Origin: Trichostrongylus colubriformis
Lineage: Eukaryota > Nematoda > Chromadorea > Rhabditida > Trichostrongylidae
DNA length: 64,000 bases
Direction of reading: 5' to 3'
Assembly (NCBI GenBank): GCA_963978905.1
Contig: OZ022257.1
Span: 5,652,965-5,716,964, forward strand
Shown here: piece after piece, positions 1 through 64,000 of the stretch
Layout of the letters: each line of letters opens with the position of its first letter
How positions within the stretch are numbered: position 1 is the first letter of the stretch
Translations under genes and position numbers: made by a program
Notes under the pieces: generated by a model
Database searches by the model: none
What the model was told of the DNA's origin: nothing
The model's input: only the letters and a program-made list of their open reading frames with translations

Positions 1-16
1 TGCGACAATAAGTAAT

Positions 17-90
17 GGCCTTCGTGGCTCAAAGGTAGTGTTCCGAATCTGTAGACCAGTGGCCATGGTTTGCTCCCCGCCGGTGCGGTT
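17..90 (+). repeat. tRNA-like sequence, possible tRNA-derived SINE head
   Basis: This short stretch resembles a tRNA gene without being a good one. TGGCTCAAAGGTAG lies where an A box would be, and GGTTTGCTCCCCGCC resembles a B box (GGTTCGANTCC) with a mismatch. The 5' GGCCTTCGTGG and the 3' end do not form a clean acceptor stem. A degenerate tRNA or the head of a tRNA-derived SINE fits better than a working tRNA. I cannot name an anticodon safely. Confidence 0.3.
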
Positions 91-3038
91 TTTTTGCATC
101 TTGTGTGTCATTGTCAGTAAGTGCTTTTCTTTCACTTCTGGACGTTTCCTTATATTGGTACCTATCGCACCCATCATTTACTCTGCCAACTACTAACATT
201 ACTCAGAGGGAAGGATACCAAGTCGAAGGAATCCCGTACCACACGAATTAGGCGTTGTTGCGTAAAAAGATTATGATATTCGCGCACAGGGGTCGAATTA
301 CCCCTCTGTGCAAATTTTCAGCCAAATCCAGTTTTTGGTCCAACTTCGGAAAATTAGGGGTGGCCAAGGGGTGAAGTGGTAGTTTTTGAATTTTCTTCTA
401 CAGAAAACCCTGCAACCTGAACAGGATAGCCTATACATACCTTTCACACTTCCCCATCGCACTAAATGTACGGAACAAGCGTCAAATAGGAGCACTTCCC
501 AGGCAAGGGTCAACGACCTCTCCTTTGTTCAATGTGCTGCCACCCAATAGCCCGTGAAGTTTTCCGAAATTTGGTCAAATCCTCGAATTGGCTAAAAACT
601 TGTCCATTAGGGTAATTTGACTCCCTAAACACGAAAATCGCCCTGGTCTTGCGCAAGAACGTCTGGCTCGCGTGCTATGGGCTTTCAACCTACCATATAA
701 TAGTACCGCTTTTTCAAAAAAACCTCCATAACTCCGCTCAGAAAATCGTTTTGCAAATTTCGAATACAGATCCGAGATCAGCGTCCGAAAATACGTCGGA
801 CCATATGTATCCCATTCTAAATGGCCACTTCGACCTGGGGTTCTTCCCTTGTGGGTTTCTTCTCTTTCAACGCTTGTACCTCTGCTCCCAGAGACGGACA
901 GCAGATATGGAATGCAGATTGGTGAATGGCATCCCGAGCCCTATCATTGGTATAAACCCCATTTCAAACGGCCACTTCGACTTACTATCCTTCCCTTGTC
1001 AGCATCCTTGTAGTAACGTCCGTTTTCTGTTCGTGATCAAAAGCATCCCTCATAGTACACGCCTATTCGAAATTGTTGTTCTAGGGTTATTGAACAGTTA
1101 GAACTGATGAAATGATGTTTTCAATTGTTATTTCAGAAGCGCACATGAGTCCCACTCTGAAATACAATACCGCTCCTAATTTCTGCAAAATTGACGGATT
1201 GTGGCGGAAAAATCTGCAGCAATTCGCCGTTTCGCCACTTCCTTAAAGTGGTGTGATTGCTTTGTGAATTAGACCAACGGATAGAGCTTCGTATAAAGAT
1301 GCAGGTTTGTATTGAATGCTCGTCTTTCCTTGTCGAAACACCTTCATTTTCGTGAAAAAGGGAAATTGACCCTCTGAGGCGCGAGGAAGTACCTGCATGC
1401 ATACCGGCGTCGTAAACCCTCGACTTCATCTGGAAGTTTTAGTTTGGGCGTTTCAAAGAATTGTCAATGTGCTCGCTCAGAGCAAAATTTTATGATGATT
1501 TTGATCCCATTCATGGAGGCTTTGATTAATTTTGAACAGAACCCGAGAGTCTATTCCCAACTTTTCCCTGTAACCTATTCCCAACTTTTCCCTGTAACCC
1601 TTCTTTAGGGCCTATTTTCAGCTGGAAGCCTTCGCGAATGCGATTGTAACTACAAGCCATCGCATTTAGTGGGTTCTTGTTCTATTGCACAAGAGGTTTC
1701 CAGAGCTTTTATTTAGATCGAGTGTTATCATTGTATCACAACTCCTTGAAACGCCTATCATTTCAGAGGTCGTTTTAAATAAATGTCTGCACAAAAACGA
1801 CCTGACTTTGCAACTTAGCCAAAAACAAAAAATGAACACATTAAGCAATTAAGAGGACTTCACTGCGCTTCACAGAAAAGAGTCTCCGAAGAAAAGCTAC
1901 GATTGGTTTCATTCAGCCTGAGTCTTTGAATTTGAAATCGTTGAAATACGTAATTAAAAGGGACACGTTGTCACAACTTATTATATCTATTCCAAATCCT
2001 GTTTCGAACAAAAACTTCATCTCCACTTTTCTTGTCGCTCAGTTAATGGTCAGTCCGCGCTGACCCCTCACCTCTGATCTCTGCTCACCATCTGTCTCGG
2101 CCAGCTGTGACGCGACATTAAGATGCTGAAAGGACAAATGAGGCGAAGTATTGTTCAGCCCGACTTTGGTGTCAGATCCTTACTTATCACGAGTACATGG
2201 TAGCTCTTTGAAGCTAATCAATTGTATAGCTGAGTGGACCCCGAGGTCTCTTTACCGAAGCCTTTGGACGTCAATATCATTATGAGCCAATCATATCATC
2301 GTAGGAATGCACACTGCAGCAGCAACGCCATTTATAGAAAAATGTTCACCATCTGCAATTCAAAAGGCGGAGTATCCGGACCTTGCGCTTCTCAGAGTTA
2401 CGTGATTTCGAAGTGAAATCAATGGAACCTCAAATGCACTGATCGACAAACGATTGTGCGATGCAGCACGTGGCGCAACACACGATTCATTAAAGGAACC
2501 GGAAGGGGGTCCGAAACAAGAGAAAGATGCAAAGAAATGAGCATTTTGTAATGAACACTCAAGGTTAGAAGCGATAGTAGGCGAAAAAACCCGGACTTAA
2601 AAGCGCGACGCTGTGGTGCGTATTCGCATCCCATTCGCATCAGCGCATCCATTCCGAGTTGTCCGCTGTAGGAGACGGGCCGTGGGCCAACGTTAGTTGT
2701 AGCACCTGACTCCCAGCGCAGTGGAGTGGCCATTCCCAACTATATTAGCATTCATGTAAGCACATCTAGAAACAATATAAGATAGAACAAAGTAAACATC
2801 TTCTTTTGGCACCATGCCAAAGCGTCAAATTGGCGAATTAGTGCAATGGCGGCCACTTAAACTCGTCCACACTACGTCTGTTCTACCGTAAGCCGAAATT
2901 ACCCCCTTCTGGTGTCTTTAAGTACAGTCTCCCTTCTTCAAGTACAAGTGCCATTACACAAAAATTTCTTGTTTTTCTTTGAATCTCATTTGCTCCACTT
3001 AAGTTTTGCGAAAATGTTTGAAAAGGCTGAATTATGGA
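91..3038. other. Non-coding 5' part of unit A
   Basis: No ORF here has codon or splice features of a gene. The part around 600-1640 is collinear with 20860-21310 in the next unit (shared stretches such as the 'gaccaa-ggatagagct' segment near 1270 and 21030), so it belongs to the tandem duplication. The part 1980-2950 has no counterpart I can recognise in unit B and may be an insertion or a region lost from B. Confidence 0.5.
1551..1598. repeat. 24-bp perfect tandem duplication
   Basis: Two back-to-back identical 24-base copies (1551-1574 and 1575-1598), beginning CTATTCCCAAC and ending CCCTGTAAC. The identity implies a recent slippage event. No coding context. Confidence 0.9.
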
Positions 3039-3237
3039 GTAATATTCAGGGTCAAGCCTCCGTTGAGGAATCCTCAGCAGGGGGGTCGTATTTGGTCCGC
3101 TAGGAGGGGGGGAGTCGTAATTGTGAGGTAGGCAGTGATCAGCAGAATTTCTCAGGCTGAGGGTCTAAAGTGTAAGGGGAGAAGTGATTAAATTGACTGA
3201 ATGGGTTCGAACCCAAAAGTAGTTTAACTTAATAACC

Positions 3238-3645
3238 ATGGAAACCTCATGCATGGCGCAATCCACAGCGAAACCGGCCAGTACCAATAACTCTATCGTT
3301 GGTCCGCTGACACCGAAACCACGTACAGAGACACCTCCGGAATTCACCGATAAGCCGTGGAAAGCGATATCTATCAGCGGGTACCACTGTGGATGGACAC
3401 TCCAGAAACAATGGGATGAAAACGGAAAATTAGCTGATATGAACTTCTTCCATATCTTACTACGATCGCAAGTACGTAATCTAGTGTTGGCGGCCACTAT
3501 GCGGACCGGAAAAACGTTTGTATTCATTGAGAATGTGGATGAAATCTTGATGCATGGCGCATCCCACAGAGAAGCTGACCGACGCTTCTCGTCTTTCCAC
3601 AAGGCCTCCGAGAGCCAAGGATGCATACTGGAAAAATTTCAGTAA
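3238..3645 (+). CDS. Hypothetical ORF inside the hAT-like element
   Basis: A 135-codon frame with a good start context (AACCATGG), entirely inside the transposon. I do not recognise the product. It is hydrophilic, with a Pro/Thr-rich first third and a Cys/His/Trp cluster near residues 48-53. No signal peptide, membrane segment or transposase motif is visible. The opposite strand is also open over most of the stretch, which weakens the coding case. It could be a captured host fragment or the remnant of an element protein. Confidence 0.2.
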   Translation: METSCMAQSTAKPASTNNSIVGPLTPKPRTETPPEFTDKPWKAISISGYHCGWTLQKQWDENGKLADMNFFHILLRSQVRNLVLAATMRTGKTFVFIENVDEILMHGASHREADRRFSSFHKASESQGCILEKFQ

Positions 3646-3742
3646 CAGTGAATCGATTTTCCGGAAGATTCGTGGAAAGATCTCGCAAATTCGACGAAAA
3701 AAGCTTTCCTCAACTGGCTTTTTTGAGCTTTTCTTGCTTCGT

Positions 3743-4085
3743 TTTGAAGATATGGCATAGCTCAGGTAGACATTCGAAAGCGACAAACTAGCAGACCCTG
3801 CTTCACCCAAACGAACTCATATGCTTAAGTTTAAAGGAAGTTATGGCCATTTCCGTGAAACACTTCGAAATTTTCCTCAACTAACCTCAACTGGCTTCTC
3901 TCAAAATAACTTTCTTCGTTTTGAATATATGGCATAGCTCAGGTAGTCGTTCGAAAGCGACAACCTAGCAGACCTTGCTTCACCAAAACGAACTCATGCG
4001 GTTAAGTCTGAAGGAAGTTATGGCCATTTCCGTGGTACACTTCGAAATTTTCCTCAACTAATCCTCAACTGGAATTCCATATCGA
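3743..4085. repeat. 187-bp tandem repeat (two copies) inside the hAT-like element
   Basis: The stretch starting TTTGAAGATATGGCATAG at about 3743 recurs at about 3930 as TTTGAATATATGGCATAG and stays aligned through CGAACTCAT, GGAAGTTATGGCC and TTTTCCTCAACT. The second copy has diverged by scattered substitutions. Subterminal repeats of this kind are common in non-autonomous DNA transposons. Confidence 0.8.
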
Positions 4086-4849
4086 GAACTAAGCAACCAT
4101 TGAGGAAAGCAATTGGCCAATAGATAGGTCTAAGGGAGTTATTAGGAAAACAGTTTACAGCTGTTTGAAAGATGGGCTCTAGGTAAAGTTTGAAGTGTTT
4201 TAATAATGTCGGAATTTAGTATGGGGAAGATACCGCGCTCCTTCGATCGCCGCGTCGCAGCCGTCGCCTGACATGAGATCCTCAACTTCTGTAGATGTGT
4301 AGGGTATTCTGGATTATTATTTGTAATTGTTCGATTATGAGATAGAAGCGTAATCCGATCTGTAATCTAGGATTCATAGTTTATATATTGGTATATATTA
4401 TTGGGAATTCCACCTGTACCACATATTTTTCGGGTTTTTGCGTCCATTTAGTTGTATATTGGTGATTAGTATTCAAAAAATCAAAAAATGCTAATTTGAT
4501 GGGTTCTGTGCAGAAAGAGAGGGGGGTCGTATTGGGGCCCCCTTTCCGGTGGGGGGTCGTATTTTTTGAAAATTTTCCTCAACTGGACGCTTGACCCTGG
4601 TGATATTACCACTACATATTCAACGCTGTGAAGCAACGAATTCGGAGCGCACAAAATTTTGCCATGCTATTCGAATGACAATCCAAATGTCCTGTCACAG
4701 AGGGCATGAGACCTATCATTGAGGCAAAGTAAGGTTGAGAAAAAGTTAGTAACAGTAATCATGGTGACACGTGTCTTTTTCACTTACGCATACTTCCGAA
4801 TTTCAAATTTCTAAAAGTCAGGTTGTTTGAGCCTACATACATATGTATA

Positions 4850-5602
4850 CAGGGGGTGCCAAAAAAAAAGTAATTTTGTCTCGTCCACTTTCACCCCTCT
4901 TTAGTCGGACTACAGCGAATTCTGTTGAGGTATTCACATCCCCAGATTCAAGAGCAGACCTCACTCTATCACCATACTCCGTGGCAGCCTTCTGCACGAG
5001 CAGGAACGGGAGCGAGGAAATAGTGAACAAGATGTGTCACCTCAACTGGGCAAAATCCAAAATTTTGTCGCCCTCGTTCACAACCTTGCTAAGGTCCGTT
5101 CACTCTGGGTACCTAAGGGGATTCATACTGGGTGGTGTTCTTTAGGATCCCCTTTTTTTCCGGGGTCCCAGCGCCCTTCGTTTCCATGAGCCAAAACGTG
5201 CACTTACCACTGAAACCCCTCCGGAGGCGGATTTGGGCACGAAAATGAGTTCGGATCATAGCTGATCATAGCAGCCTTGTCCAAGCAGCAGGGGCTCTGT
5301 GACTTCCATGAACCGAAGGGCCAATCCTTAGGAAGCTTCCCACAAAAGACCTACCATGGAACCCGGCTTCACTGTTTTAAGGGGACCTTGATACCGTGGG
5401 TGCTCCGAAGCCCGACTGCGCCCCTTAAAGGTACTATATTTTTATGAAAATGAAAGAAGTGAGTCTCAGCTTGTTCCTGTTTTTAGAGGAACATTTCGGG
5501 AATATTTTGCCCCAATACTTTCATTTCTTCCGTTTCCCTATGTTTTGTATAATTGGGAGATGTGAGCCGTGGGCAAAATTACTTTTTTTTTGGCACCCCC
5601 TG
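4850..5602. mobile_element. TA-flanked DNA transposon relic (mariner/Tc1 type ends)
   Basis: A 753-bp element bounded by inverted repeats starting CAGGGGGTGCCAAAAA. The arms are near-perfect for about 29 bp, and a TA lies on each side (4848-4849 and 5603-5604). The unit B sequence near 21780-21800 lacks it, so it inserted after, or was lost from, one duplicate. Internal ORFs show no D-D34D or helix-turn-helix signature, so this is a deletion derivative or MITE. Confidence 0.8.
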
Positions 5603-7342
5603 TATACATTTTCCTGGGCCGAGAGCTCTAAGACTTCTTTCCGTGAAGTTACAGTCCAATTTTTACAATTCATTAAGGTAGAAATTTCATCATCCATAAT
5701 CAGGTTATTTTTATGCATCCTCTGACAACTATGCAGAAATGAACGGTGAACTCAACAGCATTTGAAAGATTTGGAACAAATAAACCTGACACCTACCACC
5801 TACCTCTGGTAAGGTTTTACAAAGCTCTTCCGTGATATGCTGTACTACTGAACCACTCGAAATGGCCGTATTTTATAATAAAGTGCGTCTCTGAAGATGT
5901 GCGAAGTTTCGGAAAAAGGGTTTACTGGCATCCCAGCTTCTGACTGGAATAAAGCAAAACCATCCATATCTTGGGTCAGAATGTTCACGAAAGCATGCTC
6001 TATCGAGTATATTGACACTTCTTCTCTAAAAATGTCCACACTAAAAGGGCCTCGGAGAGTCGATCTCTCATTTTTCTTGAAAATGAGGATGATTCGGTAG
6101 AAAATACTAACGTTTCCTACTTATGAAGATTAGCTTGGGGAGCTCTACCGTCAGTCTGTTTTTCAAAGCAATTAGATCACTTTTGCTAGAGGAATGGCAA
6201 AACGGCGGATAGTAGCAAAATCTTCAAAAAATCGATTGCAAAATTACAATTCGTCGATTTTGCAGAAATCAGAAGCGGAATTGTTGTTGGATTGCTGTGA
6301 GCGTTGGCGCAAAAATATCCTCAATTGAACCACATGACAAAATATTGCGGCTGAATATTAAAACTGGTGAATTGTCTGGCTGACTTTTTAGGAAGTGCAC
6401 ATTAAGCATAATTCGAAACTATCCGTTTCCTGCTAGTGGCTAAAAATATCCCCTTACCAAATGTGCGAACGCTAGCACGTGACAAAGTGATCTGCTAAAT
6501 AGTCAGAACTCAATCGGTGTTCTCGCTTGAGCTTTCCGGAAGCATTCTTTCTCCGCCAAACCATTTTATATCCCAGGAAGCAGCAGACATAATTCGTGAA
6601 AAATTCATGAAAGTAATGGGGCGCTACATCTGTGTATGGAGATCGCCAAATGGCGCTACCATACCTGAAGCGACAGTGAATGGCCAAGAAAAATTAGATA
6701 CCTCAATAATTTTAAATTAGGGGCCCCTTGTGGCAGCGTGAATGCTCATCGGAAAATTCTGCTTAACTGACACATGAACTCAGGTTTCATTAAGTGAGTT
6801 CATACAGTCTGCAACTCTTTTGTGGAAACTTAGTGAGTGACGGTGACTTCTGCAAACGTGCCCTTGCTCCGTGAATGTTGTTGTAATGATATAAGACAAT
6901 TCAATCGCGGATTTCAAAATATCACATCAATTCACAGATCATAGTAAAAACGACACAATTCAAAATTTTCCAGCCTCATACACCTTTCCATTTACAGCTT
7001 GTGGTCACTCGAGCATTCACTTCCCCTGAGCTGCCACACTGGTCACCCAAAGTCATGCTCACACGAGAGTCTTCGAATGTCATTGTATTGTGCTGTGATG
7101 AAGCCTCATGATTACTAAATGTGTAAAAACAGAATGAGCCTCCAAAAATTTATTCCAAAAAAAAACTCAAAAGGCTGTGAAAGTCTCAAAAGTTTTTTTT
7201 CTAAATATATTGCAATATTTTGGTGCTTACCTCATTCGTCGGGCCTGAAATGTGGCAGTCTTATAATTTAATACACAGCGGTACGTTTCGTAGTAGGTTC
7301 CAACTTCTCTCTTCGTATAACCTCGGCATCGATATTGAATTA
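5603..7342. other. Non-coding block of unit A, homologous to unit B
   Basis: Collinear with about 22480-24500 in unit B, with many substitutions and indels, and without a conserved reading frame. Landmarks: the 'ctgaactactcaaaatggcc' segment (5849/22614), the 'gttcacgaaagcatgctc' segment (5984, also at 20448 and 23514) and the segment at 6440-6650 that unit B carries twice in inverted orientation. Substitutions ignore codon positions, so the short ORFs here are not genes. Confidence 0.6.
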
Positions 7343-7608
7343 GAAGTTCTTCTGTTGTGCCAACGAGGTTGTTAGGTTGAATATTTATTTACGACCTGAC
7401 GTTTCGACAGGATCCTTCCTCGAAGGCCCAATCCACCACCGTACAAGTGGAACAACGCCACTCCGAGTTAGTTGTGATTAGTGAAAATAGTGGCGTTGTT
7501 TCACTTGTACGGTGGTGGATTGGGCCTTCGAGGAAGGATCCTGTCGGAACGTCAGGCCGTAAATAAATATTCCACCTAACAACCTCGTTGGCACAACAGA
7601 AGAACTTT
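7343..7608. mobile_element. Foldback MITE, TA target duplication
   Basis: The 266-bp element is almost a perfect palindrome. The left arm, from AAGTTCTTCTGTTGTGCC through GGATCCTTCCTCGAAGGCCC to AACAACGCCACT, is mirrored by the right arm around a centre near 7470-7490. It is flanked by TA at 7341-7342 and 7609-7610. Each arm holds a small hairpin with a GGATCC core followed by GAAACGTC, a block often seen in nematode repeats. There is no coding capacity. Confidence 0.82.
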
Positions 7609-10600
7609 TAATCAAATTTCACGACAGTCATAGACTTGTTCCCACTATTTGAGGTTGCCGTCGGGTGGGTTGGCGATTTTTCGACTTCACAAGGTCTATG
7701 GCGGGGTAGATGCACGCAAAAGTTCGTCGAGAGTACCACGTTGTCGCTAATACATACACCTTGTATATTACATAATAAGACTGCCACATCCCTGGCCTAA
7801 CGAAGGTGCAAAGCACCAAAATATTGTAATGTATTTATAAAAACTTTTGAGGCTTTTACAGCCATTTGAGTTTTTTTGGAATAAACATTTTGGAGACGCA
7901 TAGTATTTTCACACATTCAGTCTTCAGATCGTTGAACGACTTAGTTTCCCTCTAATTCAAAAAGAGTATCCGAAGACTGTAACGTCCTACGTCTATAGGA
8001 TCTCCACCGTACATCCTTTCTATTTGATTAAAAGAAAAACACTAACGGCTGAACGTAAAAAGGACGATTGAAGGTATTTTCCTTTTTCAGGTACAACACT
8101 TTGCCGTTCGAAGCTTGTGTTTCTCGGTTAGCTCGGAAAAAGCGGTCAGTGTAGTATTCCTTTCGTCTGCTCAACTGCAGACCGTGTCCTATTCCGACTG
8201 ATAGAGGAATGCAAGTACTGTAAACACAGCTTCTCCTGGCTTTGACGAATTGATCACCTCAGCCATACAGTTTTTTTTCGCCGCCCTTCTACTTATCACA
8301 AGACCTGTAGGCACCCGTATTTGTATATCTACTTGCTTGAATAATTCCACATATTTGGACGTTTAAATGGAAGTTATGATGAGGATTGGATACTCGTCGT
8401 AAGGCGTACTGGATCCACTTTTCAATGACCTCCCACCAGAGGTGGCAGTGTCGTCATCAGATCGATGCTATGCAGGATATCCATCAAGTTCTGTGTTTGC
8501 CATATCACGAAACTTTTTCGAAAATCTTTTCACGCACTTTCTATCAACCATATACGGTAAACGCGATATTCCATTCTGCACAGGCTATGCATTATGTGCC
8601 TCGACACGAAACTGTAGAGGCGGGGCTCTGACTTCCTGTTGGGATTTAAGGGCCGACAGCGAATCGCTCGGCAGTCAAATTTCCGTTGTAACCCTGGGCC
8701 AGATCCTTATTGTAAGGCAATGGATCCGTTACCCAGTCTCCTCCCTTCAAAAATAACAGCCCTGTCGATGGCGACATAAAGGATATCCGTCAAGTTCCTC
8801 GATCTTCCCATGGCTCAAAATTGCTTCGGAAGTTTTTTCGAGCATTTTCCATCAACCATGTGCGGCGAACGCGATATCCCATCTTACACGGTCTGTGCAT
8901 CGTGGACCTCGTCACATGACTGTAGAGGAGGAGTTCTAGCTTCCGGTCCGGAATGATAGCATGCACGAAAGAGTTCATGTTAGCAATACTCCTCGGTTTC
9001 TTCTCCTCTTCCGCCAGCGTAGTAAGCATCTAGTAGTGCTCTGAAGGCTGCGCTTCTGCCATTCTATGACCGAGTTGTAGGCCACCTCACCGCCAAAAAT
9101 CTGCTTCTCAAAGAGGTCAGCAAGCAGTTCTTGCAACTTGATGTTGTGAACGCAGGCTACGATGTCTGACCTATCAGAAACGGTCCGTTCGGTGCTCAGC
9201 TACTCAGTTATTTCTGTCTATGTCACAATATAGGTAAACATAACAAAGAGGTCTACTTTATCATGCTTGGAAACAGTAGCCGTTGTGTCTTGGTAGTTTG
9301 AACCATTGCTCGTAGTGACCACGAAACGAAAAGGGAAGGATAACCTTCCTTGCACCCGGAGTTCTTACGATGCTACCAGCTACATGGTCATAAAGTCCAC
9401 GGTAAATATCCTATAAATCAGCTTGGTGAGCACTATCGTAATTAAGGCGGTTCCGTTCGATTTAGACAAAACAGTCCACCGAAAACTGCTGTTAAATTTC
9501 TCCGTTAGAGTGTAGCGGATTGGAGTAATCTTCCGCTTCTATCATGCTGATGTGGTACTACTTTTGAGTGATCCCTGGGTGGGCCACAGACTCATCTGTT
9601 TCTTATTCCTCCGGATTGCTAACCGAATTCTAGTAAATTGCCAACAGGATAAGGCAGTCTGTTATACTTGCTCTGACGATAGGTACCTCTTTCCAGTTAT
9701 TAACTGCGTTTGCTAACCTCTGAAGAATATAGAAAGCAACTTCACACTTCCTACTTATTTTCACTTCTGTACGAACACCTTCGTTCTCTTACATCGCTCT
9801 CATTTTTCATTAGTCACCTCACCTCCGATGACCTGCTTCTACTGTTTTTTATTTCAAGCCGTTCCTATTGGTGTACTTCGATGTAGGAGTTTGGGCGTCA
9901 TAATACGGTAAGCAGAGATGTTTTGCTGTGGAGGAACCATAATTACAGCTAAATTTGCAGTGCTGTCAAAGGTCATTGCGACATCCATTACATTATAAGC
10001 CCGCTTTGAAGGAAAATCCAGATAGCTTAGGACTTGTCACGTTGACATCGTTGTTAGCAATCGGCCGTCCCACTACTCCTTTCTGTTCCAAGTGGCAGAG
10101 GAGACACGCTTCCAGCGTTCCATTGACCATATTAGTGCGTCCTCCCCTCTCGACAAATGCGGGATGTACCTTTACGAATTGTAAAGGATGTGCTCTCCTT
10201 CCTTGGATCGATATCAGTAAAAAGCAAAAAGTGATAACCACAACCATTACTGTTATTTAACATCTAGATCGTTAATCGGCAAAGTTTACTGATGAAATTG
10301 CGGCCGCGTCGTGTTGATCGGCAGAATCGGCCCGCGCATGGTAAAAAGCACACAGCTCTTCTTCGATTGCGGAGCGCACAGTCTTCCTGGAGCTCGGTTT
10401 TCCTGAGAGCCTTAGCTATCACGAGTACTTAAATTGTCGTACCCGCTGCATCTAGCGCACAATTTTGAATGGTTTTTTGTCTCTGTCCCTCGAAGTGCAA
10501 CTGATAGCGTCAGCATCATATGCTGAGAGAGTAATAACTTGACCCCTCGAATATCTTGAGCGTTTGACGGAGGAGGGGATCATTCTGAAACTTGGACAAC

Positions 10601-10618
10601 ATGGACGTTTATATAAGT
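7609..10618. other. Upstream non-coding region of lysozyme gene A
   Basis: No gene found. The region matches the upstream regions of the other genes in patches. The best four-way match is 9290-9495, equivalent to 26130-26300, 40135-40345 and 57660-57845, with shared phrases such as 'gtgagcactatcgtaatta'. The 101-codon ORF at 9955-10260 is not kept open in unit B (around 26540-26820), so I do not call it. Confidence 0.55.
8478..8945. repeat. Two-copy diverged repeat, period about 300 bp, upstream of gene A
   Basis: The stretch 8478-8634 (from TATCCATCAAGTTCTGTG through CGCGATATTCCATT to GACTGTAGAGG-like sequence) is repeated at about 8780-8945. The same paired cassette occurs upstream of gene B (25355-25510 and 25650-25815) and gene D (about 56690-56830 and 57000-57160), and part of it lies upstream of C (39575-39640). 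It therefore predates the 16-kb unit duplication. Confidence 0.65.
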
Positions 10619-10768
10619 GCTATCACAGTTATAACATGGTCTTAGACGCCACTCAAGATCCCCTTGCACATGCGGACGGACAGACATACAGATTGACCAA
10701 ACAACCGACAGACAGGCACTCAAAGTGAGTCATCTGTATCGTGGAGCATATTTGCCAGTCCATGCTTG
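10619..10768 (+). promoter_or_regulatory. Conserved 5'-proximal block of lysozyme gene A
   Basis: This block begins GCTATCACAGTTATAA, passes through a GGACGGACAGACATACA-type motif and ends with TTTGCCAGTCCATGCTTG. It recurs at the same distance upstream of every gene in the array (B 27243-27388, C 43961-44113, D 59430-59577). The conserved position about 175-350 bp before the ATG makes it the best candidate for a shared promoter or for outron sequence. The GACAGACG core also resembles a dispersed genomic repeat (see 41300-41370). Function is inferred from position only. Confidence 0.35.
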
Positions 10769-10929
10769 TTTTTTGTTGAGGAGCCTTCTAAAAAGGTGAT
10801 TAATGGACATTTCCCTTGTTGGTCTTTTTTTCTTTAGTAGCGAAGTCTTTTTGCTCGATACGTTGTTTATCGAAGTCTCTAGATACAGTCTACTCTAGCT
10901 TTTTCGATCGTATAAAATAATTTGGTTTG

Positions 10930-10936
10930 TTTTCAG
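10930..10936 (+). promoter_or_regulatory. Probable trans-splice (SL) acceptor of gene A
   Basis: TTTTCAG ends four bases before the ATG at 10941 and follows a T-rich stretch, the usual form of a nematode spliced-leader acceptor. A TATAAAA at 10911-10917 is not conserved in B-D. Confidence 0.5.
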
Positions 10937-10940
10937 AGTA

Positions 10941-13900
10941 ATGCTGCTTCTTCTCTTAATTGGTATCATTGCTGCTATCTGCTCCGCCAGCAGTCCGCCG
11001 GAAGGTGTGGTAGGCCTGGTAAGTGAATGTGAAGTGTAACGAAAATCCGTTAGTTCACAAGATGAACATAGATTCTATGTAAAGCTACCACAGTCCCTCA
11101 CATCCCCCAGGAAAAGCTACTATAGCATTTCTCAGGGCAATGAAGGTATAGAATGGTTGGTAGTGGAGGAAAGCATAACTGGAAACAATGTTTCTGGAAA
11201 TGAGACTAGTTATGAAATGACAGTCTGCTACGAAGCCAGCATTGAGGAAGGGCGTCTGATGTCTTAATCACAATCTCTCTACACTGCCATTTACCCAGCC
11301 TCGCATACGCCAGGCGAATTGTTGCGAGGTCGGAACAACGAGCGAGGCTGGCTGGCATGGCCCTTCGCTGTTGGCATCGTTCTCACATCTGTAGTGATAC
11401 AGGGGGGAACTATAGCTGTTTCATACAGTTCTTTCTCAGCCTTGCACTACAATTAGCACCTCAATTTTCATATATGAAGGAATCGTCCACGGAAATTCCA
11501 TGATTCTAATTTCTCTCAAGATCACTCCTCCACAAAAAGTACATAAAGAGAAAGTAGGAAGAACCTAGAAAATTTCTTCGTTGCAAAACAGAAATCGAAG
11601 AGCTTATGGTGAGCAACTCATTCAAATTCCCGCCGAGCAGCATTTGAACAGCCGTGGGCTGTCATAGTGCAGCTCAAAATTTCGCGCCCGATATTGGTTT
11701 GATCAGTGTCCCTCACCACGCGACCGTCGTCTCTTTTCTACTAGAACCCTCTCACTGTCGTGGGCCCGACTCTGTCGACATCGCTTTGCGGTGCACTACC
11801 TTGCCCCAATTCTTGTTTTTTTTTCACGTGAACCTCTGCATGCGACTCTTAGGAAGCAAATACGCCATGAATGTTCGGGTGAGAGGAGAACTCGAAGAAG
11901 CTTAAAGTTTTCATGGATAATCTGTTTAACAATCGTCCAAATTTGCCCCTACCCTGTCCTGTGAACAACTGCGCTGAGGAGAATAGTGCTGGCCGGGGAA
12001 CCCTTGTCGTTTTGGAAACTTTGCTGATCATTTTCAAGGGGCGAATTAGCTTTTCCGAAAAGTATAGGACTCCAAGGAAACTCTGATCGAAGATATTTCG
12101 AAGTGGGTGCAAGATGCGAAGTAGTTCCAAATGAAGCTAGTGAGTGTTCCTCGATGTATGTTCTTCTATGAATGTCTCAGAGTCACAACTGCACAGCTGG
12201 ATTAGGTCTCGCTCAACAGAGTATTCTTCCAGGATAACCAACACTTCATTTGAATAGATACGCCCCTTGCCGTGAGTCCCGCCTGCTAAAAAGCGGGTGT
12301 GTATCGTTGAGGAGCCATGATTCCGCACAGGAGAGTGCGGCGCAGGGAGCGATGCGTGTAATTAATCGGTGTCGTAAGTAATTGGTCCTGAGGCAATCCT
12401 CTTACTCCAAGTGAAAAAAGATGCAGAACACGGTGACTACCTTCAAAATCGGATTACATACGGTGCGACCAGCTCGTACGTACCACTTCAGACGCTGCGC
12501 GTATTGCTTCGTAAAGTTTTGTCTCATCGATAGCGATCCTCAAAACAGCCATAAACGAGGGAGGCTGCTGGTGATCCTCCTTGCTAGGGTCAAGTGCTGT
12601 TCAAGGCTTGTTGCTCTGAAGCTTTTTCAAACTATTTTGTGAAGCCACAAATGATAACGGACAGTCGTCGAGATGTTTATCCTGAGAGTACATTTTTTAC
12701 AGAATGAAAATGGTCGCTATGGACTTGCTGTCGACTTCTCCTTGCCAACTCCTTTCATCGGTCCACCAGTCTTTAAATGCTTGCGAGAAGCCGGTTTCAC
12801 GACTATTTTCTTGCCGTGGGTTTTCCATTTTATAACTGACTTTATAGAGCAATTTAATTTCTGTTGGAGCGGAAGTGGTGTAGTTAAAGATGGCGTCCAC
12901 TCCCACCAGCAAGGGGCGTAGATCAAATCTGGCATCAATACCCGCCCATGCTGAGTAGAACTTTCACACCTACGAAGTAGGGGAATAGGTAACGGACACG
13001 TCTGGAACGATATACGCACTGACTGGTACATCGCTGGCACCCGCAAGTCATTATGTAGGCCAAGTAGCATCCACATTTCACTGTCGCCAGAATTCCGAAT
13101 AGAACCGGAACGCATACAGCGTTCCATATGAAGCAATAATTAGTTCGAATACTGTATTTTTTCAATCATTATGTATTTTCTGGGAGCTGAATTTGGATAT
13201 GGAATGTCAAATCAGAAGACAACCGAAATGTAGGGCTTGGGGTGTTTGTTAAAATGTTTGGATAACTGGAAATAAAGTTCATACTATAAAATCCTTCGGT
13301 CTTGGCTACAGGTATAAGCCAAATTTTTGAACTGCATCCATATTCACCACAACATTTTCAGGTTTTTCCATATGAAAGGAAAAGGGAAGCGCATGGTGCA
13401 TTTCAAATTTCTTGGAATGGCGTATTCCGTCTTTGTAGAAATTAGCATGCTTTCATTGGAAAGCTAAAGAAGCTTTCGAACACGTCTCCTAGCGTAAAGA
13501 GAGGCGGGAACGACATGCTGCCAATTTCTCTCAAAAAGAGGCGGGAACGACACGCTGCCAATTTTTTTTCCTTTCACTGAGTATCCATTACATAATCACC
13601 TTTCGACAGTTTGGAAAGTGCCTTGAAGCCTCCAATCCGTAATGCTCAAAAATTTCGTTTTATTTCAAGAATCTCAAAGTTTCTATCACGTAAAATGAAA
13701 AACAACCATCAAAAGCCACGGTTATTCATGAGCAGGTTTTCTTTGCCTAGCATCACCTCTGGACTTGAAGCAGTACAGCGCGTTTTAACAAAGAAATCTT
13801 CTTCTGAAATCATTTAGTTAGGTACGTAATGTACTGATTGGCATGCAACAGCTGCTCGTCTTCACTGAGCAACTATATTGTTCACCGTGCCATGCCAGAA

Positions 13901-16900
13901 ATCCCGTTATGATTTGGACGTCACTCCTCGCGTAACCTGATCTAGTAGACAGCCTAGGGCACCTCTGCGTTCTGCCTGAACTAGACCCTCTAGATTGAAA
14001 CACAGAAGTAAACAGAACCTCTTAGCCTTGATAGAAGCGTAGAAGAAATAATTACCGTACTACTAATGAGTTACGGAATCACTCTTATACATCCGCTCTG
14101 TTATTCAATAGGAGATTCCAATCCCAATTTTCAGAGTATACGATGCGCATTCACGTAATCATTGGATTCCTAATGCTGTTTTTAATATACGCCGAGCCTT
14201 GAAAGGTCAGTGGATTTCAGGTGTTATACCACAGGTAGGAAATCTCTAACAACCACGTAGACATAACGTGGTTTCTCATTGGTCTCCTGCAGCGATTTTC
14301 AATTGCAGCTTTTTGTGAATAACGTAAACGACTTTATGGCAACATTTGAGTTTCATGAATAGCCACTAGAAATTTCCTGGCAATACTGTGAAAGTTGAAG
14401 GAATCGTACACGAAAATTACACGATTCCACTTCCACTCAAGCAGAAACACATAGCGTGTGTATAGAAAAACAAAAAGAGCCAAGAAGTGGTCCATTATTC
14501 CAGAGCAGAAATGAAAATCTGGACGAACAGGAGCTCGATTTAACTGCCGCCAATCCAACTTTCGAAAGTTGTGTGAGGGAGCAACGCAGTTTGAATGTGC
14601 CACGTCCCATATTGAGTTGCTTCTTACTTCTCCGATCACTGGTCTCCCCTTTGCTCCCATATATCTAGGGTTCTCGCCTCAACGGAGAGCCGACCGTATC
14701 GGATCATACTCTGAAGGGCGGTATTTCAGCCAGAATCCTAGTTTTTTTTCGCGTGGAAGATTTCAAATCTCCGTAAGCAGTTCTTTCGAAGGCAGTTGGC
14801 ACATCAATTTGGACCGCTCGCTCAAAATGAAAGTAGATATGCCATGTAGATGGTGAAGCAATAAGTAGACTAAGATTCAGGGTCAAAAGTCCGTATCTTG
14901 CCAGTCCACGCTTTTCGCGGGGCGTGTTTTACGATGCACCGTACCAGCGCCGCATCGATTGGAGCCACGGCAGGCGCAATACGGCGGCGTATCATGAATC
15001 GCGCAAGAAGTTTCGAGTCGCTTCGATCTTATACTTCAAATAAAAATGTTTCATGCCAAGATCAAGGCACTCAACTTCTCTTTCTTGTGTGAGGCATATT
15101 TCCACATCTGAGTAACCGAAGAAGCATCGTAGCTGATGTATTTTGATGCACGTGGAATGCAAGTGATCAGTAGCACATTCAGCCTGCAGAAAATTGTGTG
15201 CATTCCAATGTATGACCATTTTAGCGGGCCTCGGTGTGGAGGTCTATATGGTGCCTAAGACGCATCGATTTAAGGAAGATCAAGGATCAGCACAGATGAG
15301 GGAGGCCTTTAATGGTTTCAAATTCGCAAATCTCGGAGTCAGCAGGATTTGGGTTAAGGTGAGGGTTCATCTGTGATGAGATTTTGAAACGTTATGCAGA
15401 CAGAGAGTTGAATACACTTCATTTGGAAGCTTTCAGCTAGCAGCTACTTCGGAAGCATTTTGAATTTACGCGTGAATAGTGCCCATTTTTCTGGTCTTGC
15501 CTGCTCTCTAGACACTTCAAAAAACTATTATGACTCGATCCGGAGCTCAATGGCATGTAAAAAGCGATTTACAAGCCGTGACGAAGTGGAGCTCAAGATG
15601 TTTTCAAAAAAGTCTTCAGCTGGCGGTTTTTTTTTTTTTGAAATTGTCTTGAATTGGGACCTGATTTGCGCCCGTTTTCCTGCTCTTGTCTGCGCTCTCT
15701 GGACGGCACACACAGAGCTTTGAGAACTATTTCTTCCACACTAAATACAATTCCCTCGGGGCTTCTCAACCACTGCTTCGCCAAGCCTTTTTTCTCCTGG
15801 ATTACGCTCAGGCTTTCAGAGGGCGAGCGCATGTATGAAAATGTATGACCCGCAAATTTATAACAAACGGCGTATCAATTTCAGGTGAAATCGCAAAGCT
15901 TCGACCAGGATCGGGAGTACAATAGAGGATTCCTCAGAGAGATGATTTCTTCTGCAAGGGTACTGTACTCGTTAGCTGCTTCAAAGTTCCATTTTCCATT
16001 TACTGTCACGGCACTGATGAACATTTCCAGAAGTCTTAGTTCATTTAAGATAATTCGTGGTCAGGGGAAGGAGGTAATCGATAAGTACTCTTTAACATTG
16101 ATATTTGTTTGAAGAACCTCGGCATCGACGTCGGTTTCTTTACAAACCGGAAAAATTGGAATGAGATAACTAATGAATGGAATCTGGATGGACACCATCT
16201 TTGGTGAGTTAGAGTAGTGGTGGTTTGTGTACATTGCGAGTAGGTATTATCAATTTGTGGGTGTTTAAGTCACTGAAATCAATGTGGGTTGAGGCGCTGT
16301 GTTGAAAGCACACTCCTTGCTTGCAAGGAGACGGGAGGACCCTAATTGTCACTGGGAGGAAGTTCTGGGAGGCGGGAAGAGGGAGGGAGTGAGAACGTTC
16401 AAGGACACCAACGCCAAAGGATTCTGGCCTTAACGCTCCTCCATCAATGACAATTGAGCTCGTATCCGCCCTTCGGCAAAGATGGGCTGTACCTCAAATT
16501 CGTTCAGGTACTGGAACGTAACCAATGTTGGACGAGGCGGTGAGACTCCCGCTAATTTTGAAAACTTCCGTCCTTTCGGAGGTTGGACAGAACCAACTGT
16601 CAAACAGTTCGGTAAGAAGGAGAAAATCTGTGGAGTTACGGTGAACTGGTAAGTATATGCAACATATAAGTATGGGCTGAGCTGCTAAAATGGCGCGCAT
16701 TTTCATTCTTATGGAGCAGGAATCAAATGCTGCATCAACGCGCGTCAAGGTCAACAAGACTTCCATCCTTCCGAATCGGTTAATTGGTACAGACTCGTCT
16801 GGAAGGATGAAGGCATTGACTTAGACATCGGTTTTTACATCGCAAGCACACAAGTAATTGTATAGGCCAAATCCCATCACGATTCTGAGTGTAATTGGGA

Positions 16901-17718
16901 TGCAACTATAGACTGATTACTGCTGAAAACTTTATCCCTTTTCTTTTAATGTGCACATGAGCTCGATCGTGATCCTCATCCAAACTATACCCGTCACACA
17001 AACAAATGCGTTTACATTTGGACTCTGTAAAAAGGTCATTAATATATGTTTTGCGAGAGTTGACGGCTTGTAGAGTCCATTTTGTGAACTCTGCACATTC
17101 CATGATCTTTCATGTTCCAGCTAGGCCAATCACTCGTAGTGCCAGTAGCCATTCCCTGCATCCCTTACGCCCACCTTGCTGCTCCTTAGAATATCTGATT
17201 CATACAGGGTGCGACGAAAGTATTACCGTTTGAGAGAGCTTTGCCCTACGAGGATCACAACTTGATAAAATACTCCGTTTGGAGTAACCACAGAAGGCAG
17301 TCTTCGCTGATCCTCACAATTCAGTCAATTTTCTGGAAGGCACTGCATGGAAACTGAGCGGCGATTTGCATGACGAACGTCTGTCCCCATAGCAGGTACC
17401 TTCCCTCAACGTTCTCATCATTGAGTTCAAAGCAAAATCGATGATGTGAAATACTGGGGGATTGTAATGAAATTTTGTGGAAATATCACTCACCCGTGGA
17501 ACTCGTAGTGACACCTCCTCCCTTCGTAGTATGGTGAGGCAACCTTATGCCTATACATATATAGGATGATTGAGGGCAGTACAGCCACTGTCCAAAGTTA
17601 TTGTAGAAATCGTAACTATTAGTTTTCACGGAACTATGCCTGATTATTATACGAAGTTTCCTTCAGGAATGTCTATGATGTGCAACGTCTGAGAGACTAC
17701 GAAACCCAGGAAGACTAA
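10941..17718 (+). CDS. Secreted GH25-type lysozyme-like protein, copy A (8 exons)
   Basis: Exons: 10941-11018, 12703-12815, 14135-14205, 15225-15358, 15885-15959, 16115-16203, 16508-16648, 17667-17718. Phases agree throughout and give 250 residues. Residues 1-16 form a signal peptide (hydrophobic core to ICSA). The GH25 barrel follows: strand-1 V-D-F (Asp37), C-L-R-E-A-G (Cys52), G-L-G-V-E-V-Y-M (89-96), R-I-W-V-K-V-K (128-134), F-F-T-N-R-K-N-W (165-172), L-W-Y-W-N (186-190), E-T-P-A-N-F (199-204), K-Q-F-G (219-222) and C-G-V-T-V-N (228-233). Layout and landmarks match nematode LYS proteins of the Entamoeba-like GH25 group, which act in gut defence and digestion. The canonical D-x-E is K132-x-K134, so hydrolysis by the usual mechanism is doubtful. 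Exon 6 uses a GAAG acceptor. Intron 7 starts with an in-frame TAA, so its retention would end the protein at Trp234. Function is inferred from family. Confidence 0.9.
13501..13567. repeat. Short tandem duplication in intron 2 of gene A
   Basis: GAGGCGGGAACGACATGCTG followed by CCAATTT at 13501 is repeated 40 bp later with one substitution (ACACGCTG). It is intronic with no visible role. Confidence 0.75.
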
Positions 17719-18240
17719 TGTCAAGTGAAACTTTCGACACCGCTCTCAAAGGAACATCGTTGTCATAAGACTAGCTGTTGCTCTTGATATTTAATATGGG
17801 GAAAAATACAATAAAACTCTGATATGAAAATCACTGGCAAACATTTACAGTAACTGCTAACACTACGCTGTTTCACGAACAATATCAATACTTATCATAG
17901 GATCCAGCAATATACCTCGAAAAAGTGAAACTAAGACAAACAAAAGCGAAAAAAAGAGAACTTGTCTGACATACAGCTTCTCCAATGTAAGGCTCTACGA
18001 GGCGAGGCGTCCGAGGTGGCGGAGCCGTGAGGGCCTTAGGGTAGAGAGAAGCTGTCACGTGCTCAGTGAGACTGAGAAGCGATCCATTTTGAGGCGAAAA
18101 TTTAGACTGCGTTTCTCTCACTGACATCTGCTCGCATACTGTTTGGCGAAAGTTCATACGATTTGTTCTCCTTCCAGTTTCTCGACCTCTGGATTGAAAT
18201 AACGGGAGTTCTCGGTTGTTTTCGTGTTTCTGTTCATGCA
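17719..18240. other. 3' flank of gene A
   Basis: The first 200 bp match the 3' flanks of B (from 33324) and C (from 50663), including 'tggaactttcgacatcgctc'-like sequence, and contain the poly(A) signal. Sequence 17940-18240 is unrelated to the other units. Its 125-codon minus-strand ORF (17885-18262) has no recognisable domain or counterpart and is not called. Confidence 0.5.
17810..17815 (+). terminator. Poly(A) signal of gene A
   Basis: AATAAA 92 bp after the stop codon. Genes B and C carry AATAAA at similar distances, supporting use as the cleavage and polyadenylation signal. Confidence 0.55.
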
Positions 18241-19600
18241 CTGTATCCCGCATGTGCCGCATGTGGACCTAACCGTAATCAAGGAGAAAAAAGGCGTAGT
18301 GAAGCAGTGGTTGGGAAGTAAAGAGGGAGTTGTCTTCAGAGTGAAGAGACTAATTCCCAAGAAGTTCTAAGTGTGGGTTGTCTATAAAGAGCAGACAAGA
18401 CCAGAAAAATAGGCGCAATTAACGCGTAAATTTAAAATGCCATTCAAAAAAGCTGCTAGCTGAAAGCTTTTAGATAAAGTGTCTTCAACTCACTGTCTGC
18501 ATAACTTCACAATATCTCAGCACAGATGAGCCCTCACCTTAGTTTAAATCCTGCGGATTCCGTGATTTGTGGAGTTGAACCATAAAAGGGCTAGGCATCT
18601 GTGCTGATCCTTGTTCTCCCCTGAATCGAACCATATATTATACATCTCCATGCCGAGATCTTCTGAAATGATCAACATTCTAATGCACACAGCTTTCTGC
18701 AGGCTAGATGTCCCACTGATCACATGTATACCACGAGCATCGAAATACACCAGCAACGATACTATGGTTGCTCAGATATGGAAATCACGCGCAACACTAT
18801 AAAGAGAAGTTGAGTGCCTTACGCTTAACATGAAACGTTTTTAGTTAAACGCCCACTGCGAAAACCATGGAGCGGGAATTGAAACGAGCTGCTGTTTATC
18901 CAAAATCTTAATTTATACAATGGAGGCAAGGGTATTTTATGGCTCCTTCAGTGTTTCTATTCACGAACAGAGTCTAGTAATGTGATTTCGAGAGGAAATC
19001 GAATCGTGGAATTTTTGTGCGCGATTCCTTCAACCTTCAAATTCCTGCCAGGAAATTTCTATTAGCCATCCGTGAAATTTAAAAGCTGCCATGAAGTCGT
19101 TTATGTTTCTCACAAAACGCTGCAATTGTAAATCGCTGGAGGCGGGCACCATCATGAAATCATGTTACGTGGGCCCATGTCGAGGTTTGAAAGGTTCTTC
19201 ATCTGGGAATTAAACGTGGCAACTATTAACCTTGTACGGCTTGATGTATATTGGAGAAAGATCAGAAATCCATTGAGGACGCTTGCACTCTGAAAAATTT
19301 CTATCAAAATCTCTTATTGAATAATTGAGGAAATGAATGAGTGACTCCGTTACTTTTCTCATCTCTTCTGCGCTACTACCAAGGCTGAGTTAAGGGGTCC
19401 AGTTTTAACTGGAGACAGATCTCTTAGGACTGTCCACTAGATCAGGTCACGCGAGTAAGTGGCGATGAGGCCGCGACCAGCAGGCGCGTGGAGAGCACGC
19501 TCACGTAATTCTCATGGCGCCGTGACATTGTTGGACAGTACTGGCACACAATGTGACAACCAAGTCGGTACGTTAAGTATCTGGCTGACTGTTTCTAAAA
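18240..19600 (-). pseudogene. Inverted partial lysozyme pseudogene (exons 3-4 and flanking introns)
   Basis: Read on the minus strand, this block is collinear with the gene-A interval from about 13700 to 15830. It retains an intron-2 tail, a shortened exon 3 after a TTTTTCAG acceptor (about 19235-19293), intron 3 and a clear exon 4 relic at 18662-18538. The exon-4 relic still reads D-L-G-M-E-M-Y near its start and G-I-R-R-I at its end. It is 9 bp shorter than exon 4 of A and B, and a TAA follows R-R-I where the tryptophan codon should be. Exon 3 has lost its frame. Exons 1, 2 and 5-8 are not seen. It is therefore a dead, truncated, inverted copy. Confidence 0.85.
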
Positions 19601-21936
19601 GAAGGTTTCTACATAAAAACGCGATGTACTGTTTCGAGTTCAAAATGCTGCAAGCAACGAGCTGCCTATTCGCCTTTGGTGATTGTTCCTCGTTTTTTGT
19701 AGAGTAAATTTTGAGTTTCTTGAAATATAATAGAACAAGTTCTAAACTGCAGTGGCTTTGAAACATTTGTAATGTCAAAAATTGACTCGAACTTATGCGG
19801 GTGACCCTTGCAAGCCCTCAGATTGCCCCAAATACGCTCCCGAAAAAAGTCCTAAAGGTCCTATGGTCTCGCATGGCATTCACGTTGAAGGCTACGAGGC
19901 ATCTTCCATACCCGCCGTAAGGTGGGCATGTTCTGTACTATACTGAATAGAAGGAGAGCGTTGAGGACATGTCATCCCCGCTCCTTTGTATACTCTAAAG
20001 CGAGTTGGAACGCTCCTAATAGTCTTCCACCGACGTCGATGCTTACTTTTACGAACACGGAGTGCACCTTTCACGCATAAGCTTAACTCAAGAAAGTTTG
20101 GAAAGAAAGCCTATCCAACCCATTTTCTAACGACTCCTATCAGCTCCCGTGTGAGCAATTATCAGTTTCGATAAATCACCGTTGAGGTCCCAGCACCCTG
20201 ATACCTGTGATATAAACATTCCATTGACAGCTGGAAAAGCGAAACGGGAATGGTGACATTGCCCACCAACGTTCCTCGGGATTTGGTCACAGTTCCATTC
20301 TGATGTCGAATCTTATCAACCGTTATCAGTTTAGATCGTCCACCATTGATGTCCCCGTCCCACCCCTCGAAATATCAATGTCACCGCTCTCGGATCGACG
20401 TGACAGGCAGACCGAAACTGAAACTAACCGACCATAAACGGGATCAAAATAATCACAAAAGCATGCTCCTGTCGAGTATACTGACACTTCGTCACTCAAA
20501 ATGCCCATACTAAGCGAGCCTCGTAGAGATTATCTCCCATCTTTTTTGAAAATGAAGGTGATCCGGTAGAAAATATTAACCTTTCCTATATATCAAATTC
20601 GCATTGAGGAGCTCTAGCCGTTGGTCAGTTTTTCAAAGCAATTGGATCACTTTTGGTAAAGGTATGGCAAAACGGCGAACTGCAGCAGCTTTTTCCACTG
20701 TGGCCAGTCGACAGAATCAGAAGCGGAATCGTTGTTCGATTCTAGTGCTTGAAGTGTTCAAAGATATCGCCCATTGAACCACCTGACAAAAAGAGCGGCT
20801 AAATATTGAAACTGGTGAATTGCTATTTTTGTCTGACTTCATAACAAGTGCACATGAGGCATATTTCGAAATTGTCCGTTTTTGTTCGTGATCAAAAACA
20901 ACACCCCCAATACAAGCCTATTTGCTTTTCTTTTAGGGTTCATTGAACAGTTCGAATTGGTGCTTTCTGATGTTTTCAATTGTTATCCTGGGAGCGCATA
21001 TGACATAACTTGGCTTTGTAAAGTAGACCAATAGATAGAGCTCCGTATGAAGAATGTGGCTGAGCGCTCGTTTTTCTTTGTAGGACGATCACCTCAATTT
21101 TCAAGAAAAAATGGGAAATTGACCTCTGAGGCGCGAGAAAAAAGCTGAGTGCATGACGGCATCATTAACTCTCGACTTCAGCTGGAAATTTTTGCTTGAG
21201 CATTTTAAACTAAGAATCGTCAACATATTTGCTCAGAGCATAATTCAGTGATCATTTTGATTCTATTCATATACGTTTTGATTGATTTCACTCAAAACCC
21301 GAAAGTCTACTCCCCACGGATCATTAAGCTATTATTTACAATGCTTATCATGAACAAATACCAGTTCACAGTATAGCCTTCTTACTTTCCTTAAAATCTT
21401 ATATGTTCCATCCAATTTTTGCGAAAATACGCCCGTTCGAGGTTTGAATTACATATCCAACACTTTAAAGCAACGAAGTTAGACGGAATAAAACTTTGTC
21501 ATGCTAATCCATTGATCATACAAATACACTGTCACACAGGTCATGGATCTTAAAAGTGATGCCAGCACAACCAAGGCAATTGGCGAGCAGAGATCGATAG
21601 CTGGAGGTCAATGGTAACTGACCGTTAGCCATGTGACAAGTAAATAAAAGTGGATGTCGATCTAATCAGTTGGGTTGGAGTAAGTTTCAGAATAACTGGG
21701 TAACAACAATCATTGTGATACATGTCTTTTCCGATTACGTGCACTTCCAAATTTGGAATTTCCAAAACTCAGCTTGATTAAGCCTACATACTTAAAGTTC
21801 CCTTGAGCCGAAGGCTATAATACTGCTTTTTATGAGCTGTTCACGAATAGTTCATGAGAAGCTGTTCACGAATTACAGTGAAAATTCAAACAATTCTTCA
21901 AGGAAGTCATTGTCACTCATCCACAATCACCTATTA
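19600..21936. other. Junction of units A and B and 5' part of unit B
   Basis: No convincing gene. About 19773-19916 (+) looks coding in one frame: D-P-C-K-P-S-D-C-P-K-Y, then G-Y-E-A-S-S-I-P-A, then a good GTAAGG donor. I find no partner exon and do not call it. From about 20440 the sequence matches unit A: 20448-20600 repeats 5984-6130, and 20860-21310 matches 1000-1540. Confidence 0.45.
21415..21475. other. Empty site matching the hAT-like insertion of unit A
   Basis: The sequence from 'ttttgcgaaaata' through 'attacatatccaac' to 'aaagcaacgaa' is continuous here. In unit A the matching left and right halves (3003-3046 and 4600-4640) are separated by the 1.55-kb element. Confidence 0.65.
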
Positions 21937-22478
21937 TTTAGTTGTCCAGAAAGTTTTCGGACTAAATGCATGGTAAGGTTCGAAACAACATATCTTTGTC
22001 ACCCGATGTTGTGAGCGGACCTAACTTGAGGGATTGTGTTTCATGTCCGGTATTTGTACCTGTCAGCAGCATGTGCGACATATCGTCTCCTGTCCCCAGT
22101 AGTGCCTTCGCAATGGATGACAAGAAGATGCTCTACCGACCAGTTCTGCTTGTACAACACCGTTCCGGCCGGTCCGCGAACGAGGCCCATCGCTGCAGGC
22201 TTTCTGCGGGAAACAATGAAGGGGCAAGCCCCCTGTCGCTCGACGTGCTTTTACTGGTACCACAAGTTCGACAACGGTGAAAAATCGCTCAAGAAATCTC
22301 GACCACAAACATAGAACAAACGGCTCGTTCTCGCTACCTGTGGGGCTCGACCTAACCTTTCTGACCGCCATCTTCAGACCTTACGAATACTCCAAAATCC
22401 ACGGTACACGATGTCAATAAAGCTGCTAACTACACAATGTTCTCCGACGTCAGTCCGAAAACTTTCCGGACAACCTAA
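21937..22478 (+). mobile_element. Degenerate mariner-family element
   Basis: A 542-bp element with inverted ends of the form TTAGGTTGTCCGGAAAGTTT on the right and a diverged copy on the left, each flanked by TA. Its interior, 22100-22320, encodes remnants of a mariner transposase N-terminus split between two frames: R-S-G-R-S-A-N-E-A-H in one frame and Y-W-Y-H-K-F-D-N-G-E-K-S-L-K in another, the two helix-turn-helix halves. The catalytic D-D34D domain is missing. The matching place in unit A (near 5705-5725) is uninterrupted, so the insertion is specific to unit B. Confidence 0.8.
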
Positions 22479-23286
22479 TATTATGCAGCCTCCGACATTC
22501 ATGCAGGAATGGACAATGAACTCAATAGCGCTTGGTAGATTTGAGACAAAGAACATTCGATGCATCTACTTTCGGACACAAGGTTCCTTCGTGGTACATA
22601 AGCAGCACTACTGAACTACTCAAAATGGCCTGTAATCCACGAAAAAGTGCGTATCTGAAGAGGTGTGATGTTTCGTAACAAGGATTCGCTGGTATTCCAG
22701 TTTCTGACTGAGATTAAAGACATCATTAGGGGTAATGCGGTAATGGAGAAATCCCTACAAGAAGTCACTTACATGGTAGTCCTGGGCCTAAGAAGACTAT
22801 CTGTGGCGAAATCCCGTTGAAAAAGTGCCCATCCAAGCTGTAGAAACCCTGCAAAGCGCCGCAATCATGCAGCGGTTCCGCCTCTTGGACACAGCGGTCC
22901 CGCCTCCCGATGACGTAATTCCCAATTGATTGGGGTGGGAGCGGCCAGGGAGATGAGGCAGGATCGGGGGTATGCTGCGCGCTTTCGCAGTTTTAGCTTG
23001 AAACTCACTCAAAAAATAGATGTTATCGTATTTCCGAACATTCCCCTGTGTTTACTTGGCAACATGCCAATGGAAAACTAGATCAGACTACTTCTCTCTT
23101 GACGGATAGGTCGTCGAGAATCAACGGTGGAAAAGGGGTCCTATTTTTCGGGTTTTGGGCCACTTCCATCCGTTTTTTCTCCACTATCCTGTTACTAGGC
23201 ATCTCGACTTTCATATGCACTATTTCTTTTACTTTTCGTCCGACTTTCCCCTAATGCTTCCTTTAAGCAAAATATCCATAAAAGGG
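22479..23286. other. Non-coding block of unit B
   Basis: The first 250 bp match 5725-5940 in unit A. The rest (22730-23280) has no counterpart that I recognise. No gene found. Confidence 0.5.
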
Positions 23287-24155
23287 TTCATGCGAAGCAA
23301 GCCACTACTTTCACAATTCAGGAATAGTTTGGCAATATGGTCTGCTTTCTGAAATAAAAAGTGGCAGGAGGAAATATGGCAGCGTTCGCACTGTCGGATA
23401 CACGAAGAAAGGATATTTTTGGAGAAATCAAGCGAAAACATCGACTACCAAGTTCCAACTATTCAGCAGATCATTTTATCACGTGTTACTAAAGGGGGTA
23501 TTATTCAGATTGTTCACGAAAGCATACTCATGTCGAGTATATTGGTACTTCTTCATTCAAAATGCACATACTAGACGCCTTCGACGAGTCGATCTCCCAT
23601 TTTCTTGTAAATGAAGATGATCCGTTAGAATCTTTTAACGTTTCCTACCTGTGAAGACTCCCCTCGAGAAACTCTAGTCGTTGTTCTCTTTTTCAAAGTA
23701 ATTAGACCACCTCTGCCTGTGGCAAAACGGCGGATAGCAGCAAAATTTTCCACTGCGATCCGTCGCTTCTGCAAAAACTAGAAGCCGAACTGTTCGATTT
23801 CTACTAGGGTTTGAAATGTTCAAAAGTATCCCCCATCGAACTACATAGCAAAACGGGTGTGCTACTTTTGGCTGATTTTTCAGGAAGTGCACACGAGGTA
23901 TATTTCGGAATTATCCGTTTTCTGTTAGTGGTGGTCGAAAATACCCCCTTTAGTAACACGTGATAAAATGATCTGCTGAATAGTTGGAACTTGGTAGTCG
24001 ATGTTTTCGCTTGATTTCTCCAAAAATATCCTTTCTCCGTGTATCCGACAGTGCGAACGCTGCCATATTTCCTCCGGCCACTTTTTATTCCAGAAAGCAG
24101 ACCGTATTGCCATAGTATTCATGAAATGTGAAAGTAGTGGCTTGCTTCGCATGAA
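23287..24155. repeat. Inverted duplication, about 216-bp arms
   Basis: The left arm 23287-23502 and right arm 23939-24155 are reverse complements with few mismatches. Shared anchors are ATGCGAAGCAAGCCACTACT, AAGCGAAAACATCGACTACC and CACGTGTTACTAAAGGGGG. Unit A has only the right-arm version (about 6440-6650), so the left arm is a local inverted copy. The 436-bp spacer repeats 5984-6400 of unit A. Confidence 0.85.
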
Positions 24156-24693
24156 ATCTGTGATTGGATGTAGCCAAATGGCGCTACCTTCCCTAAAGCG
24201 ACAGTGAATGCTAGGAAAAATGTGTGATGTAGGTACCTTGATAATGTTAAAGTACGGAGCCCTTGAGGCAGTGTGAATGCTCATCGGATACTGCTCTACT
24301 CACACATAACACGGGCTTTATTAAATGAGCTCATTCAAGCCTTCAAGTTACAGCATGTCGCCTTTTTTGAAACTGTCATGACGGTGTCTCTTGCAGACAT
24401 GTCCTTGTTGCGTGGAAGTAGTAGTTATGGTATGAGATATTTCAATCGCGTATGGTTTCATAATATGACATTACTGTTCCAGCCTTAAACACCTTCCCAT
24501 TGACAGGTTACGAGCACCCGATTAATCCTTAGCTAGCTCTGTGGTCATGTATGGACTGAATCGACAATCTTCAGATTGATTGAGTCTTTCTTTTAATTCA
24601 ATCTTCAGATTGCGGTGAGTTGCTCAACTTATGGTTACTTGGTGGTCTGGGTGATCTCGAATAGGTTGACGATGTGTTTGGTCGGGTAGTCAT
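24156..24693. other. Non-coding block of unit B
   Basis: Sequence 24200-24540 matches unit A 6660-7060, including 'ttaaat-gagctcatt'-type text and AATGCTCATCGGA. An insertion of about 240 bp (24560-24800) begins after it and contains a duplicated AATCTTCAGATTG motif. No gene. Confidence 0.5.
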
Positions 24694-24752
24694 GAATTGC
24701 CTTGATCCCTTCGGGCTCTGAAGAAGGCGATATCGCCGAAATGTTAGGCAAT
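24694..24752 (+). ncRNA. Hammerhead-ribozyme-like fold (candidate relic)
   Basis: In order: a strand ATTGCCT, then TTGATC (possible cleavage site after GATC), a CCC/GGG mini-hairpin, CTGAAGA (fits the CUGANGA core, 24718-24724), the hairpin GGCGATATCGCC, GAAA (24738-24741), TGTT, and AGGCAAT, which pairs with the first strand. This is the order of parts in a hammerhead closed by stem III. Stem III has an internal loop and stem I is weak, so activity is doubtful. The insertion carrying it is absent from unit A. Related hairpin plus GAAACGTC blocks in repeats may lack catalysis altogether. Confidence 0.25.
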
Positions 24753-27242
24753 AAAGGTGTGTTATCAACCTCGTGGATAGTTAACTAGTCAAGAAGATAT
24801 CAAATCTTTAGATCGTTGAACGACTTTGTTTCGCTCTTATTCAGGAGAAGTATCCAAAGACTGTGACGTTCTACGTCAGTAGGATTTGCAGTGTACATCC
24901 TTCTAATTTGATCGAAAGAAAAAACACTGGCGGCTGAACGAACAACGATGAAGTGTGTTTTTCTCCTTCATGTACTACACCTTTGCCGTTTTGAGCTTGT
25001 GTAACCCGTTTAGCTCGCAAAAAGCAGCCACTGTAGTATATCTTTCGTCTGCTCCAATATAGCGGCCTGTTGCTACTGATGGAGGAATTCGGTTATTCTA
25101 TCTACAGCTTCTGGCGCACGTACATATCGGGATCAATAAAATCAATTTTTTTTCGCTGCCGCTTTACTTATTATACGACCTGTAAACATAATTCTTTATG
25201 TGCTTGATAGCCGGAATCAATCCCCAGATTTGGACATCTGAATGGAGTTATAATGGAGGACTAGATGCTTGTAGTAAGGCACACTGAATCTACTCTTCAG
25301 TATCCTCCCATTAGAAGCGGCAGTTCCGCCGTCGTCAGATCACTGATATTTCGGATATCCATCAAGTTCTGTGTTTGCCACATTATAGAGCTGTTTCTGA
25401 AAATCCACGAACTTCCCATCAATCATACACGGTTAACGTGATATTTCCCTCCAAACGATTTATGCATCATGTACTTTGCCACAAGACTGTAGAGGCGGGG
25501 CTCTGACCCTCTGTCGGGATTTAAGGGTCGTCAGCACATCACTCGCCATTCATATTAACAGTCAAAGTTCCGCTGTAACCCAGGGTCAGATCCTTGTTGT
25601 GAGGCGAGGATCTGTTATCCAGTGCCCTCCCTTCAGAAATGACCGTCCTATGCAGGATACTCATCAAGTTCTGTACTTGCCACGGCTCGAAATTGCTTCG
25701 GAAATCCTCTCGAGCATTTTCCATCAACCATGCGCGGTGAACGCGATATTCCATTCTACACGGTACATACATCATGTACCTTGCCACATGACTGTAGAGA
25801 AGGAGGTCTGACATCCGGTCGGGACTGCTAGCTTGCACGATAGATTCCATGGCAATACTCCTCGGTTTGTTCCCTTCCATTGCCAGCGTGGTGGGCGTGC
25901 ACAAGGTTGCGCTTCTGCCATTCCATGACGGAGATGTAGACGACCCCACCGCCAAAAAGCTGCTTCTCGAAGAGGTTAGCAGTTAACTCCTGCATTTTGA
26001 TGTTGTAAACGTGGGCTACGATGTTTAACCTGTCGGAAAGGGTCCGATCGGTGCTTAGCATTTTCTCTCCATGTCAGAATATAGGTGAACTTCATGAAGA
26101 AGTCTATTTTTCCATACCTGGATACTGTAGCCGTTCTGTCTCGTGGGTTGAACCATTGCTCTCGGTGACTAAAAACGAGAGGGAAGAATGACACTCCCTG
26201 CATCTCCAAATCATACGATGTTCCCGGCTACTGGTCGTAAAGTCCGCGGTAGATATCCATTTTCAGTCAGTTCCGTGAGAACTATCGTAATTGAAACGGC
26301 TCTGGAGACTCGTAACCTCTGAAGAATTAAGAAAACAATGACACATTTCCTATTTATTTTCACTTCTACACAAATATCTTCGCTCTCTTATACTGCTTCC
26401 AAATTTTCAGCAGTAGTTCGCTAACCTCTTATTATTTTTTATTTTCGAGTGCTATACATTGACCTGAGAGTTTTGACGTCATATTCGATATTTCAGATAG
26501 CAGAGAGGTAGTTTCGTGAAAGAACCATAATGACATATAAATTTGCAATAGCGACAAAAGTCATTGTGACATCCATTACATTATAAGCCCGCTTCGAAGG
26601 CAAATCGCGGGCTTGCCTGACGAGTTATCACGTTGACATCGTTATTGACAATCGGCCGTCTCACTGCTCCCTCTCCTGCTTGCAGAGGCCACACGCCCAG
26701 CGCTGCATATCAGCGCGTCCTCCCTTCTCCACAAGTGTGCGGTATATTTATGAAGCGCAAGTGATGGGCTCTTTCCTTGAATTGGCTTCACTAGGATACA
26801 ATAAGTGATGACCAACAATAATTCCTTCTATTTAACACCTAAATGTACACCTAGATCGTTGATTGGCTAGAAAGGAAAGGATAGAAAGAAAGGATCGCAC
26901 TTCGATGATCAAACCGATGGGGCTAGGAAAGCAACCCCATCGGGTTGATCGTCGGAGTGCGTCTTCGCCTGGTAGAAAGCACACAGTCCTTCTTTGACCG
27001 CGAACCGCATAGTCTTCCTAGATCTCGGCTTTCCTCAAAACCTCGGCTATCAAGAACACTTAAATTATCGCACCCGCTGTGTCTAGCGTACAATTTCGAA
27101 TGGTTCTTTTGTCTCTTCCTTCGAGGTGCTTTTGAAAGCGCCAGCATCATATGCCTAAAGAGTAAGTAAAAACTTCACCGATCAAATACCTTAGGCGGTT
27201 GACGATGAAAGGGACCACTCACTGGTATGGCTGGTGTGAGGT
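24753..27242. other. Upstream non-coding region of lysozyme gene B
   Basis: Collinear with 7900-10618 upstream of gene A, starting at the shared 'agatcgttgaacgactt'. It contains the paired cassette (25355-25510 and 25650-25815). None of its ORFs is conserved between units. Confidence 0.6.
26891..26963. repeat. Imperfect hairpin in the gene B upstream region
   Basis: The arm GATCGCACTTCGATGATCAA with CCGATGGGG is mirrored after AGGAAAG by CCCCATCGG and a GTTGATCGTCGGAGTGCG arm. Unit A (about 10285-10330) lacks the mirrored structure. It could be a foldback insertion or a local inverted duplication. Confidence 0.65.
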
Positions 27243-27388
27243 GCTATCACAGTTATAAAATGGTCTTAGACACCAATCAGTTTGTTCCCCTCCTGCATGC
27301 GGACAGACAGACATACAGGTCGACCAACCGACAGACAGACACACGAAGTGTTTATATCGTAGAGCGATGTTTGCCAGTTTATGCTTGT
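27243..27388 (+). promoter_or_regulatory. Conserved 5'-proximal block of lysozyme gene B
   Basis: Equivalent of the gene A block: GCTATCACAGTTATAA, a GACAGACAGACATACAGG motif and TTTGCCAGTTTATGCTTG. It keeps its position relative to the ATG. Promoter role is inferred from position. Confidence 0.35.
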
Positions 27389-27538
27389 GATTTTTGCTAA
27401 AGAACCTACTGTAAGAAGTGATCAATGGCATTCTCCTTGATAGTCTTTAGCGAAATCTCCTCCTGTTTGATACGTTGCTGTCGCACGCTCCATATACAGT
27501 CTACTTTGTCTTTTTCCATTGTGAAATGATTTGGTTTG

Positions 27539-27545
27539 TCTTCAG
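27539..27545 (+). promoter_or_regulatory. Probable trans-splice acceptor of gene B
   Basis: TCTTCAG four bases before the ATG at 27550, aligned with the TTTTCAG of gene A. Confidence 0.45.
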
Positions 27546-27549
27546 AGTG

Positions 27550-30500
27550 ATGCTACCTCTTTTCTTGATTGGTATCATTGCTGCCATCTGCTCCGCTGGA
27601 GGTCTGCCGGAAGGTGTGGTAGGTTTGGTAAGTAAATGTGAACTGTAACAAAAATCCGTCAACTCACAAAATGAATACAGATTCTATTTTGAAGTGACCA
27701 CAGTCCCCCATTCCCCGCTAGGGAAATTGAATGTATCGAATGATTGACAGTGGAGGAAACATAACTGGGAATGATGCTTTCTGAAATGAGACTAACTATG
27801 AAAAGACAGTGAAACTGGTATAGTAAATGCGCGCCTCGGGATCTTCATCACGATCTATCTACGCTGTCACTTAGAAGCCTTGCACCCGCTAAGCGAGTTG
27901 CTGCGAGGACAGAGCAACCAGCGAGGCTTTCTGGCATAGGCCTTCGCTGTCTGCATCTGTTCTCAGCGGACAGTGATGCAGGGTAAACTAAAGGTGTTCC
28001 ACACAGTTCTTTCTCAGCTTTTACACTACTCACACTTAGCGCCTCAATTTTCATAACTGAACTAATCTTCCACGGAAATACACGATATGAATTCCTTTTA
28101 AAATCCCTCTTCTAGGTTCAGTACATGAAAGGAAACTTCATGAGAACCTGGAAGTTTTCTATGTCAGAGCAGAAGTCGAAGAACTTAGGGAAGAGCAACT
28201 CATCTGAATTGCCGTCGAGCAGCATTTGAACAGCTGTGGGCTGTTACAATGCAGTTCACAAACTTCCGCGTCCCATATTGCTTCGCTAGACGTCCCTAAC
28301 TGAGTGACCGTCGTCTCTATTCTACTAGGGACAGCACTTTGCCGGAAGCCCCACCTTGTCGGACTTCGCTTTTTGCGGAGCACTATCTCAGACCGATTCT
28401 TTTTTTGCACGGACCTTTGCATGCGATTCTTAGAAAGCAATTATAACAGAAGCTGAATTCCCGTGAACAATTCCGTAAACAATCGTCCAAAATTGCCCTT
28501 CCGCTTCCTGTATTAACTGCGCTGAGGAGAGCAGTTCTGGCCGGGGGATCCATGCCGTTCTGGAGGCCTTGGTGATCGTATCCCTTTCGAGAGACTAATT
28601 CCAATTTTTTAGAGAATAAAGGATTCTAGAGAAATGTCTTATCAGTAATACTTCGAAGTGGGTGTGAGTAGCGAAGCAATTCCAAGAAGCGCGTGAGGGT
28701 TCCCCGATGGCTGTTCTTCTATGAATTTCTCAGAATCACAACTGCACGGTTGAATAAGGTGTCGCTCAACAAAGAATTCTTCCAGCATAGCCACCATTGC
28801 ATCTGAGTAGATGATCCTCCTGCCGTGAAAGCCTCCCTTTAAATAGCGGGTGTGTGTCCTTGAGGGGAGGGGGAGATTCCGCACAGTGGAGTGCGCAGTA
28901 TGGTGCGCTGCGTGCAACCTGGCGGTGCCGTATGTATTTGGTCCTGAGGCTATCCCCTTACTCCAAGTGAAAATAAGACGCATTACACGGTGACTTCTTC
29001 TAGAGCCCAACTACAAACGGCGCATCTAGGTCGCACTCATCGCTTTACACGCCGAGCACGTCGCTTCGCAAAATTCCACCTTACCGATGCGCACCTCCGA
29101 AGCAGCATTAAACGACAGAACCTGCTAGTGATCCTGCTCGCTGGGGTCAAGTACTGTCCAAAGCTGGTGGCTCTGAAGCTCTGCCAAACTATTTTGTGAA
29201 GCTAAAAATGATTCCATTCTGACTAAATTAAATTCCATTCTGAAGGACTTTTTTTTACAGGAAGAAAATGGTCACTATGGACTCGCCGCCGACTTCTCCT
29301 TGCCATCTTCTTTCATCGGTCCACCAGTTTTTAGTTGCTTGAAAAAAGCCGGTTTCTCCATTGTTTTCTTACCGTGAGCCTCCCTTTTTATGAAAAGTAA
29401 TTTACTTTTTGCTTGAGCGGGAGTGGTGAGTAAGATGGCGTTCACTCCCACCAGCAAGAGCCGTAGATCAAATCCAGTATCAATGGCCGCCCAGGGTGAG
29501 CAAAACACCCACACCTACGAGGTAGGAGTACAGGTAAAAAAAAACTTGCCTGGGACGGTAAACGCACTGACTGATACATCGGCTGGTCCCTGCATGTCAT
29601 TATTCAGGCCAAATAGCATTCACCTGCCACTGCTACCACGTGTACTGACTTGGTTATCACAGTGGTGCGTCAGCACTGGTTAACTAGGCTACCGCCCCAT
29701 GAGAATTCCGGCAAGACCTCGCCTCATTTGACCTTGTAGAGAATTCTAAGGCACAAGGCACATAATCTTCCTGCTAGAATTAGACCCCTAGGATTGAGCC
29801 CTTAGATTGAGTCATAGAAGAAGAAACTCTTAGCCTCGATAGAAAAACTGATTTGCCGAGTCACTGAAACCAGAATCATTCTCATAGATTTCCTCAATTA
29901 TTCAATAGAAGATCTCAACCGAAACTTTTCAGAATATACAATGCGCACGTACATCCTCATTGGATCTCTGATGCTTTCTTCAATATACCCGCTGCCATAC
30001 GAGGTCAGTGATCGTCAAGTCTCAATTCCCAGAGCAAGAGGTCCCAGTGGTCACAGAGAATTTCTAGAAACTCCACACGGACACACAGAACATGAATTCT
30101 CGATGCCCGCTTCCAGCGATTTACAATTGCAGCTTTTTGTGAAGACCTAAACATCTTGTGGCAGCATTTAAGTTGCACCAATAGGCGCTAGAAGTTTCGT
30201 GGCAGAACTGCGAGCGCGATGGAATCGGGCACGAAATTCTATGATTCCACTTCCTCTCAAAATCACTCTACTAGACACATCGCGTGAATAACAGAACGAA
30301 AAGAACCAGAAAGCGACATTTTATCATTGCAAAGGGTGAAAACTGGATGAGCAGGTGAAATTCCCGCAAATCCACTTTTCAACAATTGCCGGCACGAACA
30401 CGATTTGAATGTGCGACTCTCAATATTAAGTGGCCTCTCGCTTTCACGGATCTGACCATACATTGAGGAGCGGTGTCTCAGCCGGATTCCTATTTTTCGA

Positions 30501-33323
30501 AATTGAAAATCTCCGCAGTGATTCCTGTAAATGCAGTTGGCACTTCAATTTAGCCTCCCGATCAAAATAGGAGTAGATACGGTATGTAGGTGATGCAGCA
30601 AAATACTAGGCAAAAGCCATGCTCGAACTTCCGTATTAAAACAAAATATGGTTTTCTCAGTGGGAGTAATTTCCGATGCGACGTACCACCGCCGTGTCGA
30701 TTGGAGTCCCACGCATATCTGTGGTACGTTGCAACGACCTGCTGCGATGGCACGTCTACTTGGGGGTACGGCGGGGACAGTGAGTACAGGGAGTTTTAAA
30801 ATGCTACGATCCCATATTTCAACTGGAAAGCGTTTCATGCTGATATCTGGGTAACCGGAGAATCGTCGCTGATGTGTTTAGATGCTCGCGGGATGCACGT
30901 GAACAGTGGCACATCTAGCCTGCCGAAAAAATTGTGTGCATTCTAACGTATGACCTTTTCAGCGGGCCTCGGTGTGGAGGTGTACATGGTGCCAAAGTAT
31001 CATGCATTCAAGGAAGAACAAGGATTAGTGCAGATGAATGAGGCGGCCGGTGTTTTCACTAACACACCTCTCAAAACCCGCAGGATTTGGATTAAGGTGA
31101 AGCTCACTTTTGCTAAAGTATTGAGAAATTATGCAGAAGGAGAATCGAAAGTACTTCAGAGAATGACCATGACTTGATAGGGAGCTCGAAGCCATGTAAG
31201 AAAGAATCTGGAAGATTCCAGCTAGCGGCTTCCTTTTTGAAAGCATTTTGAATTGACTCCGGTCTCGTCTGCGCTCTTTGTACGGCCCACAAAAAGAACT
31301 TCTGAGAATTATTCCTTAAACCCTAAATACAAATCCCTCTGAAATTCCCAACAACTGCTTCACTAAGCTTTTTTCCTAGTGCACGGTTTACGGCTAGAGG
31401 GCTAGCGCATGTATAGCGATGTATTATTCTCAGTTTTGTACAAAACAGTGTGTCACTTTCAGGTGAAAACGCAGAACTTTGACGATGATACGAGGTACAA
31501 CAAGGAATTCCTCACGGAGATGATCTCTACTGCACAGGTACTGCGGTCCTTAGCTGCATCAAAGTTCCATTTGCCATTTGCTACCACGGTACTGATGAAC
31601 CATTCCAGAAGTTTTTGCTCATTCAATATAATTCGTGATTAGAGGAAAGAGAGTAATCGACGTGAACCCAGTAACGCTTGGTTTTTACGTACTTTGACAT
31701 TTATAATTGTTTGAAGAAGCTCAATATCGACGTCGGTATCTATACAAACCGGAAGCAGTGGGATTTCATAACAGGAGAATGGAATCTGGGTGGACACAAA
31801 CTCTGGTGAGTTGGCTATGCTTATTAGTCGGAAAGGGTTGATTGCGTAGCGGTGGTGTGTGTGTACATTCCCAATTAAATCCATAGCGATGAGGTATTAT
31901 CGATTTTTTGGGTGCTCAGAGCACAAAAATCAATGTGTGATATTACACTACACTGAAAGCGAACTCCATGGACACTGAAAGCGAACTCCATGGCAGGCGG
32001 AACCCTGACCGTTTTCGGAGGAAAGGTGTTGAGAGGCAGAGCGAGTGAAGTATGATGGGAGTTCAAAGACCGTTACTTCGAAGGGGATTTGGTCTTATCG
32101 CTCCTTCGCCATTGACAAGGAAGGTACCACTCGTCCTTTGACAAACAGGGACTGTATATCAATTCATTCAGGTACTGGAACGTAACTGATGTCGGACGAG
32201 GCGGTGAGACCCCCGCAAATTTTGAGAACTTCCGTTCTTTCGGCGGTTGGACAGAACCGACTGTCAAGCAGTTCGGTAAGAGGGAGAAAATCTGTGGAGT
32301 TATGGTGAATTGGTAAGTATATGCAGCATATTAGTGAATGTGTGTGAGCTCAGCTCACTCTTATGATGCAGAAATCAAATCCTGCATCAACGCGCGCCAC
32401 GTCAACGAGTCTTCTACCCTTGCGGAGGGGCTAATTGGTACATACTTGTCTGGAAGGATGAAGGCACTGGCTTGAACATCGATCACTCATCGCAAGTACA
32501 CAATTCATTGTAGAGCCCAAATCGTCTTAACCTCCCACCACGATTCTGAGTAGAACCAGAACGCAGAACAAACCTGATCCTCATCCGAACTATATCCGAC
32601 ACGCAGGGTGATATTCTACATTTGCACGATAGTTTAATCTGTGAAAAAGATTAAAAATATACGACTTTATCGAGAATATTGACTGAACTTGAAGTCTGCA
32701 TATTGTTCTGCACATTCCATGATCATTCAGTTTCCAGCTTGGCTTATCGCTGGCAAGTGCTGATAGCCATCCCCTGAACCCCTTACGCCCACCTTGACTT
32801 TCATGAAATATCTGGTACATACAGGATGCGGCAAATTATTTACCGTTATACAAAGCTCTGCCCTACGAGGACCTTAGGTTGATCGAATACTTTGTCTGGA
32901 GTATTTTTAGCAGCGAAGTTTACGCTGATCCGCGCAAATCTATAAATTCTTCAGAAGCTACTGCGAAGAAACTACGGGACGAATTGTATGACGATCACCT
33001 GTCACCCACGACAGGTGGTTTCCTCAATTTCATTGCGGGTTCGAGCCAAAAATGATGTCGGATACTGGAGGATTAGAATGAATTTCTATGGGAATCTTAG
33101 TGTTTTCTTATTCCCGTTACTCTCGTGTTAACACCCCTTTCTTCGTACTATGATGAGGTGCACCTTGTATATAAGATGATTAAGGGCAGTATTGCCAGTG
33201 TCCAATACTTGTTGTAGAAATCGTAACTTTAAGTTTTCTCGAAACTTGGCTGATTACTACGTTTCGTTTAGGGACGTCTACGATGTGCGTCGTCTCAAAC
33301 ACTACGAAACACAGAAAGTCTAA
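27550..33323 (+). CDS. Secreted GH25-type lysozyme-like protein, copy B (8 exons)
   Basis: Exons: 27550-27627, 29261-29373, 29933-30003, 30963-31096, 31463-31537, 31717-31805, 32172-32312, 33272-33323. Lengths equal those of copy A exon by exon, giving 250 residues and no internal stop. Signal peptide to about residue 16 (ICSA). Strand 1 reads A-A-D-F (Asp37), exon 4 has the same G-L-G-V-E-V-Y-M, and the strand-4 motif is R-I-W-I-K-V-K, again K-x-K in place of D-x-E. L-W-Y-W-N, E-T-P-A-N-F and K-Q-F-G are intact; the C-terminal motif is C-G-V-M-V-N. The final exon reads D-V-Y-D-V-R-R-L-K-H-Y. Like A, exon 6 has a GAAG acceptor and intron 7 opens with an in-frame TAA. It is closest to copy A (shared P-E-G-V-V-G-L at the exon 1 end). 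Preserved frame over eight exons supports a working protein; its activity is inferred from family only. Confidence 0.9.
31951..31998. repeat. Short tandem duplication in intron 6 of gene B
   Basis: ACACTGAAAGCGAACTCCAT followed by GG occurs twice in a row. Gene A has a single related copy near 16300. A recent slippage event. Confidence 0.75.
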
Positions 33324-33815
33324 TTTTGAGTGGAATTTTCGACATCGCTCCCAGAGAAACATCGGTACAGAGCAGTTGATATTCACAATAAAGCTTTCTG
33401 CATTTTCATGGAAAAAATTGTCACGGGACCACCGGTAACTCCGGATATTTAGTATGGGAAAAAATATGAAAAATAAAATCTCTGATGTGAAAATCAATGG
33501 CAAGCATCCACAGTACACAGATATCTCTTTGCCGTCTCACAAACATCAGCACATATCATAAAATCCTAATTGGGCCTCGAAAAAGTTAAACTAGGACAAT
33601 CGAAAGCAGTTTTCAATATATATCAGAGAAGATAATTTTCGGAGAAAGCCACAACCTGCTCGCTCTGTGCTTTCCTCTTCCTATTTCTCAATGAAAAGTG
33701 AATCTGATAGTCGGCCAGTCTGAAGTACCCTTTTTGCCCTGCATAACTTTGGCAGATCATAATAGCGCACATACATAGTTGAATATAACGAAACAAAAAC
33801 CATTCGGTAAATTTA
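33324..33815. other. 3' flank of gene B
   Basis: Matches the 3' flank of gene C for about 250 bp, including the poly(A) signal, and then diverges. No gene on the + strand. Confidence 0.5.
33387..33392 (+). terminator. Poly(A) signal of gene B
   Basis: AATAAA 64 bp after the stop, in the context TTCACAATAAA that is shared with gene C. Confidence 0.6.
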
Positions 33816-34368
33816 TCACAGTTTATCAGCGCTCACACGCAGAACGTGTTGAGGCAGGCCAACATCGGCACCGAACTGTGAAGCTGGAAGCTCGAGCACA
33901 GCGGCTTTTGCCCATAACTCAGCATACTTGTAGTCTTTCGTAGCGCGGGCTGCGGAGAAAATCAGACGATATCAAAAATCATTAGATTCAACACACTTTC
34001 TCTACACAATGCAGATCCTTTTTTTATTCGAAATTCTCTTTCTTGAAATTCAAGGACTGTTAAAAGGTGAATTCGACAGCCTTCTCTTCTTAGGACCATA
34101 TCTTCCCCTGAGATGCTTCAGAGTGCTAAAAAGTAGTGATCCCTATTAGACTTATCCTATAGTTGCAAGAAATAGAGCATAAATTCCTCACGTTGTTTTG
34201 TGCATTTTTTTGGATAGCTCATCTCCGTAGTAGGAGTGCGCAGCAGGACTTCATTTGAAGGTCCCTCGATAATTAACCCAAGCCGAATATCGAAGCCTTG
34301 TGATCTATTAGCTGGCTATAACTAGCTTCTGGCACAGACACTTCCCAGCCCATTATACCTACAAAAGG
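33816..34368 (-). CDS. Unidentified minus-strand coding-like exons (3' end of a gene or gene fragment)
   Basis: The last exon, 33949-33816, follows a TCTCCGCAG acceptor, stays open for 44 codons with GC-rich third positions (region reading A-E-L-W-A-K-A-A-V-L-E-L-P) and ends in TGA. Two possible upstream exons join in phase: about 34363-34274 (after CTTTTGTAG; contains M-G-W-E-V-S-V-P) and 34248-34192 (donor GTGAGG). The middle exon needs a GAAG acceptor and the first a weak GTTAAT donor, so only the last exon is well supported. I do not recognise the protein. It is not repeated in the other units and may be single-copy host sequence at a unit junction, a fragment of a neighbouring gene, or a pseudogene. 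Confidence 0.3.
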
Positions 34369-35192
34369 AAACGGCAGAGATCGAAAGAAAAGAGGAGGTG
34401 GAAATAAGTGACACTTGGATACTATTATTTGAGAATAAAAGGATAATTTGCAGGATTCAAAAGGATTCAAAAACGCAATCTTGTGCTCTCTATTGGCATC
34501 TTCCACGCATCTCTTCGAACTGCAACTTAATACATTTCCGAGGTGCTCACTGTAGAAGATGTCATCTGTTGTCTCGTAGTGTGTATTTCGTCCACCAATG
34601 ATGTTATGAAATATGTGAAAGAACAAATAGCAGCAATCAAGTGAAAGAGTGAAAGGGAGAATAAGCGTGAGGGTGAGAGAAGAAAATGTTCATAGAAAAA
34701 ACACTGAGCTAAGCAACAGCTAAGCAACTTCAAGACATCCACCCGATATCTTGAAGTTGCTTAGCTGATAGCAGATCTTCTAATGGTAAGAGGACAAAGA
34801 CAGTAACCTGTCTGAGCATCGGCTGAGTGAATCGATTAATGATATGTCCCGAGCTTCTCCCCTCTCCCGTCCGTCCTGAGTTTTCTACCATCAAAGCAGA
34901 TTGCTAAAAACGTAGCATATTTTGAAAGAAAATACAAGTGTCAAACACCGTGACCTCTTTTCGCTGAGGAGTTCGTGATAAATCGACACATGGATGGCAT
35001 TTGGCATGACCTCATGTATATCCTTTTGTAGCAACAAAAACATCGAATGCTCTCAGCATTTTAATACAAGGCTTCCTTACGACCCCTCGAAAACGTAATA
35101 AACATTATACTGAAATCATTCCCAGGCAAGTAACGTCAACAACATCATGGAGGACTTTTATGAGAAGTGCAGTGCAGTCATCTTCACATGGA
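34369..35192. other. Unit B/C junction, non-coding
   Basis: From about 34790 the sequence matches 53690-54060 near the start of unit D (shared 'cagattgct-aaaac-tag-gcatattttgaaag' text and CTGTCAAACACC), so the C/D type of unit begins no later than this. No gene. Confidence 0.5.
34718..34766. repeat. Perfect 18-bp inverted repeat (hairpin)
   Basis: AGCTAAGCAACTTCAAGA at 34718-34735 is mirrored exactly at 34749-34766 around a 13-base loop. It is not followed by a T-run and lies in non-coding DNA, so it is more likely a foldback remnant than a terminator. Confidence 0.8.
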
Positions 35193-36092
35193 GTCATTCA
35201 TTCATTCATTTATTACATGAGGTAACTCATGCGAGGGGCCACAACAATGCCCAAGAGATGATAAACATAAAACTGTAAATCATTGGCCATAGCGGCAAAC
35301 ATAACGACAAATATCAAACATGAGTAGACAAAGCAAGCGAGAAAAGGTTGAAACCAGAAGAGGTAATAAGACACAAAAGCATAGAATAGAAGGAAGCAAT
35401 CAAAGTGAGGGGCCATTATTGGTCAAGATATTCGTCAATGACCTTTTTAAAGGAGTAAAGACTGACAGGAATCGCCTTCTTTTTGCTTAAAGTGTGATAA
35501 AGTGAGCAGGCGCGTAAGAAAAAAAAGTGAAATCGACTATTGTGTTTGGCTGGGGGCACGTACAATTTGATTTTGCCATATCTGGTAATGGATGGTCTTG
35601 CACTATAAAACGCTCTGACATTAAGTCCCGTGAGACCGTGAAGAATTTTGTAGTACATCAACAAGTCAAACTTTTTCCTCCTCCATTGGAGAGATTGAAG
35701 ACCAAGTTTACGGTTTCTCTCAAAGCTCGAAGGAATGTTCTCATAGCGCAGCCCCTCTGCTCTGATCATGAGTTTTCTGGTGAAGCTGCATGGAAGACAT
35801 CCACAAGCTTATCACTGCCTGGCCCTCATCGACCTCCGACACCCCAGATCATATTCCTCTCTTTTTCTTGAAGAGGATAGCACACATTATATCGCGTCCA
35901 CTAGAACACATATTCAATCTAAGCTTTATTTGTGCCGAAGTGCCGCTTAAGTGGAGGCTATCCTTCGTCACACCCATCTTAAAGAAGCAGCCGGCTGACG
36001 TCTGTGAGTCCTTCAGAGATAGAAGAAGTTCCAGTCGAAGAACGCGTTTTCCACTGATTACATCAAAATTTTCATATCAGAGACTGATATAA
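35193..36092 (-). mobile_element. CR1-type LINE fragment with inverted 5' part
   Basis: The minus strand from 35769 to 35416 encodes the C-terminal tail of a CR1-like reverse transcriptase ORF: L-G-L-Q-S-L-x-W-R-R-x-K-F-D-L, then Y-K-I-L-H-G-L, and S-L-Y-S-F-K-K near the stop. A 200-bp 3' tail ends in TGAATGAATGA-type microsatellite (35193-35213). Directly beside it but on the plus strand, 35790-36092 encodes the start of the reverse transcriptase domain: P-D-H-I-P-L-F-F-L-K, then H-I-F-N-L-S-F, V-P-L-K-W and T-P-I-L-K-K. Middle palm motifs are missing. A 3' end joined head-to-head to an inverted 5' piece is the classical result of twin priming. Unit D lacks it at the matching place (about 54030). 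Confidence 0.8.
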
Positions 36093-38540
36093 GACCGAAT
36101 GTATCAGATAGGTGTTTCTTTGATAAATTCTATGATAAAACTTCACATTGTGATAGTAAAATTTTCTTACAAATTTGTCTAATGATTTCAACACAGCTCC
36201 TCAAACTGCCTTCGCAATTGCTGAAAAAATACTTAACACCGCTCTTCAGGAGTTGTACATCAAAGGTTTTTCCACTACAGCGGAGAAAATTGTTGTTTGA
36301 AGCGATATAGTTTGGATGTTGAAGTCGCGTAAGGCCACGGTCATACTTTGCGATGTCGGCGGCAGGGCGTGGCTGCGTATATCTGCGTCTCCGCCTATGC
36401 CACCCTGCCTCGTTGCCTGCGTCATCTCTGCACCTTCCCCGTGTCACTCCGCCTCGCTGTCTGTGAATGCAGCCACGCCCTGCCTGCGGTGAGTATGACC
36501 ACGGCCTAATGAATGACCTTTCGTTTACGACAACGTTGACTGCGTATTGATATATGGAGATCTTTAGGAATATAGATCGCCATATTTCGTTATACTTATC
36601 TTATCAGAGTCCAGTAGTAAAACTTCTTTAATGTCATTCAAATGTCATGTGAGACGCTGCTTGGTGGTAGTCAGTGTAGGATGAGACGAACTCGTCCCGA
36701 ATCAAAGACGTCACTGTGATACAAATTTGGGGTAAGACTATTGAAGGCATGTGAGGGCAATGAATGCTGAAACAAGCGTGGAGGTTGACAGAGAAAGTCT
36801 TTTATAGCGGGCAAGAATGCCACCTTTCGCAAGGGATTTTTGTAGAAGGATTGCAAGTGAAGGGACTTCATCAGCTGACTGAAATGTGCCTTCGTGCACG
36901 GCTTTGAAAAGGGAGATGGTCACGTAATCGCATGTGCTCATCTGTGATAGTTATAAGAGCATATCCTTTACGTGCGCCTCCTTTGGATTTTTCCTTTCGT
37001 CAGCTTTCGAAAACCCCCGTGGTGCCATCTGAAAAAGTGGTCTACTGCATAATTGAAACTGGTAAAATGTTTTTGACCGTCTATTCAGATGTACTTTTGA
37101 GTCCTACTGTCGAACTGTTCATTTTCTGTCAGTGTTTATAAACATCAGCCATTGTACCACTCGAAAGAGCAATGTACCGTCTGGCAATGTAGTTGATATT
37201 GACGAATTGCCATTCATGGCTGACCTTTTTGGACGCTCACATGATGCCTATCTCGGAATTGTCCTTTTTCTGTTGAGTTGAAAATCATTCTCCATGGAAC
37301 TTATTGACGAAATTCTCGGCTCAATAGTTGGAACTGAATAATTGATTTCTCGACTCCTGCTTCCGAAGGATTACTTTCTTAGTATATCTACATTGCAAGC
37401 GTTTGCGTTAATATTCCTCAAACCACTTTTCTTCTCAGGACGCTGATGTAATGTGAAAACTAGGTTCCGCCTCAAAGTAATAGTTCGCTTCATACGACAT
37501 CTGTGATGGGGGGGGGGGCTTGCCGAATGTTGCATTCTCCCTTTGGAATGACAGCGAATGCTAGGAAAAATTATTGATACAGATACCTTGACACTGCTAA
37601 AGTAGGGTCCCCTTGAATGCTCATCTGATTGATTCACCGACACATAACTCCCCTATCCTAAGAGAGTTGATGCAGCCTCCAACATACACCATGTCACGGT
37701 TGTGGAAACAAAAGCATTGTCAATAGTTCGTGATCCAGGCGATCGCACGATCGCCTGAATCAGTCGATCGATATGTATGGTTTTACTTCCGTAGTGATCG
37801 CGAACTCTCATCAGTGCGTGACGAGTGAATTTAACTTCTGCAAGCATGTCTCTGTTCTGTGATGGTAACAGCCATGGTTTGCAAGTACGAGATAATTCAA
37901 TTTATATGGTTTCAACACATGACATTAACGTTCAATTTCATACACATGTCCATTGACAGTTCGTGATCAATCCAGCACTTGTTGCACCTGCTCGGCTGTC
38001 ATCTTTCTGTTTTGTAAAACGCTGTGTATAGCAGTTTTCCTGCCTCCATCAATATCAAACTGTGCTCGCTGGAAGTAACCAATCCCCATTAATTTCACTC
38101 AGCTGCCTCTCTGGGCGTGTTATCGACTACGGAATCGACTCTTTCCAGATCGCTAAATGACTGAGTTTCGCTCCTGCTCAAAAGGAGTACCCAAGACTGT
38201 AAGATTTTACGTCTACATAGGCTTTACAGTGAACATTCTTCGACAGCCGAACGTAGAGCAACAACTGAGTGTTTTTTCTACCTCTGGTACTGCACCTTCG
38301 CCACATAATGCTTGTGTCTCTCGCTTAGCTCGAAGCATTGCTTCTTCTTCTCGATTCACTTGAGTTATACATCATATTGTCCAGTGAGGTGAGCCTGTAA
38401 TCTGTGGCCGTGTCCTGTTCCGATTCTGAAGAACGATTTTAGGTAATCTATGCATAGCACAACCGGAACTTATTGAGAAAAGCAGATAGAAATCAAGCTG
38501 GTGACATTTGTGTGGTGAAAGACATACTGTATCGCGCTAG
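36093..38540. other. Non-coding block of unit C
   Basis: Sequence 36530-36960 matches 55210-55640 of unit D closely ('gtgagggcaatgaatgctga' and neighbours), and 37000-37650 matches 55690-56330. A run of 11 G lies at 37507-37517. No reading frame is conserved between C and D. Confidence 0.6.
37736..37757. repeat. Short perfect palindrome
   Basis: CAGGCGATCG and CGATCGCCTG are separated by two bases, and another CGATCGAT lies just downstream. The unit D counterpart near 56420 lacks the inserted bases. Probably a local duplication. Confidence 0.7.
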
Positions 38541-38999
38541 CTACCTTCTAAATGTCTTTTCAGTGCTGCTGAACTGCCGAAAAACATGGAAAAACGGTCA
38601 ACTATGCAAACTCTACAGTGCAATTACTATCTAAACAGTGTTCATTTCATTGGCCTTACGAGTATTATGGGCATGGGAAGTAGAGTCCGTAGAATGTTTA
38701 TCTGGTTATGAAAGGAGTTTGGTAGCCATCCATCGTTCCGCAGTGTTTTTCATAGGTGAAGAGCCGTAGCTACCTTTTCAAAGATATGTAATCTCAATGC
38801 TGCTGAACGGCTGAAAAAACATGTGAACACGGTCAACTAGGCAAACTCTACAGTGCAATTAATATTTAAACAGACCCCATTCCATAATATTTCGAGTATT
38901 ATGGTAATGGGGAGTTGAGTCCATGGAGTGTTTATCTAGTTATGAACGGAATTCGGTGCTATTGATCGTTCCGCAGTGTTTCTCATAATTGAAAAGCCC
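38541..38999. repeat. 229-bp tandem duplication upstream of gene C
   Basis: Copy 1 (38541-38769) and copy 2 (38770-38999) share CTACCTT, GTGCTGCTGAAC, GGTCAACTA, GCAAACTCTACAGTGCAATT, CGAGTATTATGG, GTGTTTATCT and CGTTCCGCAGTGTTT in the same order. Substitutions separate them, so this is an older duplication. Not seen in units A, B or D. Confidence 0.85.
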
Positions 39000-41280
39000 T
39001 TTTCTGTATCGTCAGTAGAGCAACAATGAGAGACAGCATTAAAAGATCTCTTGCTACCTAACAACTTGACTGCACTGTGATATAGTACCTTCCGAAAAAC
39101 ACCATACGTAAAGGTAGCTGTCATTCATCAATGAAGTTCTTACTCTCAAGAAACTAAAAATATTGAAGAATTAGACATTTTTTTTCAGTGCTGGCCATTT
39201 TTCATTAATTATTCCTTCGGCTTGAATTCGTGGCTATAGCTTAGACGCAGATGCTTTTCAAATTCTTCGAACAAGGAAGGATAGACATAATTGTGCATAG
39301 ATAAGAACCCTGATGTAGCGCGACTAGCCAACATCGGAACCCATGCTCTCGCACGCCTGTCCTACAGCCTTGTAGACAATTGTTTTGTGGAGCTCGCATT
39401 TTCACGGTTTGTCATGGAAAAAGACAGCTGATAAAAAACAGAAAAATGGTTAGCAATGCAGACTTTATACATCGGTTTTCTGTAAGCATATTTGTACATG
39501 TATTTGATAGCTTGCATCATTCCACAGATCTGGACAATCGAATGGAAGTTAAAATGGAGGACTAGATGCTTGTTGTAACCGTGCACTTTGCCACAACACT
39601 GAAGAGGCGGGGCTCTGGCTCCCTGTCGGGATTCAACAGCGGATCGGCCAGCATATAAATTGACATTTGAATGGCAGTTGTAACCTAGCGGCAGATACTC
39701 GTTGTGAGTCCTCGGATCTGTTATCCAGTGTATTCCGTTCAGACAGCCCTACGCCGCCTCTACGATAGTAGGGGGTCCCGCTCCCTGTCATAGAGACAGT
39801 CTCCGACTCCCGTTTGTTGAAGACACGATCGAGTAAACGTCAGGAGTACTCCCCGGTTTGCCCCCTTCACTGCGAGCGTGGTGAGCATGTGGCAGTGGGA
39901 AAGGCGGGGTTCGGCCATTCTGATACTGAAAAGCGTGCAATCACATTGCCGAAAATTGTTTCTCCAAAAGGCCGGCATTTAGCTACAGTGATTCGATGTA
40001 GCCAACGCGGACTACGATGTTTGACCTATCAGAAACGGTTTGTCTGATGATCAGCTGCTCAGCGATTTCTTTCCATGTTGCATTTCAGGTGAATGCAATA
40101 AAGAGATCTATTTCACCGCATTAGGAAACAATAGCCGTTGTGTCTTGGTAGCGTGAGCCACTGCTCTCGGTGATCAAAAAAGATGTAGGCAGAATGGCTT
40201 TTTTTGCACCCGGATTTTTTTCTGATATCGTACATAGTCTAAAAGTCCATGATAGATATCATATCCACTCTCAATCAACTTGGTGAGCACTACTGTAAAT
40301 AAGACGAGTTCGTTCAGACATAACTGTCTACCGAAAACTGCTGATAAAGCTCTCTGACAGAGTGTAAGAACTGGAGTAGTCCTGCGCTGCTATCGTGTTG
40401 AAGTGGTATCATTTTTGGGTGACACATGAGTGAATCACAGACTTTTGTGTTTTGTAATCCTCTAAATGCAAATGACAGCAAGACCATGTTCTGTAGAGAC
40501 ATATCCTTCTCGTTGAAGCCTATTCTGCCTATCCTTGGTGCTTTTCTGTTTTCTCACCCTTTTTCTGGTGGTCTTCTTTCACAATTCTTTGGATCGCTTT
40601 CACTGCCTTCAGACTGTTCCGCTATTTCCAGCTGTCCCGTTGGTACTTTAATGGAAAGTCGCTTGGCCTGATAGATTTGTATCATCTCTAAAGAGGATTA
40701 TAGCAAATAGTTTCTGCAAACGGACTTTCAAGTAGCGTGGCCCGGATGCTTTCGAGAGTTCATTTGTTTGTTTCATAGTGTCCTACTGACCCTTACGATA
40801 GGCGCTTCCTACCACTTCGCTAACTGTTGAGTATTCAGAAACAACTTTCCAGTCTCCTGTTTTCACATCTATACGAAGGTATTATATTGCTCAATTTTTT
40901 AAACTGCTCTCAGTTTTCCATTAGTCTTCTCCGCTAACCTGTTTTTACTTTTCTTATGTTCCTATTGCTATGCATGGATCCAGAAGTTTGGGCGCCATAT
41001 CACAGATATCAGAGATGTAATGTTGTAAGAACCATAATTGCAGCCAAATTTAGAATACCGTCAACAGTTGTCACAAGTATGCTGAGTTATTGGCAAAGCT
41101 TGGACGAGACTTGGACCTGCACTCGATGCTTCCTGGGTGTATGTGCCAATACATCTCACTACCGAGATCCCTTTCACCGCAACTCAGCCTATGCTTTTTC
41201 GCATCGCGGGCTGCCGCGAAAATTAACGGCGATAACAAAAAAAGAAACGAAAGCAAAACCGTCAGCAGTCATCATCCCTA
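39000..41280. other. Upstream non-coding region of gene C
   Basis: Collinear with 56450-58690 upstream of gene D, and in part (40135-40345) with all four units. ORFs here are not conserved in D. Confidence 0.6.
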
Positions 41281-41298
41281 CTGTATATGAAACGCTTC

Positions 41299-41370
41299 GT
41301 CTGTCTGTCCGTCCCTTTGTCCATCCGTCCGTCCTTTTGTCCGTCCGTCCGTCCCTTTGTACGTCCGTAT
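41299..41370. repeat. GTCC/GTCCGTCC microsatellite-like tract
   Basis: Runs of GTCCGTCC interrupted by CTTTGT and CTTTTGT. The reverse-strand GGACGGACAGAC form appears just upstream of every lysozyme gene in the window, suggesting one dispersed repeat family. Confidence 0.8.
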
Positions 41371-41390
41371 GTCACGAAATCAGGTATTGT

Positions 41391-42095
41391 ATGAAAAACG
41401 ACCTGTGCAGATGGGGCCAAGTGTGGTGTGGGTAGGACATGGGGACAGGAAATAAAGACCACACATGGACCAAGTTAAACTCCGCCCACGGGGGCGAGGC
41501 GTGCCCTAGAAGGTTCTATTTTCAGACCGGAAATTGATAATTGAGTTCCAATATGACAAAAACGTGAAGAAAGGTATATTGTGGTCAGAGATGAGCTCTT
41601 TACAGTCATGAAATATGCGTGGGGGCAATGGGCGGAGCATTTGTAGTGGTAGACGGAGCTTGGACATCACATGAAAAATGACCTGTGGAGACGAGGACAT
41701 GCGTGGTATGCGTAGGGCATAGGACAGGAAGTACCGAGCGCACATGGACTAAGTCAAGTTCTGCCCACGGTGGGCGGGGCGTGCACCGAAATGTCCAGTT
41801 TTCAGACCGGAAATTGCAAATCGGGTTTCAGTGTGACCCAAAAGTGTAGAAGATTGATTTATCAGCTATGAGTTTCTAAAGGTCACGAAAGAATCCTGGG
41901 CACAGTGGGCGGAGTATTCGTGGTGGTGGGCAGAGTTGGACACTACATTAAAACAACCTGTGGAGATAGGAGAAAGTTTGGGATGGTCAGGGCATGGGAT
42001 AGGAAGGAAGGAGCACTCATGCACCAAGTTAAACTACTCCCATGGTGAGCGGAACGTACACTGAAATACTCTGTCCCATGAAAAAGGCAATTCCG
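41391..42095. repeat. 280-bp tandem repeat, about 2.5 diverged copies
   Basis: The anchor ACCTGTGNAGA recurs at 41401, 41681 and 41956 (periods 280 and 275). Each unit carries, in order, 'gacaggaa', 'cacatgga-caagt', 'gcccacgg', TTTTCAGACCGGAAATTG and 'ggcggag'. The array sits in unit C only, between blocks that match unit D, so it is an insertion. Confidence 0.88.
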
Positions 42096-42734
42096 ATCGA
42101 CCTACTGACGCACGTGGTGTTTCGCGCACGGTAATGTGCGCCAGCCACTTGGTGACATATGTTACATTCTAGGCTCGCTTCGAAGGCAAATTCCAGGCTT
42201 GCTCAAGGAGTTGCTGCGCTGATATCATTTTTGGCAATCGAACATCGGTCTCTCTGCGCTTCTCCGCCTACCGAAGGACAGAGGCGACACGCCTTCGGCG
42301 CTCCACCAACGATATCAGCGAAACATCTTTCCTCGGCAAATGTGTGATGTATTTATCTTTAAGAGTTGTAAGGAAAGGCTCTCCTTCCTTGTATCGCTAT
42401 CAATGGGTACGATAGGATATCAGTGAGTAGTAATCAACTATCACCCTATTTTTGAACACCTAGATCACTGATCGGCAGAATTCTCCACTGAAAGCGCGAC
42501 CGCACCAGAATGAAGAGCTCCACCAGCTTCCGTGTGCCCTCCCTTTACCGCGGAGCGCACCAAGCACAGTCTTCCTGCTGGTAGGAGTTCCATCAAGACC
42601 TTAGCCACGAAGAACACATAGCTTTATAACGCACAACTTCGAATGGGGTCTTATCTACCCCTCCATATACCTTTAATGGCGTTAGCATCGTATGGTCGCT
42701 GTTAGGGGATAACAACTTCAGGCAGCGTTCATAG
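42096..42734. other. Upstream non-coding region of gene C
   Basis: Matches parts of 9990-10500 and 26580-27120 upstream of A and B ('ggcttg', 'gcaatcg', 'cgttgatcggcagaatt'-type text). No gene. Confidence 0.45.
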
Positions 42735-43795
42735 TTTGGAATTTGAGGAATTACAGAAAGAGAATAGATAGGTATCGGCTGGAAAAAACTGCGGAATTTG
42801 CGGACCTAAGGAAAGTACGTATCAATCAGGAGAATGTAAAAAATGCAATTAAATTAACGAATTTGCAGAATTGTTTAATTTGCGGAAATGAAGAATTGTG
42901 GGAAGCGTGCCATTCCACTGTAAAAACTGTGCACTTTAAAGAAATTTCCGCACATCTTCACATATTTCTAGGTATCCGGTCTCTTACGAAGTTAAACCTT
43001 TTTTATCTGAGTTTACCTCACTTGCTTCAAAAAACTAATGTGTTACACTTCAGATGTTTACCCTCAAATATTGAACCGAAAAAGCATCAGATACCATCCT
43101 GATGAGGAGCGGGAGTATTTCCAAGAATGGTGAGCGAATCTGTGACATCCTGCAAATTCGGATGCCTGTTTTTGCGTGGACCTTGATGGAAAACGACGAG
43201 ATTCCCATTACTTTGCAAAATAGTGCCAGACACAATAATAAAGGTTCGGTGACCCCTTAATTAATGAGAAAGCACAAAAGCTATCTTTATTCGTTTGGAA
43301 ATGTGTCCCTAGTAGAGCGGCGTTCCTCCGACCAATACCTAAATTTTGCGCAAACTCCACAATTAGGCACACTTCGCAGTTCTGTATTTCCTTAAAACGC
43401 AGAATCCCGCAGAATCCCACTTTCCCCAATCGATACTTTTCCCTTACCGCGGGTACAGAAATTCCACGATTCCGCAAAAACGCAAGTTCACCAAATCCCT
43501 AGTCGCTATGTATCTTGTCCCTTCCGCTGATTCCACAAATCCGCACATTCCGCAACTCTGCATTTCTATGAAGACGCAAATCCCACACTTCCGCACTTTC
43601 CTGTCTTAATTTCTCCAATCTTCTCGGCTCCTTGTAGCATGGAAATCGATATCTATTAATTGCCTTTCTGCAAATTCCACAACTCTGCATTTCCACAATT
43701 CCACTAACTCTCATAATGGTTAGGTATCTTCGTGGTTTTCTGCAGATTGCGCAGTTCTGCAATCCCGCATGTTCCAAAACTAGTATAAGCGCTGC
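42735..43795. repeat. Degenerate inverted low-complexity repeat (TTCCGCAAATTCTGC type)
   Basis: The left part (42735-42960) is rich in GAATTTGCGGA and AATTTGCAGAATTG. The right part (43320-43790) has the reverse-strand motifs TTCCGCA, CAAATTCCACAACTCTGCA and GCAGTTCTGCAATCCCGCA. Together they form a loose inverted repeat around 43100. A shorter version of the right part precedes gene D (58860-59250). It looks like a nematode dispersed satellite; the long ORFs inside are low-complexity artefacts. Confidence 0.6.
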
Positions 43796-43960
43796 CTCAC
43801 CGCTTGAATGTTTTAAGCACTTGAAGATAAAAGGGATTTACCGCTACTTGCTCTTCCGTCTACAACCGCCTACAAGTATTCCAATGTGCTAACCTACTAT
43901 GACCTTAACACCTCGCAGAATAACTGCCGGTGTTCTCCACAGACTTTCACATAAGTGAGA

Positions 43961-44113
43961 GATTCTATCATAATTAAACACGGATTTAGACGCCAATGAA
44001 TTGGTCACCCCAGCACACGCGGACGGACAGACAAACCGACTGAGAAACCGGTCGACAGATAGTCATAAGAGGTTTATATCGTAGAACGATATTTGCTAGT
44101 TTCACTTGTGGTT
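43961..44113 (+). promoter_or_regulatory. Conserved 5'-proximal block of lysozyme gene C
   Basis: Third member of the block found before every gene: ATTCTATCATAATTAAACACGG-like start, CGGACGGACAGACAAACCG and a TTTGCTAGTTTCACTTGTGG end. Function is inferred from conserved position. Confidence 0.35.
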
Positions 44114-44263
44114 TATGTTAAGGAACATGCTAAAATGTGAATAATAGATTTCCTCGTAGGTGCTCTGTTTAAAAGAAAAATCTCCTTCTGCTTGATATGT
44201 TGTTTGTCGAAATCTCCACATACTGCCTACTCCGGTATTCTTTCATTGCAAAAGAATTTGGTT

Positions 44264-44272
44264 TATCGTCAG
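44264..44272 (+). promoter_or_regulatory. Probable trans-splice acceptor of gene C
   Basis: TATCGTCAG two bases before the ATG at 44275, aligned with the A and B acceptors but less T-rich. Confidence 0.4.
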
Positions 44273-44274
44273 AG

Positions 44275-47200
44275 ATGCTGCCTCTTTTCTTGATTGGTAT
44301 AATGGCTGCCATCTGCTTCGCCAACATTCCACCGGAACCTGTGGGAGAATGGGTAAGTGCCCGAGGCTGCTCGAAATGAACGTTGATTTCATACTGAGGT
44401 GACTACGGCTCCACAGCCCCCCCCCCCCCGTAAAAAAAGTTACTTTCTCCTCGCTTAGTGCACTGAAGACACCGATTGATTGGCAGTGTTGTAGGACAGA
44501 TGTTTTCTGGGAATGAGACTATTTATGAAAAGATAATGTGTAGCGAAAGTAGCACCGAGAAAGGGGCCTGGTAGTTCCAATTACGATCTCTCTACATTGA
44601 CATTCATGTAGAATCGCATACGCTAGGCGAGTTGTTGCCTGGGTGGGACAACGATTGAGACTGGCCGGCCTGCCCCACAACATCTGAATTCCCTTTGCTG
44701 CAGTAATCGGAGGACTTAGAAGAGCAAATCCTCGAATTCCCTCTGGGCAACATTGGGATAGCCTTCGGGTGGCACAGTGTTGAAACTCGACGTCGACTAC
44801 CTGCGTCCTGCCATCGACTTCAGTCCCAAACATCTACGCGCCGAAATCAAGGAAGTCAAATGGAATGACAGATGACATATATACTGTTCAGAGGCTTTCT
44901 GAGTATTTCATTTAAGCTCGTTTCTTATGCCATTCGATTTTACAACGTCGCAACACTATTTATTGCTCATTTTGTGAATAGCAAAGCAACTTTGGATAAA
45001 GCGCGTGAGAATTGCCGGCTCCTTCTCCGAATTTCTCAGAACTACAGCTACACGGATAACCACCACTGCATTTGGGTAGATATGCCTCTTGCCGTGGGTT
45101 TCTACTCTTGAATAGTGGGTGTATATATGTAGTTAGCAGGATATGTTTTCGCACAGCAGATGCAGCGTATAATACGATTCGGGCGAGCTGACGGTACCGT
45201 TCGTAATAGGTCCCCTGGCCATCCACTTATTGCGTGAAAATAAGGGGCAAAACACGGTTACTACCTCTACGAACCAACTACGAACGGCGGATGTGGCTCT
45301 TTCCATCGCATTACACGCATGTCGCTATGCGAAATTCTGTCCCACCGATGCGCATCCCGAAAGCAGCAATAAACGAGAGAGCCTGTTAGTGATTTTGCAT
45401 TCTAGGGTTGGGTACTGCTCAAGGTTGGTGGCTGTGAAGCTTCACCAAACTATTTTGTGAAGCCACAAATGATGACGAAATTTATCCTAAAGAGCCACTC
45501 TTACAGAATGGAAGTGCTCGCTATGAGCTCGCTGCCGACTTCTCCTTGCCGAGCCCTGACATCAACGCAACAGTTTTCAGCTGCTTACGTGAAGCCGGGT
45601 TCAAGATTGTTTTCTTGCCGTGGGTTTTCCAATTCATAGCTGATTCAATGGAGAGTAATGTTCTCCTGTGCTAGAACGAAGGTGGTGTACTGACAAATGG
45701 CGTTCATTCCCCTTGCAAAGTGCGCGGTCAAAGGGGAAATCACAAGAAAACCGAAAAATATGGTGCTGAAGGTGTTTGTTAAGATACTGGATAACTGTTG
45801 GTGAAGCTCACACCACAGTACCCCGCTGTATAGGCCATAGAGACGAGCGAAAATTTCAGGCTCTATTAAGATTTATCACGACATTTCTGGCTGCCAAATA
45901 TTATTGTTTCTGTGGGAAAGAAAAAGAAAAACGCATGTTGTGAAGAAACCTTCCTGGGGCTCAAATAAAGGGCGTATTCCATATTTGTAGAAACGAGCAC
46001 CGCCTCCGGAGGTACCACTGAAAAGTTACGGAATCGCTCTCATATACTCACTCAATTATTCAGTACAAGATATCATTGAGGTTTTTCAGGGTATACAATG
46101 CGTACAAAAGTCCTTATTGGATTCTGAATGCTATTTCGAATATACCGCTAGCCATACAAGGTCAGTGGTTGCCACGTCTTGGTTCTCAGATAGTGAACCT
46201 CTATAAGTCCATATGGAACCGCATAACATGGTGTCTTGGTGCCCACCTGCAGCGATTTACAGTGGCAGTTTTTTGTGAGAAGCGTGAACGACTTCATGGC
46301 AGCATTTTCTACGGTTCCAGTTCTTATCAAAGTCACTATTAGACACATCTCGTGAATGAAAGCTCGGAAAGAACCAGAAAATGATCCTTTATCCCGTGAC
46401 AGATATTCAAAATTTGGTTGAATAGCAACCCTTTTGAAGGCCATTTAGGTGGTGAGACAAAAGAAAGCAAACAAACTAAAGTGCACTGTCAAAATTTTGT
46501 GATTTACTGGTCCACAGTTTCGCAGAGGGAGCGTTTTCGGATGCGAAGTACCACCGCCGTGGACTGGAGCCACGCCTATCTGTGCCACATTGCGGTGACC
46601 TGCTGTAAAAATGCGTCCTCTTGGTGGTGAGGCGCAAGGCGGACCGTGACTTGCACAAGTAGTTTCAAGACGCTTCGATCCCACATATCAACTCAAAACG
46701 TTTCTTGCCATAATTGAGGCACTCAAGTTCACTTTCTTGTGTTGGGCATGACTTCCATATCCGGGTACCGAAGTGTCGTAGCTGATGTGTTTAGTAGATG
46801 CTCGCGGGGTGCACGTGATAAGTGGCACGTTCAGCCAGAAACTTGTGAGCGTATTCCAACGTATAACCATTTTAGCGGGCCTCGGTGTGGAGGTGTATAT
46901 GGTGCCTAACTATCATTTATTCGAAGAAGGACCAAAACAGATGACTCTATTCGATGAAGGATCAGCACAGATGACTGACGTCCTCAAGGGTTTTGAATCG
47001 GCAAACTTCGAAATTCGCAGGATTTGGCTTAAGGTGAGGGTTCACTTGTACTGAGACATTGAAAACTTTTGCAGACAGAGAGTTGAAGGCGGTTCAAAAA
47101 ATCGCTGTCTCTTGATTCGATGCTCAAATACATGCCATAGGGATCAGAATGACCCGGGATGACCAGTTGCTCTTTTGAATTCAATCCGGCGTCTGCACTC

Positions 47201-50200
47201 ACCGGACGGAACACACACAAAATTATTCTGGAAGATCCCCTTCTTTTCAAATATAACTCACTCAGGACTCCTAAGCCTCCCGTCACGAACAAGCATTTTG
47301 TTGCCTCCCTTTTTTGCGGAGCTGTCATCTCTGCTTGCTGCCGAAGCACCCTTAAAGACACCGTTAGGGGCAATTTCGGCAAATTGGGGGTTACGAAAGT
47401 AGAGGTGCTCAGTAATATAACAGTGAAAAAGTACGACATAAAACGGCGACAAAATCAAGAAATAGGAACCCGAAATTCCCCCTTCCCTCTCTCGTCCTCT
47501 GCGTCTGTGGTCGGAGTGGACTGAAGACAGGCCAGAGTCTAAACCAGCCGGCCGCGATTGTTGTCTCCCGCCCCTCCACGTCGACTCCCCTGGGCGCATA
47601 ACGGCATAACGACATGACGAGCTGCGGGGCCGCCATAGGACGCCAAGTTGCGTTTTTTATGCGATTTTCACCACATGTGACCCCTTCTGAAGTAGAAGGT
47701 TCGTTTCAGAGAACACGTACTTCCGGATCTCAGTTTTCCCTTACCCCAAATGGTGCCTTTGAGTATACAGGCGATCCTACCCGCTATCTTCATGATGTTC
47801 AGCTACTCATGTAATTCAGAGCGGATTCTGCCTTCACGGCGCATGTATACGATGTATTATCCTCAGTTTCAACGAAAAAAATGCCAATTCCAGGTGAAAT
47901 CGCGAGAAGGCATGGAAGAGAACTGGAACAACACTAGAGCCTTCTTCACTCAATTCATTTCCACTGCTCGGGTACTGGATTGCATAGTCTCATAATGTTC
48001 CATTTTTCACTTCCACGGCACCGATGAATACTCCCGGAAGTCTTTGCTCATTTGAGATAATTCGTGATTAGGGGGAGGAGAATAGTCGACAAGTACCCCA
48101 TAACATTTAGCTTTCACGCACTTTGCCATTAATAACGTTTGTAGGACTTTAATGTTGATGTTGGTTTCTTTACAAACCGGAGGAACTGGATCAACATAAC
48201 AAACGATTGGGAACTGGAAGGACACAAACTCTGGTGAGTTGACTATGATTACTAGTCGAAAGACCTAATTGAGTAGCGATTGTGTGTACATTCCAAAGTC
48301 AGTCGATAGCAAATAGGAATTATCGACTATAGGCGCTCAAATCAAAGAAACCGATCTGGGTTGAGACACCGTGTTGAAAGCCCACTCCATGCTTGTTAGG
48401 AGACGAGCGAAACCCTGATTGTCATTGGGCGAAAGCCATAGGAGGCGTGACAAGGCAGGGAGCATGAAAATCTGAGGAGTTAACTCCGAACGGAAATGGT
48501 CTTATCGTTCTTTCACCAATGACAATCGAGGTCCCCCTCGCACCTTGGCAAACATGAACTGCACATCAAATTTTCAGGTACTGGAACGTAAGGGATGTCG
48601 GACCAGGCGGTGAGACTCATGCCAATTTCAAAGACTTCCGTTCTTTTGGAGGTTGGACAGACCCGACTGCCAAACAGTTCGCTAAGAAAGAGAACATCTG
48701 TGGAGTTACGGTGAATTGGTAGGTTTTATACAGCATATAACTAAATATGCACGGAGGCGGTGCAGTGATAGGTGAAGCGCATTTCCACTCTCCTGGAGCA
48801 GGAATCAAATTCTGCTTCATTTCGTTTTCAGAAGCTTCAATTGGTGCAAACTCTTCTGGAAAGTGGTGAAGCAAAAGAATAAGAAAAGTAAAGTGGGTAG
48901 GAAGGCACTAACCTCGACATCTCTCAATACGTCGAGGGTGCGAAGCCATTGTAAAGGCCATATCGTACCTATCTCCCACACGATACTGGATGAAATAAGA
49001 ATGCGCGGTCCATGCAAGCAAGCGGTGATTAACGTCAAAAACTTTGTCCGTTATCCCTCAACGTTGACTCGCTATTATTCTTGTCACTCTAGTTGTCACT
49101 AATGCTTCACCTTTCGCTGGGTTTGTGAACCGCTCTGAGAGGAAACCATGCCTTTTTTGTAGTGAGCACAATGTGATCGATTGCACACTCCGATTCAGAC
49201 GTGTTTGCAGCAGTGATAGGGGTAATTCGGGCAGAATATGAGAAGGTTATCAAATATGAAGGTCGACGTGCTTAGTAGGAGAGCTAGTGAAGAAAACGAC
49301 TACTGTGAAGCTTGGGAGTCCCTAACTTCATTGGCAATTTCTCCACAGTCTCACTGTACCCATAGGTTTCATTCGCGTTACCCAATTTAGCAGCTTCCAC
49401 TACCCACACTGCCCCTACCACTGTCTTCAAAAAGGCTTAAACATCGCTGATTTCACCCGAGTTGTCCCGATTTCTCGGCTGCTCTGGAGCTGAGTTACGA
49501 GCAGTTGGAACCGTAATCGCCGCCTAATCTGGACACGTCCCGACCATTGAGGGCGTGTCACGTTTCACTGATACAAGCACCTTGATCATCCTTGCCCACA
49601 TTTTACCGACGTCTGCGCTTCCTTGAGACAAATTATAAAATTCCTCCTCCCCTCCCTACCCCCGCCTAGAACGGAATATTTCAGCCCACACCTCGTCCAC
49701 CGTGTGCGGAGTCTCACATGCCCGCATGCCTTTGGACATCCAAGGCTGTTCTCCACCCATCTCATGCTTGACCCGGCCTACCGCGCTTGTTTCTCAGGCA
49801 ACGCCGATTTTCGGATGGACAGACGCCAACAACAAACATACACACCAACAGCTTTGGTTTATAAAGGCTATTGTCATCTCTGGCCCATACGCACTGACGA
49901 AGACGGCGAGGGAGAGAGCATGTCTTCGGACGCAGGTGATGGTCGCTAAAGTATATTTCAAAGAATCGGGTACATTGTAAGAAGTAATGATGCCTCGCTT
50001 TCCGAGTCTTCGAAAAGTGTCCTCCGGGTCAAAATTCACAGTGCTGGTGGTCGTTACTGCTAGGTGGTATCGTGGAAGTTATACTGATATGACTGTTGTA
50101 GTCATTACGCTTTGCAAGGCTGCGTGTCGACGATGTTGAAATCGTTGAGCTGATTGTTACAACTGAAATACCGTTTGTGTGGAATATTGCTAACACCACC

Positions 50201-50662
50201 TCCAGATTTGCCGCATTTCAATCTGCTTGAACTCTCGTACCTTCGCCAGCGGAGTCTCCGCTAATTCTCAAAATTCAATCGAATCTTTGGAAGCTTGACC
50301 GAAAGTTATGGAGGTGATGATCACCTGTCACCCAAGGCAGATGCTTTCCTCACTGGCATCGTCACTGTGTCCAACATCAATTTAGCGAAACATGTTATGA
50401 TGTTTGTGAAAACGATTATCGATCACGCACAGCGGTTTAAATCATGTTGACACCCCCTTTCTTCAAAGTATGGCAAGGCTTTGTCAAACGCTCTCGCCTC
50501 ACCCCGTATATAGTACGATTAAGGGTAGCGTTGCCAGAATCCAATACTCTTTGTGGAAATCATAACTTTCAATTTCCACGGAATTTGGCTACTTCCTACA
50601 TTTTCTACAGGGACGTATACGATGTGCACCGTCTGAAACACTACGGAACAGAGAAAATCTGA
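44275..50662 (+). CDS. Secreted GH25-type lysozyme-like protein, copy C (8 exons)
   Basis: Exons: 44275-44352, 45507-45619, 46090-46160, 46876-47033, 47894-47971, 48145-48233, 48578-48718, 50611-50662. The open frame is 259 residues. Exon 4 is 24 bp longer and exon 5 3 bp longer than in A and B. The extra exon 4 length comes from a 30-bp tandem duplication at 46917-46976, giving two successive 10-residue copies (residues 102-111 and 112-121, both ending Q-M-T). Signal peptide ends near I-C-F-A. Strand 1 has A-A-D-F; strand 4 reads R-I-W-L-K-V-K. E-T-H-A-N-F replaces E-T-P-A-N-F and K-Q-F-A replaces K-Q-F-G. The terminal exon encodes D-V-Y-D-V-H-R-L-K-H-Y and ends in TGA. Exon 6 uses a TAG acceptor. 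Introns 4 and 7 carry extra DNA relative to A and B (about 47280-47650 and 48900-50150). Signal and first-exon sequence pair it with copy D. Lysozyme role is inferred from family. Confidence 0.88.
47280..47650. other. GC-rich insertion in intron 4 of gene C
   Basis: Sequence here, ending with GCCGGCCGCG and CCCCTCCACG type tracts, has no counterpart in intron 4 of A or B and is more GC-rich than its surroundings. I see no terminal repeats or gene. Origin unknown. Confidence 0.4.
48900..50150. other. Extra DNA in intron 7 of gene C
   Basis: Intron 7 is 1892 bp here against about 1 kb in A and B; the extra part does not match them. It holds open frames at 49623-49949 and 49702-49980 with no recognisable domain. 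Before exon 8, similarity to B resumes near 50300 ('gatgatcacctgtcaccc'). Confidence 0.45.
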
Positions 50663-51118
50663 TTTCAAGTGGAACTTTCGACATCGCTCTGAAGCAACGA
50701 CGACACAGAGCAGTTGGAATTCACAATAAATCCTCATTCATTTTTCAGCTTTCAAAAAATTTTTGTCACACCATCACCGGTCACTCTAGATTTAAAATAT
50801 AAAAAACTGTGATAAAAACCTCGATATGAAAATTACTGGCTATCATCTACTAATATTACTTTGCAGTCCCACAAATAATATCAGTAGATATAAATTTCTA
50901 CACTGAACATGGAAAAATTGAACTTTGACGGTCGTTTGGAAAAAATTCCTTGTTTTTCTCGTGTGAGGTAGATCTGATATCGTTTTGATAGGAATAAGAA
51001 AAATCAAAGTCTACATCGTAGTTAATGAGAACATTCAGAGGTGCGGTACCAGGCACAATAATCGTAAACCTTTCGTACTAAGCTTTCTGACAAAAAATAT
51101 ATTGACCCGCCAGATTCC
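50663..51118. other. 3' flank of gene C
   Basis: Matches the 3' flank of B for about 200 bp, then becomes unique up to the mariner relic. No gene. Confidence 0.5.
50725..50730 (+). terminator. Poly(A) signal of gene C
   Basis: AATAAA 63 bp after the stop, in the same TTCACAATAAA context as in gene B. Confidence 0.6.
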
Positions 51119-52222
51119 GTGGAGAGAGCTACAGAGCCCGTAATCGATACCCACCCAACACGTGGTGTCATCTGCTATGAGTGGTCTTGGGGCAGCAAAG
51201 CGACGGAAGCTTGCGACTCCATCAACGCTGCATTGGGCAAGGGATGTGTGAGCTACGAGACCGTCCGCTGGTTCATCAGCTCCAGCAACGGCGAGATCGA
51301 CATGGAAGACAAGCCACGCGCGGGACGCCCACACGCATTCGACGACGAGACGCTGCTCTCCGCCGTTCGCGCCGATCCTAAAACCAACATGTGCGAGCTG
51401 AAGGAGAGGAAAGGACAAGCACCCAAAACTGTAAATCGTCGCCTCCGCGAGGTCGGTTATCGGCAAGTGCTGTCGCGATGGACTTCATGCCCTGACGGAT
51501 GCTCATGAAAGTGCCCGTGTGAGCATCTGTCATCGCTGCTGCTCCGCCCGCATCGTAACGACTTTCTCGTCTATCTGGCTACGGGTGATGAAAGCTGGGA
51601 CATGTACGATACCAACGCACCCCGCGCTTTTAGGCTGCTACGTGACGGCGAGCCACCAACGCAGCCCATGTCCGACCTCCACCCGAAGAGGATTCTCCTC
51701 TGCTGATTCTGGACGCGGAAGGAATGTTTTTCCAGGAGGTGCTGGCACAAGGCGAGACAGTACCCGCTTCCGTATACACCCACCAGCTCCAGCAGATCGC
51801 CGTCGCTATTCGAGAAAAGTGCTGGAAAAGTCCGCGGTCACCCTACTCCATGACAACGCCAGCTCCCACATCGCGAAGTGTACCCAGACCAAGCTACAGG
51901 AGCCCGGCTGGAATGTCCTACCCCAACTGTCATACCCTCCAGACACTGCCCCTTCTGACTATCACCTTACCCATCCTCTTGAATCCTTCCTGGCCAAGAG
52001 AAAATTCGCTGATTATAACATGGTTGCAAAGGCGATCGCTGACTTCTTCGACTCTCAGAACCAGTATTCTGGGAGGAGGGAAGCAACGATTTACCTATGA
52101 GGGGGCATAGTGTTGTCGATAACAATGGTGAATACGTTGTTGCCTGATTGTTGTTTGTTGGAAGAAAAAATAATAAAAAGTGATGATCGAAAAAATACTA
52201 CAAGACATATGGGGCAACCTAA
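51119..52222 (+). pseudogene. Broken mariner transposase gene
   Basis: The coding remnant runs in three frames. The first (from 51119) gives the mariner N-terminal helix-turn-helix: C-Y-E-W, G-S-K-A-T-E-A-C, I-N-A-A, V-S-Y-E-T-V-R-W-F and E-D-K-P-R-A-G-R-P. After frame changes near 51508 come G-D-E-S-W (first catalytic Asp, about 51586-51600), then H-D-N-A (second) and A-P-S-D-Y-H-L (third), with exactly 34 residues between the last two: the D34D signature. The element ends at 52222 with GGGGCAACCTAA followed by TA, a typical mariner terminus. A left inverted repeat is not visible, so the 5' end is truncated or diverged. Hookworm mariners such as bandit are plausible relatives, but I cannot confirm that here. 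It is inactive because of frameshifts. Confidence 0.9.
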
Positions 52223-52259
52223 TACTATATACTGAATCAAGAAGGAGAATCCTTGCAAA

Positions 52260-52458
52260 TTTAAAGGCATATTCCGCGCTCGCTGATGGGTGAAGTAACC
52301 AATTGACTCTCCATTGGTTGTCGATGGTTGGAAGGCGGTCTCTCCTCGCCCTATTGCCTGCAGTGGGGCGTGGAGAGACCGCCTCCCAACCGCCGACAAC
52401 CAATGGAGAGTCAATTGGTTACTTCACCCATCAGCGAGCGCGGAATATGCCTTTAAAG
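52260..52458. mobile_element. Foldback MITE (199 bp palindrome)
   Basis: The left arm starts TTTAAAGGCATATTCCGCGC and continues through GTAACCAATTGACTCTCCAT to GGCGGTCTCTC. The right arm is its reverse complement, with a short centre near 52355-52370. Target duplication is unclear; the ends abut TTTAAA. ORFs on both strands arise from the palindrome and are not genes. Confidence 0.82.
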
Positions 52459-53089
52459 GGATTCCTTTTTGGCTAGTAGGTAAAGCCAAAATGATGCAAT
52501 TCGGTGAAATGGAGAGCATCGGTTAGTCGGTGAGCATAAGTTGCATAAAATTGCTGAGTATTTGCCGGGGCTGTATTTCGCAGTAGCATACAATGTGAAT
52601 CGGAGCTCGAATTTGGACTCTATTCATATTATACAGTATACACAAGCTGACGTGTGTACATTTTAATGATAATGGGATATGCGATAAGATTATGTTCTTC
52701 TTTCGAGATCGAGTGAATTCAAAGGAACTAGAGTGTTTGTACTTCTTTAGTACTTTGCGAGCTTTGTTTCTACAAAGCATTGTGGCCCAATCTTCGCCTT
52801 GTAGTTCAGATGGCATCGGACCCATACGGAAGTGTGCTCTCTAGCGATGCAAAGATTTTTAGAACATCAGGCAATGTTCAAAAACAGATAGCTCCTAGCT
52901 TACTTTGCACGAAAATGGGAGCAGCTATGATGGTTTGGAAGTTTCGCGAGTACCACAACTCAAAGAGGTGTACTAGACAGGTGCACCTGGAACGATGAAG
53001 GGTCTACATATGAAAGTAAAAGTAGCCAAATATCTATACTTCACGTTCTATCAGCGGCTACTACCTTTTTCTTGTACAGGCACGACAGA
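52459..53089. other. Unit C/D junction, non-coding
   Basis: Unique AT-rich sequence without recognisable homology to other units or a credible ORF. Confidence 0.45.
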
Positions 53090-53091
53090 TA

Positions 53092-53634
53092 TTAGGTTGT
53101 TCGGAAAGAAATGCGCGTTGAATTTGTCCATTTTTCTCTCCTACTATAAAAGATTCTTCAAAACAGTTCAATCTATCAGAAAGAGATTTTTATTGTGCAT
53201 CTTTTCATATATCTTTGTCTATGTCTACTTGGTTTTTTTCAAAGAAAAAAAAAGTTTCAACGACTTGAGGCCGACTTCCATGTTCTTCGTCATCCAAGCT
53301 TTCATTACCGTTTTTTAAACGCTGGAACTTTGCCCGACACTCTATACAGCCAAATCTTTCTGCAAACATTATACGCATGGCGACAAATATTTACCGCTTA
53401 TTGCATTGAATCTTGCATTTTTTGAAATTTTTTTTTCTAAATTTTGAAAAAAAAATTGAAATTCTTTTTTGAATTTTTTCTTCGAAAAAAAAACAAGTAG
53501 ATATAGACAAAAGTGTTTCAAAAGATGCGCAATAAAATTCTCTTTCTAACAGACAAAACTGTTTTACAAAATCTTCTGTAGTAGAAGAGAAATAGATGGA
53601 CAAAAAAACGCGCATTTCTTTCCGAACAACCTAA
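53092..53634. mobile_element. Long foldback MITE with mariner-type ends
   Basis: Ends start TTAGGTTGTTCGGAAAGAAA and are flanked by TA (53090-53091 and 53635-53636). The arms stay complementary for roughly 150-200 bp each (for example GTCTATGTCTACTTGTTTTT-like sequence against AAAACAAGTAGATATAGAC), with T-rich and A-rich inner parts. Its termini resemble those of the mariner relic at 21937-22478, so that family could have supplied the transposase. No coding capacity. Confidence 0.82.
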
Positions 53635-53636
53635 TA

Positions 53637-54419
53637 TTTCCTTAGCCCATCAGACCTATCAGCTGCTTAGCTGTTAGAGCTGTAAGAGGACAAGGACAGT
53701 GGCTTGTACACGATTGAGTGTAGCAATCCACTGTGTGTGACATCCCCCTCCCCCAAGTTCTCTACCTTCCCGGCAGATTACTCGAAACATAGGGCATTTT
53801 GAAAGAGAATGGACTGTCAAACACCTTATCCTCTATACGCTAGTAAATCGAAATATAGATCTAACTTCAGGGTTTCATGTATACTCTTTTCATAGCAACA
53901 CAAGAATCGATTGCTTTTGACACGATAACAGATTACGACTTTTTGAAAGCTCACACAGCCTTGTACAAGAATCATTCTCAGGCAATTAGCGCCCACGACA
54001 TTATGGTAAACTCTCATGGAATGGAAAGTGCTGTGCAGTCCTGTTCACTTGAAGTGCTTCACAGGAAGTAGAATTTCGAGTAAAGTTACGCTCTATCCAC
54101 TTGCTATGTACTTGAGAAATATGATATCAGTGAAAGACGTAAGAGCAAATGTAGTAAATAAAATCTATTCTGCGACATCTTCGCATTATTGTAGGAAAAT
54201 ATCCTAGCGAAACTATTCAACAATATAACACCAAACTGTCTCCGCAATTTCTAAGAGAAACTACTTCACGTTCTGCTCTTCAGAACTTGTACCGTTGGAG
54301 TCCCCCCACCCCACCCCCACTAGAACGGAGGAAATGAGTCGCGTTATGAGTGACCTTTTGACTTACATGTTATTTTGGTATGACCGAAAGATCTGGTCAC
54401 GCCATCTCATTTGCCCACA
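53637..54419. other. Start of unit D, non-coding
   Basis: Collinear with 34790-35190 and 36100-36300 of unit C, without the LINE insertion. No gene. Confidence 0.5.
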
Positions 54420-55105
54420 TATGAACTAGGGGAACGTGCCTTACGTGCGCTACTTCAAATTCGTCTTTACTGTGCCAGTGTTCTGAAGCACTCCTTATGA
54501 TACTGAATTTGAAGCTGATTCACAGCACCATTGTATGAGGACCCTGCACAGCAAATAAATGGCTGCTGCCGCTTCACCCTTACATTTGTCAGGTGAGATC
54601 GTAAGATTTCCGGTATCACTGTACGGTAGCTTGTGTGAAAGTTCTGAAAATACTTCCGAGAAGTGTTCGCACTGCGTTGAGACATCGGAGAAGTCATCGT
54701 CAGGTATTCGGACCTCTGTAGAACCAGTGTGATGCAATAATTTGCGACACGCTTGCTGTCCTATGGCAGGGAAAATGTTGGTGCGAGTTGTGTTTGTGCC
54801 TAAGTGGGCGCTGAGTCAGTTTTTGAACGCTACCTATTATCGAACTCTTCGGAATGCGAGATTCGCATTGCTTGCATGTTCAACTCCTCAATACGCATTC
54901 CCAAGCTTTGCATAAGTCAGCATGCGCATCCCAATGTCTCCTCACTTTTTTCGTGTCAGTGAGTCCCCAATTACTTTTTGACTTCTATCAACTCAATATA
55001 CTAAAGTTGATTCGAATACAAGTTAATCGACAGTACTGTCTCGAGTTCGTCTATGTTTTTTTCTTTGTGATTGACCAACAATAATTAAATAAATAAATAA
55101 AATTC
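54420..55105. other. Unit D-specific segment ending in an (AAAT)n tail
   Basis: No counterpart in unit C. It ends in AATTAAATAAATAAATAAA (55083-55101), the kind of simple tail left by LINE or SINE retroposition, so a plus-strand retroelement 3' end is possible. The short ORFs give no recognisable reverse transcriptase or endonuclease motif. Confidence 0.3.
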
Positions 55106-58100
55106 TGAGAAAGCTTTATGGTTTTTTCCCGAGACTGGCTACGGTTCAACCACATATCCTAGAAATGGACCGAGATTTCTTCGCGGTTCCGAAATGATTT
55201 CATTTACGGCATTACGTAGACTGCGTATGGATATGTGGAGATCCTTAAGAGTGGATAGAAATTCACATCTTTCGGTTCACTTATTGCAATCTCGTACAAC
55301 GTCTTTGATGCCATTCAAATGTCTGGTGAGACGTTGCTCGGTGGTGGCCAGTGTAGGATGAGAAGAACTTGTCCCGAACCTAGGACGTTAATGTGAGACA
55401 GATGTGGGTTGAGACTATTGAAAGCATGTGAGGGCAATGAATGCTGAAACAAGTGGGCATGTTGACAGAAAAGTCTTCCATAGCGGGTTAAGAATGTCAG
55501 CATTTGCGAGGGATTTTCGCCAAAAATATTGCAAGTGACGGGAGATTACCAGCTTACCGATAGTGTGCCTTCGTGCACAACTTTCAAAAGGGATATGATC
55601 ACGTCATTGCATGTGTTTATCTAATACACATAGTTATTAGAGCATATCCCTCATGTGCGCTCACTTAGGATTTTCCACCTTCTGTTAGCGTTAAAAAATC
55701 CTCCATAGTACTATCTGGAAAAGGTGTGTACTGTCTAATTAAAACTGATGAACTGGTGTTTTTGACTGTTTCTTCAAAGGTGCACTCCAAGCCTACTGTG
55801 TAACTATTCATTTTCTGTCAGTGTTTAAAAAAAAGTCCATAGCACCACCAAACAGAACATTGTACCACCTGACAATGATATTGACGAATTGCCCTTTATG
55901 ACTGACCCTTTTGGACGCACACGTGATGCATGAATATCTCGAAATTGTCCTTTTTCTGTTGGATTCCAAAAATATCCTTAATGGCACCACGTTACGAAAG
56001 TCTGGCTGAATAGTTGAAAGTGAGAAATCGATATTTTCGACTCAACTCGTGAAAATAATGCTTTTTCACTGTAACTAGCACTGCAAGCGTTTGCATTGAT
56101 ATTCCTCAAACCATTTTCTCTCAGGACGCTGATACAAGTCATGAAAATTGGGTCGTCGCCTCGAAGTAAACCGCTTCACATGACTGCTGTGACGAGACGT
56201 TGCCGAATGTTGCATTCCTCTCTTAAAATGACAGCGTATGCTAGTAGAACAGTTGATACGGATACCTCAATATTGCTATAGTAGGGTGCCCTTCTGACTA
56301 TGTGGATGTTCATCTGTTTAATTCTGCTTCACCGACACATGACTCTTCTTGAGTGGGTTCATGTGGCCAATTGACAACATATCACATGTTGTGAGAACTG
56401 TGGTACTGTTAATAGTTTGCGATTCAAATCCTGAATCAGTCTATCGATATGTGTATAAGAACCCTGATCTTTGTAGAAAATTGTTCTGTAAAGCGCATTC
56501 TCAGGGCTTGTTTGGAAAAGGACAGCTGGTAAAAAATCGGAAGATGGTTAGCAATGCAAACTCTTTAAATCAAATTTCTGCAAGCATATTTGTACATGTT
56601 CTTGATAGCTTGGTTCATTCCACAGATTTGGACATTCAAATGACCGTCATAATGGAGGACAAGATACTAGTTGTAAGGTGCGCCTATCTGCTGTTTTGCC
56701 ATATCGCGGAACTGCCTCTGGAATCTTTTCACGCACTTCCCACCAATCATACATGGTGAGCGTGATATTTCATTCTACACGATCTATGCATCAAGCACAT
56801 TGCCAGAAGACTGTGGAGGTGGGACTCTCATTTTCTGTCGGGATTCGAAATCCACCGGCTAATTGCTCGGCATCCAAATTGACATTCAAATTGCCGTGTC
56901 ATCCAAGGCCAGATACTCGCTGTAAGTCACACTGGATTGTTGTCCAATGTCCTCCCATCCTAAACAGCACTTCTGCGGTCATCAGATCGCTGATATTCAG
57001 GATACACATCAAAATCTGTATTTGCCATGTTTCTAAACTGCTTCGAGAATCCTTTCATGCATCCTCCATCACCCATGACCTGTGAGCGCGATATTTCACT
57101 TTACCCTGTCTATGCACAGTGCACTTTGCCACAAAAATGTAGAGGCGGGCTCTGGCTCCCTGTTGGATTCATTAGTGGATCGGCGGGCATATAAATTGAC
57201 ATTCGAGTGGCAGTTGTAACCTAGCACCAGATACTCGTTGTAAGGCAACGAATCTGGCATCCAATGTTTTCCCTTCAGACAACCCTACGCCGACTCTACA
57301 ATAGTCGGGGCACCCGCTCTCTGTCATAGAGACGGGCTCCGACTCCCGCTGAGAAAGATAGCCTGTACGATCGAGTCCATGTCAGCATTACTCCTCGGTT
57401 TGTTTCCTCCCTGCAAGCGAGCGTGTGACAGTGAGGAAGGCCGCGCTCCATCCATCCTGTTACCGAGATTTATGCAATCACATCGCCAAAAATTGCCTCT
57501 CGAACAGGCCCGACCTTAGCGACTGCGATTTGATGCTGTAAGCGTGGACTATGATGCTTCACCTACCTGTTCAGCTATACCTTTCCGTGTTGGGTTACAG
57601 GTAATAAATAATAAAGGTAATAAAGAGATTTATTTCATCATATGTTTGAACAGTAGCCATTGTGTCTTGGTAGTTTGAGCCATTGCTCTCGGTGATAAGG
57701 AAATGAGGTGGGTATGATGGCTCTCCTTGCACCTGGAGCTTTTATTCGGATATCATTGACTACATGGTCATAGAGGCCACGATAGAAACACTACGGTAAT
57801 TAAGACGATTCCGTTCGATCTAGACATTACCGTCTACCGGAAGCTGCTGAGTGTAGAATTCTCGAACAGAGTGTAGAAAACGAGTAATTCTGCGCCGCCA
57901 TCATTTTGAAGTGGTTCCCCTTTTGAGTGATTCTTGGGTGGACCACAGACTTTTAAATCTGAATTGCGAACGTACAGCAAGACTATGTTCTGTGGAAACG
58001 TATTTCCCTGGCTGAGCCCATTTTGCCTATCCTCGGTACTTTACTGCTCTTTCCTCACCCGTTTTCTGGAAGCTTCCTCTTACAAATCTCTGGATCGGTT

Positions 58101-58116
58101 TCAGACTGCCTTTAGT
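55106..58116. other. Upstream non-coding region of gene D, distal part
   Basis: Collinear with 36500-40640 of unit C, with the 229-bp duplication missing. It carries the paired cassette (about 56690-56830 and 57000-57160) and the four-way conserved stretch 57660-57845. No conserved frame. Confidence 0.6.
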
Positions 58117-58118
58117 CA

Positions 58119-58251
58119 GTCTGTTTGCAATGGCTGTTTGCAATAACCTATTTCCGACTGTCGCGCTGGTACATTATAGAAAACTCGCTTCGCTTGATAA
58201 GTCTGTATCTTCTTCGATAAAGGTCATTGCAAACAGCCATTGCAAACGGAC
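58119..58251. repeat. 26-bp inverted repeat with an 81-bp spacer
   Basis: GTCTGTTTGCAATGGCTGTT with TGCAAT at 58119-58144 is mirrored at 58226-58251. The unit C equivalent (about 40612-40730) shares only the outer parts, so the inner inverted part is D-specific. It may be a small foldback element. Confidence 0.75.
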
Positions 58252-59429
58252 TTACAAGAAGCGTGGTCTGAATGCTTTCGGGCGTTCATATGTTTGCATC
58301 GTAACTGTTCTACTTATCCTGACGATAGGTACCTCTTTCCAATTATCAATTAGTTTGCTAACCTTCGAGTATTTAGTGAACAACTTTCCATTGTTTACTT
58401 ACTGTCACATCTCGCGAAGATATTACATTGCTCATTTTTTGATATAGCTCTCAGATCTCCGTTGGTCTTCTCCCTAACCTGTTCGTAATGTTCGCATTTT
58501 CAAGCTGTCTCGATTGTTATACATTGATCCAGAAGTTTGAGCGCCATATCCAATACAGATAGCAAAGATGTAACGTTGCTAAGAAACTATGGTCACGGCG
58601 CAATTGGGAATACTGTCAACAGTTGGAACAAGTGTACTGAGTTATGGGCATAATCCTCGGTCTCGGACTGAACTCGAACCCGCACTCCATGCTCGAGTGC
58701 GTCTTTTAGCCTGGGACTAAATGGGAAAAAGAGCGCCAGACACAATGATAAAGCTGAGTACGGTTTGGTGACCTCTTATCAAGAAAGCGCGAAAATTATC
58801 TTGTATTCGTTTGGAAATGTGAATCTAATATGTAGAGCGGTTTTCATCCGATCAATACCTATCTCCACGGTTTCGAACACCTCGCACATTTCCCAACTTT
58901 GCTTTTCCACAAAATGCAGACTCCGCAGTTCTCCCGATTTATACTTATCCTATCCCTTTCCGCGGTTTCAGAGACTCCGCAAATCCACGATTCTGCTTCC
59001 ACAAAAACGCAGATTCAGCAATTCCCCAGTCGATATGTATCTCATCCCTGTCCGAGGGTTCCACAATTTCGCACATTCTGCAATTTTGCATTTCCATAAA
59101 GGCGCAAATTTCACAATTTCGCACATCTCTTTCTAAATTTCTCTGATCTTCTCGACTCCCTGTGGCATGGAAATCGATACCTATTTAATGCTTTATTCTT
59201 TATCGACTTCCGCAGATCCCGCAGTTATGCAATCCCGCAAATTCCAAAACTATAAGTGCTGCCTCACCGCCAATATATCTTAAGCTCTTGAAGATAAAGG
59301 GGATTTGCTGCAATTTGCTGTTCCGTTACAACCGTCTACATGAATTTCAATGCACTAATCTTCTATGAATTCAGCAGCTCGCGCAATGGCTGCCGGTGTT
59401 TTACTTAGAAGTTTATATAAGTGAGAGAT
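58252..59429. other. Upstream non-coding region of gene D, proximal part
   Basis: Matches 40730-41160 and then jumps to 43200-43960 of unit C, skipping the 280-bp array. It includes the low-complexity TTCCGCA-type repeat (58860-59250). No gene. Confidence 0.55.
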
Positions 59430-59577
59430 GCTATCACAAATAAAACACGGTCTTAGACGGCAATGAATTGTTCTCCCCTGCACACACGATAGGACAGACA
59501 TATAGTCTAAGAAATCGGCCAACACACAGTCATAAAAGTTTACAACGTAGAGCGATACTTGCCAGTTTATACTTGTG
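59430..59577 (+). promoter_or_regulatory. Conserved 5'-proximal block of lysozyme gene D
   Basis: Fourth copy of the block: GATGCTATCACAAATAAAAC, a shortened GGACAGACATA motif and TTGCCAGTTTATACTTGTGG. Function is inferred from position. Confidence 0.35.
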
Positions 59578-59669
59578 GTTTCCGATTTTATTTCTGCTTG
59601 TTATGTTGTCTGTCGAAGTCTCCAAATACAGCCGTTTTTGTGTTTTTCCATTGCAAAAGAATTTGGCTC

Positions 59670-59679
59670 ATCGTCACAG
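59670..59679 (+). promoter_or_regulatory. Possible trans-splice acceptor of gene D
   Basis: ATCGTCACAG one base before the ATG at 59681. It is shifted by two bases and less pyrimidine-rich than in A-C, so this acceptor may be weaker. Confidence 0.35.
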
Positions 59680-59680
59680 A

Positions 59681-62600
59681 ATGTTGCCTGTTTTCTTAAT
59701 TGGTATCATTACTGCCATCTGCTTCGCCGACGTTCCGCCGGAACCTGTGGGAGAATGGGTAAGTGAAAGTAAAAGTAACGAAAATTTATTGAGGCTGCTC
59801 GAAATGAATATGGATTTTATATTATGGTGACCACGCTCCTCTCATCCCCGTAAAAAGCTATCATTGCATCTTTCAACGAATTGAATTCACCGAATGAGTG
59901 GCAGTGGTGTGTGAACGATGTTTTCTAGAAATAAGACCATTTATGAAAAGATAATATGTAGTGAAAATAACACTGAGAAAGGCGCCTCGTGGATTCCATC
60001 CGATCTTGCTGCCGGCCATTCATGCGGCCTCGCATACGCTAGGCGAGTTGTTGCGAGGATTGGTCAACGTTCGAGAATGACCGGCGAGACCCCTTACCGT
60101 CCGCACTTCCTGGCCGCGGGTGTAGGTTGGGACACACGAATCTAGGCCGTGACCCTGTAACAGCCTGTGGCCTTTGACCTAAGCCTTAAATAATTCAGAC
60201 AATTTGTTCATGTAAATCGTGTCCTCCTGGCAAGTCTGTTCCGTTGTATAGTCAAATTGTTTGAATTATTCATGTCACAGGGCAAAGGCCACAGGCTGTC
60301 ACAGGGTCACGGCCTAGATTCGTGTGTCCCGACCGTCACCCCCTGGCCGCACTACGACGGACGCACTACCTTCTCAAACGTCACCTTAAGGAGCGCTATC
60401 ACGGTCTGAAGCTTATTTTTTTCTGCGTGAAAGTTTGCATGCGGTCCTTATAAAGCAAATAACACGTACATGGAGGCTACGAAGTATGGTATGGTGATTC
60501 TCCACTTGTAAAGGTACAGAGGGCACATTTTTTTCCCTGAAATTTCGGCATTTGGTAGGCATCATGTAGGGAACATATATTCGAGGAATCATTCCAAAGG
60601 GATGCCTCTAGTCAATGTGATAGCTCTTGAGATCTCTGCAGCTTCCATGACAGGCCGCAACTTACTGTGGAACCATCCGGACTGCAGGCAAGGAATACGC
60701 ACGAGCTCCTTCTTGAATTTTGCGTACGAGATTTTATTCCATCGCAAAGCGAGCGAATCTTGCACGATGTCGAGCTCGTGGGAATTCTTAGAGGGGTTCG
60801 ACCACCATTAGCGATTTCTTGAAATAAGTGCACTGCACACTTTTAAGTCATACTATGTTTAATATGTGGAACTGAGAGAGGAAGTTTACGTCAGTGAGCT
60901 GCTCTGATATTGGCGGACCATTGTTTGTAGCCACGCTGTAGATATATGGGTAGCAGAAAAGCACGAAAAAGTTTAAATTCCTGTGGATGATTCCTTTGAC
61001 AATCGTAAAAAATCACTCCTCCCGCTTTCTGTAACCAACTGTGCTATGCGGGGCAGCTTTGGCCAAGGAATCCATCCCGTGTTATCCCTTTTAGCTGGCG
61101 ATTTTTGCTGTTTCGAAAAGGTAATTTCCGGCAAAGATCTAACGACGTGATGTACAAGGTGTGAATAATTGTTGTTGCGCGGTTGAAAACCGAATATCTT
61201 CGGTAAGGTGCATCGAAAGAAACGAAAATCGGGTGATGTGCATTCATAGCCGTTCCAAACCATATGTTTTCGTTATATTATCATCAGTTCGATCCACTCT
61301 CGTCGATTTCGGACAACGGCGCTTGGACGAGGAGTCGATAACAGGACGTGAAGTGACGAGCACCTGTGGTTGTTGTTCTTGAGCAAGAAACTCCTCGCCC
61401 ATCTTAACCCCATGAACAACTCCGTTTGGGACTAATTGGAAAGGGCCTGAGAAACACCTCACCGAAGGTTTGAATCTCTCATGGCTCTCCTCCGGAGGGA
61501 GTGGACAAAACTCGACGCGCCCTATCATTGACTCATACCCCAAACATCTACCCGCCAAAATCAAGGAAGTCGAATCGGAAAGATGATAAAATATACGGTT
61601 CAGGATCGTGGTGAGTGTTGCACTCTAGCCCGAGACATTCTACATATTTTTAACCCCGTAACAGTATTTTGTAAACAGCGAAGCAAAATTGAATGGAGTG
61701 CATGAGATTCCTACTTCTTTTGTGAATTTCTCAGAAACAGAGCTACACCGGTGGGTTGAGTTCCGCTCAACAGAGTTTTCTTTCAGCCCAGTAAAACCAT
61801 CACTGCATTTGGGTGGATATCCCCATTGCCGTTGGCCCCTCTCTCCAAATAGCGGTTGTATATAGCTATGAAGGTAAATTTCCCACAGCGGCATGCGGCG
61901 TATGCGATTCGTGCGAGCTAGAGGTATCGTTTGTAATGGGTTCCCCTCGTTCTGTGTGAAAGTAAGGTGCAGAACACAGTGATTCCCTTTACGAACCAAC
62001 CTCAAACGGCACATCCAGCTCGCATGCATAGTATTACGCGGCGCGCACATCGCTTTGCAACTCTGTCTTATCGATGCGCAACCCCAAAGCAGCAATGAAC
62101 AGGATAGACTGCTAGTGTTTTTGCTCTAGCTGCTCGGGGCTGGTTGCTCCAGAGCTCTACCAAACTATTTTGTGAAGCAAGAAATGATAACGGATTCCAT
62201 CCTGTAGAGTCATTTTTACAGAATGGAAATGCTCGCTACGAACTTGCCGTCGACTTCCCCTCGTCAATTCCTATCATCAACGCAACGGTTTTTAGCTGCT
62301 TACGAGAAGCCGGATTCACGATTGTTTTCTTGCCGTGAGTTTTCCATTTTATAGCTGATTTTATAGAGAGTAATATACTCCCTGTCGAACGGAGGTGATG
62401 CAGTGACAGATGGCGTCCATTCCACCTGCTGATCTAATCACACATCAATGCTCACCTAGGCTGAGCAAGTTCCTTATGCCTCCGAAGTAGGAGAATTGGT
62501 AACGGACTCGTCTCGGAAGACAGCTTTTTATCAAAACAGTATCAGAATGCACTGTAGCTTGGAAATGAATTTGGTTATGGAAAAACAAATTACAAGGAAA

Positions 62601-63876
62601 CCGAAATATAGTGCTAAAGGTCGTTGCTAAGATAGTGGATAAGTTCACACCACAGAACCCTCCACAGGGATGACTGAGATTTTCAGGCTTCATCCAAATT
62701 TATAACGACATTTGACACAGCTGTCAAATAGCATAGTTTTAGTGTGGAAGAATAAGGAAAGCGCATAGTGCGAACAAGCTTTCTTGGAACGTGTTAAGGG
62801 TTACATATTTGTAAAAGTGAGACACCTCTCCGGGAGTTTTACCGAAAAGCTACGGAATCACTTCCATACATTTCCCCGGTTATTCAGTACAAGATATCAG
62901 TGAGATTTTCAGAGTGTACAATGCGCACAAAAGTCCTTATTGGATTGTTAATGCTGTTCTTAATATTATGGAAGCCTTAAAAGGTAAGTGGTTGTCAAGT
63001 CTTTATTCCCAGATAAAGAATCTTAAAGCGCCACATGGACCCACATCACGTGATTTCTTAGTGCCCCTGCAGCGATTTACAACAGCAGCTTTTTTGCGAC
63101 GTAAACTACTTCGCATTTAAGTTTTACGGATAGCCACTAGAAGTTTGCCGACAGTGAAGATTTAAGGAATGTGCACGGGAATTCTATGATTCCCGTCTGT
63201 CTGAAAACCACTCTGCTAGATACATTTTGTGAATGAGAGCACGAAAATAATCAGAAAATGACCTTTCATTCCATCGCAGATATTGAAAATCTGGATGAAA
63301 AGCAGTTCGTTAGAATGACATTAAGCTTATGAGACAAAAGAAAAAACCAACCAAAAGCTATGGTCGAATCGTATTGAATTAATCCACGGTTTTTGCAGTG
63401 GGCGTGTTTCCAATGCGACGTACCACCGTCGTTTCGATTGCAACGCTTATCTGTGACACATGCGAGGATCTGCTTTGGTAATGCGTGCAGTTGGTTGGGG
63501 TGCAATACAAGGGCGGATCGTGACTTGCGCAAGGGGATTTAAGACGCTTCAATCCCATATTTTAACTCAAAACGTTTCATGCCAAGATTGAGGCGCCCAA
63601 CTTCACTCTATTGTGTTGGGTATGAATTCCATAACCGAGTAACCATAGTATGGTAGATGGTATATTCAGATGCTCGCGGGATACACATAATCAGTGGCAC
63701 ATCAAGCCTACAGAAAGTTTTGTGCATTCCAACGTTTGACCATTTCAGCGGGCCTCGGTGTGGAGGTGTATATGGTGCCTAAGTATCATCTATTCAAAGA
63801 AGGAGCAGTGCAGATGGCTGACATCTTTCATGGTTTCAATAACTCAAATCTCGAAATCCGCAGGATTTGGGTTAAG
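59681..63876 (+). CDS. Secreted GH25-type lysozyme-like protein, copy D (first 4 exons; continues past the window)
   Basis: Visible exons: 59681-59758, 62222-62334, 62913-62983, 63749-63876, all open, giving 130 codons. Exon 5 would be expected beyond position 64000. Signal peptide to about I-C-F-A, then V-P-P-E-P-V-G-E-W as in copy C. Strand 1 reads A-V-D-F-P, with P-S-S-I-P where A has S-L-P-T-P. Exon 3 gives V-Y-N-A-H-K-S-P-Y-W. Exon 4 is six bases shorter than in A and B and has a single copy of the ten-residue stretch duplicated in C. It ends R-I-W-V-K, so the first Lys of the K-x-K replacement is visible. Intron 1 is enlarged by a Mutator-type foldback element and by another insert of about 480 bp (60480-60960). 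Lysozyme role is inferred from family. Confidence 0.85.
60118..60341. mobile_element. Foldback MITE with 9-bp target duplication (Mutator-like)
   Basis: A perfect 9-bp duplication CCTGGCCGC lies at 60109-60117 and 60342-60350. Between them are inverted arms of about 95 bp that begin GGGTG, pass through GGGACACACGAATCTAGGCC and CCTGTGGCCTTTG, and meet in a short centre. Nine-base target duplications and long terminal inverted repeats are hallmarks of Mutator (MULE) elements. Located in intron 1 of gene D; no other gene copy has it. Confidence 0.85.
60480..60960. other. Extra DNA in intron 1 of gene D
   Basis: Absent from intron 1 of A, B and C. It holds overlapping ORFs on both strands (60602-60811 + and 60612-60833 -) with no recognisable domain, and no terminal repeats. 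Origin unknown. Confidence 0.4.
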
Positions 63877-64000
63877 GTGAGGGTTAACTTGTGCTGAGGC
63901 ATTGAGAAATCATGAAGACAGAGGTTGAAGATGGTTTAAAAAAATAGCAGTTTCTCGATTCAGAGCTCAAAGCCATAGCAGAAGAAAAAACTCGGGAGGA

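What the first reader, a model, noticed from the sequence alone, without database searches (positions are those of the whole stretch)
10941..63876. Four-gene tandem array of GH25 lysozyme-like genes on repeating units of about 16 kb
Four genes with identical exon phases lie head-to-tail at 16.6, 16.7 and 15.4 kb spacing. Non-coding sequence on both sides repeats too, so whole units duplicated. Frames have survived in every copy despite diverged introns, which argues for selection to keep several secreted lysozyme-like proteins. Expansion of such genes in a gut parasite suggests a role toward bacteria or host.
Basis: partly seen in the sequence, partly recalled or inferred. Interest (0 to 1): 0.85.

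Follow-up and report, generated by a model that had tools for sequence, protein, structure and literature searches.

The report
Tandem array of dead-looking lysozyme-fold genes
A sheep gut worm carries a row of at least seven intact, probably secreted lysozyme-shaped proteins, four of them (one cut by the edge) in this window, in which the two acidic residues that cut bacterial cell wall are replaced by other residues, so they are more likely to bind sugars than to digest bacteria.

Summary
The array is real and larger than reported. The window is from Trichostrongylus colubriformis: gene 2, spliced before any search, equals GCK32_013891 letter for letter. Genes start at 10941, 27550, 44275 and 59681; neighbouring sequence adds g5-g7, so at least seven genes span 110 kb. 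All seven have the same eight exons, 49 of 49 GT-AG introns, no internal stop and 60-75% amino-acid identity; non-coding DNA matches too. dN/dS is 0.40-0.71 over 21 pairs.

The label lysozyme is doubtful. Predicted structure gives the GH25 fold, but profile alignment puts the catalytic pair (Cpl-1 D92, E94) on Lys (7 of 7) and Lys/Asn (6/1). None of 119 homologues found has it (0 Asp of 115, 0 Glu of 112); 90 read W-[ILV]-Q-V-T. Cleft Trp, Gln and Tyr are mostly kept.

Best reading: an array of secreted GH25-fold pseudo-lysozymes that bind glycans. Secretion and binding are inferred, loss of activity is predicted. I saw no report of the loss, but Tarr 2012 was not held.

The parts
10941..17718 (+). 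g1: exons 10941-11018, 12703-12815, 14135-14205, 15225-15358, 15885-15959, 16115-16203, 16508-16648, 17667-17718; 250 aa; site motif W-V-K-V-K
   Evidence: close, incomplete model GCK32_010923 (P0003)
27550..33323 (+). g2: exons 27550-27627, 29261-29373, 29933-30003, 30963-31096, 31463-31537, 31717-31805, 32172-32312, 33272-33323; 250 aa; W-I-K-V-K
   Evidence: 100% identical over 250 aa to GCK32_013891 of T. colubriformis
44275..50662 (+). g3: exons 44275-44352, 45507-45619, 46090-46160, 46876-47033, 47894-47971, 48145-48233, 48578-48718, 50611-50662; 259 aa; W-L-K-V-K
59681..64000 (+). g4, first four exons: 59681-59758, 62222-62334, 62913-62983, 63749-63876; exons 5-8 lie past the window (to 67027 in window numbering); 248 aa in full; W-V-K-A-K
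6628..17759 (+). duplicated unit, copy 1 (upstream flank, introns and gene); matches copy 2 collinearly
24156..33392 (+). duplicated unit, copy 2
36512..50730 (+). duplicated unit, copy 3; closest to copy 4
55193..63971 (+). duplicated unit, copy 4 (continues past the window)
18268..19142 (-). inverted, degenerate relic of the exon 3 to exon 5 region of a unit, between g1 and g2

Best explanation
A lineage-specific tandem array of at least seven intact genes for secreted GH25-fold proteins that have lost the GH25 muramidase site. Shown: array, gene models, intact frames and splice sites, purifying selection of moderate strength, GH25 fold by prediction, replacement of the catalytic Asp/Glu by Lys and Lys/Asn (by alignment). 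Inferred: they are secreted (hydrophobic N-terminus), they no longer cleave peptidoglycan, and they work by binding a glycan (bacterial peptidoglycan or host mucin/epithelial glycan) in the kept barrel cleft, now with two lysines at its floor. Also inferred: the array grew by duplication of units of 13-21 kb from the lineage of the adjacent upstream gene, which still has the W-I-Q form.
Against: No expression, secretion or binding data. The hhalign match with g2-first profiles is weak (probability 2, 57), so the residue pairing rests mainly on A4; in the HMMER alignment with Cellosyl (E 0.023) the Glu falls in an insertion beside T rather than on it. D37 is kept, so a changed hydrolytic mechanism is not excluded. 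dN/dS of 0.4-0.7 is also what relaxed constraint would give; exons 2-4 reach 0.83, and one of 21 full-length pairs (g4-g6) has an upper bound of 1.12. [quoted passage not shown] elegans lower resistance to a bacterium (PMC3169628, abstract), which could mean activity despite missing acids (lys-5 is of the other clade).
Confidence: 0.6

Rival explanations
1. They are working lysozymes with a different catalytic arrangement: the kept Asp (Cpl-1 D10 equivalent) or other residues take over.
For: D10 equivalent is Asp in 7 of 7 array genes and in 86 of the 91 homologues with a residue there; Tyr, Trp and Gln of the cleft are kept in 114 of 117, 115 of 115 and 116 of 116. lys knock-outs in C. elegans lower resistance to B. 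thuringiensis (PMC3169628 abstract).
Against: D92 and E94 equivalents are not acidic in any of the 7, nor in any of the 115 and 112 homologues that have a residue there. An E94Q mutant of Cpl-1 was crystallised with a peptidoglycan analogue (entry title); that it is inactive is recalled. Q (106 of 115) and T (101 of 112) are strongly conserved, not a set of scattered residues.
Confidence: 0.2
2. Relaxed, decaying duplicates: expansion without function, with frames surviving by chance.
For: dN/dS up to 0.83 in exons 2-4; g5 ends five codons early; inverted and broken exon relics lie in and between units.
Against: Seven of seven genes keep all eight exons in frame and 49 of 49 introns with GT-AG at synonymous distance 0.29-0.56; full-length dN/dS bootstrap upper bound below 1 in 20 of 21 pairs. 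Pairs are not independent.
Confidence: 0.15
3. Assembly artefact (haplotypes or repeats strung together).
For: Rather even spacing of the first units.
Against: Matching stretches differ by 25-30% in DNA; tree order is not neighbour by neighbour, g6 groups with g2 and g1; another record set gives separate gene models for a g1-like gene, g2 and the upstream gene.
Confidence: 0.03

Closest known systems
Protist-type lysozymes of Caenorhabditis outside clade 2 (lys-1, -2, -3, -7, -8; Schulenburg and Boehnisch 2008)
   Same: Same family: C. briggsae proteins of 291 and 276 aa (P0044, P0061), the lengths given there for Cbr-lys-1 and Cbr-lys-2 (passages seen), fall in the tree with the family and carry W-I-Q-V-T-S-P. 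lys genes also form clusters there.
   Different: Array proteins have Lys for Gln and Lys/Asn for Thr at the site, and form a seven-gene array on units of 13-21 kb in a parasite. The identity of P0044/P0061 with those genes is inferred from length; no C. elegans sequence was among the hits.
Canonical GH25 muramidases (Cpl-1 of phage Cp-1, Cellosyl 1jfx, Aspergillus fumigatus 2x8r)
   Same: Barrel fold, first Asp, cleft Tyr/Trp/Gln.
   Different: Catalytic Asp and Glu replaced; the D182 equivalent reads Asn (placed by eye).
Necator, Ancylostoma and Anisakis homologues annotated Glycosyl hydrolase family 25 or Lysozyme (P0004, P0005, P0014)
   Same: Same family, 33-36% identity to g2; also lack the acid pair.
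   Different: W-x-Q-V/I-T form, not the Lys form.
Rv2525c of M. tuberculosis (4pmo and related)
   Different: No sequence relation tested; named only as a structural neighbour.

Membership tests
GH25 muramidase (working lysozyme) | GH25 (beta/alpha) barrel fold | tested here: met
GH25 muramidase (working lysozyme) | Catalytic Asp and Glu (Cpl-1 D92, E94; D-x-E) | tested here: not met
   K/K or K/N in 7 of 7 array genes; column pairing by hhalign; D92 and E94 invariant in nine phage GH25 controls
GH25 muramidase (working lysozyme) | First Asp (Cpl-1 D10) | tested here: met
   D37 in 7 of 7; pairing
GH25 muramidase (working lysozyme) | Fourth carboxylate (Cpl-1 D182) | tested here: inconclusive
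   Asn233 in 7 of 7 stands there by eye; hhalign stops before it
GH25 muramidase (working lysozyme) | Pfam PF01183 above its cut-off | tested here: not met
   no match at E up to 1 for g1-g3, the three scanned; three of nine phage controls scanned: 78-128 bits against a cut-off of 27
GH25 muramidase (working lysozyme) | Cleaves peptidoglycan | not testable with these tools
   needs protein
Nematode W-x-Q-V-T family (protist-type lys, clade 1) | Sequence homology over the full length | tested here: met
   g2 against P0002 E 4.8e-64, 98% covered; P0004 and P0005 E 1.6e-36, 96% covered
Nematode W-x-Q-V-T family (protist-type lys, clade 1) | W-x-Q-V-T at the site | tested here: not met
   array has W-x-K-V/A-K/N: a derived branch of the family
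Tandem gene array | Head-to-tail copies with shared flanks | tested here: met

The most novel reading that the evidence does not exclude
A whole nematode family long called protist-type lysozymes, including the Caenorhabditis lys-1/2/7/8 type treated as antibacterial effectors, is not enzymatic in the GH25 sense but a family of glycan-binding GH25-fold proteins with a conserved Q-x-T site; Trichostrongylus has turned this site cationic (K-x-K) and multiplied it in an array, and again in two genes near 20.15 Mb, to bind host or bacterial glycans in the gut.
Probability: 0.35. Interest if true: 0.8.

Novelty: new variant of a known kind. Interest (0 to 1): 0.55.

Why it matters
Nematode lys genes are read as antibacterial enzymes in C. 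elegans immunity (PMC3169628 abstract; PMC5406411 passages) and in parasite secretions (for example Lysozyme-1 and -2 in H. polygyrus larval secretions, PMC3744408 passages). If the family found here lacks the acid pair, as every readable member of the 119 found does, then lysozyme activity cannot be assumed from the name, and changes of the gut microbiota by worms need another effector or another mechanism. The array is a clean case for following what such a fold is used for after the catalytic site is gone.

Tried and rejected
Other genes in the units: 78 stop-to-stop ORFs of 95 aa or more were listed and ten of them scanned against Pfam: one match above its cut-off, HTH_48 of a mariner/Mos1-like relic; other genes with short exons could have been missed. 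Rfam 0 matches, tRNA 0. A megablast of the 23.2-24.3 kb inverted repeat against plasmids gave nothing and was of little use.

A PF01183 search of the own genome gave 0 matches at E 0.01; since exons are searched apart this does not show that T. colubriformis lacks a canonical GH25 gene.

Direct Pfam and PDB sequence searches did not place the array (g1-g3, g2); the profile of 23 members gave only chance-level PDB hits, Cellosyl among them at E 3.6; the one of 35 put Cellosyl first at E 0.023. A first structure model with 7 sequences had pLDDT 72.5 and gave the same GH25 answer. A fold that VIA-align does not list is not excluded.

The count of 119 homologues is biased: the searches draw on words of this family (the last scored only the 7,992 candidates sharing most words), so D-x-E relatives may be missed; the claim is about the family found, not about every nematode GH25. 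Of the 119, 4 rows have a gap at the D92 column and 7 at the E94 column; P0001 and P0003 come from the array or a close copy. No row was dropped from this count.

Papers: Schulenburg 2008 (PMC2383907) and Boehnisch 2011 (PMC3169628): abstract and passages; PMC4985157, PMC9528173, PMC5406411, PMC3744408, PMC6186814, PMC4241558: passages only. No passage seen states loss of the GH25 acids in nematodes; searches for such a statement: (listings). Tarr 2012 (Dev Comp Immunol), a likely place, is not held, so no claim is made that the loss is unpublished.

Full report
Observation. The window is one stretch of a 330.9-Mb genome, contig C3:5652965-5716964. Self-comparison shows collinear, same-strand blocks at offsets of about 15-19 kb. 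Reading the blocks in frame gave eight exons per complete gene with the same phases, each intron bounded by GT and AG. The spliced g2 protein, built before any database search, is identical over 250 aa to GCK32_013891 of Trichostrongylus colubriformis, which names the organism and supports the model, although that record is itself a prediction as far as I can tell. Exon 8, short and 0.96-1.9 kb downstream, was picked by eye among many candidates as the one alike in three copies.

Extent. Exon hits in the own genome continue past the window at 5717952, 5733796, 5750288 and 5771962. With the adjacent sequence g4 is completed and g5, g6 and g7 are found; starts in window numbering are 10941, 27550, 44275, 59681, 76992, 90221 and 111417, spacing 16609, 16725, 15406, 17311, 13229 and 21196. 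All seven have eight exons, 49 of 49 introns GT-AG, no internal stop; g5 ends five codons early in its tail. Thus four of at least seven genes start in the window. About 34 kb upstream of g1, at window numbering -27.6 to -23.4 kb, stands a related gene of the W-I-Q form matching P0115.

Duplication. Adjacent units (previous gene end to gene end) share 22-59% of the first unit's length at 71-75% identity, mostly non-coding; 0 pieces in 20 comparisons with Markov-resampled unit 2. Of the 21 unit pairs the closest are 3-4 (59%), 1-2 and 2-6 (47%), 4-5 (46%) and 3-5 (45%). The protein tree (28 rows, midpoint root for drawing) gives the array as one clade (97/93), within it (g1,(g2,g6)), (g5,(g3,g4)) and g7, whose place among these is open; P0002 of the same species is sister (100/99) and P0115 is next (98/95). 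So growth was not a plain neighbour-by-neighbour series.

Selection. Pairwise NG86 dN/dS over 21 pairs is 0.40-0.71 for the whole CDS; the upper bootstrap bound (100 resamples) is below 1 in 20 of 21, the exception being g4-g6 (1.12). Exons 2-4 give 0.40-0.83, exons 5-8 give 0.30-0.70, and the first exceeds the second in 18 of 21 pairs. Among the four window genes intron distance (0.40-0.65, on rough alignments) is near or above dS. This is purifying selection of moderate strength, with a faster first half; it does not show positive selection, and the pairs are not independent.

Site. Nine phage GH25 lysins around Cpl-1 have invariant D10, D92 and E94. Profile alignment with the nematode family sets Q-V-T on D92-x-E94 (probability 91, E 1e-6); profiles that begin with g2 set K132 and K134 there (probability 2, E 0.022, probability 57, E 1e-4). 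HMMER's alignment of the family with Cellosyl (E 0.023) sets Q on the Asp and leaves the Glu in an insertion beside T. In the array the two positions are K in 7 of 7 and K/N in 6/1; D37 is kept in 7 of 7, W187 and Q220 in 7 of 7, Y166 in 4 with F in 3. In the 119 homologues the D92 column is Q 106, V 6, K 2, L 1, gap 4; the E94 column is T 101, other 11, gap 7; no D and no E respectively; while Y, W and Q of the cleft are kept in 114, 115 and 116 of 119. In T. colubriformis itself, 13 exon-4 stretches elsewhere on C3 read Q in 11 and K in 2, the latter at 20.14 and 20.16 Mb beside similar Q-type neighbours. So the acid pair was probably lost long before the array, the site was then held as Q-x-T, and it changed to a lysine form in the array and, by the look of the exon-4 peptides, again elsewhere (no tree was made of these).

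Mechanism. A predicted kept fold, a kept aromatic cleft, a conserved replaced site and intact secreted-looking frames fit a binding protein better than a decaying enzyme or a muramidase. Which glycan is bound is unknown; computed net charge of the proteins without their first 16 residues ranges from -5 to +5, so general cationic action is unlikely and the lysines would act locally. This step is inference.

Literature. C. [quoted passage not shown] thuringiensis (PMC3169628, abstract). Lysozyme-1 and -2 are in H. polygyrus larval secretions (PMC3744408, passages); the H. polygyrus homologue P0039 has W-V-Q-V-T-S-P, but I did not show that it is one of these two. No passage I saw mentions loss of GH25 acids in nematodes; Tarr 2012 is not held.

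Verdict.

Noticed in passing
window:51068-52100: Broken mariner/Mos1-like transposase: HTH_48 at E 8e-7 in the ORF 51068-51505; the following ORF has no Pfam match and was read as its continuation by eye. A 98-nt palindrome (94% complementary) follows at 52260-52457.
   Followed up: partly
window:23278-24164: 225-nt inverted repeat, 95% complementary, arms 437 nt apart, its arms more alike than the units are; looks like a foldback element.
   Followed up: partly
window:7331-7620: 132-nt inverted repeat, 94% complementary, 26-nt loop, nested in a second pair (7196-7277 with 7762-7843).
   Followed up: no
window:18268-19142: Minus-strand relic of the exon 3-5 region of a unit, 76-82% identical to g1 DNA, with a degenerate exon 4.
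   Followed up: partly
69874-69980 and 102009-102146 in window numbering (outside the window): Further broken exon-7 fragments between later units, the first inverted.
   Followed up: no
window:3733-4072: Tandem repeat of 177 bp, 1.9 copies, 90% matches.
   Followed up: no
G000:C3:58.54-58.66 Mb, 17.88 Mb, 20.07-20.21 Mb, 29.62-29.63 Mb, 1.58 Mb: Further loci and clusters of the same family; all matches listed lie on contig C3.
   Followed up: partly
window:35416-36092: ORFs that read like a broken reverse transcriptase (by eye); the two scanned had no Pfam match.
   Followed up: no
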